Part shown: positions 1 to 50,429 of the stretch, piece after piece | Numbering within the stretch: position 1 is the stretch's first letter | Layout of the letters: each line of letters begins with the position of its first letter | From: a virus | Length of the DNA stretch: 50,429 nucleotides | Reading direction: 5' to 3' (one strand) | Virus record (IMG/VR): IMGVR_UViG_3300021356_000031 | Location: 1 to 50,429 of that record | Program-made: the position numbers and the translations under genes | The notes under the pieces: model-generated | The model's database searches: none | What the model saw: only the letters and a program-made list of their open reading frames with translations | Told to the model about the DNA's origin: nothing

Positions 1-124
1 CGCAGGCATTTGGCGTGGAGCAGCTGGAGCTTATGCAGGGACAGGTAATTTCTTAAATCTTGGTGGTTATGACGGCATTACGTTTACGACTGGAAATGCT
101 GATATTTCATCGCAAACAGAACGC
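1..124 (+). repeat. 124-bp exact direct repeat, copy 1 (fibre gene)
   Basis: Bases 1-124 are identical to 48925-49048 and diverge immediately after. Both copies encode the same fibre segment in the same frame (AGIWRGAAGAYAGTG onward). Copy 1 starts exactly at the window edge, as expected if the contig is circular with two alternative continuations. Confidence 0.95.
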
Positions 125-2059
125 CTCCGCATCGACTCAAGCGGTAACGTCGGGATTGGCACTGACAGTCCGACAACATTTACTGGTTACATTACTGTTC
201 ACCACAAAAATACGTCAGGTGATGCAATACATTTGATTGAAAGCGATGGTGGAATTATTGGTCAAACTTTTGTTAATGATGCTAGTGGGGTTGTTACAAC
301 AGGGTCACGTTCAAACCATCCGTGGCGTGTTACTACTAACGATACAGAACGCCTCCGCATCGACTCAAGCGGGAATGTTGGTATTGGTACTAGCAGTCCG
401 TCTTCATATCCGGTTGCTTCAGAACTTGTCGTAGATACTGGTGTTAGTGGTGGAATAACTGTGGTCAGTGATTCAACTACTGGAGGCTACGGCGGTGTTT
501 ACTTTGCTGATGGGACTACTGGCAACGAACAATACAGGGGTTTTATCCAGTACGACCACAATAACGCCGGGTCTGTTGATAGCTTAATACTAGGAAGTTC
601 TGGCACAGAAGCCATGCGCATCGACTCTAGCGGACAGGTAGGTATTGGCACTAGCAGTCCGTCATCTTTTGATGCCGCTGGCGATAATTTAGTTGTAGGT
701 ACTGGTTCAGGCAACAACGGCATGACCGTTTATAGCGGCACGGCAAACGCTGGTTCTTTGTTTTTTGCTGATGGAACTGGCTCTGCGGCGGCTAAAGCTG
801 ATGGATACATTCAGTATGAGCATAACAACCAAGCCTTAGCTTTCGCCACAAGCGGTGGTTCAGAACGCCTCCGCATCACCTCAGGTGGTGATGTCATTGC
901 AAAAACAGCAGATGCGCGGATTGGCAGTGATGCTGGCTCTGTGGAATACGGCACGAGTGCAGCAAACTCAGTTCGGTTTTACACCACCAATCTTGAGCGG
1001 TTTAGGCTGACCTCAAGCGGCAACGTAAAAATTGGTACGGGTACTGACCGCTCTAGCTTCCTAACTGCTTCTACAGCGAACTTACAAATTGACGGTGGTG
1101 TTGTCTTTGATGCGGGTTCTGGCAATGACGCAGAAATATTCAACTATCGAACCACAGCCATGTTGTTTGGTAATAGTGGCACTGAAGATATGCGTATCGA
1201 CTCTAGTGGTCGAGTCTTAATAGGTCAAAGTAGCAATACAGGTTCTGTTAATGCGGATAATCTTGTTGTCGGAACAGGAAGTGGTAACAACGGATTAACT
1301 ATTCTTTCTGGCACAGGCAGCGGCGGAACATTGGCGTTTGCAGATTCTGGCGCAGATGAAGATGGATTTGTTTCGTTTAACCACGCAAACCAATTTATGC
1401 AGTTTGGCACAGCCGCCGCAGAACGTATGCGCATCGACTCAAGCGGCAACTTAATTGTCGGGGGCACGACAGCACAAGGAGCTTCAGCAGTAACCATGAC
1501 CGCCGGCGGTAGCATTGTTACTGATGGTTTTATTAAGCCTCACACCGATGATGCTTATGACTTAGGAGCTTCAAGCCAACGCTGGCAAGACCTCTACCTG
1601 TCAGGCGGTGCTTACTTAGGCGGGGTAGCTTCAGCCAATAAGCTAGACGACTACGAAGAAGGGACGTGGACTCCTACCTATTCTCCACAAGCAAGCGCCT
1701 TCACTTCTATTACTTACGATGCTGCTGTTTATGGGAAGTACGTCAAAGTCGGTGCAGTAGTGCATATTCAGGGAATTGTTAGAACAGATGCTATTAGCGG
1801 AGGATCTGGTAATGTTTACATAGGTGGAATGCCTTTTACTGCAGATAATTATGGGGTTATTTCTATTGGATATACAAACAACTTTGCTGGAGATCATCCC
1901 GGCGGTTTATACACGGCAGCCTCTAGCACAGATATTATTATCAGATATAGAACTACCGCGAACTCTGGATTAGACAACCTTTTAAACGTAACTGATTTAG
2001 ACACTGGCGGGAATAAAAATTACCTAATTTTTTCTGGCACTTACATGACAACTCAATAA
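1..2059 (+). CDS. Tail fibre, C-terminal part (5' partial, allele A)
   Basis: The frame is open from base 2, so this is the 3' part of a longer fibre gene cut by the window edge. It contains repeated modules of the form ERLRIDSSGNVGIGT-SSPS, typical of trimeric phage fibre shafts, then a module starting EEGTWTPTYSP and a beta-rich C-terminus ending MTTQ. There is no S74 chaperone domain, unlike the fibre at 46568-50254. The first 124 bases equal 48925-49048 in the same codon phase, so joining the window ends would restore a fibre of about 1471 aa. It probably contacts the host receptor. A small hairpin (2062-2081) follows the stop, without a T-tract. Confidence 0.85.
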   Translation, partial: AGIWRGAAGAYAGTGNFLNLGGYDGITFTTGNADISSQTERLRIDSSGNVGIGTDSPTTFTGYITVHHKNTSGDAIHLIESDGGIIGQTFVNDASGVVTTGSRSNHPWRVTTNDTERLRIDSSGNVGIGTSSPSSYPVASELVVDTGVSGGITVVSDSTTGGYGGVYFADGTTGNEQYRGFIQYDHNNAGSVDSLILGSSGTEAMRIDSSGQVGIGTSSPSSFDAAGDNLVVGTGSGNNGMTVYSGTANAGSLFFADGTGSAAAKADGYIQYEHNNQALAFATSGGSERLRITSGGDVIAKTADARIGSDAGSVEYGTSAANSVRFYTTNLERFRLTSSGNVKIGTGTDRSSFLTASTANLQIDGGVVFDAGSGNDAEIFNYRTTAMLFGNSGTEDMRIDSSGRVLIGQSSNTGSVNADNLVVGTGSGNNGLTILSGTGSGGTLAFADSGADEDGFVSFNHANQFMQFGTAAAERMRIDSSGNLIVGGTTAQGASAVTMTAGGSIVTDGFIKPHTDDAYDLGASSQRWQDLYLSGGAYLGGVASANKLDDYEEGTWTPTYSPQASAFTSITYDAAVYGKYVKVGAVVHIQGIVRTDAISGGSGNVYIGGMPFTADNYGVISIGYTNNFAGDHPGGLYTAASSTDIIIRYRTTANSGLDNLLNVTDLDTGGNKNYLIFSGTYMTTQ

Positions 2060-2110
2060 TTATCTCAAGTGGATTCTTGAGACGGACAGTCCAACAAAAG
2101 GAGAAAAAAT

Positions 2111-2368
2111 ATGGCTTTATCAGAAGCAACAGTAAACGACAAGATTGAAGTCGTTAGTCAAGGTTCTTGGTCTTGTGTACAAGTAAGAACCGCAACAGTA
2201 ATCAGTCGTGATGGCGAAGAGATTTCTAGGACTTTCCATCGTCACGTAGTCATGCCAGATGCTGACTTAGCTCAAGAAGACTCTGACGTGTCAGCAATCT
2301 GCACCACAGTTTTTACACAAGCCTGTAAAGACGCATACGCGGCTCATGTCGCATCACAAGGAGTATAA
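2111..2368 (+). CDS. Small conserved phage protein downstream of fibre (85 aa)
   Basis: An 85-aa protein (starts MALSEATVNDKIEVV, ends VASQGV) preceded by an AAAGGAG ribosome site. It resembles a short protein family I have seen after fibre or tail genes in marine phages, whose function I do not know. It lies 51 bp after the fibre stop and 3 bp before the next gene, so it is probably co-transcribed with them. The alternative fibre end at the right of the window lacks this gene: the homologue of the next gene follows that fibre directly. It could be a fibre-assembly or accessory virion protein, but nothing in the sequence proves that. Confidence 0.6.
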   Translation: MALSEATVNDKIEVVSQGSWSCVQVRTATVISRDGEEISRTFHRHVVMPDADLAQEDSDVSAICTTVFTQACKDAYAAHVASQGV

Positions 2369-2371
2369 ATT

Positions 2372-2680
2372 ATGGCAGCAGTATGGACTGTATCAACACT
2401 TGAAAGAAACACAGCAGACGGTGGTGTCACTGTCGTACACTGGAGAGTCTCAGACTCAGAGACTGTAGGAGAAGACACTTATGTTGCTTCTTCTTACGGT
2501 ACTTGTGGATTCTCACCAGACCCCTCCTCAGAGGATTACATAGCTTATGATGACCTAACGGAAGCCGACGTGATTGGCTGGTGTCAGGGTGAGTTAGACG
2601 TTGAGGCTATTGAAGCTAGTCTGACTGCTAACATCAACGAGCAGAAGAACCCCACAACTGCTGATGGCGTGCCTTGGTAG
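2372..2680 (+). CDS. Small conserved phage protein, fibre-linked (102 aa)
   Basis: A 102-aa protein with the pattern WTVSTLERNT - VVHWRVSDSETVG - SSYGTCGFSPDP and an end in GVPW. The partial gene at 50264 encodes a homologue (WTIATLERNT, HWRVTETETVG, SSYGTCGFTPDP) after the alternative fibre, so this protein travels with fibre ends. I recognise the family as common in marine phages but without a known role. An AAGGAG-like site precedes the ATG. A perfect promoter starts 2 bp after its stop. Confidence 0.65.
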   Translation: MAAVWTVSTLERNTADGGVTVVHWRVSDSETVGEDTYVASSYGTCGFSPDPSSEDYIAYDDLTEADVIGWCQGELDVEAIEASLTANINEQKNPTTADGVPW

Positions 2681-2681
2681 T

Positions 2682-2710
2682 TTGACAACCTTCAAAAAAT
2701 ATGCTATAAT
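2682..2710 (+). promoter_or_regulatory. Perfect consensus sigma70 promoter (late)
   Basis: TTGACA at 2682-2687, a 17-bp spacer and TATAAT at 2705-2710. Transcription should start near 2717, right at the AAGGAG ribosome site (2715-2720) of the 52-aa gene. It would drive the internal virion and lysis block to 18888. Confidence 0.85.
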
Positions 2711-2726
2711 CTTTTAAGGAGTTAAA

Positions 2727-2885
2727 ATGGATTTACTTATTATAATTAATACTATTACAACAATTGTTACAGTAGCTTCTATTGTTGCTGCTGCAACACC
2801 TACTCCTAAAGATGATGAGTGGATTGCAAAGCTTTATAAGTTTATAGACTTGTTAGCCATTAACATTGGTAAAGCGAAGCAGTAG
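2727..2885 (+). CDS. Small membrane protein (52 aa), possible holin-like
   Basis: ATG at 2727 preceded by AAGGAG at 2715-2720; stop TAG at 2883-2885. The N-terminal half (MDLLIIINTITTIVTVASIV) is one hydrophobic helix, followed by a Pro/Asp linker and a charged tail ending GKAKQ. It is the first gene after the perfect promoter and abuts the next membrane protein gene. Size and topology suit a small holin, antiholin or ejection accessory protein, but no family motif decides. A more typical three-helix holin is encoded at 16459. Confidence 0.6.
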   Translation: MDLLIIINTITTIVTVASIVAAATPTPKDDEWIAKLYKFIDLLAINIGKAKQ

Positions 2886-3119
2886 GTGAAGATAGGTATG
2901 GCTGTTAAAACAGAAATGGATTTAGCTTTAGAGGCCCTTGAAAAGATTGCTAAGCATGAAAAAGAATGTGGTGAGCGTTGGGCAGAAGCTGTAATAGAAC
3001 TTAGAGAGCTTCGTAAAGCTACTGACAGTCATGCTGCCCGTTGGGAAAAACTTGCTTGGCTTGTAGTGGGTGTAGTTATTACTGGTGCATCTTCTGTTAT
3101 TTTTGCACATTTGGGATAA
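2886..3119 (+). CDS. Coiled-coil protein with C-terminal membrane anchor (77 aa)
   Basis: Opens with GTG directly after the preceding stop; an ATG at 2898 (MAVKTEMDLALEAL) is an alternative start. A charged helical stretch, probably coiled coil (residues about 10-50), is followed by one membrane helix (LAWLVVGVVITGASSVIFAHLG) at the C-terminus. This resembles small tail-anchored proteins next to phage holins. I cannot assign a function. It is likely co-translated with the 52-aa protein upstream. Confidence 0.55.
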   Translation: MKIGMAVKTEMDLALEALEKIAKHEKECGERWAEAVIELRELRKATDSHAARWEKLAWLVVGVVITGASSVIFAHLG

Positions 3120-3122
3120 ATT

Positions 3123-6100
3123 ATGAGTAGTAAAAGGTCTAGCAGGAATAATAAAAAGGTTTTAAAAGCACTTCGCCAGAAGAGAGCTAGAGGTGGGCGT
3201 ACTAAAAAGTTTTATGGTGGTGTTGAAGGCATGACAGGGCTTAATATCCCTAGCGAAGCTGAAATACAAGCTCGTATAAGACAGCAGCAAGATACTAATC
3301 AAGAAACTCCTGAACAAAAAGCCGCTAGAGAGGCGCAAGAAAAAGCAGCTAAAGAAGAAGCCGATAGACAAAAAGCAGAAGCGGATAGACTTGAAGCTGA
3401 AAAAAAAGCAGAAGCGGATAGACTTGAAGCTGAAAAAATAGCAAAACAAGGGAAGGTTAGTAGTGGCACCCAACCTACTACTACTACTACTACTCCTACA
3501 CCTACTACTACAACATCTTCTGTTGATGATCCTAAGCCTTTAAGAAGTGATTATGGTTCTAATTTAGGTGGACGTAGAGCAATTACTGCAAGTCAAGCCT
3601 ATGAAAGAGATTTAGCGGCATGGGAAGCTAGACAAGCTGCTAATATAGACGTAACAGAAGGAATTGGTAGTGGGTCTCCTACAGACATTGCCACCAGTAC
3701 AGTACAAGAAGGAACTACTATGAGCACTACAACATCGACACAGGGAGGCCCTCCAATAAACTTAGAAGTAACGCCTCCTGAAACTCCAGATGCTCCAGTA
3801 GCAGACGTAGCCAAATTAGACACAGGCGCTATAACTGAAAAGTCTTCTGATGCAGATAAACTAGCAGCGGGTATTAGCACTGAAGTTCAGCAGTTAGATA
3901 CTACGCCTACTGCCGTTACAAGAGATAAGGCTGAAGCTGGTGTAGCTAAAGCAGAAGCTGTGAGCAAAACTTCTAAAGCTGAAAGTGTAAAAGACTTTGA
4001 TGCTGCTACATATGATGCAGCAACGGCAGAAGATCTTGATCCTACTAAAGCTGCTGTAGGAACAGTTAGCGAGGATGCTATAGCTAAAGTAGATGAAGTA
4101 GAAGGTCTTACAGAAAGAGCAGTAGGTCAAGAAACTACTGCTGCTCAAAAAGAAAGTACTTTGGCTAAAACAGCTGAGTTTACTATTGATCCTCGTTCTA
4201 TTGCACCTAGCGTAGAAGGAGATGTTGCTAATGTAAGTCCTACCGCTGAAGCTGAAAGATCAACACGTAGAGATATTGTAGGGACAGAAGCCGATGATGG
4301 CACTGCTGCTATGATTGATCAAACTGTAGGCTACGAAGCAGCTAAACGTCGAGCAGTAAAAGGAACAGCCGCAAAAGGTGCAGCCGCAGAAATGATTGCA
4401 GCTGTAGGTGATCTACCTCCTGATATTACAGCGGCTGTTGTAGAAGACCCTGCAACTGTAGAGGCTCAATTAGATGAGCAACCTGTAGAGGTAAGAGCAG
4501 CTATTGCAGCGTTGCCTACAGAAGCTTTAGTATCTTCTCAAATGGAGTCTTTACTTGGAGGTATTGAAGATGGAGAAACACCCGCATGGGCTAGGCCAGC
4601 AGTAGCAGCTATTGAGCAAAAACTAGCTGCTAGAGGCATGTCAACCTCCACTGTAGGGCGTGATGCACTATTTAATGCGATTATACAAAGTGCTTTACCT
4701 ATCGCGCAAAGCAACGCACAGGCACTCCAGCAACGCGCTGCCCAGAATCTTAGCAATCAACAGCAGGCTAATCTTGCACAGTCTACACAAGACATGCAGC
4801 GGCGTATGGCTAACTTAGCTAACCGTCAAGGGGCTGCTTCGCAGACTGCGCAAATGGCTCAACAGATGGGTGTATTGCAAAGCAACTTTAACCAGCAAGC
4901 AACTGTTCTGTCTGCACAACAACAACAGCAAACAAGAACTCAAAACTTAAATAATCAACAACAGGCTGCTGTGCTTCGTTCTCAAAACCAACAAGCTATA
5001 AACGCTCAACAGCTAGGTAACGAACAGCAGATGGAGCTTGCTGAGTTACAAATTGAAGCTGCTACAGAAGGTGCAAATCAAAATGCAGAGAATCAAAGAA
5101 GGTTAGCAGAGATGCAAGTCGCTGCCGACTTCTTATCTAAAAATGCAGCATTTAAGCAGCAGATGGAGCTTGCTAACCTTTCTAATGATCAGCAGATGCG
5201 TCTTGCTAATTTAACAGCAAGAAATCAAGCTGAGTCTCAAAGGATGTCTAATGCAGAGAAAATTGAGTTAGCAAATTTAAATGCAGAGCTACAGACAAAT
5301 ATAGCTCAGGGGCGTATAGCCGCAGAAATGAATGTTGCTCAATTAAATGTAGATCAACAGACAGCTATTAGAAATGCTACTATGGTTGCTAATGTTGATT
5401 TAACTAAATTTAACGCGGCTCAACAAGTAGAGCTTGCTAATAGTAAAGCAATGCAAACTTTAGTTCTTGCAGATTTAAATAATCGACAGCAGGCAGCATT
5501 ACAGAATGCTACAGCTATGGCTAGTTTGGATATGGCAACAGTAGATCAAAGAACTAAAATAGCTGTAACGAATGCTCAAAGTTTTTTAGCTATGGACATG
5601 GCTAATTTGAATAATGAACAACAAGCTATTATGTTTGATCAACAAGCTAAACAACAAAGAATATTATCTGATCAAGCAGCTGAGAACGCAAGACGGCAAT
5701 TTAATGCTACTTCTGAAAATCAAGTAAATCAATTTTTAACTTCTACAGAAGCAGCGATGCGACAATTTAATGCTAGTCAAAATAATGCTATGAAGCAATT
5801 CAATGCAAGTGAAGCGAATAGAGCTTCTGCTCTTAATGCTCAGTTAGCTACTGATGTTTCTAAAGCTAATGCTACAATGAAACTAAATGCAGATCAGTTT
5901 AATGAAAATATGGATTTACAAAGAGAAACATGGAATGCTGCCAATGCTCAAGCAGTAGAGCAATCTAACATTGAGTGGCGAAGAAAATCAAACACGATTG
6001 ATACCGCAGCACAGAATGCTTCTAATATGCTAAATGCTCAGCAGACCTTTCAAATGGATTCTGCTGAAATGGCTTTCTTGTGGCAAACTCTTAGAGATGA

Positions 6101-6260
6101 AGCCACATATCAAAGAACGGCATATGAAAATGATCAGCAAAGAAAAACAACCTTGTATGCTACGGCGCTTGCAAATGAAGCAGGGGCTAGTGGACAAGAA
6201 AACTCTACTTCAGTAGATCGTTTATTTAACTTAGTTAAAGGTGTAACAGGTGGTAGCTAA
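3123..6260 (+). CDS. Very large Gln/Asn/Ala-rich internal virion protein (1045 aa)
   Basis: The N-terminus is basic and Arg/Lys-rich. An EAEK/KAEADRLEAEK coiled-coil follows (residues about 60-110), then a poly-Thr/Pro linker, then an Ala/Glu/Thr-rich segment. The C-terminal half (about 500-1020) is almost pure Gln, Asn, Ala and Leu in heptad-like repeats such as LANLN-EQQA and AMRQFNAS. No enzyme motif is visible. Position ahead of other internal proteins and composition suggest a core or ejected virion protein that forms long helical bundles. Plausible alternatives are a tail needle or an internal scaffold. It overlaps the next ATG by one base. Confidence 0.65.
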   Translation: MSSKRSSRNNKKVLKALRQKRARGGRTKKFYGGVEGMTGLNIPSEAEIQARIRQQQDTNQETPEQKAAREAQEKAAKEEADRQKAEADRLEAEKKAEADRLEAEKIAKQGKVSSGTQPTTTTTTPTPTTTTSSVDDPKPLRSDYGSNLGGRRAITASQAYERDLAAWEARQAANIDVTEGIGSGSPTDIATSTVQEGTTMSTTTSTQGGPPINLEVTPPETPDAPVADVAKLDTGAITEKSSDADKLAAGISTEVQQLDTTPTAVTRDKAEAGVAKAEAVSKTSKAESVKDFDAATYDAATAEDLDPTKAAVGTVSEDAIAKVDEVEGLTERAVGQETTAAQKESTLAKTAEFTIDPRSIAPSVEGDVANVSPTAEAERSTRRDIVGTEADDGTAAMIDQTVGYEAAKRRAVKGTAAKGAAAEMIAAVGDLPPDITAAVVEDPATVEAQLDEQPVEVRAAIAALPTEALVSSQMESLLGGIEDGETPAWARPAVAAIEQKLAARGMSTSTVGRDALFNAIIQSALPIAQSNAQALQQRAAQNLSNQQQANLAQSTQDMQRRMANLANRQGAASQTAQMAQQMGVLQSNFNQQATVLSAQQQQQTRTQNLNNQQQAAVLRSQNQQAINAQQLGNEQQMELAELQIEAATEGANQNAENQRRLAEMQVAADFLSKNAAFKQQMELANLSNDQQMRLANLTARNQAESQRMSNAEKIELANLNAELQTNIAQGRIAAEMNVAQLNVDQQTAIRNATMVANVDLTKFNAAQQVELANSKAMQTLVLADLNNRQQAALQNATAMASLDMATVDQRTKIAVTNAQSFLAMDMANLNNEQQAIMFDQQAKQQRILSDQAAENARRQFNATSENQVNQFLTSTEAAMRQFNASQNNAMKQFNASEANRASALNAQLATDVSKANATMKLNADQFNENMDLQRETWNAANAQAVEQSNIEWRRKSNTIDTAAQNASNMLNAQQTFQMDSAEMAFLWQTLRDEATYQRTAYENDQQRKTTLYATALANEAGASGQENSTSVDRLFNLVKGVTGGS
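3372..3437 (+). repeat. 33-bp tandem repeat (2 copies)
   Basis: Two in-frame copies with a 33-base period, encoding KAEADRLEAEK twice in the coiled-coil part of the 1045-aa protein. An ACT/CTA microsatellite encoding poly-Thr lies just downstream (about 3472-3510). Confidence 0.8.
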
Positions 6261-7615
6261 TGGGATTTTTTAAAAAAATATTTAAAGGCATAGGTAAAGT
6301 TTTTCGTAAGATTGGTAGGGCAATTAAGAAAGGCTTTAAAAAATTTGGTAAGTTCATGGGTAAGCTTGGCATTGTAGGTCAGCTAGGTATGATGTTTATT
6401 CTTCCGGGGATAGGGGGTGCCCTTATGAAGGGCCTTGGAGGTATTGCAGGTAATATGGCAGCACTTACTGGAAAGTTTGCAGGTCTTAGCGGCACGGCGC
6501 TGGGTACAGCTGTTAAGGGCATGGGAGCCGTATTGAAAGGCGCTCATGGTTTTGTTCAAACAGGTGTAAATGCTTTTAAAACTGTTACAAGCGGAATTAT
6601 GGAGTTTGGTAAAACAGCGTTAAACAAAATACCCGGAATTGAAATTAGTAGTGCCAAAGCAAACTTCTTTGGTGCTGATAGCGTAATGGAAGGTATTCGT
6701 GTGGATGCGGCTAATATTGGAAACCCTTTCCGCAACAGTATTACACTAAAGCCCGGAATGTCTGTAGATCAGTTAAGTAAAACAACAGGTTTATCAGTAG
6801 AATCTTTACAAAAATTAAATCCAAATGTTAATTTATCGGCTCCGGGGGCTGACCTTACTGGGCGTACATTGAATTTAGATTTTGGTAATATTGCTCCTGA
6901 TATACAAAAAGTTATTGAAAATGCTAAGATAACAACTGCTGGTGGAGTTCCTTCAGACGCTTTTGGAGTTGATGTAGGAAGAGTTGATACGCTAAGGCCG
7001 GGAGAAGTAAATTTAAACTTTGACCACACGCCTACCCAGAACAATGGTTTTCCAACAAGTGCTGTTGATCCTTTTCCAGAAGTAACTAGTGTATTAAACC
7101 AAGCAGATTTAACTAGAATAGCTTCAGTAGAAATGCCTAACATTACAACTAATTTATTAGAGCCTATACCTGTAGATAAAATTGGAACGACTATGGCAGA
7201 TCCAGTAGGCACGATTGCAGATCCAACTACAGCTATTGAAAGTGTAGTACCTGATGGTCTGGCTGAAGTAGGAGCTACTCAACAAGAATCGTTATTATCT
7301 AGAGGTTTTACTAGGGCTAGAGAAGGTTTGTCAGCAAGCCTTACTAGTGCTTTAGATGATCCTATCGGCACAGGCTTGCCTATGGTTCAAAATCTAGCAA
7401 GTACTTTTGCTTCTCCAGAAGAAATTGATATGGGTCGAAGAGGCCCCGGATTTGTTGCAGATGTACTGCCACAATTTGATATTGCATCTGTTGATATGAC
7501 TCAATTATTAAATGCTGGCAACTATGGGCCGGGAGCCGTATCAATGGATTTCGTAAATCAAGCTATGCTATTTCAAAGCCCGAATCAACGCTTTCCGGGC
7601 GCATTAGGTTACTAG
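6260..7615 (+). CDS. Putative internal virion protein with basic amphipathic N-terminus and LysM-like segment (451 aa)
   Basis: Residues 1-36 are strongly basic and amphipathic (FKKIFKGIGKVFRKIGRAIKK), followed by hydrophobic Gly/Ala/Met stretches (about 38-100), a pattern seen in membrane-active ejected proteins. Residues about 161-207 (ITLKPGMSVDQLSKTTGLSV, then ESLQKLNPNV and GRTLNL) match the LysM pattern weakly but recognisably. The rest is Pro/Asp/Val-rich. The gene overlaps the previous stop (TAATG). A role in crossing the membrane or peptidoglycan during DNA ejection is inferred from composition and neighbours only. Confidence 0.55.
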   Translation: MGFFKKIFKGIGKVFRKIGRAIKKGFKKFGKFMGKLGIVGQLGMMFILPGIGGALMKGLGGIAGNMAALTGKFAGLSGTALGTAVKGMGAVLKGAHGFVQTGVNAFKTVTSGIMEFGKTALNKIPGIEISSAKANFFGADSVMEGIRVDAANIGNPFRNSITLKPGMSVDQLSKTTGLSVESLQKLNPNVNLSAPGADLTGRTLNLDFGNIAPDIQKVIENAKITTAGGVPSDAFGVDVGRVDTLRPGEVNLNFDHTPTQNNGFPTSAVDPFPEVTSVLNQADLTRIASVEMPNITTNLLEPIPVDKIGTTMADPVGTIADPTTAIESVVPDGLAEVGATQQESLLSRGFTRAREGLSASLTSALDDPIGTGLPMVQNLASTFASPEEIDMGRRGPGFVADVLPQFDIASVDMTQLLNAGNYGPGAVSMDFVNQAMLFQSPNQRFPGALGY

Positions 7616-7625
7616 GAGATAAATA

Positions 7626-8180
7626 ATGAGTATGCCACAAATTAATACTGATTTTATACAAGCAAGACTAAGCAGGTCTGTTCCGGGTGAGTCTTTTGCT
7701 AATGATCCTGATACTCCGTATCCATTTGAAAAGGCTCCAGAGTTTACTTCTGTAAATAAAGCTTCAGAATTTATTTTTGAAAGAATTACTGAAGAAGAAA
7801 ACTATATGCAATTTATGGAAGTAATTGCAGGGGGTACGCCTCTAATGGAGATTGCTAAAGTATTGCTGTACTCTATGTATGACGAAGGTAAAATTAATCC
7901 TGATTTAATGATATTATTAATTGAACCTACTGTGTATATTTTAATGGCTTTGTGTGAGCGAGCAGACATTCCTTTTACTATTGATGGTGAGTTAGGCGAA
8001 GAAGAAGATCTTGATGGTAATAGTCAAGATTACGAAATTTTACAAAGACTTCAAGAGGCCCAAAGGTCAAATGAAATACCTTTACCACAAAATATAGAGC
8101 AAAGGTTGCAAGAGCTTAGGCCACCACCGCCTGAAGAGTCGCCCCCTGAACAAACAAGTCTACTAGATATGGAGCAGTAA
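7626..8180 (+). CDS. Acidic protein of unknown function in virion block (184 aa)
   Basis: A good AGGAG site precedes the ATG. The protein is acidic, mostly helical in the middle (YMQFMEVIAGGTPLMEIAKV), and ends in a Pro/Glu-rich tail (RPPPPEESPPEQTS). I do not recognise a family. Its place between two internal virion proteins, abutting the next ATG, suggests a structural or morphogenesis role, perhaps as a partner or chaperone of the large ejection proteins. Confidence 0.5.
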   Translation: MSMPQINTDFIQARLSRSVPGESFANDPDTPYPFEKAPEFTSVNKASEFIFERITEEENYMQFMEVIAGGTPLMEIAKVLLYSMYDEGKINPDLMILLIEPTVYILMALCERADIPFTIDGELGEEEDLDGNSQDYEILQRLQEAQRSNEIPLPQNIEQRLQELRPPPPEESPPEQTSLLDMEQ

Positions 8181-9902
8181 ATGGCTATTGAAGAGTTTGG
8201 AGAATCATTACTTTCAGCCCAACGTGAGCGGTTTGCTGAGCAAGATAGGCAGGCACGTAAAGCACAAAAGAAAGCTAAACAAGCGCAGTATATGCAACTG
8301 GGCGGTGCCTTGATCGGCTCTCTAGCTCAAACAGGTGCCCAAAAGAAAGCAGCATCTTTTATGCGTAGTGAACCTATTATGGCTGCTAGGGCTAAATATA
8401 ATGCTGGCGTAGCGCAAAGTATTTCTCATTTAGAAAATAATAAACTAGCTCAAGCGCATCAACAAGGTGTTGTAGGTTATTTACGAGATAAATATATTCC
8501 GTTAATACAAGATCAAGTTAATAGAAATATTGATGAAAAAGATTATACTAAAGATGGGTATGACAAATACATCTATGACAAAGCTACTGAATTAGCTCAA
8601 GCTAACGAATCTAAGTTTAACGAAGCTACTGTTGCTGCTATGCGCGTAGGTAAGGACTCCACAGCCTTTGATAACTTTATTAAGTTGAATGACGGCATTG
8701 CTGATACTCCTATAGGTGCGGTAGCTCAAGGCATTACTGGACTCTTTAGAGGTAAATCTCAGCAAGCCTTACGAGCAGATGCAGCTAACAATATTATTAG
8801 TAGTAGATACATTCAAGATGTTGATGCTTTGAAAGCGGCGCAGTCTGCACTAGCCCAAGGCTTCCCGGCGTTAGAGGCCGCGCAGATTGGTCAAAGTGTA
8901 GAAAACTATAAAATGTCTGATGATGATTATAATGAAATTAGTCGAAAAGACGATACTATTACAAAACATATAGCAGGCAAACAATATACTATTACAGGTA
9001 CTCGTGTAATTAAAGAAAATTCATGGGGTCAAAAAAGAGAAACTTTTCAGCCTGATGCAGAGTTTGCTGATCTAGCAAAAAGTTTAACGCCTCCACCAAC
9101 AGTTACAAACGAGACTATAACGGCTATGGGCATAGAATATAATGTTACAACAAAACAACCTATGGATGTTTATGGTAATCCTACTGGTCAGCCTATAATT
9201 ACAAGGCAAGCAATAGGGCCTAGTTTGCGGGGGGCCGCAGCTATAGATGCTAGAGAAGTAAATGAAGTAGGCTCTCAAGTAAGAATGAGATTGCAAACTT
9301 TTAAAACTGGTGTATCAGATAATCCTTTTGAAGACTTTAGTGAGCCTTATGGCGAGTACGTTCTTGCAGATACAGATTTTACTGATAAAGATACTCAGCC
9401 TAAAGATTTATTTGATGCAAGATCCGCTGAAATGATAACTCAAGGATCAAAAATTACAACAGCTACTAATTCAAATAAGTACGCAAATAACTCTAAAAAT
9501 TTAGGAGTTACAATAAGTCAGCATGTATTTTTAAATGATATGGCAAGAATGAGTGATCAAGCCATTGGTGAAGATAACTATGATTTTTCAAAAACTCTTA
9601 TGGTTGCTGGAGCAGATCATTCACCTTTAGAAATTTTAGAAGCCATAGGTAGTATTAAAAAATCTAGACACGCAACAGTAGATTCTCAATATGTAAATAG
9701 CCTGTTAAGTCGAAATTTTTTAGGTGATCAACTAAATGCTTTACAGAGCGATCCAGAAACTTTAGGTAAATACATTAAAGCTTTTAATGCTTATCAAGAT
9801 GATCCAGCATATAATCATTTATTTAGAAAAGAAATACCTTTTGCTGGAGAACGCGCTTCAGTTTATGATTTAATGTTATTAACACAAAGAGCTAGTCAAT
9901 GA
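8181..9902 (+). CDS. Putative internal virion / ejection protein (573 aa)
   Basis: Starts directly after the preceding stop. An N-terminal charged helix (about 10-40, rich in Gln, Arg and Lys) leads into a largely helical protein with few hydrophobic segments. No catalytic motif is apparent. It ends four bases inside the 1775-aa gene (ATGA overlap), which implies coupled translation. By analogy with the gp14-gp15-gp16 order in T7-like phages it may be the middle ejection protein, but this rests on position and size. Confidence 0.5.
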   Translation: MAIEEFGESLLSAQRERFAEQDRQARKAQKKAKQAQYMQLGGALIGSLAQTGAQKKAASFMRSEPIMAARAKYNAGVAQSISHLENNKLAQAHQQGVVGYLRDKYIPLIQDQVNRNIDEKDYTKDGYDKYIYDKATELAQANESKFNEATVAAMRVGKDSTAFDNFIKLNDGIADTPIGAVAQGITGLFRGKSQQALRADAANNIISSRYIQDVDALKAAQSALAQGFPALEAAQIGQSVENYKMSDDDYNEISRKDDTITKHIAGKQYTITGTRVIKENSWGQKRETFQPDAEFADLAKSLTPPPTVTNETITAMGIEYNVTTKQPMDVYGNPTGQPIITRQAIGPSLRGAAAIDAREVNEVGSQVRMRLQTFKTGVSDNPFEDFSEPYGEYVLADTDFTDKDTQPKDLFDARSAEMITQGSKITTATNSNKYANNSKNLGVTISQHVFLNDMARMSDQAIGEDNYDFSKTLMVAGADHSPLEILEAIGSIKKSRHATVDSQYVNSLLSRNFLGDQLNALQSDPETLGKYIKAFNAYQDDPAYNHLFRKEIPFAGERASVYDLMLLTQRASQ

Positions 9903-12900
9903 CAGAAATTTTAAAACCAAAGTTAAATTTTAATGATGAAAATGCTATAGCAGAGGCGCTAAAGCAGACTCCATTACAAAAAGTTCCTGAAGCTGCACAG
10001 GACTCTACGTTCTCTGTGTCTGACTTTAAGGCCAGACGAGCAGATGACTTAGAGGCTGTATTTGAATACAAGTTTGGTGAAAGTGATTATTATAAAGCAT
10101 TAAGAGATAATGTTCAAGACTTTGCGCCTGATGAAATTATAGACAGGTTAAGACAGGACTCCATGACTTTTTCTGGCTTTGGCACTGCTGCTATGCTTGA
10201 AAAGGCTCCACAAGAAGTTAAAGACGCTTATGGTAGAATACTACAAGATTGGGACAAAACAGATCCAGAAGGCTTTGAAAATTTAACTGCTCTATTTAGC
10301 AATACAAAACATCTAGTACAAGACCCTGTGACTGCTGCTACTTTGATGATAGGAGGCCCCGCACTTCCAATGGCTGCTCAGGCCGCAGTTAAAAAAGAAC
10401 TAGGTAAAAAAGCTTTGCAGTTTATGGCTAGTAATACTAGGAATGCAAACATGACTAAAGCGGCAGCGGCGGGTGCAGGCTGGGCAGGCTTAGGAAACTC
10501 TTCAGAGCAAGCTGTTAACATGGCAGCGGATATACAAAAAGATTTTGATGGTATTCAACTTTCAACCGCATTAGGAACTGGAGCAGTTATCGGTGCACCT
10601 TTAGGTAGATATTCTGAAGATATAGGGGCTGCTCTTGGTAGGGGTGCTGCGCGTCTTAATGAAAGATTTTTTCGTAGCAAGATAGGTGATGACAATATAA
10701 AAACTTCTGTAGATGAAACCGTTGTAGAGCGTCAAATGGTGCAAGAAACTGGTGCGCCACTTCAAAGGGATGAGCTTACACTAGAAGAGGCGCAAGAGGG
10801 CGGGTTAGAATTTATAAATGAAGTAGAAGAAGTTTTAGAGGGTATAGCACCTAGCCCTGAAAAAGCACAAAGTCAAGCAAAGTTTAATGCTAAAAGAGCT
10901 AGAGAGGCTATTAATAAAGCGAACAAAGAGGCGCAAGAAGATCGTTTGTACGGTGGCTTTGTGTCTGACTCTGAGCTAGATGAAATAGCAGAGCAATATG
11001 ACATAGATCGTGAAAACTTAGAAGAAATTATATTTGACTATGAAGCTAATAGAGATCTTCCAAATGTAGATGACTTTGATGATTATCTCATCGAAGAGGT
11101 AGGCGAAGTATTTTATAATCTTAACAAAGCTAAAAAGAGAAAAGAATTTGCTATTGCGTCTTTTAGTAACTACATGGCTAATCGAAAGAAAGGCTCAGAT
11201 CCTGTCCCTGAAAATTTAGAAAGGGCTGTCAATGCTTTAACTATTATGGCACAAGAGGCTGGGCGTGTAGACCCTCCTCAAGCTATTGTATCTAAAGCTC
11301 AAGCGTTTACTGCTAAGATAGGCGGTAGTGAAAAGACTGAAGCAGAAGTAGCAGATGTGCTTATGCAAGCAGAGCAGGGATTAATTTCTCCAGATAATGC
11401 ACGGGCAGCTTTATTAAAAACAACTCAAAAATTTCATGGCAAGTATGTTTTTGGTAGACCTACTAAGGTTTTGACAAAATTTAGTGAGTCACCAACAGCT
11501 GTGCGTCTAGCAGAAATGATGCGTTATGATGCTAATCAAACTTTCACCAGTGAAACTAAACAAGTTGGAATGGACTTCAATGAAACTTGGAAGGATTATG
11601 CAGGCTCCTTGTACTCTCCTTTAATACAAGCTATGCACGGCTTGCGTGATATTTCGCATGGTGGATTAAAAGATGCTATTAATTTAGATCTAAGCAGGGC
11701 TTTACGTGGTCAAAAATCTCAATCAGAAGAAGTTAATAAGGCGGCAAGTCTTATTAGAAAAAATGTTTTAAACACAGTAGTAGACCGTAATAGAGAGTTA
11801 GGTTTTGAAACAGACCTTATAGATGAAGACTACTTCCCTCGTTTGTGGAACCGCTCAGCTATTTTAAAAGATTTTTATGGCACATCAAATGTTTTTACAG
11901 ATGAAAAAAGAAATAAACTTGCAGGTAAGGGGCCGAACAAATTTGCTAAACTTCTTGTAGCAGACGGAGAGGCTGAAAATATTCAAGAAGCAAATGCAAT
12001 TATAGCAGGTATGCTTAAAAAGAAAACAGATGCAGAAGGCCCCGCCGGTGCAGAGTTTGTTTCTGGTAACTCCTTTTTTACTGCTAGAAAATTTACGAAT
12101 ATAAAAAACGATAATAAATACGAAGAATTTTTAGATAATAATGTAGAAAATGTAATGTTTCAATACATTACTCAGAGCGCAAATAAATATACTAAAAGAA
12201 AAGTATTTGGCGTGGACACTCTAGAGCGCAGTGATTTACCTTTTGATCAAAGAAAAGATTTTAATACAGTTTATATAGATAGGATTAAGGCTGAAGTCGA
12301 AGCAGCAGGTAACACTTTTACTGGGCAAGACTACAAAGATATTCAGAATTTATATAAAAGTATGACAGGAGAAGGTATAGAAGACTATGGACAAGGCGGT
12401 CAGGTTGCGCGTGATACTTATGCAACATTAGTACGCATGTCTACTTTGCCTCTAGCTACGATTTCAAGTCTTACTGAGATTTTACTAAATATTCAAAAAG
12501 CAGGAACTAAAGAGTCTGTTAAAGGATTTGGTAATGCTCTTGCTCAGGGAACAGAACTAATTACTAATGGCATTCGTAGGCGACTAGGGCAACAAGGATT
12601 GTCTGATCCTGAAATATTTGATGAAATGCGCGAATCATTTTTAATGTTAGAAAATGCTAACATTAGCGCAGCAGATAGGCTGGGTGATTCTTCTATTGCT
12701 GGGCATGGTTTTAAACAAGCTAACAGAAAATTTTTCCAAGTTACTTTACTTGACGGTTGGACAAAAACTGTGCAGCTTTCTGCGTATAATACAGGTAAAT
12801 CTTTAATACACAAAAATTTAAAAGCTATAGCAGATAATGGGACTTTGCCAGACTCTAAAAGAATTGGCAATATGCGGGATCAGCTTGCTGCATTAAATGT

Positions 12901-15226
12901 AGATGTAGATGAGGGCCTTGCGTATCTTAAAAGAAATGATGGGCAAATAAATACAAAAGATCCATTTTATAAGTCTGTTAAGCGTGGTGCTGGCCGATAT
13001 GTAAATGAAGTAGTTTTAGATACGGGGCCTAGAGCAGCTATAAAACCTATTTGGATGTCCGATCCAAAGAAGGCTATTTTTGCTGAGCTTCTTGGATATC
13101 CTACAGCTTTTTCAAATAAAGTTTTAAAAGAGTTTGTTAGAGGTTTTTCAAAGCCTATAGATAATCCTGAAGCTTTTGCAAATGCCTTGGCAGCTTCTTT
13201 GTCTATGACAGCTGCCGCTATTGGTTTAAACTATGTTCGTAATCCTGATTCTTTTAATGATAAAAGTGGAGCAGAGATAGCGGCTGAAGGCGTATCTAGA
13301 TGGGGTGGGGCTGGTATACTATTAGATATGGTGCAAAGAACTCAAAAAACTTATGACATCACAGGTAATCCTGCTACAGCCGCGTTAGGTCTGGCTGGGC
13401 CTGTCGGTAGTGATATAGGTAGAGTAGCAAGTTACGGTAAACTAGGGCCTATCATTGGGGGCAGAATGCCGGGATATGGTCTTCTTGGTTCGCTTCCTAA
13501 TGAAACAAAAGAACAATACGATAAATTTTTTAGCGACTTAGAAAAGAAAGAAAAAAGACTGCCTTATAGGAAAGGAGGTGAAGTTGAAATAGAAAGGGCT
13601 GCTGAAGAGCCTGATGAGCGCATAGATAAAGTAACAGGCAGACCTTACGATTCTCAAGCTGGTGAAGCTTTTATTGATGAAGAGGATCGCTCTGAGCGCA
13701 AGCAGTTTGTTATTGGAGGACTTTCAAGAGCAATATCTAGAGAGCTTTCACCTTTTGTTAGTGAACTAGCTAAAACTATTTTGGGAGAAACCAAAAAAAA
13801 TAATGTAAAGGTAAGTCAAGAGGGCGCTGTAAAGGTTGCAAAGAATATTGAAGAAGCTTACTCCAGCACTGATCCAGATATGCCTGCTGATTTAGATGAT
13901 CCAGATTTTCGTGAGTTTGTATTTACAGATACAAAACAGCTGTTAAATGAAAAACACGATATGTCTATGGCTGATTTTAGAGCAGAAATGCCAGAATTTA
14001 TAGATAAAGATAATACGTTAATTATGGGGCGTGAATTTAGTAAGGCGCGTGGTTATGACGATGAGCAGATCAGAGACTTTGAAAGAGCTATGGAGCTTTC
14101 AGAAATGTTTGCTATGGAAGGCAACGATGTGATGGATGTTAGCGCCCACATAGCACAAGAGCTAGATACTATTGGTGCTAGAGCTTTAGGCACAGATTGG
14201 ATAAGTAAGTTTGATAATATTTACAAAACTTCTGCTGCCAGATATGATAACAGAGTTGTAACTTCTAAAGAAGTGCAGGCACTAATAGATGAGTTTACGC
14301 CAGAAGAAAGAAAGCTGGCTAAAAAAATATTTAGTAAAATGCCTCGCCAAGCTTTGCAATTAGATCAGCAAGGTAAACGTGTAGCTATCGACTATTCAGT
14401 TTCAGATGAGCAACGATTAGATAACTTAGATAAGTTTTTAGCTAACTCTCAAGAAAAGAATATGGTCTATCGCTCAACAGCCAGTGGTTTCTTTAATGAG
14501 TTTGATGAGGCTGTAAACATGCCGCAGGAAACAGGGCTGCATGTGGGCACTAAGGCTCAAGCGGAGCGTATGGCGTTGTTCCGCAGGGAAGATGAAGATG
14601 TGTATGATGAAGATAGTGGAATATCATCTAAAAAACTATCTAAGCGTCTTGCAGAGCCTGTGCGCGAAGGGGAGACTCCACCGCCTTTAGCAATGACTAG
14701 AGGGTTTATACGGGTGGAAAGTCCACTATTAATAGAAGATATGAGCTTTGGAACTTACTCTAATGCGACATCTCTATTTGATTCTCCCAGTACGATGGCT
14801 GCAATAACAGAGGCTGTGCTAACACAAGCTCCCAAGCTAAATGCTACTAAGTTCAGTAATGCAAAACAGAACCTGTATGAAAAAGTATTAGACTTTGAAG
14901 CTTGGCAAGAGGCTGTAACAGATGGCACCCTTAATAAAAAGAAAATGTCAGAAAAAGATTTACTTGTGGAGCGTATGAAGATAGCGGATTTAAATATTAC
15001 ATTTAGAAAAATGCTAGAAGATCAGGGTTTTGACTCTATTAAATATTTAAACTTAGCAGATACTCCTGCTGAAGAAGAAACTGTAAATGCTTTTTCTTAC
15101 ATACTGTTTAAGCCTGAGCAATACAAAACTCAAAATGCTGTAGAGTTTGATCCCAAAGATCCACGGCATAACTTTGAGCATGGGGGTAAAGTACTAACTG
15201 TTTTAAAGAGAAGGAAAGCAGCATGA
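9899..15226 (+). CDS. Giant internal virion protein with C-terminal ADP-ribosyltransferase-like segment (1775 aa)
   Basis: The size and place in the late block fit a T7 gp16-type ejection protein or a polyvalent virion protein. Residues about 140-260 are Gly/Ala-rich and hydrophobic (TAATLMIGGPALPMAAQA, LGTGAVIGAPLG). A charged helical body follows. Residues about 1520-1745 have the block order of ART-type domains found in phage polyvalent proteins: VYRSTASGFFNEF, then GLHVGTKAQAERMA, then IRVESPLLIEDM, then LEDQGFDSIKYLN, then SYILFKPEQYK. Whether the catalytic residues are intact is not clear by eye. I see no lysozyme-type motif. If active, the domain could modify a host protein after ejection. 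Confidence 0.6.
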   Translation: MTEILKPKLNFNDENAIAEALKQTPLQKVPEAAQDSTFSVSDFKARRADDLEAVFEYKFGESDYYKALRDNVQDFAPDEIIDRLRQDSMTFSGFGTAAMLEKAPQEVKDAYGRILQDWDKTDPEGFENLTALFSNTKHLVQDPVTAATLMIGGPALPMAAQAAVKKELGKKALQFMASNTRNANMTKAAAAGAGWAGLGNSSEQAVNMAADIQKDFDGIQLSTALGTGAVIGAPLGRYSEDIGAALGRGAARLNERFFRSKIGDDNIKTSVDETVVERQMVQETGAPLQRDELTLEEAQEGGLEFINEVEEVLEGIAPSPEKAQSQAKFNAKRAREAINKANKEAQEDRLYGGFVSDSELDEIAEQYDIDRENLEEIIFDYEANRDLPNVDDFDDYLIEEVGEVFYNLNKAKKRKEFAIASFSNYMANRKKGSDPVPENLERAVNALTIMAQEAGRVDPPQAIVSKAQAFTAKIGGSEKTEAEVADVLMQAEQGLISPDNARAALLKTTQKFHGKYVFGRPTKVLTKFSESPTAVRLAEMMRYDANQTFTSETKQVGMDFNETWKDYAGSLYSPLIQAMHGLRDISHGGLKDAINLDLSRALRGQKSQSEEVNKAASLIRKNVLNTVVDRNRELGFETDLIDEDYFPRLWNRSAILKDFYGTSNVFTDEKRNKLAGKGPNKFAKLLVADGEAENIQEANAIIAGMLKKKTDAEGPAGAEFVSGNSFFTARKFTNIKNDNKYEEFLDNNVENVMFQYITQSANKYTKRKVFGVDTLERSDLPFDQRKDFNTVYIDRIKAEVEAAGNTFTGQDYKDIQNLYKSMTGEGIEDYGQGGQVARDTYATLVRMSTLPLATISSLTEILLNIQKAGTKESVKGFGNALAQGTELITNGIRRRLGQQGLSDPEIFDEMRESFLMLENANISAADRLGDSSIAGHGFKQANRKFFQVTLLDGWTKTVQLSAYNTGKSLIHKNLKAIADNGTLPDSKRIGNMRDQLAALNVDVDEGLAYLKRNDGQINTKDPFYKSVKRGAGRYVNEVVLDTGPRAAIKPIWMSDPKKAIFAELLGYPTAFSNKVLKEFVRGFSKPIDNPEAFANALAASLSMTAAAIGLNYVRNPDSFNDKSGAEIAAEGVSRWGGAGILLDMVQRTQKTYDITGNPATAALGLAGPVGSDIGRVASYGKLGPIIGGRMPGYGLLGSLPNETKEQYDKFFSDLEKKEKRLPYRKGGEVEIERAAEEPDERIDKVTGRPYDSQAGEAFIDEEDRSERKQFVIGGLSRAISRELSPFVSELAKTILGETKKNNVKVSQEGAVKVAKNIEEAYSSTDPDMPADLDDPDFREFVFTDTKQLLNEKHDMSMADFRAEMPEFIDKDNTLIMGREFSKARGYDDEQIRDFERAMELSEMFAMEGNDVMDVSAHIAQELDTIGARALGTDWISKFDNIYKTSAARYDNRVVTSKEVQALIDEFTPEERKLAKKIFSKMPRQALQLDQQGKRVAIDYSVSDEQRLDNLDKFLANSQEKNMVYRSTASGFFNEFDEAVNMPQETGLHVGTKAQAERMALFRREDEDVYDEDSGISSKKLSKRLAEPVREGETPPPLAMTRGFIRVESPLLIEDMSFGTYSNATSLFDSPSTMAAITEAVLTQAPKLNATKFSNAKQNLYEKVLDFEAWQEAVTDGTLNKKKMSEKDLLVERMKIADLNITFRKMLEDQGFDSIKYLNLADTPAEEETVNAFSYILFKPEQYKTQNAVEFDPKDPRHNFEHGGKVLTVLKRRKAA

Positions 15227-16089
15227 AGTATGAAATTAAAAGAGGCGATACGTTAAGTCAAATAGCTCGTAAATTTAATATGAACTATAAAGAACTTGCA
15301 CGTTTAAATAAAATAGCTGATCCTGATAAAATTAGAGCGGGTCAAGTTATTAGTGTGCCGACTCAAGATATGAAAGCTCAAGTTGAAGCTGCTCAGCAAC
15401 CTGTACGCAAAGAGCCTATTAAACAACAAGCTCCTGTACGCGAAAAACCTGCTAGGCAGCCAGCCCCTCTGCGTCAAGAGCCTACTAAACAAGAGGCTCC
15501 TAAAAAGGAGTCTTTGATGAGTATGCCCAGCCGCCTTGCAAATCCTGTGCGTAATGAAGATCCTTTAATATCTACTAATGTGCGACAGTTTGTGTATGAC
15601 TTATTTGGAGGTTCAGAAACTTTAACAGAAAAAGATTTAAAACAAGAAGAAAAAGAAGCTTTAAAAAAGGCAGCCTTACGCGCACAAAGTCAAGGTAAAA
15701 AAGCTATTGAATACGCTGATTATGGTACTCAAGCTAAAGGGCAAAGCCAGTATGCAGATGTAGGCGGGGGTGGGGGAGCTTTAGATTTTATTACTAAAGT
15801 ATTTGATCCTCAGTATTCTATGAAGACTACCATAGGTCAAGCTCGTATAGAACAAGACGATGATGGGAATACTATTATTGTAGATCGTTATAACTTTAAT
15901 GACTCTGACGATAAGTTTAGTTTTACAGGTTTAATGGCTGGCATTAAAAAAGCAGGCTTTAGCCCATACGCGCAGCTAAGAAACATAGCTAGAGAGTTAG
16001 GAAGCGGAGAAGGTGAAGGGAGCGAAGTAAGAATTAATTTAGGTAAGCTTGCTTCTGCGGATGTTAAAAAAGTAGAAGGTCTTATTTAG
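15223..16089 (+). CDS. LysM-domain virion-associated protein (288 aa)
   Basis: Residues 2-48 are a clear LysM peptidoglycan-binding domain (YEIKRGDTLSQIARKFNM, then LNKIADPDKIRAGQVISVP). A Pro/Arg/Gln-rich linker with repeated REPxRQPAP-like units follows. The rest has no recognised domain and contains a Gly-rich stretch (VGGGGGAL) and an acidic segment. It overlaps the 1775-aa gene by 4 bases and is followed by the M15 peptidase, so it probably anchors to the cell wall during entry or lysis. It has no catalytic domain of its own. Confidence 0.75.
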   Translation: MKYEIKRGDTLSQIARKFNMNYKELARLNKIADPDKIRAGQVISVPTQDMKAQVEAAQQPVRKEPIKQQAPVREKPARQPAPLRQEPTKQEAPKKESLMSMPSRLANPVRNEDPLISTNVRQFVYDLFGGSETLTEKDLKQEEKEALKKAALRAQSQGKKAIEYADYGTQAKGQSQYADVGGGGGALDFITKVFDPQYSMKTTIGQARIEQDDDGNTIIVDRYNFNDSDDKFSFTGLMAGIKKAGFSPYAQLRNIARELGSGEGEGSEVRINLGKLASADVKKVEGLI

Positions 16090-16457
16090 TGTATAAGCAC
16101 TTTACAGAAGAAGAACTGGAGTGTAAGCACTGCCAAGCCAAGGGTATAGACCCCATGTTCATGAAGAAGGTAGATGCCTTACGTGAAAAGCTTGGCTTTA
16201 GCTTTCCTGTAACCTCTGCATACCGTTGTCCTGACCACCCCATAGAGGCCCGTAAAGCCTCTCCGGGGGCACATGCGTCAGGTAGGGCCATAGACATAGG
16301 GGTGTCCCATGAGAGGGCTTACAGGCTCGTACAGGGCGCTCTAGAGGCAGGTTTTACAGGTATTGGTATAAGTCAGAAAGGCCCCACAAGGTTCATACAC
16401 CTTGATGACTTAGAAGACTCTGAAGGCCGTCCAAGACCACACATCTGGAGTTATTAA
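16089..16457 (+). CDS. M15-family peptidoglycan peptidase (endolysin-type, 122 aa)
   Basis: A compact zinc D-Ala-D-Ala carboxypeptidase-like enzyme (M15_3 type). The key blocks are SAYRCPDHP (43-51), AHASGRAIDI (61-70) and RFIHLDD (101-107), giving likely zinc ligands His62, Asp69 and His104. The start is GTG, overlapping the previous stop by one base. Length is normal for the family. The next gene is a three-helix holin, so this is most likely the lysis enzyme cutting peptide cross-links. There is no signal peptide, so release depends on the holin. Confidence 0.88.
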   Translation: MYKHFTEEELECKHCQAKGIDPMFMKKVDALREKLGFSFPVTSAYRCPDHPIEARKASPGAHASGRAIDIGVSHERAYRLVQGALEAGFTGIGISQKGPTRFIHLDDLEDSEGRPRPHIWSY

Positions 16458-16458
16458 T

Positions 16459-16848
16459 ATGAGTTTAGTAGCAAGCTTAGTAGGCCCTGTATCTGGACTA
16501 CTGGATAAGTTTATTGAAGACAAGGATCAGAAGAATGCTTTGGCCCATGAGATTGCTACCATGTCTGAGAAACATGCACAGGAGTTAGCTAAGGGTCAGC
16601 TTGAGGTTAACAAAACTGAAGCAGCACACTCTAATATCTTTGTAAGCGGCTGGAGGCCCTTCATTGGCTGGACATGTGGGCTAGGTATGTTTGGTAACTT
16701 CATTACTATACCATTTGCAAACTTTGTACTGGCCCTTTTAAAAATATCTATTGTCATTCCTCTCGTACCGCTAGAAACAATGATGCCTGTTCTCATGGGT
16801 ATGTTGGGTTTAGGTGCTATGAGAAGCTACGAAAAGACCAGAAAATGA
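16459..16848 (+). CDS. Holin, three-TM type (129 aa)
   Basis: Matches the holin family I know from gene-transfer agents and marine phages. An N-terminal charged helix (about 15-50) precedes the signature SGWRPFIGWTCGLGM. Hydrophobic segments lie at about 58-80 and 85-118, and the end is GAMRSYEKTRK. It sits directly after the M15 peptidase and overlaps the next gene (ATGA). The expected role is to permeabilise the inner membrane and release the endolysin. Confidence 0.8.
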   Translation: MSLVASLVGPVSGLLDKFIEDKDQKNALAHEIATMSEKHAQELAKGQLEVNKTEAAHSNIFVSGWRPFIGWTCGLGMFGNFITIPFANFVLALLKISIVIPLVPLETMMPVLMGMLGLGAMRSYEKTRK

Positions 16849-17294
16849 TCGGTGAAATATCTGCAATTATAGCTGGTGTTAATGCTGCAACAGGCGCTAT
16901 CAAGCGTGTAGCTGAAACTACAAATGATATACAATCTATATCAGGATTTTTATCAACACTAGGCGGCGCTGAAGTAGAGCTTGCACGGGCGCAAAATGAA
17001 GGTAAACTATCTGAAGCAGACGCTGTAAAGGCTGCATTAGCTAAAAAACAAATACAAGAAACCATGCAAGAAATTAAAGATTTGTTTACTATTAGCGGTA
17101 ACGGTCAGCTATACAACGAAGCTATGGCTGCTATGGCTGAAGCAAGAAAGGCTAAACAGCAAGAGTTGGCTAGAGCAGTAGCGGCTAAGAAACAGTTTTG
17201 GAAAGATGTAAGAGAAATAGGCGCTGTTATAGGGGTAATATTAATATTATTGCCTTTAATTTTAGCAGTATTACTTTCATATGTAACTAGATAA
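16845..17294 (+). CDS. Coiled-coil protein with C-terminal membrane helix, lysis block (149 aa)
   Basis: A short N-terminal Ala/Gly/Ile-rich segment is followed by a long charged helix rich in Ala, Lys, Glu and Gln (about 35-120). One membrane helix follows (IGAVIGVILILLPLILAVLL, about 125-145). It is translationally coupled to the holin. The topology suggests a lysis accessory protein, perhaps inner-membrane spanin-like, but spanins normally have an N-terminal anchor, so the role is open. A lipoprotein gene lies nearby at 17860. Confidence 0.55.
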   Translation: MIGEISAIIAGVNAATGAIKRVAETTNDIQSISGFLSTLGGAEVELARAQNEGKLSEADAVKAALAKKQIQETMQEIKDLFTISGNGQLYNEAMAAMAEARKAKQQELARAVAAKKQFWKDVREIGAVIGVILILLPLILAVLLSYVTR

Positions 17295-17305
17295 CTGGAG
17301 GCACC

Positions 17306-17503
17306 ATGCCAGCAGCTAAGAAACCAGCGAAAAAAAAATCCAGAGTTAACGAGGCAGGTAATTATACTAAGCCTACAATGCGTAAGCGTTTATTTAACAA
17401 GATCAAGGCAGGTTCTAAAGGTGGAAAACCGGGGCAATGGTCAGCCCGTAAAGCTCAGATGCTTGCTAAACAATATAAAGAAGCAGGTGGCGGGTATAAG
17501 TAA
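17306..17503 (+). CDS. Small basic conserved phage protein (65 aa)
   Basis: A strong GGAGG site precedes the ATG. The N-terminus is Lys/Ala-rich (PAAKKPAKKKSRVNEAGNYT). It continues with TMRKRLFNKIKAG and the motif KPGQWSARKAQMLAKQYKEA, ending GGGYK. I recognise this as a widespread short phage and marine metagenome family of unknown function. High positive charge suggests nucleic-acid contact, possibly in the virion. It opens a run of five tiny basic genes overlapped end to end. Confidence 0.7.
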   Translation: MPAAKKPAKKKSRVNEAGNYTKPTMRKRLFNKIKAGSKGGKPGQWSARKAQMLAKQYKEAGGGYK

Positions 17504-17805
17504 TGGCTGATCCTAAGAAGGGTACAGGTAAAAAGCCTAAAGGTTCAGGTCGTAGATTATATACTGATGAGAATCCTAAAGATACTGTTCGTATTAAATA
17601 CGCCACTGTACAAGATGCTAGAGACACTGCACGCAAAGTTAAAAATATAAGTAAGCCCTATGCTCGTAAGATACAGATATTAACTGTAATGGAGCAAAGA
17701 GCTAAGGTTGCTGGTAAGTCTAAGCAGGCAGAGATTGCTAAAAAAGCAAAGGAGTCTCTTAGGAGGAAGCATGACAAAACAAGCACAACAAAAAAAAGAA
17801 AATAA
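17503..17805 (+). CDS. Small basic conserved phage protein (100 aa)
   Basis: Overlaps the previous stop by one base. Contains GKKPKGSGRRLYTDENPKDT and ISKPYARKIQILTVMEQRAK, a pattern recurring in phage proteins of unknown function, and ends in a Lys/Thr-rich tail. It is very basic. A 29-aa gene with its own ribosome site starts within its last 35 bases. Confidence 0.7.
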   Translation: MADPKKGTGKKPKGSGRRLYTDENPKDTVRIKYATVQDARDTARKVKNISKPYARKIQILTVMEQRAKVAGKSKQAEIAKKAKESLRRKHDKTSTTKKRK

Positions 17806-17860
17806 AAAAGAACTTGAAAAACGGGTCAGACAACAACAGGATAAAAGGCACAACCAATAA
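17771..17860 (+). CDS. 29-aa Lys/Gln-rich microprotein
   Basis: ATG at 17771 with AGGAGG at 17761-17766, stop TAA at 17858-17860. The product begins MTKQAQQKKENKKELEKRV and ends KRHNQ, a highly charged helix. The strong ribosome site and the one-base overlap with the next ATG support translation. Function unknown. Confidence 0.5.
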   Translation: MTKQAQQKKENKKELEKRVRQQQDKRHNQ

Positions 17861-18129
17861 TGACACTCATAAAATTACTTCCTATATTAATACTTCTACA
17901 GGGCTGTACGTGGTACGGAGAGTTTGAACATATATCAAGCGTCCCTAATGGTAGTCCTTTTAATGACCGTTCTGAAACTTCTACAGATATTGTGTGGACA
18001 GGTTTAAAGATAGAGAAAGATACGTGGTACGTAGATGGTGCTTTAGGCTACGAGACATCCTCAGAGTTTGAGGGGCGCAATCCTTACGGTAGAATAAAGA
18101 TAGGTAAGGAACTAAAAACATGGGATTAA
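17860..18129 (+). CDS. Putative lipoprotein (89 aa)
   Basis: The N-terminus MTLIKLLPILILLQGC is a short signal with a plausible lipobox (LLQG|C, Cys16), so the mature protein would start at Cys16 and sit in a membrane as a lipoprotein. The rest is polar and beta-rich (TDIVWTGLKIEKDTWYVDGA, ending LKTWD). Within the lysis-side block it could be an outer-membrane spanin partner or an exclusion lipoprotein, though it lacks the Pro-rich composition of many o-spanins. Confidence 0.6.
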   Translation: MTLIKLLPILILLQGCTWYGEFEHISSVPNGSPFNDRSETSTDIVWTGLKIEKDTWYVDGALGYETSSEFEGRNPYGRIKIGKELKTWD

Positions 18130-18374
18130 AAAAATCACAGAAGTCCCTTAAAGAGTGGACTAAACAGAAATGGGGTACTAAGTCAGGTAAACCATCAACA
18201 CAAGGAGCAAAAGCAACAGGTGAAAGGTATCTCCCGAAGAAGGCTAGAGAGGCTTTATCAGCAGCGGAGTACGCTGCCACTTCCAGAAAGAAAAGAGAAG
18301 ACACCAAGAAGGGAAAGCAGCACTCAAAGCAACCTAAGAAAATAGCTAAGAAGACAGCGAGGCATCGTAAATGA
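18120..18374 (+). CDS. Conserved small basic phage protein (84 aa; DUF5872-like from memory)
   Basis: Pattern LKEWTKQKWGTKSGKPS, then GERYLPKKAREALS, AEYAATSRKKRED and GKQHSKQPKKIAKKT. I recognise this as a highly conserved small protein of many large and marine phages, which I believe is DUF5872. The function is unknown, although the basic, SGKPS-containing N-terminus suggests nucleic-acid binding. Overlaps both neighbours by a few bases. Confidence 0.75.
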   Translation: MGLKKSQKSLKEWTKQKWGTKSGKPSTQGAKATGERYLPKKAREALSAAEYAATSRKKREDTKKGKQHSKQPKKIAKKTARHRK

Positions 18375-18685
18375 GAGAAGAATATAAAAAAGGCGGCAAA
18401 GCTAAAAAGAAAGATCCAAGACTAGCCCGTGCGGGTGTTACTGGATACAACAAGCCTAAAAGAACTCCTAAGCACCCCACAAAGTCTCATGTTGTTGTTG
18501 CAAAACAAGGAGATCAAATTAAAACAATTAGGTTTGGTCAGCAGGGTGTGAGGGGTGCTGGTAAAAATCCTAAAACTGCTAAAGATAAAGCTAGAAAAAA
18601 ATCTTACTATGCTCGCCATAATGCCCAAGATCCTAATCCGTCTAAGCTTTCGGCTCGTTATTGGTCACATCGCGTAAAATGGTAG
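18371..18685 (+). CDS. Conserved small basic phage protein (104 aa)
   Basis: Contains the recognisable pattern KTIRFGQQGVRGAG, NPKTAKDKARKKSYYARH and SKLSARYWSHRVKW. This is common in marine phage genomes next to the WTKQKWGTKSGK family and has unknown function. It starts with a 4-base overlap (ATGA) on the previous gene and overlaps the next small ORF by 7 bases. Confidence 0.7.
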   Translation: MREEYKKGGKAKKKDPRLARAGVTGYNKPKRTPKHPTKSHVVVAKQGDQIKTIRFGQQGVRGAGKNPKTAKDKARKKSYYARHNAQDPNPSKLSARYWSHRVKW

Positions 18686-18888
18686 GCCCTGTATCTCCTG
18701 TATCTAACATGCTGTTAAGCAGCTACGTAGATACCCAAACAAAACATAATGTTGTTACTGATACTACTAATGGTACTAGTAGAATTGACACTACTGTATT
18801 TAGGACTGTGTATTATCAATATGATCACGGGACGATAAGTGTAAAAAATGTTAGCTCATCTTCTCAAAATTTAAATTTATTAGTTTAA
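18679..18888 (+). CDS. Short unknown protein at the end of the late arm (69 aa)
   Basis: I use the ATG at 18679 (MVGPVSPVSNMLLSSYVDTQ), which overlaps the previous stop, rather than an upstream TTG at 18661. The product is Ser/Thr/Val-rich with a VYYQYDHGTISVKN core and looks beta-structured. It is the last rightward gene. Its 3' end overlaps the 3' end of the leftward gene at 18851 by 38 bases. Confidence 0.5.
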   Translation: MVGPVSPVSNMLLSSYVDTQTKHNVVTDTTNGTSRIDTTVFRTVYYQYDHGTISVKNVSSSSQNLNLLV

Positions 18889-19036
18889 GACGTAACCATA
18901 AAGTAAAAAATAATATTATTAGCATTGGCTGTACCGCTACAAATATAATTAAATTAGATAGTTTATATCCCCATCCTGTTATTTCTCCAATAACTATTAA
19001 TATATTAACACAGATATTAAATAAATAATCTATCAT
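18851..19036 (-). CDS. Small two-helix membrane protein (61 aa)
   Basis: The last gene of the leftward arm, coupled to the upstream gene by an ATGA overlap. Two hydrophobic segments (about 5-20, and LIIFVAVQPMLIILFFTLWL at about 28-47) precede a charged tail. I do not recognise a family. Its 3' end overlaps the convergent late gene, so the two arms meet tail to tail. Confidence 0.5.
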   Translation of the reverse strand: MIDYLFNICVNILIVIGEITGWGYKLSNLIIFVAVQPMLIILFFTLWLRLKLINLNFEKMS

Positions 19037-19239
19037 TTTAATGTCTCTAATTCTTCCTCTAATTCTTTGTGTAAATTTTTAAACTTTGGGTCAACCTTGG
19101 TGAGTATTTTTTCTATATAACAAAGATCAGGGCTGCTAAATATTTGCGCTAATTTATTTTGTGGTAATCTAGAATACTCAGTCATCAGAAGACCCTCAGA
19201 GTTAATAAATACTTTAAAACTTACTACGTTCCCCTCCAT
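19033..19239 (-). CDS. Unknown protein after nrdB (68 aa)
   Basis: The frame extends upstream to 19278 inside nrdB. I prefer the ATG at 19239 (MEGNVVSFKVFINSEGLLMT), which lies one base past the nrdB stop. The C-terminus is helical and acidic (HKELEEELETLK). No family recognised. Probably co-translated with nrdB. Confidence 0.5.
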   Translation of the reverse strand: MEGNVVSFKVFINSEGLLMTEYSRLPQNKLAQIFSSPDLCYIEKILTKVDPKFKNLHKELEEELETLK

Positions 19240-19240
19240 G

Positions 19241-20212
19241 TTATGCGACCTTGTTAAAAGAAACTTTACCAACGTCACCCCGTAGTCCAGCCTTCATGTA
19301 GGTGGTAGCTCTACCTTCAAAGAAGTTCTGATGCTCTACACCTAACACATCGTCCAGCCAGTTCAGTGGGTTATCCTTGACATTGTAGTTAGTCTTCAGC
19401 CCTAACTGTAGCAGCCTGCGGTCAGCAATGTACCTGATGTACTGTTGCATCTCCTTCTTGGTCAAGCCCGGTATGTCACCTTGCTCAAACACCAAGTCCA
19501 AGAATCTATCCTCTAGGTCAACCATCTCACGACATGCCTGATATATCTCAGCCTTGAAGTCATCAGTCCACAAGTCTATGTTCTCCTGAATAAACTCCCT
19601 GAATAGCTTTGTCATGGCTTCTACGTGCATGGATTCATCACGTATGCTGTACGTAATAATCTGCCCCATACCCTTCATCTTGCCAAACCGTGGGAAGTTA
19701 AGTAGGATGATAAAGCTAGAAAACAACTGTAAACCTTCAGTAAAACCTGAGTAGATAGCTAGTGCCTTAGCAATGGACTTCTTGTCGCCCTTAGTGACCT
19801 TCACAGCGTTGATGTACTCATGCTTGTCTGCCATAGCCTCATACTCTGCAAACGCCTTATACTCCACCTCTGGCATCCCTACAGTGTCCAGTAGCAGGCT
19901 GTAGGCATGTTGGTGTATGGACTCCATGTTGGCAAAGCTAGACATCATCATACGTGCTTCAGGTTTCTTGAAGATACGCATGTACCTATCGACATACCCA
20001 GCACCTACGTCTACATCGGATTGTGTAAACAGACGGAAGATTTGAGTCAGTAGATTTTTTTCTTCATCAGTCATTGTCTGCCAATCTTTGACATCATTGT
20101 GCAATGGCACATCCTCTGGGAACCAGTGCATCTGATTCTGTTGTGAGTAGTAGTCGAACATCCAAGGATGGTCAAACGGTTTGTAGTAATCTCTAGTGTC
20201 TAATAAGCTCAT
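19241..20212 (-). CDS. nrdB: Class I ribonucleotide reductase, small (beta) subunit
   Basis: The 323-aa ferritin-like radical-generating subunit. Candidate metal ligands are Asp66 or Asp68 (FTQSDVDVG), Glu97 and His100 (FANMESIHQHAY), Glu159 (GFTEG), and Glu193 with His196 (DESMHVEAM). Tyr104 lies seven residues after Glu97, the place of the stable tyrosyl radical (E. coli Tyr122), so this looks like a tyrosyl-radical enzyme. Length is slightly short but normal for phage copies. With nrdA it makes dNTPs for phage replication. It overlaps the MazG-like gene by 4 bases. Confidence 0.93.
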   Translation of the reverse strand: MSLLDTRDYYKPFDHPWMFDYYSQQNQMHWFPEDVPLHNDVKDWQTMTDEEKNLLTQIFRLFTQSDVDVGAGYVDRYMRIFKKPEARMMMSSFANMESIHQHAYSLLLDTVGMPEVEYKAFAEYEAMADKHEYINAVKVTKGDKKSIAKALAIYSGFTEGLQLFSSFIILLNFPRFGKMKGMGQIITYSIRDESMHVEAMTKLFREFIQENIDLWTDDFKAEIYQACREMVDLEDRFLDLVFEQGDIPGLTKKEMQQYIRYIADRRLLQLGLKTNYNVKDNPLNWLDDVLGVEHQNFFEGRATTYMKAGLRGDVGKVSFNKVA

Positions 20213-20514
20213 GCAACATCTCCCTCTTTAATAAAAACACCATGAGTATTCATGTGTCCCTTTCTGTCTTTTATATCGTTGTATGCCACCTTTAAACATT
20301 CCTCAAGTGTCGTATCATTCATAATGGCTAAGGTGTTCAACACTACCAAGCAGTCACCGATGTCATCAGTAACGTCACGTTCCTTGGCTATGTTATCTCC
20401 TAACTCCCCCATCTCTGACACAAGCTTAGCAAATTGAGCAAGGGGTGTACTGTTGTTGATTATACCACGCTCCATAGACCAGAGGCTAATCAGGTGTATA
20501 AGTTCATCGCTCAT
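20209..20514 (-). CDS. MazG-like nucleotide pyrophosphohydrolase (101 aa)
   Basis: An all-alpha NTP pyrophosphohydrolase pattern: KLVSEMGELGDNIAKE (Glu34, Glu37) followed by VTDDIGDCLVVLNTLA (Asp51, Asp54), the usual metal-binding ExxE and DxxD pairs. I start at the ATG at 20514 (MSDELIHL), which overlaps the upstream 55-aa gene. The frame opens at 20541 but that start lies deep in the neighbour. It sits between nrdA and nrdB and probably cleans or tunes nucleotide pools. The exact substrate is not evident. Confidence 0.75.
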   Translation of the reverse strand: MSDELIHLISLWSMERGIINNSTPLAQFAKLVSEMGELGDNIAKERDVTDDIGDCLVVLNTLAIMNDTTLEECLKVAYNDIKDRKGHMNTHGVFIKEGDVA

Positions 20515-20671
20515 TCTTTTTGTTCTCCAAGTATTCTTCAAGTAGTCTAGTCAGTCCTATGTCAAGCAATAGCTGTACTGCTTGAGGGTCTAGGTCTAAC
20601 TCCATCTGAGCAGAACCATCTGCGTTCTCTGTAACTTTTTTGACAACTATTTTAGGAAGGTCATCGCTCAT
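20504..20671 (-). CDS. Small unknown protein in nucleotide block (55 aa)
   Basis: ATG at 20671, stop ending at 20504. The product runs MSDDLPKIVVKKVTENADGS and ends YLENKKNER, an acidic N-terminus with a C-terminal amphipathic helix (AVQLLLDIGLTRLLEEYL). It fills what would otherwise be a 150-bp gap and overlaps both neighbours by 11 bases, the usual packing here. Function unknown. Confidence 0.6.
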   Translation of the reverse strand: MSDDLPKIVVKKVTENADGSAQMELDLDPQAVQLLLDIGLTRLLEEYLENKKNER

Positions 20672-20882
20672 TAGTTTCGTACCCCGTGCTTATCAATGCC
20701 TGTTTAAATACTTCAAGCATATAAATTATATCTTTTAGATCTAATGATCCGCTTGACTTAGCTTTAAGAAGATTTTCATTATCCCAGCCAATAATTAGTA
20801 CTTCATTATATTCGCCTTTACAGTCTTCAAAAATCTCATCAGCCGTTGCTTGGTCAGGAACCATCTTTATAACATTACTCAT
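20661..20882 (-). CDS. Small unknown protein (73 aa)
   Basis: The ATG at 20882 (MSNVIKMVPDQATADEIFED) overlaps the stop of the upstream gene and is preferred over the frame opening at 20903. Mixed alpha/beta composition with a hydrophobic core (NEVLIIGWDNENLL). No family recognised. Confidence 0.55.
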   Translation of the reverse strand: MSNVIKMVPDQATADEIFEDCKGEYNEVLIIGWDNENLLKAKSSGSLDLKDIIYMLEVFKQALISTGYETNER

Positions 20883-21078
20883 TAAAGTGTGTCTCCAAAA
20901 CAATTAACTTGTCTTCTGCTTCAGCAATCTTGCCTACAAGAGCATCCATAGTCTCAACTAGATTACCATGTTCTCCCACGCCAACGGGATTGTCAATATA
21001 GTTCTGAACCTCTGCTTTATAAACTTCTATTTCAGCTTTGTATAAACGCATCATGGCGTTAATCTTGGGGTCTAGCAC
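20875..21078 (-). CDS. Small helical unknown protein (67 aa)
   Basis: A charged helical protein (LYKAEIEVYKAEVQNYI and ALVGKIAEAEDKLIVLE), likely coiled coil. It overlaps both neighbours in the packed block between nrdA and nrdB. Not recognised. Confidence 0.55.
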   Translation of the reverse strand: MLDPKINAMMRLYKAEIEVYKAEVQNYIDNPVGVGEHGNLVETMDALVGKIAEAEDKLIVLETHFNE

Positions 21079-21322
21079 TGTATCCCTCCTCCAGTAGTTC
21101 TTTATATTTGTTTAGGTACTCTTTGTAGCTCAAAGGTGCCTCCTTCTGTTTAATCTTGTCATTCATGTAGCTAGACCACATCTGCATACAGTAGGTACTG
21201 AACATCATAATCTTATCGTCCTGCTCCTTGTAGTACGCTAGGTACTCAGGCCACGTAACGTATTTCTGTAGCTCCTGTATATAGAACTGTGCTCTGTATA
21301 CTGGGTGTTCATCATCCTTCAC
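21059..21322 (-). CDS. Small unknown protein after nrdA (87 aa)
   Basis: Tyr- and Lys-rich helical protein (VYRAQFYIQELQKYVTWPEY, ending SARPQD). It overlaps nrdA by 11 bases and the next gene by 20. No family recognised. Co-transcription with nrdA is inferred from the overlap. Confidence 0.55.
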   Translation of the reverse strand: MKDDEHPVYRAQFYIQELQKYVTWPEYLAYYKEQDDKIMMFSTYCMQMWSSYMNDKIKQKEAPLSYKEYLNKYKELLEEGYSARPQD

Positions 21323-23213
21323 AGCTTAAACATTCTCCGTCTTCGAGGTTGATTCTGGGGATTTTAACATTAACATTCTCTGTATTTCTAGCTGCTGTAG
21401 AGCGCAGGTAATACATAGATTTGAGTTTGTTAGCTCCTGTCCAATGTACATGATTAACATATTCCAGATACTCATCGTGTACCTCCTGTGGGGCAGTAGA
21501 GGGTGGCGGCTCAAAGAACAGGTTTACTGACTGTGCTTGACAGACGTACTTTTGTCTTTGGTAGGCGTGTTCAATAATCCAGATCTGGTTAAGTTCCGGG
21601 GCCGTCTTAAATATGGCCTTCTCTTCTTCCGTGAGCGCCTCCAAGTCTTTAACAGAGCCTTCAGCAGCTGCAATATCTTTCCACGTTTTCTCTGTGTTGA
21701 TACCTTTGGTTTCAAGTAGTTCCTCCAGATACTTATTCTTTACTTTAAAAGATCCTGTTAAAGTTTTGTGCGTAAATACGTTAGCCCTTGTAGGCTCAAT
21801 AGAAGGGCTTGTTCCACCACATATAATACTAGAACTAGCGTTAGGGGCAATAGCAAGCAGATGGGAATTACGCAGGCCACTACGAGCCATGTCAGGAGCC
21901 TCCCCACGCTCTCTAGCCAAACTTCTGGAAGCCATCGTAGCTCTGTCTTTGATCGTTTTAAACGCTCTATTGTTGAAGCTGGAGGCGTACATTCCTTCAA
22001 AAGGGATTCCATTACGTTGAAGGTAACTATGAAAACCCATCGCTCCAAGGCCAATCGCCCGTTCTCTATATGCTGAATAAGCGGCTTTTGTAAACCCTGC
22101 TTTACTTTGTCTAACATAAGAATCAAACTCCTCTGGTTTTGAGTCTCCATGCCACGCATGTTCTCCACCCGTAGCGTTATCAATAAAGTGTTCAATGATG
22201 TTATCTAGCATAGTCACTAGGTCATCAATGAACTGTTCATCGTCCTTCCAATCATCAAAGTATTCTAGGTTAACACTAGACAAGCAACACACTGCTGTAC
22301 GTTGCTCACTGGTCGGTAAGGTAATCTCAGAGCATAAGTTACTCTGGCGTACCTCTAGACCTAGCTCCTTCTGTGAGGCTGGTAGAGCGTCATTGCAGCG
22401 GTCTAGGTTAACAATGTAGGGTTCACCTGTCTCTGCTCTGGTGTGTATTAGCTGCCACCACAAGTCCCTTGCTGATACAGTCTTGACTGCCTGCTTAGAC
22501 TTGGGGTCAACTAAACGCCACTGACCATCAGACATGACGGAGGCCAAGAACTCGTCTGTGATTGTAATACCATTGTGAAGGTTGAGACACTTACGATTAA
22601 GATCACCACCAGTAGTTTTTCGCATAGCGATAAATTCTTCAACCTCTGGATGGCTGATGTCCATGTAAGCTGCATAAGATCCTCTCCTTGTTATGCCTTG
22701 ATTGAAGGCGAGCATTTGACTGTCAACTACGTGCATGAAAGGGATGCTGCCAGTAGACTGACTGCCGTTAGAAGTAGAAACCCCATTGCTTCTAACATCA
22801 CCCCAATATCCACCCAAGCCTCCACCTCCACTCGCCAGCCAAATATTCTCATCATAGTGATCAGATAAACCACGCCTTGAATCAGGAACATAATTAAGAA
22901 AACAGCTAATAGGGAGGCCACGGCTGGTTCCCCCGTTACTAAGTATAGGAGTGCTAAAACCGAACCAACTCTTACTTGCGTAATCGTAAAGTCGCTGTGC
23001 AAGATTGTAGTCAGTGTGTCCTTGATACGTTGCGCCATAGACGGACGCTCTGGCGAATGCTTCTTGGGCATGTGTCTCGTCCTTCCATAAATATCTATCT
23101 TTAATTGTTTCTAAAGAAAAACTATCTAAATTACTTTCTAAATCGTAATCAATCTGAATCCCTAAATAATCCTGCTTCCCAATTTTTGATGTCATACCTA
23201 TCATCCTTTTCAT
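21312..23213 (-). CDS. nrdA: Class I ribonucleotide reductase, large (alpha) subunit
   Basis: A 633-aa catalytic subunit, shorter than the bacterial enzyme because the N-terminal ATP-cone is missing. This suggests no dATP overall inhibition, as is common in phages. Catalytic residues are visible: Cys104 (GLPISCFLN) and Cys310 (AVCCLSSVNL) as the reducing pair, Asn292, Cys294 and Glu296 in SNLCSEITLP as the radical site, Tyr601-Tyr602 in the radical path, and Cys628 and Cys631 (CLSCEG) in the C-terminal tail. It reduces ribonucleotides with NrdB. The start at 23213 overlaps the upstream small gene, as elsewhere here. Confidence 0.95.
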   Translation of the reverse strand: MKRMIGMTSKIGKQDYLGIQIDYDLESNLDSFSLETIKDRYLWKDETHAQEAFARASVYGATYQGHTDYNLAQRLYDYASKSWFGFSTPILSNGGTSRGLPISCFLNYVPDSRRGLSDHYDENIWLASGGGGLGGYWGDVRSNGVSTSNGSQSTGSIPFMHVVDSQMLAFNQGITRRGSYAAYMDISHPEVEEFIAMRKTTGGDLNRKCLNLHNGITITDEFLASVMSDGQWRLVDPKSKQAVKTVSARDLWWQLIHTRAETGEPYIVNLDRCNDALPASQKELGLEVRQSNLCSEITLPTSEQRTAVCCLSSVNLEYFDDWKDDEQFIDDLVTMLDNIIEHFIDNATGGEHAWHGDSKPEEFDSYVRQSKAGFTKAAYSAYRERAIGLGAMGFHSYLQRNGIPFEGMYASSFNNRAFKTIKDRATMASRSLARERGEAPDMARSGLRNSHLLAIAPNASSSIICGGTSPSIEPTRANVFTHKTLTGSFKVKNKYLEELLETKGINTEKTWKDIAAAEGSVKDLEALTEEEKAIFKTAPELNQIWIIEHAYQRQKYVCQAQSVNLFFEPPPSTAPQEVHDEYLEYVNHVHWTGANKLKSMYYLRSTAARNTENVNVKIPRINLEDGECLSCEG

Positions 23214-23334
23214 TCAGCTGCTCTTTTCGATAACCTTTACTTCGAGCTTTATTTTTAGATCTTTTCTTTTTATTAAATTTAGCTACCCGCTCCGCCTTTC
23301 TATCGTAGCTGCTCACTGGGATGCTCCAACTCAT
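23149..23334 (-). CDS. Small basic unknown protein (61 aa)
   Basis: A highly basic N-terminal two-thirds (AERVAKFNKKKRSKNKARSK) and an acidic end (LFRDSD). It overlaps nrdA by 65 bases and the DUF3310 gene by 35. These large overlaps make it less certain than its neighbours, but codon content is similar and it fills the gap upstream of nrdA. Function unknown. Confidence 0.5.
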   Translation of the reverse strand: MSWSIPVSSYDRKAERVAKFNKKKRSKNKARSKGYRKEQLNEKDDRYDIKNWEAGLFRDSD

Positions 23335-23653
23335 AGTTCAGAAGACGATCTTCATACCATCTTGCTTTTCTAAGATCCTCAACAGGTTTTCCTTTATACC
23401 GAAAGCGCCAGCGATACTTTAAAGAATTACCACGTAGATAACCAATGTACTCATCGTGCGTAAGCATACCTTTAATAGCATCAATACACTCCATTCCACT
23501 ATTGTTATAATGCTCTGGTCGGTTAACTACATCGTAGCTCTTAGCCATAGCCTCCTCAGAGAACACTGGATGCTCGTTAAGTGCATCGTCCTCTTCTACT
23601 GTCTTAAATGACATCTTGTTCCACTCCTCTGGTGTTATGTTATCAATGCTCAT
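23300..23653 (-). CDS. DUF3310 protein, related to T7 gp1.7-type nucleotide kinase (117 aa)
   Basis: The C-terminal half is a standard DUF3310 domain: DVVNRPEHYNNSGMECIDAI, then GYLRGNSLKYRWRFRYKGKP, then EDLRKARWYEDRL. The N-terminal 40 residues are acidic and unassigned. In T7 the protein with this domain (gp1.7) has nucleotide kinase activity, so a nucleotide-metabolism role near nrdA is reasonable, but activity cannot be inferred from the domain alone. It overlaps endonuclease I by 4 bases. Confidence 0.8.
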   Translation of the reverse strand: MSIDNITPEEWNKMSFKTVEEDDALNEHPVFSEEAMAKSYDVVNRPEHYNNSGMECIDAIKGMLTHDEYIGYLRGNSLKYRWRFRYKGKPVEDLRKARWYEDRLLNYELEHPSEQLR

Positions 23654-24162
23654 GGCATCTCCACTTTTAATTTATCGTTACGCTTCTTATACTCTTCAGT
23701 TTCTCTAGCTTTAACATCAATCCAATTATCAGGTATGCTGTCTTCACTAAACCATCTGAAACCATTAGTTCCTGCCCACTCAGCGTGAGATCTTTTTGTT
23801 CCGTCTTTACGGCGCTTTGCTCCCGGCATTGGGGCTGAAGGATTGGCAAATAAAAAAACAAGCTCTGTATCTTTAGGTAAAATTTTCTTTACCCAAATAT
23901 ATTTATTATATTCTTGAAAGTCCCAGAACCTACCTTTAGATTCAAGCAATATTTTCTTACCGTCAATCACACGAACAAAGTCTGGTTCATAGGTGTGTTT
24001 AATAATGTAATCAACTTTATCAGTATGGTGGCTCCAATCTTTTAAAATTGACTCATGAAGGACGGCTTCCCAAATAGAATCATATTTGTCACCGTTGGGA
24101 GCTAGAAGTTTGGGAGGGCGGGGTACTCTTTTTTTACGTGCGCCAGATTTAACGTGCGCCAT
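23650..24162 (-). CDS. T7 gp3-like endonuclease I (Holliday junction resolvase, 170 aa)
   Basis: The pattern fits phage endonuclease I: DSIWEAVLHESILKDW, then KHTYEPDFVRVIDG, then ILLESKGRF, then a C-terminal block NGFRWFSEDSIPDNWI. Counting from the ATG at 24162 (MAHVKSGARKK), the metal-binding residues are Glu32, Asp61, Glu74 and Lys76, matching T7 Glu20, Asp55, Glu65 and Lys67. An AAGAAG site supports this start over 24204. The enzyme resolves branched DNA before packaging and helps degrade host DNA. Confidence 0.88.
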   Translation of the reverse strand: MAHVKSGARKKRVPRPPKLLAPNGDKYDSIWEAVLHESILKDWSHHTDKVDYIIKHTYEPDFVRVIDGKKILLESKGRFWDFQEYNKYIWVKKILPKDTELVFLFANPSAPMPGAKRRKDGTKRSHAEWAGTNGFRWFSEDSIPDNWIDVKARETEEYKKRNDKLKVEMP

Positions 24163-24445
24163 GAATATACTTCTTATAATTATTATTAAAGATATTGAAA
24201 TCAATATCGTCTATCTTGTAACCATCCTTAATCATTTTTTTGAGGACAGTCACTACCCACTTCTTTGTGTAGATACTAAGATATAAAGTCTTGTTACTGT
24301 AAATATATTCTTGTTGTGCTAGGAATTGATCTACATTGTTTATATTTATCTTCTCTTTTTCTTCGTCTGGCACAAGCGTATGCAGCCAGCTACAAAGTAT
24401 TTCAAGACTTTTAGATCTAATGCGCTTCATTATTTTACTATTCAA
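24149..24445 (-). CDS. Unknown protein (98 aa), probable TTG start
   Basis: I use the TTG at 24445 because AGAGGAAG lies about 7 bases upstream and it overlaps the previous stop. An ATG at 24430 (MKRIRSKSLEIL) has no ribosome site. The protein is helical and mixed charge, with an Asn/Tyr-rich end (NIFNNNYKKYIHGAR). No family recognised. It overlaps endonuclease I by 14 bases. Confidence 0.55.
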   Translation of the reverse strand: MNSKIMKRIRSKSLEILCSWLHTLVPDEEKEKININNVDQFLAQQEYIYSNKTLYLSIYTKKWVVTVLKKMIKDGYKIDDIDFNIFNNNYKKYIHGAR

Positions 24446-25332
24446 ATAGATACTTCCTCTACTCTAGGTGGCGAAACAACCTTAGTCAAATAGGTAAGAC
24501 CTTTAGAGTATTTAAATACTCGAAGCCCATGACCATTATTGCTATCCGACCAACAATCATATTTATGGGGACAAAAGACGCATTGCCTGCTTAGTTTTTC
24601 ATTCCCTTTTGCGCCTTCAGGTATAGGATTATAACACTTCTCAGGCGGCGTGTCAAGTTTAATAGCTTTCTTTACATTTTTTATTTGACTTTTAATAGTG
24701 GGCTTGTCCATGTCATCTGGTCTAAATAAACAAAGCTCACCATTTTCTTTGTTTATCACAAGAAAGCCGCCAGCATTTGTGCCCTCATGAGCTTCATATC
24801 CAGTGAGTTGAGACAGGTATCCGAAGTCATCCTGTTCTGCTAAAGTTCCCTCTGCAAACTTTTTAAATGCAAAACCTGAAGCAGTTTTTATGTCAACAAC
24901 CTCGCCATCTATTTTGCAGTCCATGTGTCCCGTGATCCCCTCAACAACTACTTCTTTTTGTTCATCTGTTACAGTGTGCCCAGATAGCTTTACTAAAATA
25001 AGTAGTAGTTCTTCTAAGATATGACCGTATAAAAACTTTATTTGAGTAGAGGCAGAGTGAGTCCCTGTAGCCTGCTGGCTCCTCATATCATACCACAACT
25101 GTCGCGCAGGCTTGCCCACGTTACTCATACGGAGGCCCTTAGTTTGCTTTTTTGGTGTGGCCCAGTGAGCCAAAGCAGACTTCATCCTTTCGCCAAAATC
25201 ATAAATTAAATCATCTGATAATTTAATATCTTTGCCTTCAGACAAAACATTTATTGCAGAATAAATATCTTCGATCAAAGTATCTAAGTTTTTAGAAGAG
25301 TTCAAGTTGCACCCCATTAGAAAATAATTCAT
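24442..25332 (-). CDS. PD-(D/E)XK (RecB/Cas4-like) exonuclease with Cys cluster (296 aa)
   Basis: RecB-family nuclease motifs: Glu107/108 (YGHILEELL), Asp138 (GITGHMDCKI), Asp147-Ile-Lys149 (GEVVDIKTAS) and the QxxxY motif at Gln175-Tyr179 (LSQLTGY). Cys233, 251, 254 and 260 (QCVFCPHKYDCW) form a cluster like the Fe-S site of Cas4/AddB nucleases. It probably acts as the phage exonuclease for recombination or host DNA degradation. The start is uncertain: 25332 or ATG 25317, both overlapping the GIY-YIG gene. A perfect consensus promoter lies inside its coding sequence. Confidence 0.8.
   Translation of the reverse strand: MNYFLMGCNLNSSKNLDTLIEDIYSAINVLSEGKDIKLSDDLIYDFGERMKSALAHWATPKKQTKGLRMSNVGKPARQLWYDMRSQQATGTHSASTQIKFLYGHILEELLLILVKLSGHTVTDEQKEVVVEGITGHMDCKIDGEVVDIKTASGFAFKKFAEGTLAEQDDFGYLSQLTGYEAHEGTNAGGFLVINKENGELCLFRPDDMDKPTIKSQIKNVKKAIKLDTPPEKCYNPIPEGAKGNEKLSRQCVFCPHKYDCWSDSNNGHGLRVFKYSKGLTYLTKVVSPPRVEEVSI
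24628..24656 (-). promoter_or_regulatory. Perfect consensus sigma70 promoter inside the nuclease gene
   Basis: Read on the minus strand: TTGACA (24656-24651), 17-bp spacer, TATAAT (24633-24628). It lies in codons for KLDTPPEKCYNP of the nuclease and points to the endonuclease I, DUF3310 and nrd genes, so it could boost nucleotide-metabolism expression. Confidence 0.7.
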
Positions 25333-25807
25333 CTAGGATTTCGATAGCGACGGGGTGTTGAATGTAGAACCACTCGCCCTTACGCCCATGTGACTTAGCT
25401 AGAAGCTCGTGTGCGTCCTTCTCAGCGGTTCGTCGGTCATCAGTATCATATGCCTTGATTAGCTTGTAGTCTCTGTAGGGAGAGCTAGTCTGATACTGCT
25501 TGAGCCTATCCTCTGCGTCCACAGCCATCCCTACTTTGCACCAGCCCGGAAATGCTGGGTTGACAATGATGTAGACTTGACCCTCCTTCATTGTCTCATA
25601 GGCTCCCAAGGCGCTGAAGGCAGCGTCCCCTAGAGTCTTGTACCGTCCGGGCTTATGCAACGGATGGAACTTAGAAATTTCTTTACCATTTACCCACATT
25701 CTACGAGCATCCCTAGCTTTCACAGCGTTAGGATTATCTTTGTAGTACATAGGTTTACCAGTTTTAGGATTGATTTTAGTGTGTTTCAGCCCAGTTGTTC
25801 CCGACAT
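25292..25807 (-). CDS. GIY-YIG (T5orf172-type) endonuclease (171 aa)
   Basis: The ATG at 25807 (MSGTTGLKHTKINPK) has GGAG 6 bases upstream and is preferred to 25819. The nuclease domain runs about 75-165: VYIIVNPAFPGWCKVGMAVD, then DRLKQYQTSSPYRDYKL, then a C-terminal Glu/His-containing helix (RRTAEKDAHELLA). The N-terminal 70 residues (NPKTGKPMYYKDNPNAVKAR) may bind DNA. Such genes are often selfish homing-type nucleases inserted beside replication genes. A repair or resolvase-like use is also possible. It overlaps the polymerase 3' end. Confidence 0.78.
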   Translation of the reverse strand: MSGTTGLKHTKINPKTGKPMYYKDNPNAVKARDARRMWVNGKEISKFHPLHKPGRYKTLGDAAFSALGAYETMKEGQVYIIVNPAFPGWCKVGMAVDAEDRLKQYQTSSPYRDYKLIKAYDTDDRRTAEKDAHELLAKSHGRKGEWFYIQHPVAIEILDELFSNGVQLELF

Positions 25808-27521
25808 TGTATTCTCCATCTAAAGGACATTTTAATTTTAAAGCTAGACCAGCTTCTCGTATCGCCTCAACACCTAGTTTACCTACAGTGTCAGCACTCA
25901 TTTGTTCTGTCTCAACCTGCCATTCATCATGAACATTAGCTACAACATGGGCATCAATATCTTTTATTTTTTCTTCAAAGATAATCAAAGCTTTCTTCAT
26001 AACTATTGCACCAGCACTCTGCAATAAAGTATTGAGTGCAGCGTGTTCAGATCTTACTATTAGTTTTCTACCATCTATACCTTTGATGCTTCCTTTTTTA
26101 GCCGCTCTTCCAACTCTATCTTTAAGAGTTTTGAATGATGGTAGATTATCGAAGAAAGATTTTCTAAGTCTCGCACCAACTTCTCTACCTCCCCCAGCCA
26201 CTGTGCCAAGCTTAGGATCTCCTGCTCCGTATAGGAGGGCATAGATGAAAGTTTTTGCCTGATTTCTTGATTCAAGTCCCGCAAGTCGTTGGTTAGTTGT
26301 GTGGATGTCTCCATTAATGATTTCATTTTTGTAGTCTTCATCCTCCATGTAGTGGGCTAACATTCTTAATTCAAGACCGCTTGCATCTATACCGACCAGT
26401 TTATAACCTTCAGGAACTATCCAACACTCTCTACATTCTTTTCCATACGGAGAAGAAAGACTAGGAATTTGTGCCATATTGGGACTGTTGTGTGTCATCC
26501 TACCCGTAATAGTACCATTAGAGTTTACATAGCCATGCACTCTGTCATCATCACCACTTTCTTTTATCCAAGATTTTACAGCAGCAATGCGCTTCTGCAA
26601 CATTAAATACTTAGAGATCAGTTCGGCTTGCGGTATATTTTTTATTTTACTTAATACTTTCTCATCCACTATCGGCTGCCCTGTGGGTGTAAACTTTTTA
26701 GGTTTCCATCCAAAGTCTTGTAGATATTCGCCTATCTGCTTACGAGATCCTAAGTTAAAGGGATGCCTAATAGTTCGTTTTATTTTTTTATCTCTGCATA
26801 TTATTTTGTACTCAGCCTCATTAAGTCTTACGCGAGTACCTAACTCTCTGCACTTTGCAAATTTAGAAACAGCCCCATCAGCATTGTAGCATATCCGCAG
26901 TGTAAATACCTCTTCTTTAGGCTTGAACTCTTTCTGAACTTCTCTTTTAATCACTTCGATGTTTTCTTCTAGTTCAGCCTGTAAGGAGAGGACATGCTGC
27001 CAATCTAATAAGAATCCTTTGTCTCTTTGTTTATTTAACAGAGCATACACTTTCTGCTCTATATCTACAGATTGTGCTGAGAAACCCTTAGCCTCAGTCT
27101 TTAGTATCTTGTATACTTTAGCATTTAAAAGCACATCGTTAACACAATATTTTAGCATCTCATTTGAGTACTGACTAAAATCTTCATGGTCTAACTTACG
27201 TTGCCCTAGCTTCATACCCCAAGATCCAAGGCTGTGTCCGCCTTCTCTAGTGGGATTTATCAGCCTAGACAATACTAGTGTATCCCGAAGGATACACTTT
27301 TCAGACAGGTCTACACCATAAAGATCTTTTATTACGGGTATATCAAAGCCAATGATATTGTGACCTATAAGTTTATCTGCCTTACTTAGCAAATCAACAC
27401 CTTCTTGTAATTCAGATGGTGTAAACTTATAGATTACATCATTGTCTATGTCATACGCTACAATACAAAAGATAACTGAATAGTCTAGCCCGTCAGTTTC
27501 AATGTCAAATACTAAATTCAA
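25776..27521 (-). CDS. Family A DNA polymerase with 3'-5' exonuclease (581 aa)
   Basis: Exonuclease domain at the N-terminus: Exo I FDIETDG (Asp6, Glu8), Exo II GHNIIGFD (52-59), Exo III around YCVNDV (125-130). Polymerase motif A is GIDASGLELRML (Asp379), motif B RNQAKTFIYALLYGAG (Arg419, Lys423, Tyr427) and motif C VHDEW (His531-Asp532). The residue matching E. coli Phe762 is Tyr427, as in T7. Compared with T7 polymerase (704 aa) it is short, and I see no obvious thioredoxin-binding insertion. It is the replicative polymerase. It overlaps the primase-helicase by 4 bases. Confidence 0.95.
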   Translation of the reverse strand: MNLVFDIETDGLDYSVIFCIVAYDIDNDVIYKFTPSELQEGVDLLSKADKLIGHNIIGFDIPVIKDLYGVDLSEKCILRDTLVLSRLINPTREGGHSLGSWGMKLGQRKLDHEDFSQYSNEMLKYCVNDVLLNAKVYKILKTEAKGFSAQSVDIEQKVYALLNKQRDKGFLLDWQHVLSLQAELEENIEVIKREVQKEFKPKEEVFTLRICYNADGAVSKFAKCRELGTRVRLNEAEYKIICRDKKIKRTIRHPFNLGSRKQIGEYLQDFGWKPKKFTPTGQPIVDEKVLSKIKNIPQAELISKYLMLQKRIAAVKSWIKESGDDDRVHGYVNSNGTITGRMTHNSPNMAQIPSLSSPYGKECRECWIVPEGYKLVGIDASGLELRMLAHYMEDEDYKNEIINGDIHTTNQRLAGLESRNQAKTFIYALLYGAGDPKLGTVAGGGREVGARLRKSFFDNLPSFKTLKDRVGRAAKKGSIKGIDGRKLIVRSEHAALNTLLQSAGAIVMKKALIIFEEKIKDIDAHVVANVHDEWQVETEQMSADTVGKLGVEAIREAGLALKLKCPLDGEYNVGNNWAETH

Positions 27522-29185
27522 AATGGTACCCCATCCTGTTCATCATAAAATTCATCTGGCTCATCAGCTAATATTTCTGATAGTCTACCAGTTTCATTAT
27601 CATAAAGCAAGTGTGTAGCCATACCAACATCGCCAGTGTATCTAGATTTTAGAACTCTTACATGTGTTGTACTCGCCTCCACTGGATCGTCGCTCTGCTG
27701 GTTACGCTCAAGTGCAATAACACAATCACTAAGCTGGGCTATAGATTGGCTCCCTCGCAGGTGAGATAGCCCCACAGTGATGCCTTGCTCATGCCCTTTG
27801 TTACCTTCTACTCGACGTAGATGAGATACAAGAATCATACCCGCACCAGTTTCTTCTACTAAAGATCTGAGTCGTGTCATGATGCTGTCGATAGCCCTAC
27901 GTTCATCGCCTTCAGCCATAGAAGATACAAGCATGTGCAAGTGGTCTACAATGACCCACTTACAATCACAGCCAATAGTCAGGTAGCGCAGTTTAGAAAA
28001 TATTTCTTCTATGTCGTGCTGACCAAGGTGCGAGTAGATCCACAGCCGATCTTTAGCATCGCCCTTAAAAAGATCTTCATAGTGCTTTCGCCACTGCTCC
28101 TCTGGGAACTCTTCTCTAACTTGATTAATATAAAGCTTCGCATTTGCTTCAATAGAAACTATACCATCCACAGTCCTGTTCTTGTTTTCCTCAAGAGCTA
28201 AGATGCCGACACGATCTTTAGTATTCTTAATAATAAAGTGTTCGATCTCTCTGGTGATAGAGGTCTTTCCAAGGCCGGTTCCTCCAGTGATAGTCACTAG
28301 CTCGCCCCGCCGCATACCATAAAGCTTTTCGTTTAGTCCACTCCAAGGATATGGTATAGATTCTAAACGCTCTCTATTAAAGTAACTATCGTCCATCTCA
28401 GAAACATTCACGATGCCAGAGGGAGTATATAGTTTAGCGGCCCACCAAGCAGTGACATAAGCCTGCTTACTGTTTTGCCTGAGCATGTCATTAGGATCTT
28501 TAAACTCTACAGGCATGTGTAATATTTTACTTTTGCCCGGACGTAGAATTCTTGCTACTTTCTTTGCAGCTTCCTTGCCTGCCTTGTCATTATCAAAGTT
28601 AATCACAACACAATCAAATGATTCCAGAAACTCTAGATTTTCTTTGACATCTTTGACCGCACCGCCAGCACCATTCTTAACAGAAACTACAGGCCATTTA
28701 GATCCTAACAACTCGTAAGCTGCCATCGCATCGCACTCGCCTTCGACCAAAGTAATAAACTTGCCACCAGCTTGAAAGGCTTGCTGTCCAAATAAGCCAG
28801 TGCCTTTTGGCGAGCCTTCCCACATAAAAGATTTATCTTTCACATCTCGAACTTTAGCACCGCCCATTTCATTACCATTATAGTATGGATAAAAATGATT
28901 AGTAATTTTATTAGAAGAGTCTAGTACAGATTTGACACCATATTTTTTAACTGTATCCAGAGAGATTGATCTGTCTGATAATTGATTGAAGTCTCCATCA
29001 CTGTAGTTCATTGAGTTACGTTTATAAGTTTTAAAGTCACTAACTTGATCTGGCAAGCCACCGTCCTCATAGTTTCTAAGATAAGTATTACAACTAAAGC
29101 AATAGCCGTGGCCGTCTCCATCAACAGACACGGGATCACTACCACCACATTTAGTGCAGGGCAAATGAAATTTTACAAAAGCCAT
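27518..29185 (-). CDS. Bifunctional primase-helicase, T7 gp4-like (555 aa)
   Basis: N-terminal zinc finger with Cys10, Cys13, Cys29 and Cys32. Toprim primase motifs are LVEGECDAMAAYEL (about 146-159) and INFDNDKAGKEA (195-206). The RecA-type helicase has Walker A GGTGLGKTS (301-309), Walker B WVIVDHLHM (Asp414) and SHLRGSQSIAQLSD (474-487). The C-terminus is acidic and ends in Phe (DEFYDEQDGVPF), like the T7 gp4 tail that docks on the polymerase. It primes and unwinds at the fork with the adjacent polymerase. A terminator sits just upstream of its ribosome site (GGAG). Confidence 0.95.
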   Translation of the reverse strand: MAFVKFHLPCTKCGGSDPVSVDGDGHGYCFSCNTYLRNYEDGGLPDQVSDFKTYKRNSMNYSDGDFNQLSDRSISLDTVKKYGVKSVLDSSNKITNHFYPYYNGNEMGGAKVRDVKDKSFMWEGSPKGTGLFGQQAFQAGGKFITLVEGECDAMAAYELLGSKWPVVSVKNGAGGAVKDVKENLEFLESFDCVVINFDNDKAGKEAAKKVARILRPGKSKILHMPVEFKDPNDMLRQNSKQAYVTAWWAAKLYTPSGIVNVSEMDDSYFNRERLESIPYPWSGLNEKLYGMRRGELVTITGGTGLGKTSITREIEHFIIKNTKDRVGILALEENKNRTVDGIVSIEANAKLYINQVREEFPEEQWRKHYEDLFKGDAKDRLWIYSHLGQHDIEEIFSKLRYLTIGCDCKWVIVDHLHMLVSSMAEGDERRAIDSIMTRLRSLVEETGAGMILVSHLRRVEGNKGHEQGITVGLSHLRGSQSIAQLSDCVIALERNQQSDDPVEASTTHVRVLKSRYTGDVGMATHLLYDNETGRLSEILADEPDEFYDEQDGVPF

Positions 29186-29195
29186 TATGTCTCCA

Positions 29196-29219
29196 TAAAA
29201 GAAAGGGGCCGAAGCCCCT
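29196..29219 (-). terminator. Intrinsic terminator, UUCG loop
   Basis: On the minus strand AGGGGC-TTCG-GCCCCT (29219-29204) is followed by TTTCTTTT. It lies between the 76-aa gene and the primase-helicase, so it may partly uncouple SSB-level transcription from the replication genes. Confidence 0.8.
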
Positions 29220-29224
29220 ATCAG

Positions 29225-29455
29225 TTAGTCCATACCTTCTAGGTTTTCTTGTTCAGGAGCAGTGAGTATTTCCTCTAATTCTTTAGAGAATGTTATCTCT
29301 GCTGCCTGCAATATAGAAAGCCTTTTCTTTAATACTGCACCTTCCTCACGGATTTCTCGAACAAATCCTACTATCAGCTGTCCCCTCTCAGGTAGCTCAG
29401 CAACATCATATTCTTTGTCCTCGAACGATACAGTATTTTTTAGTTCTTCACTCAA
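29225..29455 (-). CDS. Small acidic protein next to SSB (76 aa)
   Basis: Pattern VSFEDKEYDVAELPERGQLI, then a helix with LSILQAAEITFSKELEEIL and an acidic end. The start VxFEDKEYxV and the IxQAA helix resemble a small phage family (DUF6447-like in my memory, low certainty). It overlaps the SSB gene by 4 bases, so they are co-translated. It could be a replication accessory. Confidence 0.6.
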   Translation of the reverse strand: MSEELKNTVSFEDKEYDVAELPERGQLIVGFVREIREEGAVLKKRLSILQAAEITFSKELEEILTAPEQENLEGMD

Positions 29456-29877
29456 AGCTCTGCTTCCTCCTCATCTTCAATTTCAAATTCATCCGCATTA
29501 GGATCATTGTACTCTACAAGTTTTAGGACTTGCATCTTCATGAAATCGAGACCTTTGTAAGTTCGACCATTCCACTGAGACTCCCACTCCTTGTATTGTA
29601 CTTTGACATGCGAGCCATTGCCAACAGTCACATCAATTTCTTGTTTGCGCTTGTCGATCAATCCCGGCGCTTTGCGAATCATACCATTAGGCCCATTAAC
29701 TTTGCGCTTAAATACAATCGCAGGCCCCTCATCCATTTGCTTGACGGGAAAACCACGATCTTCAAAGCTCTGAGCGGTGGCTTCATCCACTACTAGATTG
29801 ACCGAATAGCACGGATCATATTTAGTATTGGGTGAAGTTACAAAAGCCCAATAAGCTGTTCCTTCAAGTACTGCCAT
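29452..29877 (-). CDS. Single-stranded DNA-binding protein, gp2.5-like (141 aa)
   Basis: The ATG at 29877 (MAVLEGTAYWAFVTSPNTKY) has GAGGT 8 bases upstream and follows a perfect promoter; the longer frame to 29958 is not needed. An OB-fold-like body (CYSVNLVVDEATAQSFEDRG, then HVKVQYKEWE and YKGLDFMKMQVLKL) ends in an acidic tail (DEFEIEDEEEAEL), the hallmark of phage SSBs that recruit polymerase and helicase. The tail ends in Leu, not Phe as in T7 gp2.5. The identification rests on architecture and context. Confidence 0.75.
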   Translation of the reverse strand: MAVLEGTAYWAFVTSPNTKYDPCYSVNLVVDEATAQSFEDRGFPVKQMDEGPAIVFKRKVNGPNGMIRKAPGLIDKRKQEIDVTVGNGSHVKVQYKEWESQWNGRTYKGLDFMKMQVLKLVEYNDPNADEFEIEDEEEAEL

Positions 29878-29911
29878 TTTTTTATACCTCGCGTTTGGTT
29901 TTGGTTTGCGT

Positions 29912-29940
29912 ATTATACGGACTAAAGACAACCATGTCAA
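29912..29940 (-). promoter_or_regulatory. Perfect consensus sigma70 promoter upstream of SSB
   Basis: Minus strand: TTGACA (29940-29935), 17-bp spacer, TATAAT (29917-29912). Predicted start near 29905 gives a leader of about 28 nt before the SSB ATG. It should drive SSB, then primase-helicase and polymerase past the terminator. Confidence 0.88.
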
Positions 29941-30230
29941 GCATAATTTTCTTCCCACCGTAATTTTCTTTTTTTGCGCCCTTCTTCTTGGGCGATCCTA
30001 CTGGCATCACATCTTGCTGCATACCAATAAAGTTTATTAAGTTCCTCCTTTAACTGTCTGATTGATAAGGTTATTTTACCCTTGCCGAACATCGGTACTA
30101 CTGTGGCTTTTTTATTCCCGACTTTAATTTTACAGTTTCGCCAGCCATCTAAATAGTACCAAGTTACAAACTCATCGCTGCGCTTTGGGTTCAATAAAAA
30201 ACTTTTTAGTTTTAAAATATCTTTTGTCAC
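29937..30230 (-). CDS. Basic unknown protein (97 aa)
   Basis: GTG start overlapping the upstream stop (GTGA). A Lys/Arg-rich protein with a beta-like centre (WRNCKIKVGNKKATVVPMFG) and a basic C-terminal helix (EEGRKKRKLRWEENYA). No family recognised. The SSB promoter begins at its stop codon. Confidence 0.55.
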   Translation of the reverse strand: MTKDILKLKSFLLNPKRSDEFVTWYYLDGWRNCKIKVGNKKATVVPMFGKGKITLSIRQLKEELNKLYWYAARCDASRIAQEEGRKKRKLRWEENYA

Positions 30231-30448
30231 TCGCAGTTCCTGTCAATAAACTCAACAAAGAGCATAGACAAATCGTTATCTTGTATTCTCCAACTACCTA
30301 CTTCAGAGCAACGATCCTCTACAAAATTAATAAACTTAAACTTGACACGTTCTGATGGAGGACTGACACCTATTCTTAAAGCAAACAGTTGGCACCACCA
30401 ATCATCTACATCACTACAAAATTCTTCCCGTGTATCAGTAGCACTCAT
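30227..30448 (-). CDS. Small unknown protein (73 aa)
   Basis: Acidic, Trp/Cys-containing protein (FCSDVDDWWCQLFALRIGVS, ending FIDRNCE). Overlaps both neighbours (4 and 14 bases). Not recognised. Confidence 0.55.
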   Translation of the reverse strand: MSATDTREEFCSDVDDWWCQLFALRIGVSPPSERVKFKFINFVEDRCSEVGSWRIQDNDLSMLFVEFIDRNCE

Positions 30449-30626
30449 TTGCTTCCTCCCATTGAGTTTTTAAATAAAGTCTAGTAAAAGATTCAGGGAA
30501 AACCTCACCATGTTTTAACATTAAACGCAGAACATCGGCCTGCATCTCATCGTTAATATCTTCAAGACCACAATAGATTGTGGAATAGTAAAGTATGTGG
30601 TTACACATGTCAATTAAGTTCTGCAT
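30435..30626 (-). CDS. Small unknown protein (63 aa)
   Basis: The ATG at 30626 (MQNLIDMCNHILYYSTIYCG) has GGAG 7 bases upstream and is preferred to the frame opening at 30644. Helical, with Cys and Tyr residues. A promoter-like sequence lies in its first codons. Not recognised. Confidence 0.55.
   Translation of the reverse strand: MQNLIDMCNHILYYSTIYCGLEDINDEMQADVLRLMLKHGEVFPESFTRLYLKTQWEEANECY
30585..30613 (-). promoter_or_regulatory. Promoter-like sequence within coding region
   Basis: Minus strand: TTGACA (30613-30608), 17-bp spacer, TACTAT (30590-30585), which matches 4 of 6 in the -10 box. It is weaker than the other promoters here and lies in the coding sequence, so chance is possible. 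Confidence 0.35.
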
Positions 30627-31081
30627 TGTTTTACTCCTCTCCAACGCATATCAATAACTTTTGGTTTGTAATTAAAATAATACTCAGTGTACCCAGCCAG
30701 TGAAGTCTCTCGCTTACACTCATCAGGCATACACTGTGGTGGATCAGTCCATTCAATATCTGGCACAGCTTCAGGAGGATTCTTGAGAGCTTCGGCGCAC
30801 TTAGTAATGGTCATATGTACCTTACCATAACGGCTAGTGTATTCCTCACCCAAGGCTATCATGTGATCCCAGAGCCACTGATAATGTTTCTTGTTAGTGC
30901 GAGTCCAAACAGTGCTGGGATGATTTTTATGGGCCAGCTTGTAAGGTACATTACCGTCACCCTCAACATGGTGTGCAGCACAGAGCATTTGTGCAGATTC
31001 TAAAATCATTTTAACTACATGCTTATCGCACTGCATTTGTGCGGCCTTGACAGGGCAGGTATCAATATAAAATATATTCAT
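30614..31081 (-). CDS. Conserved marine-phage protein of unknown function (155 aa)
   Basis: Distinct conserved pattern: MNIFYIDTCPVKAAQMQCDK, HVVKMILESAQMLCAAHH, KNHPSTVWTRTNKKHYQWLW, EEYTSRYGKVHMT and PPQCMPDECK. I have seen this family in many aquatic phages and large viruses without a known function. The conserved His, Asp and Lys residues (CDKHVVKM, KNHP) suggest an enzyme, possibly a nuclease or metal-binding protein, but this is inference. Overlaps the next gene by 4 bases upstream. Confidence 0.7.
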   Translation of the reverse strand: MNIFYIDTCPVKAAQMQCDKHVVKMILESAQMLCAAHHVEGDGNVPYKLAHKNHPSTVWTRTNKKHYQWLWDHMIALGEEYTSRYGKVHMTITKCAEALKNPPEAVPDIEWTDPPQCMPDECKRETSLAGYTEYYFNYKPKVIDMRWRGVKQCRT

Positions 31082-31362
31082 GCAGTTTCCTTATTCCAAA
31101 GAAGATCATTGTGCAAGCGCATCAAAGTAGTTCTAGCATCTCTAAGTCTGTCATATTGAGGACTTACATGGCGATTAGGTTCAGCTAGTTTCATGTCATA
31201 ATCTAATACATTCACACGCTCCAGTAGTGTGTCTCTAATTTCAGAAGATATCAACTCTCGCAAGTTATTTTTGAAGTTATCAACATTGCTGTTGAGTATC
31301 AAAGCCTCCCGACTCTTAGAGTAAATTACAAAATGATCTACAAACAAATCTATTTTATCCAA
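31078..31362 (-). CDS. Unknown helical protein (94 aa)
   Basis: A mostly helical, mixed-charge protein (LRELISSEIRDTLLERVNVL and LRDARTTLMRLHNDLLWN). Packed between neighbours by 4- and 8-base overlaps. Not recognised. Confidence 0.55.
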   Translation of the reverse strand: MDKIDLFVDHFVIYSKSREALILNSNVDNFKNNLRELISSEIRDTLLERVNVLDYDMKLAEPNRHVSPQYDRLRDARTTLMRLHNDLLWNKETA

Positions 31363-31588
31363 CGGTTACAACCTCCAACTCAGTTTCAATCCAAACCTTA
31401 GCGCCACACGGTAGCGGGTTGTCAGGACAGTAGTAAACACTTACCAATGGCTTACCTTCAGAGTCTACAACAGCGGCATGATTAGCCTTTCTATTTTGTT
31501 TGTAGTCCTTGACAGTAATCACTGGCAACTCAGCGCCTTTAGCATTAGCCTTAATGTTATGTTGATTGACATGGATTCTAGTTTTCAT
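31355..31588 (-). CDS. Conserved small phage protein (77 aa)
   Basis: I start at ATG 31588 (MKTRIHVNQHNIKANAKG), 9 bases after a GAGG site; further ATGs lie just upstream in frame. The pattern KTRIHVNQH - ELPVITVKDYK - NPLPCGAKVWIETELEV recurs in marine phages in my memory. Function unknown. Overlaps the 54-aa gene by 11 bases. Confidence 0.65.
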   Translation of the reverse strand: MKTRIHVNQHNIKANAKGAELPVITVKDYKQNRKANHAAVVDSEGKPLVSVYYCPDNPLPCGAKVWIETELEVVTVG

Positions 31589-31742
31589 CTTCATCTTCCT
31601 CAAAAATAGTAACACTTATGGCCCAAGAAAAACTTTCAGGCTTGTATCCTCTATCAATTAACTCAGCCTGTATACACTCGCTGATGTAATCACTGTCCCG
31701 ATTGTCGTGGAACTCATTAATTAAAATATCTTTAGTGGACAT
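31578..31742 (-). CDS. Small acidic unknown protein (54 aa)
   Basis: ATG at 31742, TAG ending at 31578. Starts MSTKDILINEFHDNRDSDYI and ends IFEEDEDEN. It exactly fills the gap between its neighbours with 11-base overlaps on each side, the same packing as the rest of the operon. Function unknown. Confidence 0.6.
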   Translation of the reverse strand: MSTKDILINEFHDNRDSDYISECIQAELIDRGYKPESFSWAISVTIFEEDEDEN

Positions 31743-32028
31743 TATCTACCTCTTTATAAAAAGACTTGAAAATTTGTTGGATGAATAACATCTCATCAAG
31801 TTTAAGATCACACCAAGAGCAGTCAATTAATTCTAATCGCAAGCCATCCTCATCAAAAGCCTCACTTCCGCTAGAGAATAAAGCACAGCCCACATCACCA
31901 TCAAAATATAAAACAAATAATGAGTTTCCAACGACACTTGTGTGCACACTAGGTTCACCCACATCACACAAAAAACCATTAAAACTTTGAGGATCAAAGC
32001 CAAATAAATTTCCTATCCTTTCATCCAT
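31732..32028 (-). CDS. Unknown protein (98 aa)
   Basis: GGAAG precedes the ATG. Mixed alpha/beta with many Phe, Asp and Cys residues (GNSLFVLYFDGDVGCALF, LIDCSWCDLKLDEM). No family recognised. A possible pseudoknot lies in the 67-bp gap upstream. Confidence 0.55.
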   Translation of the reverse strand: MDERIGNLFGFDPQSFNGFLCDVGEPSVHTSVVGNSLFVLYFDGDVGCALFSSGSEAFDEDGLRLELIDCSWCDLKLDEMLFIQQIFKSFYKEVDNVH

Positions 32029-32060
32029 AACAATCTTCCATTACCGGGGGTTATATTAAG

Positions 32061-32089
32061 TGAGCAGTTTAACACCATGCTCAGGGTGT
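32061..32089 (-). other. Possible H-type RNA pseudoknot between genes
   Basis: On the minus strand ACACC, TGAGCA, GGTGT and TGCTCA occur in that order, giving interlocked 5-bp and 6-bp stems with connectors of 1, 1 and 5 nt. These spacings suit a classical pseudoknot. It lies between the DUF932 stop and the next ribosome site. Confidence 0.35.
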
Positions 32090-32095
32090 CAGGAG

Positions 32096-33052
32096 TTAGG
32101 CCGCCATTGGAAATCTTGCAATTACTTGCTGTACTTTTTCAGATTTCTTAACTTGAGCAACTGGGATATCTCTTGTATTTTTACGAGTACCTACATGATG
32201 GCTTGACCAATCAGTCAAAGCATTGTAGACAGCCCAGTAATTTTCACCCATTGTTCGCTTGTACCGCATATTGTACTGTGACCAAGAATAAACCAAAGAA
32301 GAATTATTATATGCTGTCGGCATGGTCATAATTGAACGGACATCCTCACCTTCTTTTAATTTACCAAGTGCGAACTTAGAGCCTGTCGCCTCTGCAATAT
32401 AACTAAAAGCTTCCTTGCGACCAACCGGCGTGTTAGACCACTCAGCCCAGATCTCATTCTGAGTATCAAGAATATTCATTATCTTATTCATTTGATGGGC
32501 ACCCTGATCCACACTAAGCTTATTGGTATGTCGAGCCTTGTAAATTCCAGCGGTCTGCCCAAGAAATACTTGATGATTTGTGCAAGCGTTTTGCAAGGCT
32601 CCAACAGTCGCTTGGTAAGGCCATACAGAATTGAATGAATTAATATGCAGCATTTCAAGGATAGCCGTGTCACCATCAGGAGTTGTGATCTCATGATTGG
32701 GTAGCTGATGCCGTACAAAACAAACCGCACCGTCATCGCCCACTTGGATAGTTTCTTTAATATCCCGAAGATTTAAATTACTACGTTCCAATACATTACG
32801 AGCAGTATCAATCATTTTAGTATGTGACACTGGCTTGTAACGATCACCGTGGATCGCCAAGGCATCGCCAGTATCTTCGCGGTAATAAACATTCTTACCT
32901 TCAAGTTTAAGTATACCACCAAATTTATCTGTGCCACTTGCCTTATATAATACTGGCGTAGAGACAACTTCAAAGTCTGCATCGCCATAGCCAGCGTCCC
33001 GAAGATTGTCAACTGCTGAATTGTTACCGAACAAAGAAGTAATTGTGTTCAT
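32096..33052 (-). CDS. DUF932 phage/plasmid-like protein (318 aa)
   Basis: The body matches the DUF932 family as I know it: VYYREDTGDALAIHGDRYKP, VRHQLPNHEI, FNSVWPYQATVGALQNACTN and NYWAVYNALTDWSSHHVG. Members occur in phages and plasmids near replication genes, with no firm biochemical role. The ATG has AGGAG upstream. The gene has its own leader of about 150 nt that starts with a bulged hairpin just after a promoter-like sequence, so it is probably separately controlled and highly expressed early. Confidence 0.78.
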   Translation of the reverse strand: MNTITSLFGNNSAVDNLRDAGYGDADFEVVSTPVLYKASGTDKFGGILKLEGKNVYYREDTGDALAIHGDRYKPVSHTKMIDTARNVLERSNLNLRDIKETIQVGDDGAVCFVRHQLPNHEITTPDGDTAILEMLHINSFNSVWPYQATVGALQNACTNHQVFLGQTAGIYKARHTNKLSVDQGAHQMNKIMNILDTQNEIWAEWSNTPVGRKEAFSYIAEATGSKFALGKLKEGEDVRSIMTMPTAYNNSSLVYSWSQYNMRYKRTMGENYWAVYNALTDWSSHHVGTRKNTRDIPVAQVKKSEKVQQVIARFPMAA

Positions 33053-33159
33053 ACGAACTCCTGATTATAAAATAATGAGTTACCAGCTGCTCATTGTCAC
33101 TCTTTAAAGGCTCCACAAGGGAGGTGACGGGTCAGGCTTCACGGTGCCTCCAACCGTAC

Positions 33160-33209
33160 CCCTAGAAAAACTAGGAAGGTCGTAAGACCTCCTTCCTAGT
33201 TTTCTAGGG
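33160..33209 (-). promoter_or_regulatory. Bulged hairpin, family copy A (5' leader of DUF932 gene)
   Basis: Long hairpin. On the minus strand the tip is GGTC-TTAC-GACC with a 3-nt GGA bulge on the 5' side, below which CTAGGAA pairs with TTCCTAG. The distal stem CCCTAGAAAA pairs with TTTTCTAGGG, leaving one unpaired base. It shares 15 tip bases with copy B. The predicted transcript starts at about its first base. Confidence 0.8.
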
Positions 33210-33212
33210 AGA

Positions 33213-33241
33213 ATCTTAAAGTATTTTAACTGCGCTGTCAA
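33213..33241 (-). promoter_or_regulatory. Sigma70-like promoter for the DUF932 transcript
   Basis: Minus strand: TTGACA (33241-33236), 17-bp spacer, TAAGAT (33218-33213; 4 of 6). Start near 33206, at the base of the bulged hairpin, so the mRNA would begin with that hairpin. The -35 box overlaps the stop codon of the upstream gene. Confidence 0.6.
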
Positions 33242-34041
33242 GCGACCAACTGTAAATTATTTGGGTCTGCAAAAAAGTTAAAACTACCCTGATTTTTGAG
33301 GCGCTCTAATTTTGTAGATCCCTTGCGTGTTAATTTACCGATGGCACCGTCCTGATCTAAGAATCGCAAGTCAGTCTCATCAAAGTCTGCTAACTTTACA
33401 GTCTTACCAAACAACTGTATAGTGTCAGGTATCTTGAACTCGCCCTTGCATTCTTTAGTGTTAAAAGATATTGCAATATTGAGTCCAAGCTCTGTCGCAG
33501 TTTTAAGTTGCTGTATAGTCTTGACACTATTAAGTGATGCCGAAAATGTTAGATGATAGTTGGACAAAGTATTTCGAGCAACACGGTGTAGGACTTTCGA
33601 GTAATCGTAAAACTGTATATTAGGCAAAGATTGGACAAGATCAGACCAATCAATATCACTAGTACCATTGAGCCGAATACAATAGTTGTCGGTTTCACGG
33701 CGTAATATCTCAGCCCTCAGTCGGTCTTTAAATCCATCAGGATCTTTAAGATACTGAACAGTTTTACGAGTCATAGCTTTCTGGGCACGGGACATACCTA
33801 GTCTACCTGAAGTCCGAAGGCAAGGAACTTTACACCCAGCAACATCGGCATAGGAACATAAAGTTTTCTTAGCCACAAGATCTGCGGGTTGCAAATACAA
33901 TATACCTGTGGTATAATCCTTTTTAAGACCTTTTAAGATCTTAGTAGAGCTATTAAACCCTAACAAAGGTAGATTATAATTATATATATAATCTTCAATA
34001 GGTTTAATAGACTTCAAAGCTATTAAGTTAATACTTTTCAC
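33238..34041 (-). CDS. Gp88-like conserved phage protein (267 aa)
   Basis: GTG at 34041 overlaps the upstream stop (GTGA); a TTG at 34044 is the alternative. The pattern CSYADVAGCKVPCLRTSGRL, then RLNGTSDIDWSDLVQSLPNI and QFYDYSKVLHRVARNTL matches the family I know as mycobacteriophage gp88-like, of unknown function. The three-Cys cluster followed by RxNGTSD and a TFSASL strand suggests a metal-cluster or TIM-barrel-like fold, which is speculative. It ends inside the next promoter. Confidence 0.65.
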   Translation of the reverse strand: MKSINLIALKSIKPIEDYIYNYNLPLLGFNSSTKILKGLKKDYTTGILYLQPADLVAKKTLCSYADVAGCKVPCLRTSGRLGMSRAQKAMTRKTVQYLKDPDGFKDRLRAEILRRETDNYCIRLNGTSDIDWSDLVQSLPNIQFYDYSKVLHRVARNTLSNYHLTFSASLNSVKTIQQLKTATELGLNIAISFNTKECKGEFKIPDTIQLFGKTVKLADFDETDLRFLDQDGAIGKLTRKGSTKLERLKNQGSFNFFADPNNLQLVA

Positions 34042-34211
34042 CAATTAGCCCTCGTATTTTTTCGACGCACATCAGCACGATAGTTTTTACGATCACCAAA
34101 ATCATTAAATTTTAATTCAGATATAGTGCAAGGTATGCAGTGTATTTTATCTGATAACTTGCAAGCTACTTCTAATTTAACGACCACACCGCAATTAAAA
34201 CATTTATTCAC
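34038..34211 (-). CDS. Zinc-ribbon-like microprotein (57 aa)
   Basis: GTG at 34211 overlapping the upstream stop; TGA ending at 34038 overlapping the next GTG. The product starts MNKCFNCGVVVKLEVACKL. Cys pairs CFNC (4, 7) and CIPC (25, 28), plus Cys17, suit a zinc ribbon. The C-terminus is basic (RADVRRKNTRANW). Probably a DNA- or RNA-binding regulator, by structure only. Confidence 0.6.
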   Translation of the reverse strand: MNKCFNCGVVVKLEVACKLSDKIHCIPCTISELKFNDFGDRKNYRADVRRKNTRANW

Positions 34212-34398
34212 CAAAGGCTTCCTCCCATTCCTGAGTTGTAATGCCTGACACTATAAATTCACGCTGGGCATCAGTCAAGTTTGGCATCGCATCTTGAATT
34301 AACATGCCACCCTGCCAGTTACTTAACTGTTCAGCAGTGATCGGCATATCAACAATGTGGCGAACACCAGTTAACATAGATTTTTTTTCGATCAGCAC
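34204..34398 (-). CDS. Small unknown early protein (64 aa), GTG start
   Basis: AGGAG lies 6 bases before a GTG at 34398 (MLIEKKSMLTGVRHIVDMPI). Helical C-terminal half (NLTDAQREFIVSGITTQEWE). Its leader contains bulged hairpin copy B. Overlaps the zinc-ribbon gene. Not recognised. Confidence 0.6.
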   Translation of the reverse strand: MLIEKKSMLTGVRHIVDMPITAEQLSNWQGGMLIQDAMPNLTDAQREFIVSGITTQEWEEAFGE

Positions 34399-34412
34399 AC
34401 TTTTCTCCTGTT

Positions 34413-34463
34413 CCCTTTTTAATCTTTAGAGGTCGTAAGACCTCCTCTAAAGATTAAAAAGGG
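34413..34463 (-). promoter_or_regulatory. Bulged hairpin, family copy B
   Basis: Minus strand: CCCTTTTTAATCTTTAGA-GGA-GGTC-TTAC-GACC, then the exact complement of the lower stem, so 18 plus 4 pairs with a 3-nt GGA bulge. The tip matches copy A while the stem sequence is unrelated but fully paired. Its 5' strand includes the T-tract of the terminator at 34456-34476. Confidence 0.85.
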
Positions 34464-34476
34464 AGCCGAAGCTCCC
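34456..34476 (-). terminator. Intrinsic terminator, UUCG loop, shared with hairpin B
   Basis: Minus strand GGGAGC-TTCG-GCTCCC (34476-34461) followed by TTTTT. It ends the transcript of the 81-aa gene. The terminator T-run is also part of the lower stem of hairpin copy B, so the two structures compete. Confidence 0.8.
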
Positions 34477-34501
34477 TTGTAGGTTTAATTAAGACTTAAA
34501 G

Positions 34502-34747
34502 TTATTCTTCCTTAGCTTCAATCCGATTAACTACAAGCAATAACGCTTGGGCTAAATCAAACTCGCTGGTCTGGCAAGAATTATTCCTAAAAGTTTTATT
34601 CTTTAATAAATCTTTAACTCCCTCCAAGCCATCGGGTCGATCTTCAAGTAATCTTAACTGGGTATGGATTTCTCGAAACGCCTCGTCGAATATTACTAAT
34701 TCTCTTTCGACATGAGTTAGATCTAAAACTGTTTGAAATACTGACAT
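34502..34747 (-). CDS. Small helical early protein (81 aa)
   Basis: AAGGA precedes the ATG. Charged, largely helical protein (VERELVIFDEAFREIHTQLR, then DLAQALLLVVNRIEAKEE). Followed by a terminator. Not recognised. The early position suggests host takeover or regulation. Confidence 0.6.
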   Translation of the reverse strand: MSVFQTVLDLTHVERELVIFDEAFREIHTQLRLLEDRPDGLEGVKDLLKNKTFRNNSCQTSEFDLAQALLLVVNRIEAKEE

Positions 34748-34756
34748 AATATATCC

Positions 34757-34846
34757 TTAAACGTGAGTAGCGAGTTTAATTAAAATTGGAGACAGCAGAG
34801 CCGCCCAAGTAAAAAAAACAATAAAACTTAAAAAAATAAGATTCAT
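34757..34846 (-). CDS. 29-aa membrane microprotein
   Basis: ATG at 34846 with CAGGAG 5 bases upstream; TAA ends at 34757. One hydrophobic helix from MNLIFLSFIVFFTWAALLSP to a short polar end (KLATHV). It lies between a terminator and the 81-aa gene. The strong ribosome site supports it; function unknown. Confidence 0.6.
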   Translation of the reverse strand: MNLIFLSFIVFFTWAALLSPILIKLATHV

Positions 34847-34856
34847 TAAAACTCCT

Positions 34857-34877
34857 GAAAAGGCCCCCGAAGGGGCC
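34857..34877 (-). terminator. Intrinsic terminator, UUCG loop
   Basis: Minus strand GGCCCC-TTCG-GGGGCC (34877-34862) followed by TTTTC, just after the first early gene. It would attenuate or end the leader transcript. Confidence 0.82.
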
Positions 34878-34885
34878 AAGTTAAA

Positions 34886-35260
34886 TTAGATCATTCCAAG
34901 GTCAGCAGCGGTAGCGATTCGAGGGGCCGAAGAAGTTTTAAAGTTCTTGGACTGCTTTGGATTGGCAGTAATTTTAACTTCTTTGTTAGACTTTAAGTCT
35001 TCAGTCTTCAGAACTTTAACATACTTGGCAGCAGCCGAAGTCTTACCGTTGATTTTCTTGACGGAGAATAATTTATTTATGTCCCCAGCCAAAGGCTGAC
35101 CATCGTGAACGGCCTTGATCGTCGCACCAAAGCGAGCCGTGAGTTTAGCAAACTCAAATCGCTTGATGTCATTTTCACCAATATATTTGTAAGCCAAAGT
35201 CTTGGCACAAGCATATACAGCTTTATCAGTAGCAGGTTTAGTCAAATCGTATTTAGCCAT
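34886..35260 (-). CDS. First early gene, basic unknown protein (124 aa)
   Basis: First gene of the leftward arm. GGGA lies upstream of its ATG, and a leader of about 0.7 kb separates it from the promoter. Basic protein with a helical N-terminus (KAVYACAKTLAYKYIGENDI, FEFAKLTARFGATIKAVHDG) and a Lys/Ser/Thr-rich tail. No family recognised. The charge and first position suit a nucleic-acid-binding early regulator, and it is the natural candidate to bind the leader hairpins; that is inference. A terminator follows directly. Confidence 0.65.
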   Translation of the reverse strand: MAKYDLTKPATDKAVYACAKTLAYKYIGENDIKRFEFAKLTARFGATIKAVHDGQPLAGDINKLFSVKKINGKTSAAAKYVKVLKTEDLKSNKEVKITANPKQSKNFKTSSAPRIATAADLGMI

Positions 35261-35312
35261 AATCGTTTTCCCGATTGTGTAATTTTTCGTCGAGCCGCTG
35301 TCGGCCCTTCCT

Positions 35313-35383
35313 AGTTTTGACTATCTATAAAATTTAAAGAAGTCGTAAGACTTCTTCTTTAAATTTTATAGATAGTCAAAACT
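35313..35383 (-). promoter_or_regulatory. Bulged hairpin, family copy C (first early gene leader)
   Basis: Minus strand tip AAGTC-TTAC-GACTT with a 3-nt AAG bulge on the 5' side and a long AT-rich lower stem that pairs throughout. Same architecture as copies A and B with a partly changed tip (GGTC to AGTC, compensated on the other arm). Confidence 0.8.
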
Positions 35384-35716
35384 TCTCAGCTAGTCCCTTC
35401 AAAACCTTAAAAGGTTTTGAAGGGACTAGCTGGATCGTAAAAGACCCTTTGGGTCTTTTAAATTTGGGAGTCCTTAGCTCCTCTTAGGAGGAGCTAGATG
35501 GCTGTGAAGACTTGCCAGCTAATTAGTTTTCAAATTCTTGAAAACTAAGAAAAACTTTGAAGTTTAAAGTAAACTTCAAAGACTAAAAAGACTTCTGTTT
35601 ACTTTGTAAACTAGAAGTCTTCAAAGTTTTCTGGAGGTCAAACCTCTAAAGTCTTCTTAGACTTTAGAGTTTTGGGAGGTCGCACTTAAAAGTCTTCAAA
35701 GACTTTTAAGAATGCG
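35313..35716. repeat. Dense array of nine distinct inverted repeats
   Basis: Successive hairpins, with arm length in bp: 35313-35383 (32, 3-nt bulge), 35387-35432 (22), 35438-35460 (10), 35475-35496 (9), 35523-35548 (11), 35555-35581 (12), 35588-35621 (15, one bulge), 35644-35669 (11) and 35681-35716 (16, 2-nt bulge). Loops are 2-5 nt. About three quarters of the 404 bases are paired. Stem sequences differ, though AAGTCTT/AAGACTT recurs. Confidence 0.92.
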
Positions 35717-35830
35717 CGGGAAGGTTAGATAGTATCTGTAGTTTTTCTTAGATCTTTAGAGGGCTGGGCAGGTGGCCACACCCCCCACCTACTATATATA
35801 CTAATTCGTATACATTTTAAGCAAAAAGGA

Positions 35831-35922
35831 GTGTCAACCAGTTTAGGCGGGTCTTTAAAGTCCTAACTGTACCCCATATGAGCCAAAAGTTGTGTTTACC
35901 AGTTTGGGCGGGTCTTCAAAGT
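35831..35922. repeat. 31-bp imperfect direct repeat (2 copies, 61-bp period)
   Basis: 35831-35861 and 35892-35922 match at 27 of 31 bases, sharing ACCAGTTT, GGCGGGTCTT and AAAGT. They lie just inside the predicted leftward transcript. They could be operator or replication iterons, or RNA elements in the leader. Confidence 0.75.
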
Positions 35923-35972
35923 ACTTTAAAGTGGGAGGTATATATAGATATAGCCCCGGTGGGTCTATGAAT

Positions 35973-36001
35973 ATTATAGAGATTATTTTACGATTTGTCA
36001 A
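35973..36001 (-). promoter_or_regulatory. Perfect consensus sigma70 promoter, leftward early
   Basis: Minus strand: TTGACA (36001-35996), 17-bp spacer, TATAAT (35978-35973). Predicted start near 35966. It drives the leader RNA and the whole early arm. Confidence 0.88.
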
Positions 36002-36019
36002 GAAAAAACTTGACAAATC
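35992..36019. promoter_or_regulatory. 11-bp dyad spanning both -35 boxes
   Basis: GATTTGTCAAG (35992-36002), six A residues, CTTGACAAATC (36009-36019). Each arm holds the -35 box of one of two divergent promoters, so a protein bound here would affect both. Confidence 0.85.
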
Positions 36020-36038
36020 TGTAAACTACCTATATAAT
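36010..36038 (+). promoter_or_regulatory. Perfect consensus sigma70 promoter, rightward
   Basis: TTGACA (36010-36015), 17-bp spacer, TATAAT (36033-36038). Only 6 bases separate the -10 box from the terS ATG at 36045, so transcripts should start at or next to the start codon. Confidence 0.88.
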
Positions 36039-36044
36039 AAGAGC

Positions 36045-36428
36045 ATGAAAAAAGAATTGACAACAAAACAACAGTCCTTTTTAAACAACTTGGTTGAAAC
36101 AGGAGGTGATCCTAGACTAGCAGCCGAACTAGCTGGCTATGCTCCTAATACTCATTGGCAAGTTACAAAAGCTTTAAAGAATGAGATTATTGATATGGCC
36201 TCTAATATTTTGGCTCAATCTGCACCCAAAGCTGCCATGAAGCTTGTGCAAGTTATGGAATCTGATTCGCCTACACCGCAAGCTAATGTAAAGCTTCAAG
36301 CGGCACAGACTATCTTAGATAGGATAGGTTTAGGTAAAGCAGATAAATTAGATGTGAACCACAAAGTTGAAGGAGGTATTTTTTTACTACCCGCTAAAGA
36401 AGAGGTAGTAATAGATGTTAAGGCGTAG
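36045..36428 (+). CDS. terS: Terminase small subunit (127 aa), probably leaderless
   Basis: The frame is open back to 35892, but the promoter lies inside that extension, so I start at ATG 36045 (MKKELTTKQQSFLNNLVETG). An N-terminal helix-turn-helix region with TTKQQSFLNNL and GDPRLAAELAGY is typical of phage small terminases (DNA recognition at the pac or cos site). A helical oligomerisation part and a C-terminal beta segment (VEGGIFLLPAKEEVVIDV) follow. TerL lies two genes downstream. Confidence 0.8.
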   Translation: MKKELTTKQQSFLNNLVETGGDPRLAAELAGYAPNTHWQVTKALKNEIIDMASNILAQSAPKAAMKLVQVMESDSPTPQANVKLQAAQTILDRIGLGKADKLDVNHKVEGGIFLLPAKEEVVIDVKA

Positions 36429-36639
36429 ATCTAGTTCTACAATACCTTTTGGATATATACTTTCTGAAGATCCTAAGTTTCTAGAAGAAGTTCCAGAAGA
36501 GTTAGAAGCTCTAGAAAAAGTAAAACCTTTAATAAAAGATAAGACTCTTAGCCTTCGTGAAGGAGCTATGTGGCTAGAACACACTACGGGACGTAGCTTG
36601 AGTCATACAGGATTAAAAAAGATAGTTAATAATGGATGA
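36415..36639 (+). CDS. Small conserved protein between terS and terL (74 aa)
   Basis: ATG at 36415 inside the terS end. Pattern IPFGYILSEDPKFLEEVPEE, LEALEK, then LSLREGAMWLEHTTGRSLSH and GLKKIV. The C-terminal part looks like a helix-turn-helix similar to resolvase tail domains. I have seen this gene beside terminases in marine phages, with no known function. It overlaps terL by 8 bases and may be a packaging regulator. Confidence 0.7.
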   Translation: MLRRRSSSTIPFGYILSEDPKFLEEVPEELEALEKVKPLIKDKTLSLREGAMWLEHTTGRSLSHTGLKKIVNNG

Positions 36640-38317
36640 TTGGGAAATAAATCCAGACAGTTACCAAAAAGATTCTAATGGTAATTTTATTTTAAAAATA
36701 GATGGGACACCTAAAAAGAAGGGTGGTAGAACGAAAGGTTCTAAATCTAGAGGGTATAACTACAGCAGGGCTACCCAAAATAAGATAGCAGCGCGGAAAG
36801 CAGTAAGAGCTAAAGAAAAACTTATTGCAAAAGCAGAAGCAAAAATAAAAAATCAAAAGACTTCTTTAAAAACTTCTAAAGCTGCATTAGCTAAAATAGA
36901 AAACAAAGAAAAATCATCAGAAGGTAAGATTTTAACAGCAGATGCTGTCGAAGATCTACCAAAAAAAGTAAAAGAAGAAGCTTTAGAAAATGTTATCTTC
37001 AGACCGAATGATGGGCCGCAGACAGACTTTTTAGCGGCTCCTGAAACGGATGTACTGTATGGCGGCGCAGCAGGGGGTGGTAAGTCCTATGCTATGCTCG
37101 TAGATCCCCTGAGATTCGCTCATAGGGCTGCTCACAGGGCGTTAATACTAAGACGCTCAATGCCTGAACTCAGGGAACTTATAGATAAGTCTAGGGAGTT
37201 ATATCCGAAGGCTTTTCCGGGGTGTAAGTTCAGAGAAGTTGAAAAGATCTGGACATTCCCCAGCGGAGCTAAACTAGAGTTTGGCTTCCTTGAAAGAGAT
37301 GCAGATGTGTACCGCTATCAAGGACAAGCTTATAGTTGGATTGGTTTTGATGAGATTACTCACCTATCAACAGAGTTTTCTTGGAACTACCTAGCATCCC
37401 GACTACGTACTACAGACCCTGAGATTACGCCGTACATGCGTTGTACAGCTAACCCCGGTGGTGCTGGTGCAACATGGGTAAAGAAGCGTTATGTGAATCC
37501 ATCAGAGCCTAATGAGAGCTTCACAGGTCACGATGGATTGACACGACGTTTTATACCAGCCCGTCTAGAAGATAACCCGTATCTTGCAAAAGATGGCAGA
37601 TACGAACAGATGTTAAATGCTTTGCCAGATGTACAGCGTAAGCAACTTCTAGAAGGTAACTGGGACATTACAGAAGGTGCTGCCTTTACAGAGTTTGATG
37701 TAATGGAGCATGTTATAACACCATTTGAAATCCCAGTAGGTTGGGAAAGGGTGAAAGGAATTGACTACGGATACGCTTCTGAATCTGCTTGTGTTTGGGG
37801 TGCTGTTGATCCCAGCGATGGCACATTAATAATTTACAGAGAATTATATCGTAAAGGATTAACAGGCGTCGATTTAGCTCAGTTAATTACTAACATGGAG
37901 CTACAAGATCCTTTTTCAGTTGCTGGTGTCCTTGACACCGCAGCTTGGAACAGAACAGGCACAACAGGCCCTACAGTTGGAGAGACACTTCAGCGAGCAG
38001 GGCATAAGTTACGAAGAGCAGATAAAAATAGAATACAAGGTAAGATACAAATCCACGAATACTTGCGAGTACAGCCTAGTGGCAGACCAAAGCTACAAAT
38101 ATTTAATAGCTGCCCAAACCTAATACGTGAACTCCAAAGTATTCCTCTGGATAAATCTAACCCAGAAGATGTAAATACACATGCGCCTGACCACGCTTAC
38201 GATGCGTTAAGGTATCTTATTATGTCAAGACCTAGAGTTAATGACATATTTAGTCAGTTCAGGAATCTAAGAACACAGCAGGCTTACACACCCGTTGATG
38301 CAGAGTTTGGATATTAA
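36632..38317 (+). CDS. terL: Terminase large subunit (561 aa)
   Basis: The ATPase domain has Walker A GGAAGGGKS (144-152, Lys151), Walker B WIGFDEITHL (Asp240, Glu241) and the coupling segment TANPGGAGATWV. The nuclease domain has GIDYGYASES, GVLDTAAWNRT and DHAYDALRYL, supplying the acidic metal ligands. An unusual basic N-terminal extension (about 25-95, rich in Lys and Ala) precedes the usual start and may bind DNA. It packages DNA through the portal encoded downstream. Confidence 0.95.
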   Translation: MDDWEINPDSYQKDSNGNFILKIDGTPKKKGGRTKGSKSRGYNYSRATQNKIAARKAVRAKEKLIAKAEAKIKNQKTSLKTSKAALAKIENKEKSSEGKILTADAVEDLPKKVKEEALENVIFRPNDGPQTDFLAAPETDVLYGGAAGGGKSYAMLVDPLRFAHRAAHRALILRRSMPELRELIDKSRELYPKAFPGCKFREVEKIWTFPSGAKLEFGFLERDADVYRYQGQAYSWIGFDEITHLSTEFSWNYLASRLRTTDPEITPYMRCTANPGGAGATWVKKRYVNPSEPNESFTGHDGLTRRFIPARLEDNPYLAKDGRYEQMLNALPDVQRKQLLEGNWDITEGAAFTEFDVMEHVITPFEIPVGWERVKGIDYGYASESACVWGAVDPSDGTLIIYRELYRKGLTGVDLAQLITNMELQDPFSVAGVLDTAAWNRTGTTGPTVGETLQRAGHKLRRADKNRIQGKIQIHEYLRVQPSGRPKLQIFNSCPNLIRELQSIPLDKSNPEDVNTHAPDHAYDALRYLIMSRPRVNDIFSQFRNLRTQQAYTPVDAEFGY

Positions 38318-38318
38318 T

Positions 38319-38687
38319 ATGAAAAAAAGAACTAAATACAACAATGGTGGATTAAGCACTTCTTTTAGTAAAGGTGTATTTGAACTAGAAGGAAATGTAA
38401 CAGGAAATAAACAACAAAGAACTTCCCAAGGGACAGCTTCTTTAACTGGAGGTGGTTATAAAGCTTCTATAAATAAAGGCTATGATACCCAATCAGGCAA
38501 AAGTCAAAACTATAGTTTAGAAAAACAACTGCCTAATCAATCTTCAGTTGTTTTTAAAAAGAATAAAAATAATACAAGTTTAGACTATCATAAACAAACA
38601 AGCAAAGGTTCAAATATTAAATTCGGACTAAATAGAAATGCTCAAGGCGATTTAGGTATTAGCATGGGTTTTTCTAAACCTATTTAA
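38319..38687 (+). CDS. Unknown Lys/Asn/Gln-rich protein between terL and portal (122 aa)
   Basis: ATG at 38319 (MKKRTKYNNGGLSTSFSKGV), directly after terL; the frame opens earlier inside terL. Polar repeats of beta character (GTASLTGGGYKASINKGYDT, QSSVVFKKNKNNTSLDYH, NIKFGLNRNAQGDLGISMGF) resemble short barrel or amyloid-like strands. No family recognised. May be a minor head protein. Confidence 0.55.
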   Translation: MKKRTKYNNGGLSTSFSKGVFELEGNVTGNKQQRTSQGTASLTGGGYKASINKGYDTQSGKSQNYSLEKQLPNQSSVVFKKNKNNTSLDYHKQTSKGSNIKFGLNRNAQGDLGISMGFSKPI

Positions 38688-38697
38688 AGGTATATTA

Positions 38698-40851
38698 ATG
38701 GCAGAAACTAATTTAACAGCTAATAACATTTACTTTGAAGATGTACCGAATGAAGACGGTATGCAGCTTACGCTGGAAGAAAACCTGCGTAACAACTTAG
38801 TAGGTCTTATTAATGATCGCTATACTTCTGCTAAGATGTCTCGTGACTTAGATGAGCAGCGATGGCTAACAGCTTACCATAACTATCGTGGTCTTTATGG
38901 CAAAAATGTACGCTTTAGAGAATCTGAAAAATCTAGAGTGTTTGTTAAAGTAACTAAGACTAAAGTTCTTGCAGCCTTTGGTCAACTCGTAGACGTAGTA
39001 TTTGGTGCTAATAAGTTTCCGATTGGAATTACAGAAACTAAAGTACCAGAAGGTGTATCAAAACACGCACACGTTACTCCGGGTGTTGAAACTTCGCAAC
39101 CTGAAGTTCAAGAAGAAACAACAGAAAATCCATATGATGTAGGTTATGAAGGTGACGGGCGTGTTTTAAAGCCCGGAGCTACTTATGGTACGGGTAAGTT
39201 TGAAGAGATAATGCTTGACAAGCAGGCCGAAGAAAAAGACATGCTTGTTGAAGGTTTATCTCCAGACCCTCAAGTTCTTGAATTAAGTCCAGCGCAGAAA
39301 GCTGCAAGACGTATGGAAAAAATAATTCACGATCAGATAGAGGAGTCAAACGGCGCTAGTGAAATTAGAAACGCATTATTTGAATCAGCTTTATTCGGCA
39401 CAGGAATCGTTAAAGGGCCATTCAATTTTAACAAAACCCTCCATCGATGGGCTGAAGGAGAGGACGGTGATCGAACTTACTCTCCTGTTGATGTTAGGGT
39501 GCCTCGCTTGGAGTTTGTTAGCATCTGGGATTTTTTCCCCGACCCCAACGCAACAAATATTAATGAATCAGAGTATGTATTCCATAGACATAGAATGAAT
39601 CGTACTCAGCTTCGTAGTCTTGGTAAGATGCCTTACTTTGACAAAGAAGCTATACGTACATGCCTTCAGATGGGGCCTAACTACGTAGAAGAAGATTATG
39701 AATATGAACTAAAAGATGATAACCGTGGTGATGACTATGGTTCATCTCAGTATGAAGTTCTAGAGTATTGGGGCGTGATGGATGCGGAATACTGTCGCCA
39801 AGTAGGTATGGAAATACCCGAAGATGTAGACGACCTAGACGAAGTTCAAATAAACGCTTGGACTTGCAACGGTCAAATGCTTCGCAGTGTTGTAAATCCA
39901 TTCACCCCCTTCCGTATTCCTTATCATGCGTTTAGCTACGAAAAGAATCCCTATAGCTTTTTTGGTATAGGCGTAGCAGAAAACATGGATGACTCTCAAA
40001 AGATTATGAATGGTCATGCACGTATGGCTATTGATAATCTGGCTCTATCAGGCTCTGTAATCTTTGATGTTGATGAAACTGCCCTTGTAGGCGGTCAGAG
40101 CATGGAGATTTATCCCGGTAAAGTGTTCAGACGGCAAGCAGGTGTGCCCGGAACAGCTATTAATGGCTTAAAGTTTCCAAACACTACTGTAGAAAATATG
40201 CAGATGTTTGATAAATTCCGACAGCTTGCAGACGAGCAAACAGGTATTCCATCTTACAGTCATGGTCAAACAGGCGTACAAAGCATGACACGTACCGCAT
40301 CAGGTATGTCTATGTTGCTGGGTGCAGCTTCATTAAATATTAAAACTGTTATTAAAAATCTTGATGACTTCTTGTTAAAGCCTTTAGGTGAAGCATACTT
40401 CCAATGGAATATGCAGTTTTTAGATTCTAAGTTAGGTGTAGAAGGTGATTTAGAAGTTAAGGCTACAGGAACTAACAGCTTGATGCAGAAGGAAGTACGC
40501 TCTCAAAGGCTTACAATGTTTCTTCAAACAGCGGCTAACCCTGCCGTGGCTCCGTTTATTAAGATGAATAAACTTATTAGTGAACTGGCGTATAGTTTAG
40601 ATCTAGACCCAGATGAACTAATGAATGACCCTGAAGAAGCTGCAATGATGGCTCAGATTATAGGAATGCAAAACAATGTTGGACAAGCAACTGGCGCGGA
40701 AGCTGGCCCCGGTGGTCAAGAACAAGGAGCTATGGGAGCCGCTGAAGGAGTACCTGAACAGCCTCAAGACCTTGGAGCTACAGGTACTGGTGGCGGCAAC
40801 ATCGGAACTGGAGCTGTTCCGCAGCCAAGGGAAGATGAGTTTTCTGGCTAG
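38698..40851 (+). CDS. Portal protein (717 aa)
   Basis: Podovirus-type portal by size, position after terL, and conserved blocks RWLTAYHNYRGLYGK, KTKVLAAFGQLVDVVFGANK, FALFE-like NALFESALFGTGIVKGPF, VSIWDFFPDP, RIPYHAFSYEKNPYSFFGIG and GVQSMTRTASGMSMLLGAA. The C-terminus is Gly/Gln/Ala-rich and flexible. It forms the dodecameric head-tail channel. An AGG-type site precedes the ATG. A small ORF overlaps its 3' end. Confidence 0.9.
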   Translation: MAETNLTANNIYFEDVPNEDGMQLTLEENLRNNLVGLINDRYTSAKMSRDLDEQRWLTAYHNYRGLYGKNVRFRESEKSRVFVKVTKTKVLAAFGQLVDVVFGANKFPIGITETKVPEGVSKHAHVTPGVETSQPEVQEETTENPYDVGYEGDGRVLKPGATYGTGKFEEIMLDKQAEEKDMLVEGLSPDPQVLELSPAQKAARRMEKIIHDQIEESNGASEIRNALFESALFGTGIVKGPFNFNKTLHRWAEGEDGDRTYSPVDVRVPRLEFVSIWDFFPDPNATNINESEYVFHRHRMNRTQLRSLGKMPYFDKEAIRTCLQMGPNYVEEDYEYELKDDNRGDDYGSSQYEVLEYWGVMDAEYCRQVGMEIPEDVDDLDEVQINAWTCNGQMLRSVVNPFTPFRIPYHAFSYEKNPYSFFGIGVAENMDDSQKIMNGHARMAIDNLALSGSVIFDVDETALVGGQSMEIYPGKVFRRQAGVPGTAINGLKFPNTTVENMQMFDKFRQLADEQTGIPSYSHGQTGVQSMTRTASGMSMLLGAASLNIKTVIKNLDDFLLKPLGEAYFQWNMQFLDSKLGVEGDLEVKATGTNSLMQKEVRSQRLTMFLQTAANPAVAPFIKMNKLISELAYSLDLDPDELMNDPEEAAMMAQIIGMQNNVGQATGAEAGPGGQEQGAMGAAEGVPEQPQDLGATGTGGGNIGTGAVPQPREDEFSG

Positions 40852-40909
40852 ATTAGAAACATTACCTTCTCAAGTAGACGAAGCACTTAATAGGAAAGAA
40901 TATGACTAA
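40835..40909 (+). CDS. 24-aa ORF overlapping portal 3' end
   Basis: ATG at 40835 with AGGGAAG just upstream; the peptide begins MSFLARLETLPSQVDEALNR and ends in Tyr-Asp. It links portal (17-base overlap) to the next gene (8-base overlap), so it may serve mainly for translational coupling. Confidence 0.4.
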   Translation: MSFLARLETLPSQVDEALNRKEYD

Positions 40910-41528
40910 ACAAAAACTTACAGACCTAACAGGCGATGGTAAAATAACTCAGGCAGATGTTTTAAAAGGTCGTGGAGTTTTTAATGAAGGAGGCTCTATG
41001 ATGATACCTCCTGAAGGTGTGCCAGTGGATACTTATCCAAATATACCAGAAGACGAAATGGATGAAGCAATGGCATCACAACTTCCAGATAATGAAATGG
41101 AAGATAACTACATTGAATATGTGATGGATGAGTCACTCAATGACGAAGAACAAGATTATTTAGCAGAAGTATTACAAGGAGATCCAAGGTTGTCAGACAT
41201 CTTGGACAAAGTAATTACTACTGCTTCAGAATTTTCGGGTGCTGGAGAAGTCGAAGGCCCCGGAACTGGTGTATCAGATTCTATCCCCGCTCGTTTGAGT
41301 GATGGAGAGTTTGTATTTACCAGAAAAGCAACCGACCAGATTGGTGCAGACAATCTCCAACGAATGATGGACGATGCTGAACGTGCCTATGATGGCGGTT
41401 TACAACGTGAAGACATGGCTATTGGTGGCATGGCACAAGATGAAGAAGAACTTTCTCCATTAAGTAAAACCGATGAGGAAATTAAAAAGCTCATGATGGG
41501 TGCCAACAAAATGCCTAGTCTTCGTTAA
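40902..41528 (+). CDS. Acidic head-assembly-region protein (208 aa)
   Basis: The N-terminus DLTGDGKITQADVLKGRG resembles an EF-hand or dockerin-type calcium loop (Asp, Asp, Gly pattern). A very acidic middle is followed by GPGTGVSDSIPARLSDGEFV and FTRKATDQIGADNLQRMMDD, a block I have seen in many marine podovirus head genes. It sits between portal and scaffold, so it is probably a head-assembly or packaged minor protein. Exact role unknown. Confidence 0.65.
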   Translation: MTKQKLTDLTGDGKITQADVLKGRGVFNEGGSMMIPPEGVPVDTYPNIPEDEMDEAMASQLPDNEMEDNYIEYVMDESLNDEEQDYLAEVLQGDPRLSDILDKVITTASEFSGAGEVEGPGTGVSDSIPARLSDGEFVFTRKATDQIGADNLQRMMDDAERAYDGGLQREDMAIGGMAQDEEELSPLSKTDEEIKKLMMGANKMPSLR

Positions 41529-41534
41529 TTTTAC

Positions 41535-41605
41535 GGCTACCTTGGTAAGACAAGCCCCATAAACTCGACGGAGTTAATATGGCTACCTTGCAAGACACAA
41601 GCCCC
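41535..41605 (+). repeat. 24-bp imperfect duplication upstream of scaffold gene
   Basis: 41535-41558 and 41581-41605 share GGCTACCTTG, AAGACA and AAGCCCC. The second copy follows an ATG with a GGAG site; the first lacks a start codon. Confidence 0.7.
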
Positions 41606-41653
41606 GTGAAGGAGATTGAGAATGTCAGAAGTACAACAAGAGGAAACACCTAA
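41579..41653 (+). CDS. 24-aa leader ORF before scaffold
   Basis: ATG at 41579 with GGAG 5 bases upstream; the peptide begins MATLQDTSPVKEIENV. It overlaps the scaffold start in another frame and could tune scaffold translation. The only evidence is the ribosome site and the duplicated sequence. Confidence 0.4.
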   Translation: MATLQDTSPVKEIENVRSTTRGNT

Positions 41654-42458
41654 TCCATATAACGCTAGAAAGTCTTGGCACACGCCAGATAAACCCAGTA
41701 TGGGAAATGCAGATGGATTATTTTTTGAACCTCAACAAGAGCAGGCTACCCTTGATGAAGAGGCCCCTGATCAACAAGAGGAACAACCTCGTAAAAGAAC
41801 TAACTATAAAAAGCGATACGATGATCTAAAGCGTCATTATGATCAAAAGCTTGGAGAGTTTAAACAAAAGGAGCAAGAGCTTCTTGCAATGGCTCAACAG
41901 GCACAGCCTCGCTATGAACCGCCTAAATCTGAAGAAGAGATAGAAAGTTTTAAGCAGGAGTATCCTGATCTTTACAATACTGTTGAATCTGTAGCACATA
42001 TGCAGAGTCAACGGCAGGTAGCAGAACTTGAAGCACAACTACAGTCTATGCGTCAGCGTGAGGCTGAAGTAATGCGTCGAGAGGCTGAAGCTACTTTACA
42101 ACAGCGTCATCCAGACTTTGATGAAATCAGAGGGGATGAGCAGTTTCATGAGTGGGCAAAGCAGCAACCTGAGCAAATTCAGGATTGGGTTTATAACAAC
42201 CCTGATAATGTTGCTTTGGCATCAAAAGCTATTGATCTTTATAAGTTAGAAACTGGCAAGACTCAAACTAAACAACAGTCCAGAAAAAAACCTCAAGGTT
42301 CAGCAGCAGATATGGTATCAACTAAAACAACTAACGTAGATGCTGGTCAACCTAAGATTTGGACTGAACGGGAAATCGCTGCTATGTCCCTAGATCAGTT
42401 TGATAAGCACGAAGCTGACATCAAACAAGCAATGATAGAGGGTCGTGTAGTAGCATAA
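41622..42458 (+). CDS. Scaffold protein (278 aa)
   Basis: ATG at 41622 (MSEVQQEETPNPYNARKSWH) with GAAGGAGA upstream; a TTG at 41616 is less likely. Acidic, Gln/Glu-rich and strongly coiled coil (about 50-170: KRYDDLKRHYDQKLGEFKQK, AELEAQLQSMRQREAEVM), with a C-terminal charged helix. Length, composition and position between portal and major capsid protein are those of a podovirus scaffold that templates prohead assembly and is later lost. Confidence 0.88.
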   Translation: MSEVQQEETPNPYNARKSWHTPDKPSMGNADGLFFEPQQEQATLDEEAPDQQEEQPRKRTNYKKRYDDLKRHYDQKLGEFKQKEQELLAMAQQAQPRYEPPKSEEEIESFKQEYPDLYNTVESVAHMQSQRQVAELEAQLQSMRQREAEVMRREAEATLQQRHPDFDEIRGDEQFHEWAKQQPEQIQDWVYNNPDNVALASKAIDLYKLETGKTQTKQQSRKKPQGSAADMVSTKTTNVDAGQPKIWTEREIAAMSLDQFDKHEADIKQAMIEGRVVA

Positions 42459-42485
42459 TTAACTTTGTGTTAGGAGTATATTAAC

Positions 42486-43475
42486 ATGGCTAATAACGTA
42501 TCAGATCAATTTTTTGAGCCGTCAACCGATACAGATGCAAACTTTGCGAATTCCGTATCAGGTCAGGCGAATTCATTTTTCTTACCTAAAGTTTATTCCA
42601 AGCAGGTATTAAACTTTTTCCGTAAGGCTTCTGTAGTTGAAGCAATCACCAACACCGACTATGCAGGTGAAATTGCACAGTTTGGTGATAGTGTACGCAT
42701 CATTAAAGAGCCTGAAATTACTGTTTATCAGTATGAGCGTGGTCAAGACGTAACGCAGACCAAGCTGACCGACCAAGAAATTTCCTTGGTTGTTGACATT
42801 GCAAACGCATTTAAGTTCATCGTAGATGACATTGAAACCAATATGTCTCACGTTAACTTCCGTGACGTTGCTACGTCTTCAGCGGCTTATTCTTTGCGTG
42901 ATGCTTTTGACTCAGGTGTACTGGCAACGATGTTTGCTGGTGTATCTAGCTCTAGCCCCGACCATATTCTTGGTTCTGATAGCGCAACTGACCTTGCTGC
43001 TGGTACTTTTGACGGTACTGGTAACTTGGACATTGGTTTTGCTTCAGGTGAGCATGATCCTATCGACGTAATGGCTCGTATGGCTCGTTTGCTTGATGAG
43101 CAAAACATTCCTGAAGAAGGACGATGGTTTGTAGCTAGTCCTGAGTTCTATGAAGTACTTGGACAAGCAAGCTCTAAGCTACTGTCTGTAGACTTCAACG
43201 CAGGTCAAGGTTCCATCCGTAATGGTTTGGTAAGCTCTGGCAAGCTGCGTGGATTCGATATGTACAAGTCAAACAACATTGCTGCAACGTCTAACGCTGC
43301 TGGCAAGTGCTTGGCGGGTCACATTTCTTCTACGGCTACTGCTCAAACTATTACCAGCACTGAAGTGATCCGTGATCCTTCTAGCTTTGGTGATATTGTT
43401 CGTGGTCTACACGTTTACGGTGCTAAGGTACTGCGACCAGAAGCTCTGGTTTCAGCTTTCTACGGTATCGACTAA
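42486..43475 (+). CDS. Major capsid protein (329 aa)
   Basis: HK97-fold podovirus coat by position, length and blocks: SFFLPKVYSKQVLNFFRKAS (N-arm), QFGDSVRIIKEPEITVYQYE (E-loop region), DIANAFKFIVDDIETNMSHV, and NIPEEGRWFVASPEFYEVLG through VSAFYGID (P and A domains). AGGAG precedes the ATG. Codon use is slightly more GC-rich than in neighbours, as expected for the most highly expressed gene. A strong terminator follows, which fits its expression peak. Confidence 0.92.
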   Translation: MANNVSDQFFEPSTDTDANFANSVSGQANSFFLPKVYSKQVLNFFRKASVVEAITNTDYAGEIAQFGDSVRIIKEPEITVYQYERGQDVTQTKLTDQEISLVVDIANAFKFIVDDIETNMSHVNFRDVATSSAAYSLRDAFDSGVLATMFAGVSSSSPDHILGSDSATDLAAGTFDGTGNLDIGFASGEHDPIDVMARMARLLDEQNIPEEGRWFVASPEFYEVLGQASSKLLSVDFNAGQGSIRNGLVSSGKLRGFDMYKSNNIAATSNAAGKCLAGHISSTATAQTITSTEVIRDPSSFGDIVRGLHVYGAKVLRPEALVSAFYGID

Positions 43476-43488
43476 TAGACCGTTATGG

Positions 43489-43518
43489 GAGGGCTGCTTC
43501 GGTGGCCCTCTCTTTTTA
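43489..43518 (+). terminator. Intrinsic terminator after capsid gene, UUCG loop
   Basis: GAGGGC-TGC-TTCG-GTG-GCCCTC with two wobble pairs (43489-43510), followed by TCTTTTT. It should trim transcription beyond the capsid gene; genes downstream need readthrough. Confidence 0.85.
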
Positions 43519-43532
43519 TTGGAGATTTTTAA

Positions 43533-43742
43533 ATGCCTCAAATCGGTTCAGATGCAAAACCAATGATGTTTCGTAAAACTCTTGTAAGTAAAGAAAGCCG
43601 TTTCCGAAAAGGAATGAATCTTTCTCAGTACAAAGATAATTATGATCGTATTTTTAACAAGTCTTCGGATACTACGGAGTATGCTACAGAACTTGAGGCA
43701 GCTAGAGAAAAAAGTAAAACTTTTTCAATGGAGCAAGACTAA
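43533..43742 (+). CDS. Small protein after capsid (69 aa)
   Basis: GGAG precedes the ATG. Charged helical protein (MFRKTLVSKESRFRKGMNLS, ATELEAAREKSKTFSMEQD). It lies between the capsid terminator and the next small gene, overlapping it by one base. Not recognised. Confidence 0.6.
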   Translation: MPQIGSDAKPMMFRKTLVSKESRFRKGMNLSQYKDNYDRIFNKSSDTTEYATELEAAREKSKTFSMEQD

Positions 43743-44056
43743 TGAGTTTATTCAAAACGATTAAAAAATTAGTAGCTGAAGTAAATCAAAAAACAAACTA
43801 CGGTGGTGTTCAAGAGCTACCCATGTATGGGATTGGATACGATGAAAAAATCCAATATAATGAAGGGGGTCAGACTATGTACGGTAAAGATAAAAAGAAA
43901 GGTATGATGTACGGTGGTATGAGCCGTAAGAATAAGATGGGCGGTGGGCGTTCTATGTACGGTCATGGCGGTAAAGCTTCTTCAGGTATTTATGAAATGG
44001 AAGCAGCTTGTAATGAAATGGCTGGATATAACAAAAGTGCGGCAAGAGGCAAATGA
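43742..44056 (+). CDS. Gly/Met/Lys-rich small protein (104 aa)
   Basis: An N-terminal helix is followed by a Gly/Met/Tyr/Lys-rich region (MYGKDKKKGMMYGGMSRKNK, MGGGRSMYGHGGKASSG), a style I have seen in small head-region proteins of marine phages. Overlaps both neighbours by 1-4 bases. It may be a minor virion or DNA-associated protein. Confidence 0.55.
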   Translation: MSLFKTIKKLVAEVNQKTNYGGVQELPMYGIGYDEKIQYNEGGQTMYGKDKKKGMMYGGMSRKNKMGGGRSMYGHGGKASSGIYEMEAACNEMAGYNKSAARGK

Positions 44057-44196
44057 GAGTATCGGCCCCTAAAGGCTATCACTGGATGAAATCTGGTAAG
44101 TCTTACAAGCTTATGAAAGATCCTAAAGACGGATATAAGCCCCACAAGGGCGCAAGCAAGTCAGCAAACTTTGAGGTTCAAAAGGTACATAAATAA
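44053..44196 (+). CDS. Small basic protein (47 aa)
   Basis: ATG at 44053 (ATGA overlap), TAA ending at 44196 (one base inside the next ATG). Product MRVSAPKGYHWMKSGKSYKL with a Lys/His-rich middle and end QKVHK. The pattern PKGYHWMKSGKSYKLMKDP is one I recall from marine phages. Likely real because the overlaps are seamless. Confidence 0.65.
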   Translation: MRVSAPKGYHWMKSGKSYKLMKDPKDGYKPHKGASKSANFEVQKVHK

Positions 44197-44966
44197 TGGC
44201 TGCAACATATCTACAAATAACCAATGAACTTCTGCGAGAGCTAAATGAGGTTGCGTTGACTTCTGCAACTTTTGCTGGTGCTATTGGTATTCAACAACAT
44301 GTCAAAGATGTAGTCAATAGGGCTTACTTTGATATAGTTAATGAAGAACCTCAGTGGCCTTTTCTAGCAGCTAATTTAAGTGGTGAAACAGACCCTATGT
44401 ACGGCAATGTGTATGTAGAAACTGTGGCAGGACAGCGTTGGTATAATTTAAAACCTTCTAGTTCTTCTCTAACCACTGACTATGGTTATGTTGATTGGGA
44501 TAACTTTTATTTAACTACTGTAGGTGTATCAGGAGAAACAGCACCTTATGTTGCACGTAACTTGCGTTTTACTACTATAGAATCTTGGAAAGACTATCGA
44601 CGTATTCCAGAAAACTTAGATGATGCAGATACCCAGCAATATGGTGTACCTGACCGTGTAATTAAAAGTCCTGATAATCGTAAGTTTGGACTAAGCGCAA
44701 TACCTGATAAAGTATATCGTGTTTGGTTTTATGCTTACGTATTACCTACAGAACTTTCAGCTTTTGGTGATGAAATAGTTTTTCCAGATGTATATAAAAC
44801 AGTTTTGCTTGCAAGAGCTAGATATTATGTACATCAGTTTAAAGAAAATACACAAGAAGCGGCCTTTGCTCTGGAAGATTATAAACGTGGATTACGTTTA
44901 ATGAAACTTCATTTAATGGAGCCTACGCCCGGATATTTTAAAGATGACCGTATGAGGTTTGTATAA
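44196..44966 (+). CDS. Tail tubular protein A-like head-tail adaptor (256 aa)
   Basis: The pattern YLQITNELLRELNEVALTSA, VVNRAYFDIVNEEPQWPFLA and the C-terminal helix TVLLARARYYVHQFKENTQE suit the T7 gp11-like adaptor that closes the portal. Length and gene order (coat, adaptor, nozzle, fibre) fit. Overlaps the next gene by one base. Confidence 0.82.
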   Translation: MAATYLQITNELLRELNEVALTSATFAGAIGIQQHVKDVVNRAYFDIVNEEPQWPFLAANLSGETDPMYGNVYVETVAGQRWYNLKPSSSSLTTDYGYVDWDNFYLTTVGVSGETAPYVARNLRFTTIESWKDYRRIPENLDDADTQQYGVPDRVIKSPDNRKFGLSAIPDKVYRVWFYAYVLPTELSAFGDEIVFPDVYKTVLLARARYYVHQFKENTQEAAFALEDYKRGLRLMKLHLMEPTPGYFKDDRMRFV

Positions 44967-46564
44967 TGTCTCAGCCTTTTGGTATTTCATGCAGAGGTGG
45001 TTTAAACACAAACCTTAATCAGCTTGAAATGCTTCGACAACCCGGCTTTGCTACTAAGCTCAGAAACTTTGAGGTAGATCCTGATGGAGGCTACAGACGA
45101 GTTAACGGGTTTACGCAGTATGGCGATACACGTCCTAATAGTGATAATGATATTCTTGGGATTTTTGTGTATGGCGACGGCGTGGTTGTCTGTTCAGGCA
45201 CTGATATACATTTTAGTATTGATGGCTCAACGTGGATACAAATTAATAAAAGTAGTGTGGCTAATGGTGGTGATGACTATACCACTTTTACGGGTCGCAG
45301 TGCCTTAACACGTACAGGCCAAGGACAATGTTCATTTGCACTTTTTGAAGGTGCGACATTTGATTATGGTGAGTTGATCATTGCAGACGGTGCTAACAAG
45401 CTTTATTCGTTTCGCATGGAAGGTACTGGCGCACTAACGACTCGCACATTTTTTGCGTTTGAAATTACAGTAGATGGTACTAACGGCGTTAAGTATATAG
45501 CAAACCATGATCATCATCTTATTGCAGCAGGTGTACAAAATAACTTAAATACAGTTTATTACAGTGTCTACAACGACCCTGATAACTTTACGGGTACTGG
45601 TGCTGGCTCAGTAGTTATATCAGATCAAATTCAAGGCATTCGTGGCTTCCGTACTGATTTGATTGTATTTGCTAAAAATAGCATTCACAAGCTTATAAAT
45701 ATTAATGACTCTGCAAGTATACGTATTGATCCTATTACAGAAAACGTAGGATGTTTATCAGGCTATAGCATTCAAGAAATTGGTGGTGATTTGTTATTTT
45801 TAAGTCCTGATGGTATTCGTACTATTGCAGGTACAGCACGTATTGGTGACGTTGAGTTAAGTTCTGTGTCTCGACAGATTCAACAAATTATTGGAAATAT
45901 TGCAGACTCAATTAATACATTTACTATTGACAGTTGTGTATTACGTTCTAAATCTCAGTATCGTTTATTTTATACAGACAGTAGTGCAAGTTCATCAGTT
46001 TCTAAAGGCATTATAGGTACCTTTACTCCTAATGGTTTTGAATGGTCTGAAACGCTTGGTATTCAGGCTATGGGACTTACAACAGGATTTGACAATAATG
46101 GAGTTGAAAAAGCTTTTCATGGTGATAAAGATGGGTACATCTATAATCATGATACAGGAGATACTTTTAATCCTCAAGGCTCCGCAGAAAATATAGCTGC
46201 AGAATATCAAACACCTAATTTTGATTTTGGTGATATTGGAACTAGAAAAACTATTAAATATGTACGTCTTTCTGTATCGCCCGAAGGCGAGTGTCAGCCA
46301 ACGCTAAGAATGCGTTTTGATTATGAAGACCCTAATATTACACAGCCCCCAGACTATACACTAGACTCTATTCCTTTACCAGCTATTTTTGGTTCGGCTG
46401 CATTTGGAGTAGCCACTTTTGGCGCTGCTAACGATCCAATGTTTAGACAACCAGTAGAAGGCAGCGGAAATACAATTAGTTTTAGAATTAAAAGCGAAGA
46501 TACTAAAGCGCCATATGCAATTAATGGTCTTTACATAGATTATATGCCATCAGGTAGGAGATAA
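44966..46564 (+). CDS. Tail tubular protein B-like tail nozzle / stabilisation protein (532 aa)
   Basis: A mostly beta protein with repeated strand patterns (ILGIFVYGDGVVVCSGTDIH, GELIIADGANKLYSFRMEG, LLFLSPDGIRTIAGTARIG) typical of podovirus tail nozzles (P22 gp10/T7 gp12 position). It starts SQPFGISCRGGLNTNLNQLE. It is placed between the adaptor and the fibre. I cannot distinguish a gp12-like nozzle from a gp10-like hub by eye. Confidence 0.75.
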   Translation: MSQPFGISCRGGLNTNLNQLEMLRQPGFATKLRNFEVDPDGGYRRVNGFTQYGDTRPNSDNDILGIFVYGDGVVVCSGTDIHFSIDGSTWIQINKSSVANGGDDYTTFTGRSALTRTGQGQCSFALFEGATFDYGELIIADGANKLYSFRMEGTGALTTRTFFAFEITVDGTNGVKYIANHDHHLIAAGVQNNLNTVYYSVYNDPDNFTGTGAGSVVISDQIQGIRGFRTDLIVFAKNSIHKLININDSASIRIDPITENVGCLSGYSIQEIGGDLLFLSPDGIRTIAGTARIGDVELSSVSRQIQQIIGNIADSINTFTIDSCVLRSKSQYRLFYTDSSASSSVSKGIIGTFTPNGFEWSETLGIQAMGLTTGFDNNGVEKAFHGDKDGYIYNHDTGDTFNPQGSAENIAAEYQTPNFDFGDIGTRKTIKYVRLSVSPEGECQPTLRMRFDYEDPNITQPPDYTLDSIPLPAIFGSAAFGVATFGAANDPMFRQPVEGSGNTISFRIKSEDTKAPYAINGLYIDYMPSGRR

Positions 46565-46567
46565 TAA

Positions 46568-49500
46568 ATGGCTCAAAATTACACAAGACAAAGCTCATTT
46601 AGTGATGGCGATACTATTAGTGCCTCTATTTTTAATGATGAGTACAATCAGATAGTTAATGCTTTTTCATATTCTAGTTCGTCAGCATCTTCTACAGGCC
46701 ACAGGCACGATGGTTCCTCTGGTCAAGGCGGTAATATTTTTAAAATTGGCGACCTAGATTTTCTTAATAAAATTGAAGTAGATGACACTAACAATCGTTG
46801 GGGTTTTTATGTAGAAGTTTCTAGTGCGGCTGTAGAGCAAATTCGCATACAAGATGGTGCTATTGTACCTGTTACTAATAATGATATTGATCTAGGTACA
46901 TCTTCTTTAGAGTTTAAAGATTTGTTTCTTGATGGAACTGCTCACATTGATACTCTTGATGTAGATGTAAATGCTACAGTTGCTGGTACATTAGGAGTAA
47001 CTGGAGCAACTACACTGTCTAGTACTTTAGCAGTTACGGGTGCAGTTACAGCTAATGCTGGGGTTGTAGTAGATAATATTACGATAGACGGTACAGAGAT
47101 AGATTTAAGCTCTGGGGATCTTACTGTAGATGTAGCTGGCGATATTATACTAGATGCAGATGGTGGAGATGTACTGTTAAAAGATGCTGGCGTTCAATAT
47201 GCTGCATTAACAAATAATTCAGGTAATTTAATTATTAAATCTGGCTCTACTACTATGCTTACAGCCAGCGGAGCTAATGCTACATTTGCAGGTAATGTAG
47301 ATGTAGACGGTAATTTAACAGTTACAGGCACTACTACTTTTAATGGAGGTACGCTTACTTTAGGTGATGCAGCTTCAGATAATGTAGTTTTTGGAGCAGA
47401 TGTAAACTCAAACATTATACCTAATACAGATAATGCTTATGATTTAGGAAGTTCTTCACAAGAATGGAAGGATCTGTATGTAGATGGTATTGCATACTTA
47501 GATGGTATTAACTTTAATGGTACGGCTATTTCTGCTACTGCTGCTGAAATTAATATTCTTGATGGTGTTACCGCTACAGCCACAGAACTAAACCTGCTGG
47601 ATGGCGTTACTGCTACCACCGCTGAATTGAACTACGTTGATGGGGTTACTTCAGCAATCCAGACACAATTGGATGCTAAGGCTCCTACAGCTTCGCCTAC
47701 GTTTACTGGGACTGTTACTGTTCCCGGCTTAACCACAACCGCTGATGTATCCTTTGGCGACAACGACAAGGCCATCTTTGGTGCTGGTAGTGACCTACAG
47801 ATTTATCACGATGGTAGTCATAGCTACATTGAAGATGCGGCAGGAACTGGAAACCTTAAACTCAGAACCAACACGCTACGAATTGAAAACGCGGCGGGAA
47901 CAGAGTTATCCGCATTGTTTGTGCAAGATGGAGCGGCGACACTCTACAACGACAATACTGCTCGTTTAGCCACCACCTCCACAGGCATCGATGTTACGGG
48001 TGATGTGGTCAGCGATGGTTTGACTGTTGATGGTGATGGTTCTTTTACTGGCAATTTTGAAATATCTGGCTTAAGCCCAAAGATTTTCCTAAATGAAACA
48101 GATACTACAGATGTAAATAGCCGCATAAGAAGTGCTGGCGGTAAGCTAGAAATACAAACAGTAGATAATTCAGATGCTAATCCTGTAACACGTTTTCAAA
48201 TAAACCACTCAACAGGTGATGTCAGCATTCCTAGTGGTGATTTAGACGTAACGGGTACTGTGACGGCTGATGGTTTGACGGTTGATGGCAGTGCAACTAT
48301 TCAAGCAAGTTCAAGCCCGGCGCTAATTGTTAAAGATACAACTAATAATGCTGAAGCAAGGCTTCAAGCATTCAATAGCACTGCAACAGTTGGAACGCAG
48401 TCCAACCATTCATTTAGCATAGAAACAAACGACACTAATCGTGCTTTGTTTGCCTCCAACGGAGACATCAGCTTTTACGAAGACACTGGCACAACTGCTA
48501 AGTTCTTTTGGGATGCTTCTGCGGAGTCTTTGGGCATCGGGACTATCAATCCAACAGGCGATTTAGAAATAGCTACATCAGCAACAGACACGGGCGTTGA
48601 TTTAGTCCTTGATGGTAATAAAACCAGCAATGGCGGTGTTGGAAGCATAATCTTTAATAACAATGGCGACAGCGTTGGCATGATTCGCTCCAACAGAGCA
48701 TCTGCTAATGATGCGGCGGATATGCTGTTTTACACACAGGCTACTGGTGGCGCTAATTCAGAACGCATGCGCATCGACTCCAGCGGCAACGTCGGTATAG
48801 GCACTAGCAGTCCAGTAACCCTTAAATCTTCTACTACATTACAAGTTGATGGTAATGCAAAACTAGGGGATGACAATGGTCGTGGTCTACTTTCATTAGG
48901 AGACATTGCTTCTACTGGAGCTAACGCAGGCATTTGGCGTGGAGCAGCTGGAGCTTATGCAGGGACAGGTAATTTCTTAAATCTTGGTGGTTATGACGGC
49001 ATTACGTTTACGACTGGAAATGCTGATATTTCATCGCAAACAGAACGCATGCGCATTGACTCAAGCGGCAATCTTTTGGTGGGTAAGACTAGTGCTAGTA
49101 GCGCCACTGTAGGGTTCCAAGCTGGACAAGATGGCTTTATTGCGGCAACAAGAGCAAGCGCACAGCCTTTAGTTCTTAACCGCACAACAAACGATGGAAT
49201 CATTGCAGACTTCCGTAAAGACGGCTCAACAGTCGGTAGTATTGGTACTGCTACGGCAGATACTTATCCATATTTTGCTTCATCAACTTTTGGTTTTCGT
49301 TTAAGAAACTCGACAAAAACAATCACACCATCTACAAGCACTGGCGCTAATAACGATGCGGCTGTTGATTTAGGTTATTCAAGTAGCCGCTTCAAAGACC
49401 TCCACCTGTCAGGCAATGTTAATGCGGCACAAGTAAACTTAGCAGATGCTGGTGGCACATTAAGAAACGTCTTAGATTTAGATGGGTCTGACAATTTAAA

Positions 49501-50254
49501 AGTTGGTACAGGCTCTTCTGCTGGAACTAGGGCTATTACCTTCTTCACAGAAAATACGGAGCAGATGAGGCTGGATGCGTCAGGCAACTTGCTGGTGGGG
49601 AAGACTTCTGCCTCTGGTTCCACAGTAGGAGGAGAAATTCGTGCCACTGGTGCTGTTTTAGCAGTACGTGATGGAGATTTCGCTGGATACTTTAACCGTA
49701 AAACATCCGACGGCGAGATTGTACGTTTTGTAAGAGACACCACAACAGTCGGTAGTATTAGTGCTGTTGATAGCGATTTGTTGATTATGTCCTCACAAAG
49801 TGGACATAAAGGTTTACGTTTTGGCAATGGTTATATAGCTCCTACAAATAATAGTGGTGCTGTTGAGGACAACACAACAGACTTAGGTTTAAATTCTTAT
49901 AGATTCCAAGACATTTACGCCGCCAACGGAACGATTCAAACGTCTGACCGCAACGAAAAGCAAGACATCGAAGCACTGTCTGATGCAGAGCAGCGCGTAG
50001 CTGTAGCTTGCAAAGGTTTACTACGCAAGTTCCGCTGGAAGTCTGCCGTAGAAGAAAAAGGCGACGAAGCTCGTATCCACTTTGGAATCATTGCACAAGA
50101 CCTAAAATCAGCATTTGAGGCAGAAGGCTTAGACGCTGGACGCTACGGGATGTTTATCAACACAACATGGACTGATGAAGAAACTGGTGAGGAACGTAGC
50201 CGCATGGGTGTGCGCTACAGTGAACTATTAGCATTCATCATCGCAGCAATCTAG
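46568..50254 (+). CDS. Tail fibre with C-terminal S74 chaperone (1228 aa, allele B)
   Basis: AGGAG precedes the ATG. The N-terminal part (YTRQSSFSDGDTISASIFND) should bind the tail. The shaft has repeats (GVTATATELNLLDGV, TTAELNYVDGV, GDNDKAIFGAGSDLQIYHDG, RMRIDSSGNVGIGT). The last 103 residues are an S74 intramolecular chaperone: TSDRNEKQDIEAL with Ser1126 and Lys1131 as the self-cleavage pair, HFGIIAQDLK and VRYSELLAFIIAAI. Residues encoded by 48925-49048 match the start of the window exactly. From about 47570 the codon use looks less AT-rich, which suggests module transfer. Confidence 0.92.
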   Translation: MAQNYTRQSSFSDGDTISASIFNDEYNQIVNAFSYSSSSASSTGHRHDGSSGQGGNIFKIGDLDFLNKIEVDDTNNRWGFYVEVSSAAVEQIRIQDGAIVPVTNNDIDLGTSSLEFKDLFLDGTAHIDTLDVDVNATVAGTLGVTGATTLSSTLAVTGAVTANAGVVVDNITIDGTEIDLSSGDLTVDVAGDIILDADGGDVLLKDAGVQYAALTNNSGNLIIKSGSTTMLTASGANATFAGNVDVDGNLTVTGTTTFNGGTLTLGDAASDNVVFGADVNSNIIPNTDNAYDLGSSSQEWKDLYVDGIAYLDGINFNGTAISATAAEINILDGVTATATELNLLDGVTATTAELNYVDGVTSAIQTQLDAKAPTASPTFTGTVTVPGLTTTADVSFGDNDKAIFGAGSDLQIYHDGSHSYIEDAAGTGNLKLRTNTLRIENAAGTELSALFVQDGAATLYNDNTARLATTSTGIDVTGDVVSDGLTVDGDGSFTGNFEISGLSPKIFLNETDTTDVNSRIRSAGGKLEIQTVDNSDANPVTRFQINHSTGDVSIPSGDLDVTGTVTADGLTVDGSATIQASSSPALIVKDTTNNAEARLQAFNSTATVGTQSNHSFSIETNDTNRALFASNGDISFYEDTGTTAKFFWDASAESLGIGTINPTGDLEIATSATDTGVDLVLDGNKTSNGGVGSIIFNNNGDSVGMIRSNRASANDAADMLFYTQATGGANSERMRIDSSGNVGIGTSSPVTLKSSTTLQVDGNAKLGDDNGRGLLSLGDIASTGANAGIWRGAAGAYAGTGNFLNLGGYDGITFTTGNADISSQTERMRIDSSGNLLVGKTSASSATVGFQAGQDGFIAATRASAQPLVLNRTTNDGIIADFRKDGSTVGSIGTATADTYPYFASSTFGFRLRNSTKTITPSTSTGANNDAAVDLGYSSSRFKDLHLSGNVNAAQVNLADAGGTLRNVLDLDGSDNLKVGTGSSAGTRAITFFTENTEQMRLDASGNLLVGKTSASGSTVGGEIRATGAVLAVRDGDFAGYFNRKTSDGEIVRFVRDTTTVGSISAVDSDLLIMSSQSGHKGLRFGNGYIAPTNNSGAVEDNTTDLGLNSYRFQDIYAANGTIQTSDRNEKQDIEALSDAEQRVAVACKGLLRKFRWKSAVEEKGDEARIHFGIIAQDLKSAFEAEGLDAGRYGMFINTTWTDEETGEERSRMGVRYSELLAFIIAAI
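48925..49048 (+). repeat. 124-bp exact direct repeat, copy 2 (fibre gene)
   Basis: Identical to bases 1-124. The two fibre sequences share this segment and split right after it (ERMRIDSSGNLLVG here, ERLRIDSSGNVGIG in copy 1). No comparison upstream of copy 1 is possible because it starts at the window edge. Confidence 0.95.
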
Positions 50255-50263
50255 GAGATTAAA

Positions 50264-50429
50264 ATGGCTACATGGACAATCGCAACACTTGAACGAAACA
50301 CAGACTCAGACCAAGGGGTAATCGTAGCCCACTGGCGGGTAACTGAAACTGAAACTGTGGGTACTGGAGATGACGCTGTAACTTACAGTGCTTCATCCTA
50401 TGGAACCTGTGGCTTCACCCCAGACCCCT
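50264..50429 (+). CDS. Fibre-linked small protein, homologue of 2372-2680 (3' partial)
   Basis: ATG at 50264 with AGGAG upstream; cut by the window end after 55 codons. It reads MATWTIATLERNTDSDQG, then HWRVTETETVG and SSYGTCGFTPDP, clearly homologous to the 102-aa protein at 2372 but with many nucleotide differences and a small insertion. Its presence after the alternative fibre end suggests that this gene and the fibre tip are exchanged as a unit. Confidence 0.75.
   Translation, partial: MATWTIATLERNTDSDQGVIVAHWRVTETETVGTGDDAVTYSASSYGTCGFTPDP

Follow-up and report, generated by a model that had tools for sequence, protein, structure and literature searches.

Variable fibre ends are an already known source of host-range change. 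In marine co-occurring phages, read recruitment revealed fibres whose N-terminus is conserved and whose C-terminus varies (Mizuno et al. 2014, PMC3909814), and distant members among the Alteromonas phages share fibre and chaperone modules (Gonzalez-Serrano et al. 2023, PMC10579305). Separate and intramolecular chaperones have been likened to each other for Pam3 and Alteromonas phages (PMC9608196, PMC10579305). We present here the analysis of a 50,429-nt stretch of marine phage DNA, positions 1 to 50,429 of IMG/VR record IMGVR_UViG_3300021356_000031 (hereafter the window), which is a further instance of this known fibre C-terminus variability and module sharing. The locus resembles the metaviromic islands of PMC3909814 in having a variable C-terminus behind a conserved N-terminus; those islands rest on read recruitment, whereas here one contig holds two continuations from one base, one ending in a Peptidase_S74 (S74) domain and one not. 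The contig pins one such junction precisely, and the same shaft module is near-identical in phages with apparently unrelated backbones. Like the Alteromonas modules (PMC10579305), the locus has a small gene downstream of the fibre and a host-recognition module moving between unrelated phages; the Alteromonas chaperones were tested experimentally, while the small gene discussed here, g85, is a candidate by sequence that showed no relation to those chaperones.

Comparison of the window with itself gave an exact match between positions 1 to 124 and 48925 to 49048 (repeat R, both copies on the plus strand) in matching codon phase, as the first-pass annotation had described. Extending the alignment gave 97.9% identity over 144 bp, and a chance origin of this identity is excluded. 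No second long, distant exact repeat was seen in this comparison, and the other repeated 30-mers listed belong to a local tandem repeat near 3370. The first copy of R leads into fibre end A and the second into fibre end B. The contig start coincides exactly with R; the second copy runs on into B, and the contig terminates within a second homologue of the gene g102 before B reaches any backbone gene. An assembly graph branching at R would yield the observed contig whether B belongs to a strain variant or to another phage sharing the module around R.

Joining 48924 to 1 produces an open frame of 1471 aa, completed by end A (685 aa; 2 to 2059, plus strand; from the ORF and its translation across the join). 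The C-terminal tip domain of end A starts DDYEEGTW (1646 to 2056, plus strand), a signature that was also counted across loci. Neither a Pfam match nor an S74 domain was found in the 685-aa A part. Downstream lie g85 (2111 to 2368, plus strand; 85 aa, PHROG 6228), which neighbour counts and profile matches mark as a small gene after A-type tips, and then g102A (2372 to 2680, plus strand; 102 aa, DUF7936 in Pfam, PHROG 7802). The intact fibre of about 1471 aa without S74 and the 85-aa and 102-aa genes behind it, all previously proposed, were thus recovered. Relatives place two further genes here: g77 (2886 to 3119, plus strand), a conserved small gene located after the fibre block, and g1045 (3123 to 6260, plus strand), a large backbone gene that follows the block. 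At the other end of the window, a structural gene stands directly upstream of the fibre (44966 to 46564, plus strand; assigned from its match to PHROG 5107 and the relatives' gene order, and called gp12-like by position only).

Related contigs contain the gp12-like gene, fibre, g85, g102, g77, and g1045 all in one piece. One of them, L060, whose DNA is about 86% identical to the window over 3775 to 8038, has the gp12-like gene, a single fibre of 1459 aa, and then g85, g102, g77, and g1045. Because the left and right ends of the window are adjacent in relatives, reading through A restores the expected order, and closure into a circle through A, as originally suggested, is well supported by this gene order. 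The record is best explained as a phage genome of about 48.9 kb, either circular or circularly permuted, its fibre gene running from 46568 through R to end A, with B as a population variant arising by shaft-module exchange; we give this joint reading a probability of roughly 0.6.

The fibre ORF with end B spans 46568 to 50254 (plus strand; 1228 aa) and matches PHROG tail fibre families. PF13884 (Peptidase_S74) matches it C-terminally at residues 1126 to 1187 with 39.5 bits against a curated cut-off of 22, and in an alignment Ser1126 pairs with the first residue of 3gud, the solved GA-1 domain. End B thus retains, by alignment, the predicted cleavage serine that opens the released domain, an intramolecular chaperone whose predicted released piece is 103 aa (49943 to 50251, plus strand). 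The domain and cleavage serine are shared with the S74 chaperones of endosialidase K1F, the T5 L-shaped fibre, and the GA-1 neck appendage; unlike these proteins, end B ends early, after an AFIIAAI segment, and end A is without such a domain. The start codon of g102B (50264 to 50429, plus strand; recognized by sequence match and cut off at the contig end) lies 9 bp after the fibre stop with no g85 between, and its DNA is 67% identical to 2383 to 2525 in g102A. These results agree with the earlier description of a 1228-aa S74 fibre continuing from 49049 and followed directly by a divergent homologue of the 102-aa gene. Since B never rejoins the backbone, it is linked to the phage by one 124-bp exact stretch, and B may sit on the phage's own backbone, in a second phage sharing the module, or in tandem with A.

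R lies within a 286-bp shaft module (48783 to 49068, plus strand) that is 98.25% identical in the loci L405 and L406 and has both ends in a recurrent shaft motif. The compared stretches of L405 and L406 yielded no homologue of the gp12-like gene, the fibre N-terminus, or the capsid protein of the window, and their backbones show no relation to the window phage at the sequence level. The motif, a protein pattern close to ERMRIDSSGNVGIGT, repeats through these fibres. The first-pass annotation had proposed a search among relatives for the same breakpoint; three different continuations (A, B, and that of L406) depart from the 286-bp module at one shared copy of this motif. Where shared stretches end inside motif regions, 13/20 distinct ends were no more than 10 nt from a motif, compared with an expectation of 4.3, in a set picked afterwards (stretches of at least 100 bp with ends within motif regions) of which 2/20 are the window's own. 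A broader test, taking in all shared stretches, short ones and N-termini included, gave no excess of ends in motifs, and an earlier, stricter motif definition yielded too few fibres. Because alignments tend to run on into conserved motifs, the test carries a bias; the result is suggestive of shaft motifs as exchange hot spots.

Because the module is present in phages with seemingly unrelated backbones, the assembly may have been misjoined across it, a real if unlikely alternative: B would come from a different co-sampled phage sharing exact R, and the true genome would have only end A. Such a chimera would account for the 98% identity of the R-containing module between these phages, for a contig that starts exactly at R, as expected at an assembly-graph branch, and for a B that stops short of every backbone gene. 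Two backbone-related loci, L187 and L209, have the homologous upstream gene and fibre N-terminus followed by an S74 end and then g102, with no g85; with the B layout present at this very locus, a true variant is equally natural. Loci fetched by g1045 likewise had both arrangements, S74 then g102 in 8 and an A-type tip then g85 in 3. The supported view from these comparisons is that A and B are interchangeable kinds of fibre end, either of which may occupy the locus in backbone-related phages.

In relatives L062, L441, and L229, several fibre genes follow one another and both S74 and A-type ends are present; L441 and L443, also with several fibres in a row and both kinds, are close to the window in backbone too; and L150 has the order S74, g102, A-type end, and later g85. 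By analogy with these, a single genome might hold B with its g102 and then a second R-containing fibre ending in A, the gap falling between 50429 and 1. This tandem layout requires a 124-bp exact repeat within one genome and a second g102 between two fibre ends, which is rare among relatives, and L060, whose DNA is about 85% identical to the backbone, has one fibre; we regard it as improbable.

In the recombination reading that we favour, the phage fibre gene would run from 46568 through R to end A, and the roughly 1.4 kb of B would be an alternative end in the sampled phage population, probably carried by a close relative of the window phage. Such alternatives would arise when phages recombine homologously within shared shaft modules and recurrent motifs, the repeated motifs keeping the reading frame during exchange; recombination of this kind in short shared stretches is the simplest mechanism. 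The ends would be exchanged as sets, either a non-S74 tip with g85 and g102 or an S74 fibre with g102, and the exchange might alter host range. Points against this reading are the location of R within a module common to unrelated phages and the tandem fibres of relatives.

A programmed switch swapping both ends within a single phage had also been suggested and would fit the joining of both ends at one point and in one codon phase. No match to PF00239, PF00589, or PF00078 was found in the record (which may be incomplete), nor any switch recombinase or reverse transcriptase, and unannotated ORFs of at least 150 aa had no recombinase or reverse-transcriptase match. The absence of a resolvase (serine recombinase), tyrosine recombinase, or reverse transcriptase from the record argues against a switch, as do a repeat that is direct and within one gene and an assembled circle without a silent cassette; we consider a switch very improbable. 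The locus looks less like a built-in switch than like ordinary recombination of host-recognition parts, or an assembly that combines two variants. From the first-pass interpretation we retain a host-recognition module whose alternative fibre 3′ ends differ in assembly type, and not the programmed switch, for which no enzyme was found.

The neighbours of g85 and g102 differ with the kind of fibre end. At 158 non-redundant loci with g85, pooled from several queries of which some select one end type, the preceding gene had an A-type (DYEEGTW) tip in 130, another end without S74 in 27, and S74 in 1, so that g85 is directly downstream of a non-S74 gene in 157/158; at the sole S74 locus, a gap of about 330 bp separates the two genes. 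In counts pooled in the same way, g102 without an intervening g85 is preceded by S74 in 101 cases, by an A-type tip in 3, and by other genes in 21. Loci retrieved with g85 as the sole query gave 40 A-type tips, 22 other non-S74 ends, and 0 S74 ends, and those fetched by g102 alone gave S74 then g102 in 34 and an A-type tip, g85, and g102 in 6. S74 neighbours in these counts were scored with several S74 types, a profile set that also matches some A-type ends; such ends were classed by hand-set rules, and individual loci may be misassigned. Across 11 named genomes, among them pelagiphages, cyanophages, a roseophage, and a methylophage (Bylgja was judged by sequence only), the gene before g85 has a DYE-x-G tip in 10/11 and S74 in 0/11; g102 is specific to neither end type in the named genomes. 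A single-sequence search of the A tip against named phages gave no match because the tip diverges fast.

From its position, we infer that g85 is a candidate for a protein that partners or chaperones tips lacking S74. g85 does not co-diverge with the tip it follows: the correlation was absent (rho −0.01 over 60 loci), and among locus pairs whose g85 copies were at least 85% identical, the tips were less than 50% identical in 55/58. g85, which is better conserved than the tips preceding it, thus does not track the variable portion of the tip. A helper acting on a common part of the tip and a small structural protein fit these data equally well. If g85 aids folding or assembly of A-type tips, it would do for A what S74 does for B. 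The fuller proposal, that g85 is a trans-acting chaperone or cap for hypervariable DYEEGTW tips in unrelated marine phages and that shaft-motif recombination swaps an S74 end for a trans-chaperoned end together with its helper gene, is tentative and, taken whole, somewhat doubtful. A helper role would give a function to PHROG 6228, unannotated in cyanophages, pelagiphages, and roseophages, and would explain the exchange of fibre ends that differ in what they need for assembly.

Pam3 gp25 and Tfa of Mu (PMC9608196) are, like g85, products of a small gene directly after the fibre, with a beta part followed by helices. g85 is about half their size, and its chaperone role is an analogy with no convincing structural match. 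An AlphaFold2 model of g85 has three strands and two helices with a mean pLDDT of 96.5; the structure search gave no significant Foldseek match, and the best VIA-align hit (Z 4.2) was to an unrelated protein. The search with g102 gave nothing convincing, its weak similarity to LptE (Z 5.7) being within the tool's stated background. As neighbours modelled with three strands and two helices in matching order, g85 and g102 (2111 to 2680) may be distant relatives, but a profile comparison was not significant and homology was set aside. A full-text literature search for the tip signature and both small-gene families found no paper; there is weak evidence that the link between g85 and DYEEGTW tips is new. 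Separately, g85 and the gap upstream of it (2056 to 2368 in the window, 4961 to 5273 in L325) are 94.6% identical in DNA to locus L325, which has an unrelated capsid protein and a tip before g85 that is not similarly conserved.

The rest of the record encodes a terminase, an SU10-like portal, a major head protein, a family A DNA polymerase, a primase-helicase, and both ribonucleotide reductase subunits; no integrase was found in the record. DNA similarity to named phages (26000 to 50429 compared) was confined to a short capsid stretch of the pelagiphages HTVC103P and HTVC104P. The region of the ribonucleotide reductase small subunit (19241 to 20517) is 91 to 92% identical in DNA and 98% in protein to those of L229 and L253, whose gp12-like genes are less than 30% identical to the window's; this similarity is a further sign of recent exchange. 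Between the leftward and rightward gene blocks, 34405 to 35432 contains perfect or near-perfect inverted repeats with arms of 30 nt (35313 to 35342 and 35354 to 35383), 28 nt (34405 to 34432 and 34444 to 34471), and 22 nt (35387 to 35408 and 35411 to 35432). These are possible terminators or a possible replication or regulatory region; an Rfam search gave no RNA family match, the inverted repeats included. A T5orf172/MUG113-type protein with weak matches to homing-endonuclease PHROGs is encoded at 25292 to 25819 (minus strand), where its gene adjoins and overlaps the DNA polymerase gene.

Follow-up and report, generated by a model that had tools for sequence, protein, structure and literature searches.

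The early leader of this phage carries a real structured element made up of nine consecutive hairpins, previously undescribed as far as the searched literature shows. The array was found in the window, by which we mean the whole 50,429-nucleotide stretch of DNA analysed, between the leftward early promoter and the first early gene. Its parts have known relatives, namely the hairpins of early phage leaders and hairpins shaped by template switching. As to its role, we give an even chance to the array acting in cis as part of the leftward early mRNA, in its structured 5′ untranslated leader.

Genome and Early Leader

The record is a 50.4 kb virus sequence from an uncultured marine phage, with rightward structural genes at both ends and a leftward early/replication block running from 35.3 to ~19 kb. 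In the TerL comparison, the nearest isolates are the pelagiphages HTVC103P, 104P, and 115P (65–67% identity), with HMO-2011-type phages being more distant (about 45–49%). The phage encodes a T7-like replisome (family A polymerase, primase/helicase, and gp2.5-like SSB) and a protein matching the endonuclease family phrog_945 (23653–24204), whose motifs presumably resemble those of T7 endonuclease I, a cruciform-cutting enzyme; the gene sits in a phage rich in perfect palindromes.

The start of the early block is organized as follows.

35973–36001, minus strand: leftward early sigma-70 promoter TTGACA-17-TATAAT, 12/12 match, assigned from sequence
35992–36019, no strand: conserved inverted repeat with 11 bp arms and 6 nt between them, spanning both divergent −35 boxes
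35261–35972, minus strand: untranslated early leader of about 700 nt, between the promoter and gene 1
34886–35260, minus strand: first early gene (gene 1), 124 aa, without a known family; every full-length relative found to carry this gene also has the array

The perfection of the leftward promoter, claimed in a first-pass annotation of this DNA, stands, but the promoter is located ~260 bp upstream of the array and does not adjoin it. An equally perfect divergent rightward promoter is found at 36010–36038; its TATAAT ends 7 nt ahead of the terminase small-subunit ATG (36033–36045), so that this mRNA may be leaderless. The inverted repeat across the two promoters is kept in relatives, with arms of up to 17 bp.

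A leader of similar length occurs both in relatives with the array and in relatives without it. Just downstream of the leftward −10 box, at 35940–35966, there is a box like TATAGACCYRCCGGGG, common to array-bearing and array-lacking relatives and loosely present in HTVC115P, which could fold into a hairpin at the very start of the leader. Within the 5′ half lie two 45-bp direct repeats (35820–35925), 82% identical and each with a CTTTAAAG-type word. Unpaired bases of the leader, in the window as in relatives, are rich in C and poor in G, and early genes tend to the opposite.

The gene 1 product gave only Pfam matches below the cut-off, and its AlphaFold model (mean pLDDT 70) had no significant match in PDB or BFVD; no connection of gene 1 to the hairpins was obtained from either the Pfam profiles or the model comparison.

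Structure of the Nine-Hairpin Array

The nine hairpins occupy 35313–35710 and cover 307 of its 398 bases, about 77%. The number of hairpins and the coverage of about three quarters given in the first-pass annotation are thereby borne out, with the boundary drawn at 35710 instead of 35716. From the promoter side, the hairpins are as follows.

35685–35710, minus strand: H1, 12 bp
35639–35674, minus strand: H2, 15 bp and one mismatch; loop AAGA, which is TCTT (inverted) in L012 and L019
35590–35619, minus strand: H3, 13 bp, one base bulged; no variation in the left arm or the loop, the loop always in the same orientation
35555–35581, minus strand: H4, 12 bp; the stem is the same in nine relatives, and the hypervariable loop occurs in inverted forms (GAA/TTC, CTT/AAG)
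35523–35548, minus strand: H5, 11–12 bp; compensatory changes
35475–35496, minus strand: H6, 9 bp; CUAA loop constant, with compensatory changes in L017, L040, and L041
35438–35460, minus strand: H7, 10 bp; loop AAA/TTT inverted among relatives
35387–35432, minus strand: H8, 22 bp; two-sided change at 12 pairs
35313–35383, minus strand: H9 (class II), 30 bp; apex AAG-AAGUCUUACGACUU without variation, two-sided change at 6 pairs

Seven of the nine hairpins have at least 10 perfect pairs, the others being H6, with its 9 bp, and H3, with its bulged base. The description of the hairpins as near-perfect is thus retained, but the loop range of 2–5 nt proposed with it does not extend to the longest hairpin, whose arms are 30 bp long and whose apex comprises 11 nt.

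Folding of the minus-strand RNA 35261–35966 gave a minimum free energy of −269.2 kcal/mol against −160.4 ± 6.1 kcal/mol for shuffled sequences (z = −17.8), in agreement with the expectation of the annotation; the plus strand of the leader folds with z = −11.5. The leaders of relatives were folded against 12 shuffles each, and their z values are therefore rough. A genome-wide scan of the window and four relatives placed perfect hairpins almost only in the leader and at a few early-operon sites. In 231 other viral contigs (1.9 Mb), the maximum outside the phage group was 5 such hairpins per 450 bp, compared with 8–9 here.

The recurrence of AAGTCTT/AAGACTT, noticed earlier, was found again. More broadly, the leader shows a ~20-fold enrichment of the octamer class CTYYRRAG (its 712 bp hold 10 of the 38 genome-wide copies, with 0.54 expected).

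Searched against Rfam 15, the leader had no match at the gathering score, nor was there a tRNA or tmRNA call, which agrees with the view of a structured non-coding early leader unlike listed RNA families. Sub-threshold Rfam matches were rejected as apparent miRNA-type artefacts of perfect hairpins. Our literature search on hairpin arrays in early phage regions found no description of one, and the paper on HMO-2011-type phages does not mention hairpins, promoters, or non-coding elements.

Distribution among Relatives

Relatives were collected with gene 1 (124 aa) as the query, giving 20 loci, and with the TerL gene, giving 80 loci, partly on the same contigs; loci are designated by L numbers. 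All gene 1 loci with a full leader carry the array, although only three long hairpins remain of it in L021, and H1–H9 follow in identical order in 12 distinct close relatives. Arrays with other stems are present in L040, L041, L053, L073, L076, L081, L086, L094, and L100.

Absence of inverted repeats in relatives with the same flanking genes had been named as evidence against the array. The outcome is mixed: all full-length relatives with the same first gene have it, while L033–L038 and HTVC115P do not. Both the former (TerL ~90% identical, other first genes) and the isolate HTVC115P (TerL 66%) have a long leader of similar kind with no perfect hairpins. On the TerL tree, the presence of the array requires at least 4–5 gains or losses, which is consistent with early-module exchange or with gain and loss and means that the array is dispensable in some lineages.

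CTYYARAG octamers remain abundant in the leaders of L033, L036, and L043 despite the lack of perfect hairpins there; they resemble halves of the hairpin words left without a partner. Another early region, that of L094, contains two identical 45-nt hairpins, AGCTCTTATTAACTCTCAAGTTTCTTGAGAGAGTTAATAAGAGCT, at 1848–1892 and 2257–2301 (counted leftward from the TerL start).

Template Switching and Base-Pair Covariation

In nine aligned relatives, the 129 pairs of the array are almost completely maintained (99.0% of 1,161 pair cells paired), with two-sided change at 21 pairs and one-sided change at only 1. The number of paired cells and the covariation score exceed those of all shuffled and slid controls by far. 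Over 12 relatives, there are 1,388 Watson–Crick cells, one G-T (G-U), and no A-C. The strand test, which compares G-U with A-C mismatches in these 12 relatives, gave no strand signal, both being nearly absent. As pairing is equally perfect on both strands and without G-U, covariation cannot separate RNA from DNA. By manual count, about half of the new pair types in the nine-relative alignment are transversions, and such changes do not pass through a G-U step.

Comparisons of close pairs of relatives are more direct. Over 435 nt, L017 and L019 differ solely in AAGA → TCTT, an exact inversion of the H2 loop. Between L010 and L016, the H4 loop changes from GAA to TTC, with two substitutions, and between L010 and L011 there are two double C-G → A-T changes and five substitutions. 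An exact loop inversion with unchanged stems is also seen in the pair L010/L012, and loop inversions occur in about nine hairpins across the clades.

Template switching causes homogenisation of arms, compensatory changes, and loop inversion (PMC8794818, PMC8604942). The double changes and exact loop inversions observed here are footprints of template switching in DNA replication. Perfect pairing is thus maintained at the DNA level, and covariation alone is no proof of an RNA role. The same result modifies the earlier suggestion that the hairpins descend by duplication: they do share short words (CTYYRRAG, CTAAGA loops), but the stems evolve by template switching and are not copies of one repeat.

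An assembly artefact as the source of the inversions was considered and judged unlikely, because the inverted hairpins, with arms of 10–16 bp, span 23–36 nt, below the usual sequencing read length, and because inverted forms recur across lineages: one is common to L007 and L008, and another is found in the separate lineages L012 and L019.

The array resembles the published template-switch hairpins and inverted-repeat spacer inversions (PMC8794818, PMC8604942) in arm homogenisation, double changes without wobble, and exact inversions. The published events are scattered in rRNA, miRNA, or yeast genes, whereas here they are recurrent in a single phage leader, in nine hairpins of which some loops are free to flip and others are fixed.

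Probable Selection on the Array

Variation in the stems (0.099) is half that in the spacers (0.194). The loops of H9, H6, and H3 are invariant, and most other loops flip or drift. Divergence of the array is about that of neighbouring genes, lower than that of the 5′ half of the leader, and several-fold lower than that of the third codon positions of gene 1; these figures are descriptive, since the compared genome pairs share branches and are not independent tests. Between the window and L003, for example, the array differs by 3.6% and gene 1 at 30 of 125 third positions, and between L007 and L008 there are 3 differences in 436 positions of the array and 185 in 2,836 of the surrounding locus. 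The array changes several-fold more slowly than neighbouring third codon positions and is therefore probably functional.

Class II Hairpins and Their Apex

H9, the gene-proximal hairpin, belongs to a second class of hairpins, in which long diverging stems carry the same apex, a tandem 3–4 nt purine-rich repeat followed by GUCUUACGAC. In H9, the apex GUCUUACGAC is invariant and never inverted. The class II apex occurs 2–3 times per genome in the clade, always on the early sense strand. The hairpins lie near a promoter or terminator, upstream of genes, in the 5′ leaders of three early units. Downstream of gene 1, the relevant elements of the window are the following.

34459–34478, minus strand: intrinsic terminator AAGGGAGC-UUCG-GCUCCCUU-UUU, downstream of the second gene and sharing its 3′ arm with the next hairpin
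34412–34464, minus strand: second class II hairpin (21 bp), located immediately before the gene that starts at 34398 and with AGG-AGGUCUUACGACC as its apex
33213–33241, minus strand: promoter TTGACA-17-TAAGAT, in the same place in relatives
33160–33209, minus strand: third class II hairpin, apex AGG-AGGUCUUACGACC, in the leader of the DUF932 gene, assigned from sequence

The third hairpin would form the extreme 5′ end of the transcript predicted from the promoter at 33241–33213.

A related design is seen in L053, with UCUACGA as the apex. Scans of viral contigs for the class II apex gave mostly chance 14-mers among the matches listed, and among these matches the long-stem form with the purine repeat was confined to this phage group. 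Early hairpins of other clades (L076, L081, L086) carry another conserved apex, UUACGUAGUGA, which gives the impression of a separate recognition sequence for each clade.

The class II apex keeps one orientation in genomes where the loops of other hairpins invert, which suggests that it is read strand-specifically, most simply as early RNA, although class II loops are longer than those of class I and a lower inversion rate may account in part for the absence of inverted forms.

Comparison with Known Systems

The early RNase III hairpins of phage T7, R0.3–R1.3, are single irregular hairpins that are not known to have an invariant apex or to form an array of perfect stems. The present phage is similar to T7 in having early-transcript hairpins in the leader and between genes, as well as a T7-like replication module; within the leftward block, sequence predicts hairpins between early genes, as at T7-type RNase III sites.

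The lambdoid nut/boxB sites and the put sites of HK022 also place hairpins in the early leader, between promoter and first gene, and have a fixed apex on a variable stem in several early units. Unlike these, the leader described here has eight further hairpins. No N-like protein was recognised among the early proteins scanned.

TIGR-Tas arrays (PMC12045711) are likewise tandem, variable, palindromic stem-loops in virus-type genomes. The Nop-domain Tas protein (PF01798) is absent from the window and six relatives, with control genomes positive, and a TIGR-Tas guide array was rejected on this ground. TIGR arrays have two spacers of 8–12 nt, flanked by box C/D, between their stems; by inspection, the spacers of the present array are irregular in length, most loops have 2–4 nt, and no constant dual-spacer pattern was seen.

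A phage RNA that activates CBASS is also reported to be structured and to come from near the terminase genes (PMC10686824). Relative to those genes, the present leader is upstream and on the opposite strand, and the likeness is one of position and structure.

Proposed Role of the Array and Alternatives

The observed structure, conservation, template-switch evolution, and distribution of class II hairpins form the basis of the model we favour, in which the array acts in cis within the early mRNA; among the roles listed in the first-pass annotation, an RNA element in the early mRNA fits best. Host RNA polymerase would start at the perfect leftward promoter, and an untranslated RNA of ~700 nt would be made first, its second half folding into nine independent hairpins before gene 1 is reached.

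Two classes of hairpin would then contribute differently. Class I clearly comprises H1, H2, H4, H5, H7, and H8, with H3 and H6 being similar but having fixed loops. In this class, the stem would matter more than its sequence, with template switching in replication copying arm onto arm and sometimes flipping the loop. Such stems may keep the long untranslated RNA folded in cis and shield it from ribonucleases, Rho, or mispairing. In class II, the long stem would display the invariant, orientation-fixed apex GUCUUACGAC and the tandem purine repeat in three early units, where a candidate sequence-specific RNA-binding protein or processing nuclease may read it and co-regulate the early mRNAs.

A DNA-level element is possible, though on the unlikely side: the region would be an origin or recombination region whose hairpins act as cruciforms or in single-stranded DNA, e.g., in loading the T7-like replisome. 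Pairing that is perfect on both strands without G-U and the hairpin events at the DNA level speak for it, as do the two 45-bp direct repeats of the leader and the encoded family A polymerase, primase/helicase, gp2.5-like SSB, and phrog_945 endonuclease match. The GC skew changes sign at the array (~35 kb), but the change coincides with that of the coding strand, so that GC skew is no test of the origin idea. Sister lineages and HTVC115P do without the array, and class II hairpins, fixed in orientation, follow early transcription units and not one locus.

We regard as doubtful the proposal that the leader accumulates early as a trans-acting non-coding RNA and serves as a dsRNA-like decoy, with RNase III, a host RNA-binding protein, or a defence sensor as its target. 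The perfect promoter, the very stable perfect stems, and the drift of sequence with structure kept are in its favour, and a defence cyclase is reported to sense structured phage RNAs elsewhere (PMC10686824); however, there is no conserved terminator between the array and gene 1, and thus no discrete RNA is indicated. Similarly improbable is the broadest version, a new phage RNA element in which a template-switch-perfected multi-hairpin leader would work in trans, drawing off a host RNA-binding or defence protein as a dsRNA-like sink or decoy, combined with a three-site class II regulon and a new phage RNA-binding protein.

An attenuator based on Rho or pausing, in which C-rich, G-poor unpaired stretches would be Rho targets opened or closed by the hairpins, has a low probability in our estimate. 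Unpaired leader bases in nearly all clades are typically C ~0.25 and G ~0.08, the bias being most extreme in some hairpin-less leaders (L043, L044, L101), and the intrinsic terminator shares an arm with a class II hairpin; G depletion in unpaired RNA is, however, a general effect.

Finally, an origin as a neutral mutational by-product, with template switching building and perfecting hairpins in a spacer that has no selected function, is unlikely and the least credible reading, for although its footprints are explicit and arrays come and go, change in the array is slower than in the 5′ half of the leader and several-fold slower than at the third codon positions of gene 1, the number and order of hairpins are kept across 12 relatives, and perfect hairpins are concentrated genome-wide at early 5′ leaders.

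Taken together, the leader provides a natural case of strong base-pair covariation arising at the DNA level, with double changes, almost no wobble, and flipping loops. Since covariation of this kind usually counts as proof of selection on RNA, the system offers a clean test of the extent to which template switching can imitate it. The orientation-fixed class II hairpins are, in turn, a concrete candidate for an early-gene regulon with a putative binder.

Follow-up and report, generated by a model that had tools for sequence, protein, structure and literature searches.

The window analysed here, 50,429 bases long, is an entire virus record of IMG/VR, and its genes lie in two arms that are read in opposite directions. 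The leftward arm carries genes for SSB, a primase-helicase, a PolA-type DNA polymerase, nucleases and ribonucleotide reductase (RNR); the rightward arm carries those for the terminase small and large subunits (TerS and TerL), portal/adaptor, capsid and tail, together with the lysis genes if the two ends of the linear contig are connected. An earlier note on this DNA had taken leftward transcription as early and rightward transcription as that of late packaging, and the genes do fall into a leftward replication set and a rightward packaging and structural set. The gene strand switches at a pair of promoters, here termed PL (leftward) and PR (rightward), which together with the neighbouring genes are arranged as follows.

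34886 to 35260, minus strand: first leftward ORF, 124 aa, ~700 nt past the predicted PL start
35973 to 35978, minus strand: PL -10 box, TATAAT, exact, with a 17-nt spacer; nearly all relatives have TATAAT or TATACT
35992 to 36019, either strand: dyad with perfect 11-bp arms and an A6 centre, spanning both -35 boxes; unconserved beyond the hexamers
35996 to 36001, minus strand: PL -35 box, TTGACA, exact; TTGACA in 39/39 non-redundant relatives
36002 to 36009, either strand: GAAAAAAC, between the -35 boxes; its counterpart in relatives is 7-49 bp long and 76% A+T
36010 to 36015, plus strand: PR -35 box, TTGACA, exact; TTGACA in 38/39 non-redundant relatives
36033 to 36038, plus strand: PR -10 box, TATAAT, exact, with a 17-nt spacer
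36045 to 36428, plus strand: terminase small subunit gene (terS); PHROG 2538, E=6e-6
36632 to 38317, plus strand: terminase large subunit gene (TerL); 66% identity to HTVC115P TerL

The TerL and capsid proteins of the window are nearest to those of the Pelagibacter phages HTVC115P, 103P and 104P, at ~66% and 51-61% identity respectively (61% for the capsid of HTVC115P), and the primase-helicase, polymerase and RNR are present as they are in HTVC115P. The complete genome of HTVC115P likewise has two arms, gp01-34 and gp35-81, which are read in opposite directions and part at terS. Judged by its TerL, capsid and replication genes, the contig is related to the HTVC103P-type pelagiphages and the related unclassified contigs of group IV (PMC8528129). 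The G+C content of this environmental contig, ~40%, exceeds the 30.8-34% that is quoted for contigs of the HTVC103P type and falls inside the 31.9-44.4% quoted for group IV. The virus is probably a lytic marine podovirus. The two arms converge at 18888-19033, where the cumulative GC skew has its maximum and where a search for inverted repeats gave none.

Searches of the window for HTH_3 repressor, integrase and sigma-70 region 4 domains found none, with search controls that were positive, so that the absence of a repressor gene claimed in the earlier note holds for HTH_3 and integrase matches. The small ORFs of the leftward arm gave no match to a regulator, and there remain among them ORFs to which no function is assigned. 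The first leftward ORF gave no convincing Pfam or PHROG match; it was also considered as a regulator in its own right, and its AlphaFold model, helical and of low confidence (pLDDT 55), was too weak to judge. A search for single-subunit RNA polymerase (PF00940) matched nothing in the window, but its control search matched nowhere either; PHROG scans of the large ORFs returned functions other than phage RNA polymerase, or none.

The divergent promoter pair

PL (36001 to 35973) and PR (36010 to 36038) each match TTGACA-17-TATAAT at 12 of 12 positions, and the two -35 hexamers are separated by 8 bases within the dyad GATTTGTCAAG-AAAAAA-CTTGACAAATC. The locus is thus a divergent sigma-70 promoter pair, two close consensus promoters facing in opposite directions, and both the exact back-to-back promoters and the 11-bp dyad about six A residues are as first described. 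The dyad has no second copy in the window, even when 3 mismatches are allowed; however, since 6 of the 11 bp in each arm are simply the facing -35 boxes, its independent part amounts to 5 bp per arm. The predicted start sites of PL and PR lie 79 bp apart, and we infer that the GAAAAAAC region is a shared spacer resembling an upstream element.

Promoter-like strings may arise in A+T-rich DNA by chance or as an artefact of annotation, and looser matches do behave in this way, those of at least 9/12 numbering 44 in total between 31 and 50 kb against 46.5 in shuffles. The exact promoters do not: the window holds five (beginning at 2682+, 24656-, 29940-, 36001- and 36010+) where dinucleotide frequencies predict 0.016, and two exact promoters diverging across a gap of 0-50 are expected 6e-8 times in it. 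The pair is not due to chance, and as an explanation of the locus chance has a negligible probability, being refuted by the conservation of the pair across the family that is set out below. The three further exact promoters lie inside the arms, at 2682-2710 (+), 29912-29940 (-) and 24628-24656 (-), one of them within the exonuclease gene.

On the rightward side the ATG of terS in the window is 7 bases past the final base of the PR -10 box, and in 59/133 unique loci it is 6-8 nt past it. As the usual distance from the -10 box to the start of transcription is 7 bp (PMC12825309), this position suggests that the terS mRNA is probably leaderless. Along with the 5' hairpin described below, it indirectly favours transcription from both promoters.

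Conservation of the pair and erosion of the dyad

Searches with TerL and TerS gave ~240 loci with TerS, from which 167 remained after those picked by promoter pattern were omitted. A back-to-back pair scoring at least 10/12 on each side and lying within 250 bp of terS was found upstream of terS in 158 of the 167. The isolates HTVC103P, HTVC104P, HTVC115P and HTVC033P all have the pair, the last of these being counted among the nine that fail only as its pair is slightly outside the 250-bp search window. Among the others that fail, one has a perfect pair ~600 bp off (L331), one has short upstream sequence (L039), L326-L329 have divergent promoters that overlap outright, and the pair is absent from the distant HMO-2011 and CRP-1. 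The promoter pair is therefore kept across the relatives. The overlapping promoters of L326-L329, just upstream of terS, keep a 5' hairpin similar to that described below and offer a natural test of promoter exclusion.

Within 39 non-redundant relatives the -35 boxes are 7-49 bp apart and the predicted starts 78-120 bp apart. As the gap never exceeds 49 bp though 80 was allowed, selection may act on closeness itself. A helical phasing of this distance was weak (Rayleigh p ~0.04, uncorrected) and has been left unused.

The dyad fares differently from the hexamers it contains. The earlier note had proposed looking for its conservation in relatives, and past the hexamers this is lacking: in the 21 unique relatives with an 8-bp gap the perfect arm measures 7-17 bp, and in 10 of the 21 it falls below 11 bp. 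As a covarying operator the dyad was rejected, since at flank positions 1-6 outside the -35 hexamers the arms match within a genome no better than between genomes. With a -35 gap that varies so widely and arms that erode even in close relatives, the dyad is not a conserved operator; it is mostly a by-product of two identical -35 boxes facing each other and of the A-rich bases that usually follow and separate them. Within a genome the two promoters are more alike at spacer positions 7-17 and at position 5 of the -10 box (TATAAT/TATACT) than are promoters taken from separate genomes. A common regulator or repeated copying between the arms might lie behind this, and a shared host preference would be an alternative. 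Long perfect arms of ~16-18 bp are found in L012, L021 and L287, and a clade-specific operator in these is conceivable.

The leftward RNA and its leader

Between PL and the first leftward ORF lies a stretch with the following features.

35950 to 35968, minus strand: AUAGACCCACCGGGGCUAU, predicted 5'-terminal stem-loop of the leftward RNA, from ~+1; conserved across the family
35820 to 35925, minus strand: two direct repeats of 45 nt, 61 nt apart, with CTTTRAAGACCCGCCYAAACTGGT; a related motif in many relatives, including distant ones
35555 to 35581, minus strand: 12-bp hairpin followed by TTTTTCTT, resembling an intrinsic terminator, in the leftward leader
35313 to 35710, either strand: nine strong inverted repeats with stems of 9-34, within the ORF-free leader

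The stem-loop is found directly after the PL -10 box in relatives down to 54% TerS identity, not clearly at every locus, and a similar hairpin is readable after the leftward -10 box in L326-L329, where the promoters are rearranged. Its mean folding energy is -6.1 against -2.7 in shuffles, and it is the strongest within the first 400 nt. Where its pairs depart from Watson-Crick, G-U outnumbers A-C on the leftward strand by 12 to 1 (p=0.003, a value that is approximate because related sequences are not fully independent), and this excess points to an RNA that reads leftward and so lends independent support to the PL start. A covariation test in rigid register gave no signal for the hairpin, which is attributed to its varying loop size. 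In a half-swap test the loss of energy was only slightly above that of other leader stretches, so the signal is mostly that of a conserved core rather than of covariation. No Rfam family reached its gathering score, and the matches at low threshold were unrelated models, mostly microRNAs and sRNAs, that fit plain hairpins.

Beyond the stem-loop, the leftward leader in the relatives inspected usually has no ORF of at least 50 aa for ~500-1100 nt, a few having short ORFs near 100-140 nt. Leaders are rich in strong hairpins, with 1.84 per 480 nt against 0.22 in a coding control, and consensus folding of 18 close relatives found two-sided changes in 27/102 pairs. Such compensatory changes would fit a structured leftward RNA, but the strand test is contrary: on the leftward strand A-C outnumbers G-U in the leader hairpins by 39 to 20 (p=0.018), which disfavours folding of the leftward RNA as the reason for them, and that candidate was rejected. 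Some loops are flipped between the near-identical leaders of L087/L283, L285/L287 and L025/L096, an event at the level of DNA that suggests either inversion mediated by the inverted repeats or template switching. Neither the leader nor the hub formed by the two promoters has a DNA match in known phage records. The 5' hairpin, the leader and the terS start codon at the predicted PR start, all missed in the earlier note, are more strongly conserved than the dyad, the hairpin and the hairpin-rich leader being the more unusual features of the locus.

The promoter hub and its likely working

The reading that we consider probable is that of an ordinary, conserved hub of two host-type promoters placed between the arms, in which the palindrome is mainly a by-product and no dyad switch is needed. 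Host polymerase with its main sigma factor (RpoD, of the sigma-70 type) would fire both of these strong promoters. PL would launch the leftward replication arm with an RNA that opens with the short stem-loop and continues into the long, largely ORF-free leader, whilst PR would launch the terS-terL-structural arm with the terS start codon at or beside the start of transcription. Lying so close, the two promoters may get in each other's way and draw on the same A+T-rich DNA upstream, and no dedicated dyad-binding switch would be required. The activity of the promoters, their timing, their mutual hindrance and the leaderless translation of terS are here predicted from the DNA sequence.

The earlier note had instead proposed that a protein or polymerase bound to the dyad acts as a two-way switch. 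In the form with a dyad-binding protein, a phage or host regulator would sit on the inverted repeat with its 11-bp arms, covering the two -35 boxes, and choose the arm to be transcribed. This form would be helped by a dyad that is perfect and unique in the window, by the long arms of different sequence in L012 and L021, and by the many leftward ORFs that have no assigned function. It is not supported by the comparison of relatives, in which the gap changes, the arms past the hexamers are lost from several loci that keep the 8-bp gap, and flank positions 1-6 show no covariation; nor were HTH_3 or sigma-70 region 4 domains detected. We regard it as improbable. A switch without any protein is a possibility that we rate higher, albeit as less likely than not: polymerase on one promoter would exclude it from the other, and relative strength would set the ratio of early to late transcription. 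RNA polymerase footprints extend from -55 to -5 in early closed complexes and from -80 to +20 in advanced ones (PMC4496709), so that with start sites 79 bp apart the full footprints overlap and competition between PL and PR is plausible. The outright overlap of the promoters in L326-L329 is in keeping with exclusion, and in E. coli a bidirectional promoter that is strongly activated one way can be repressed the other way (PMC12825309). Against this, those E. coli promoters that were tested had too little basal activity to compete (PMC12825309), the spread of start-to-start distances means that the degree of overlap is not preserved in the family, and with both promoters at consensus nothing is seen that would tip the balance in time.

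With its strong promoters next to A+T-rich DNA full of repeats and hairpins, the hub might in addition be an origin of replication, at which host transcripts would prime a T7-type replisome, a reading that is compatible with the ordinary promoter hub. It would accord with the primase-helicase and PolA-type polymerase of the leftward arm, with the TATATATA blocks, direct repeats and hairpins of the leader, with the strand test that speaks against those hairpins as leftward RNA structure, and with a cumulative GC skew that is lowest near 34-36 kb (inner contig) and highest near 19 kb. However, gene strand confounds the skew, neither an initiator nor a known origin motif was identified, and the flipping of inverted repeats between relatives could be purely mutational; an origin here seems rather unlikely. 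A broader version, in which the promoter pair, the 5' stem-loop, a leader whose array of hairpins acts at the DNA level (as an origin or packaging signal) and a leaderless terS together make up a control element common to the whole family, is put forward tentatively.

The preferred hub of two host-type promoters has parallels in known systems. The divergent sigma-70 promoters PR and PRM of phage lambda have starts ~80 bp apart where two arms meet, and interference between polymerases is expected there. Back-to-back phage promoters of this lambda PR/PRM kind are reportedly the subject of work by Strainic et al. in 2000. The likeness to the window lies in the divergent sigma-70 promoters, the similar spacing of starts, the meeting of two arms and the interference to be expected. 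The window differs from lambda in that no operators of CI/Cro type and no repressor gene were found beside the promoters and no conserved operator dyads lie over them, both promoters have the full consensus, the spacing is not fixed across relatives, and PR drives packaging and structural genes; it is not a switch of the lambda type. Bidirectional promoters of E. coli (PMC12825309) are similar in having symmetrical DNA able to fire both ways with possible competition for polymerase, but their starts are mostly 10-23 bp apart whereas those of the window are back to back at 79 bp. The overlapping Pc/Pr promoters of plasmid pLS20 (PMC4207663) are divergent too and act as a polymerase-based switch, but one that makes use of the Rco regulator, of looping of the DNA and of promoters that differ in strength; the window shows none of these.

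A scan of IMG/VR for exact divergent TTGACA-17-TATAAT pairs with a gap of 3-33 bp gave at least 120 stretches, against a chance expectation in the scanned collection of <1 (a rough estimate). Among those listed, 74 contain no homologue of the window's TerS, TerL or portal, and the promoter arrangement therefore occurs in many other phages. One phage contig stretch in which neither terminase nor portal is homologous to the window (L172:8672-8739) carries a divergent pair that is almost wholly palindromic, spacers included. No description of the hub, the 5' hairpin or the leader was found in the open-licence literature; papers on RCA phages and on those of the HMO-2011 type deal with gene content, and a search of their text gave no mention of promoters, and a pelagiphage transcriptome study (PMC12753301) concerns other phage types.

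A widespread group of marine podoviruses in which no sigma factor or repressor is recognisable can thus be organised round one hub of host promoters. The hub predicts exact transcription start sites, and the 5' RNA hairpin and hairpin-rich noncoding leader are open to testing in the cultured pelagiphages HTVC115P and HTVC103P.
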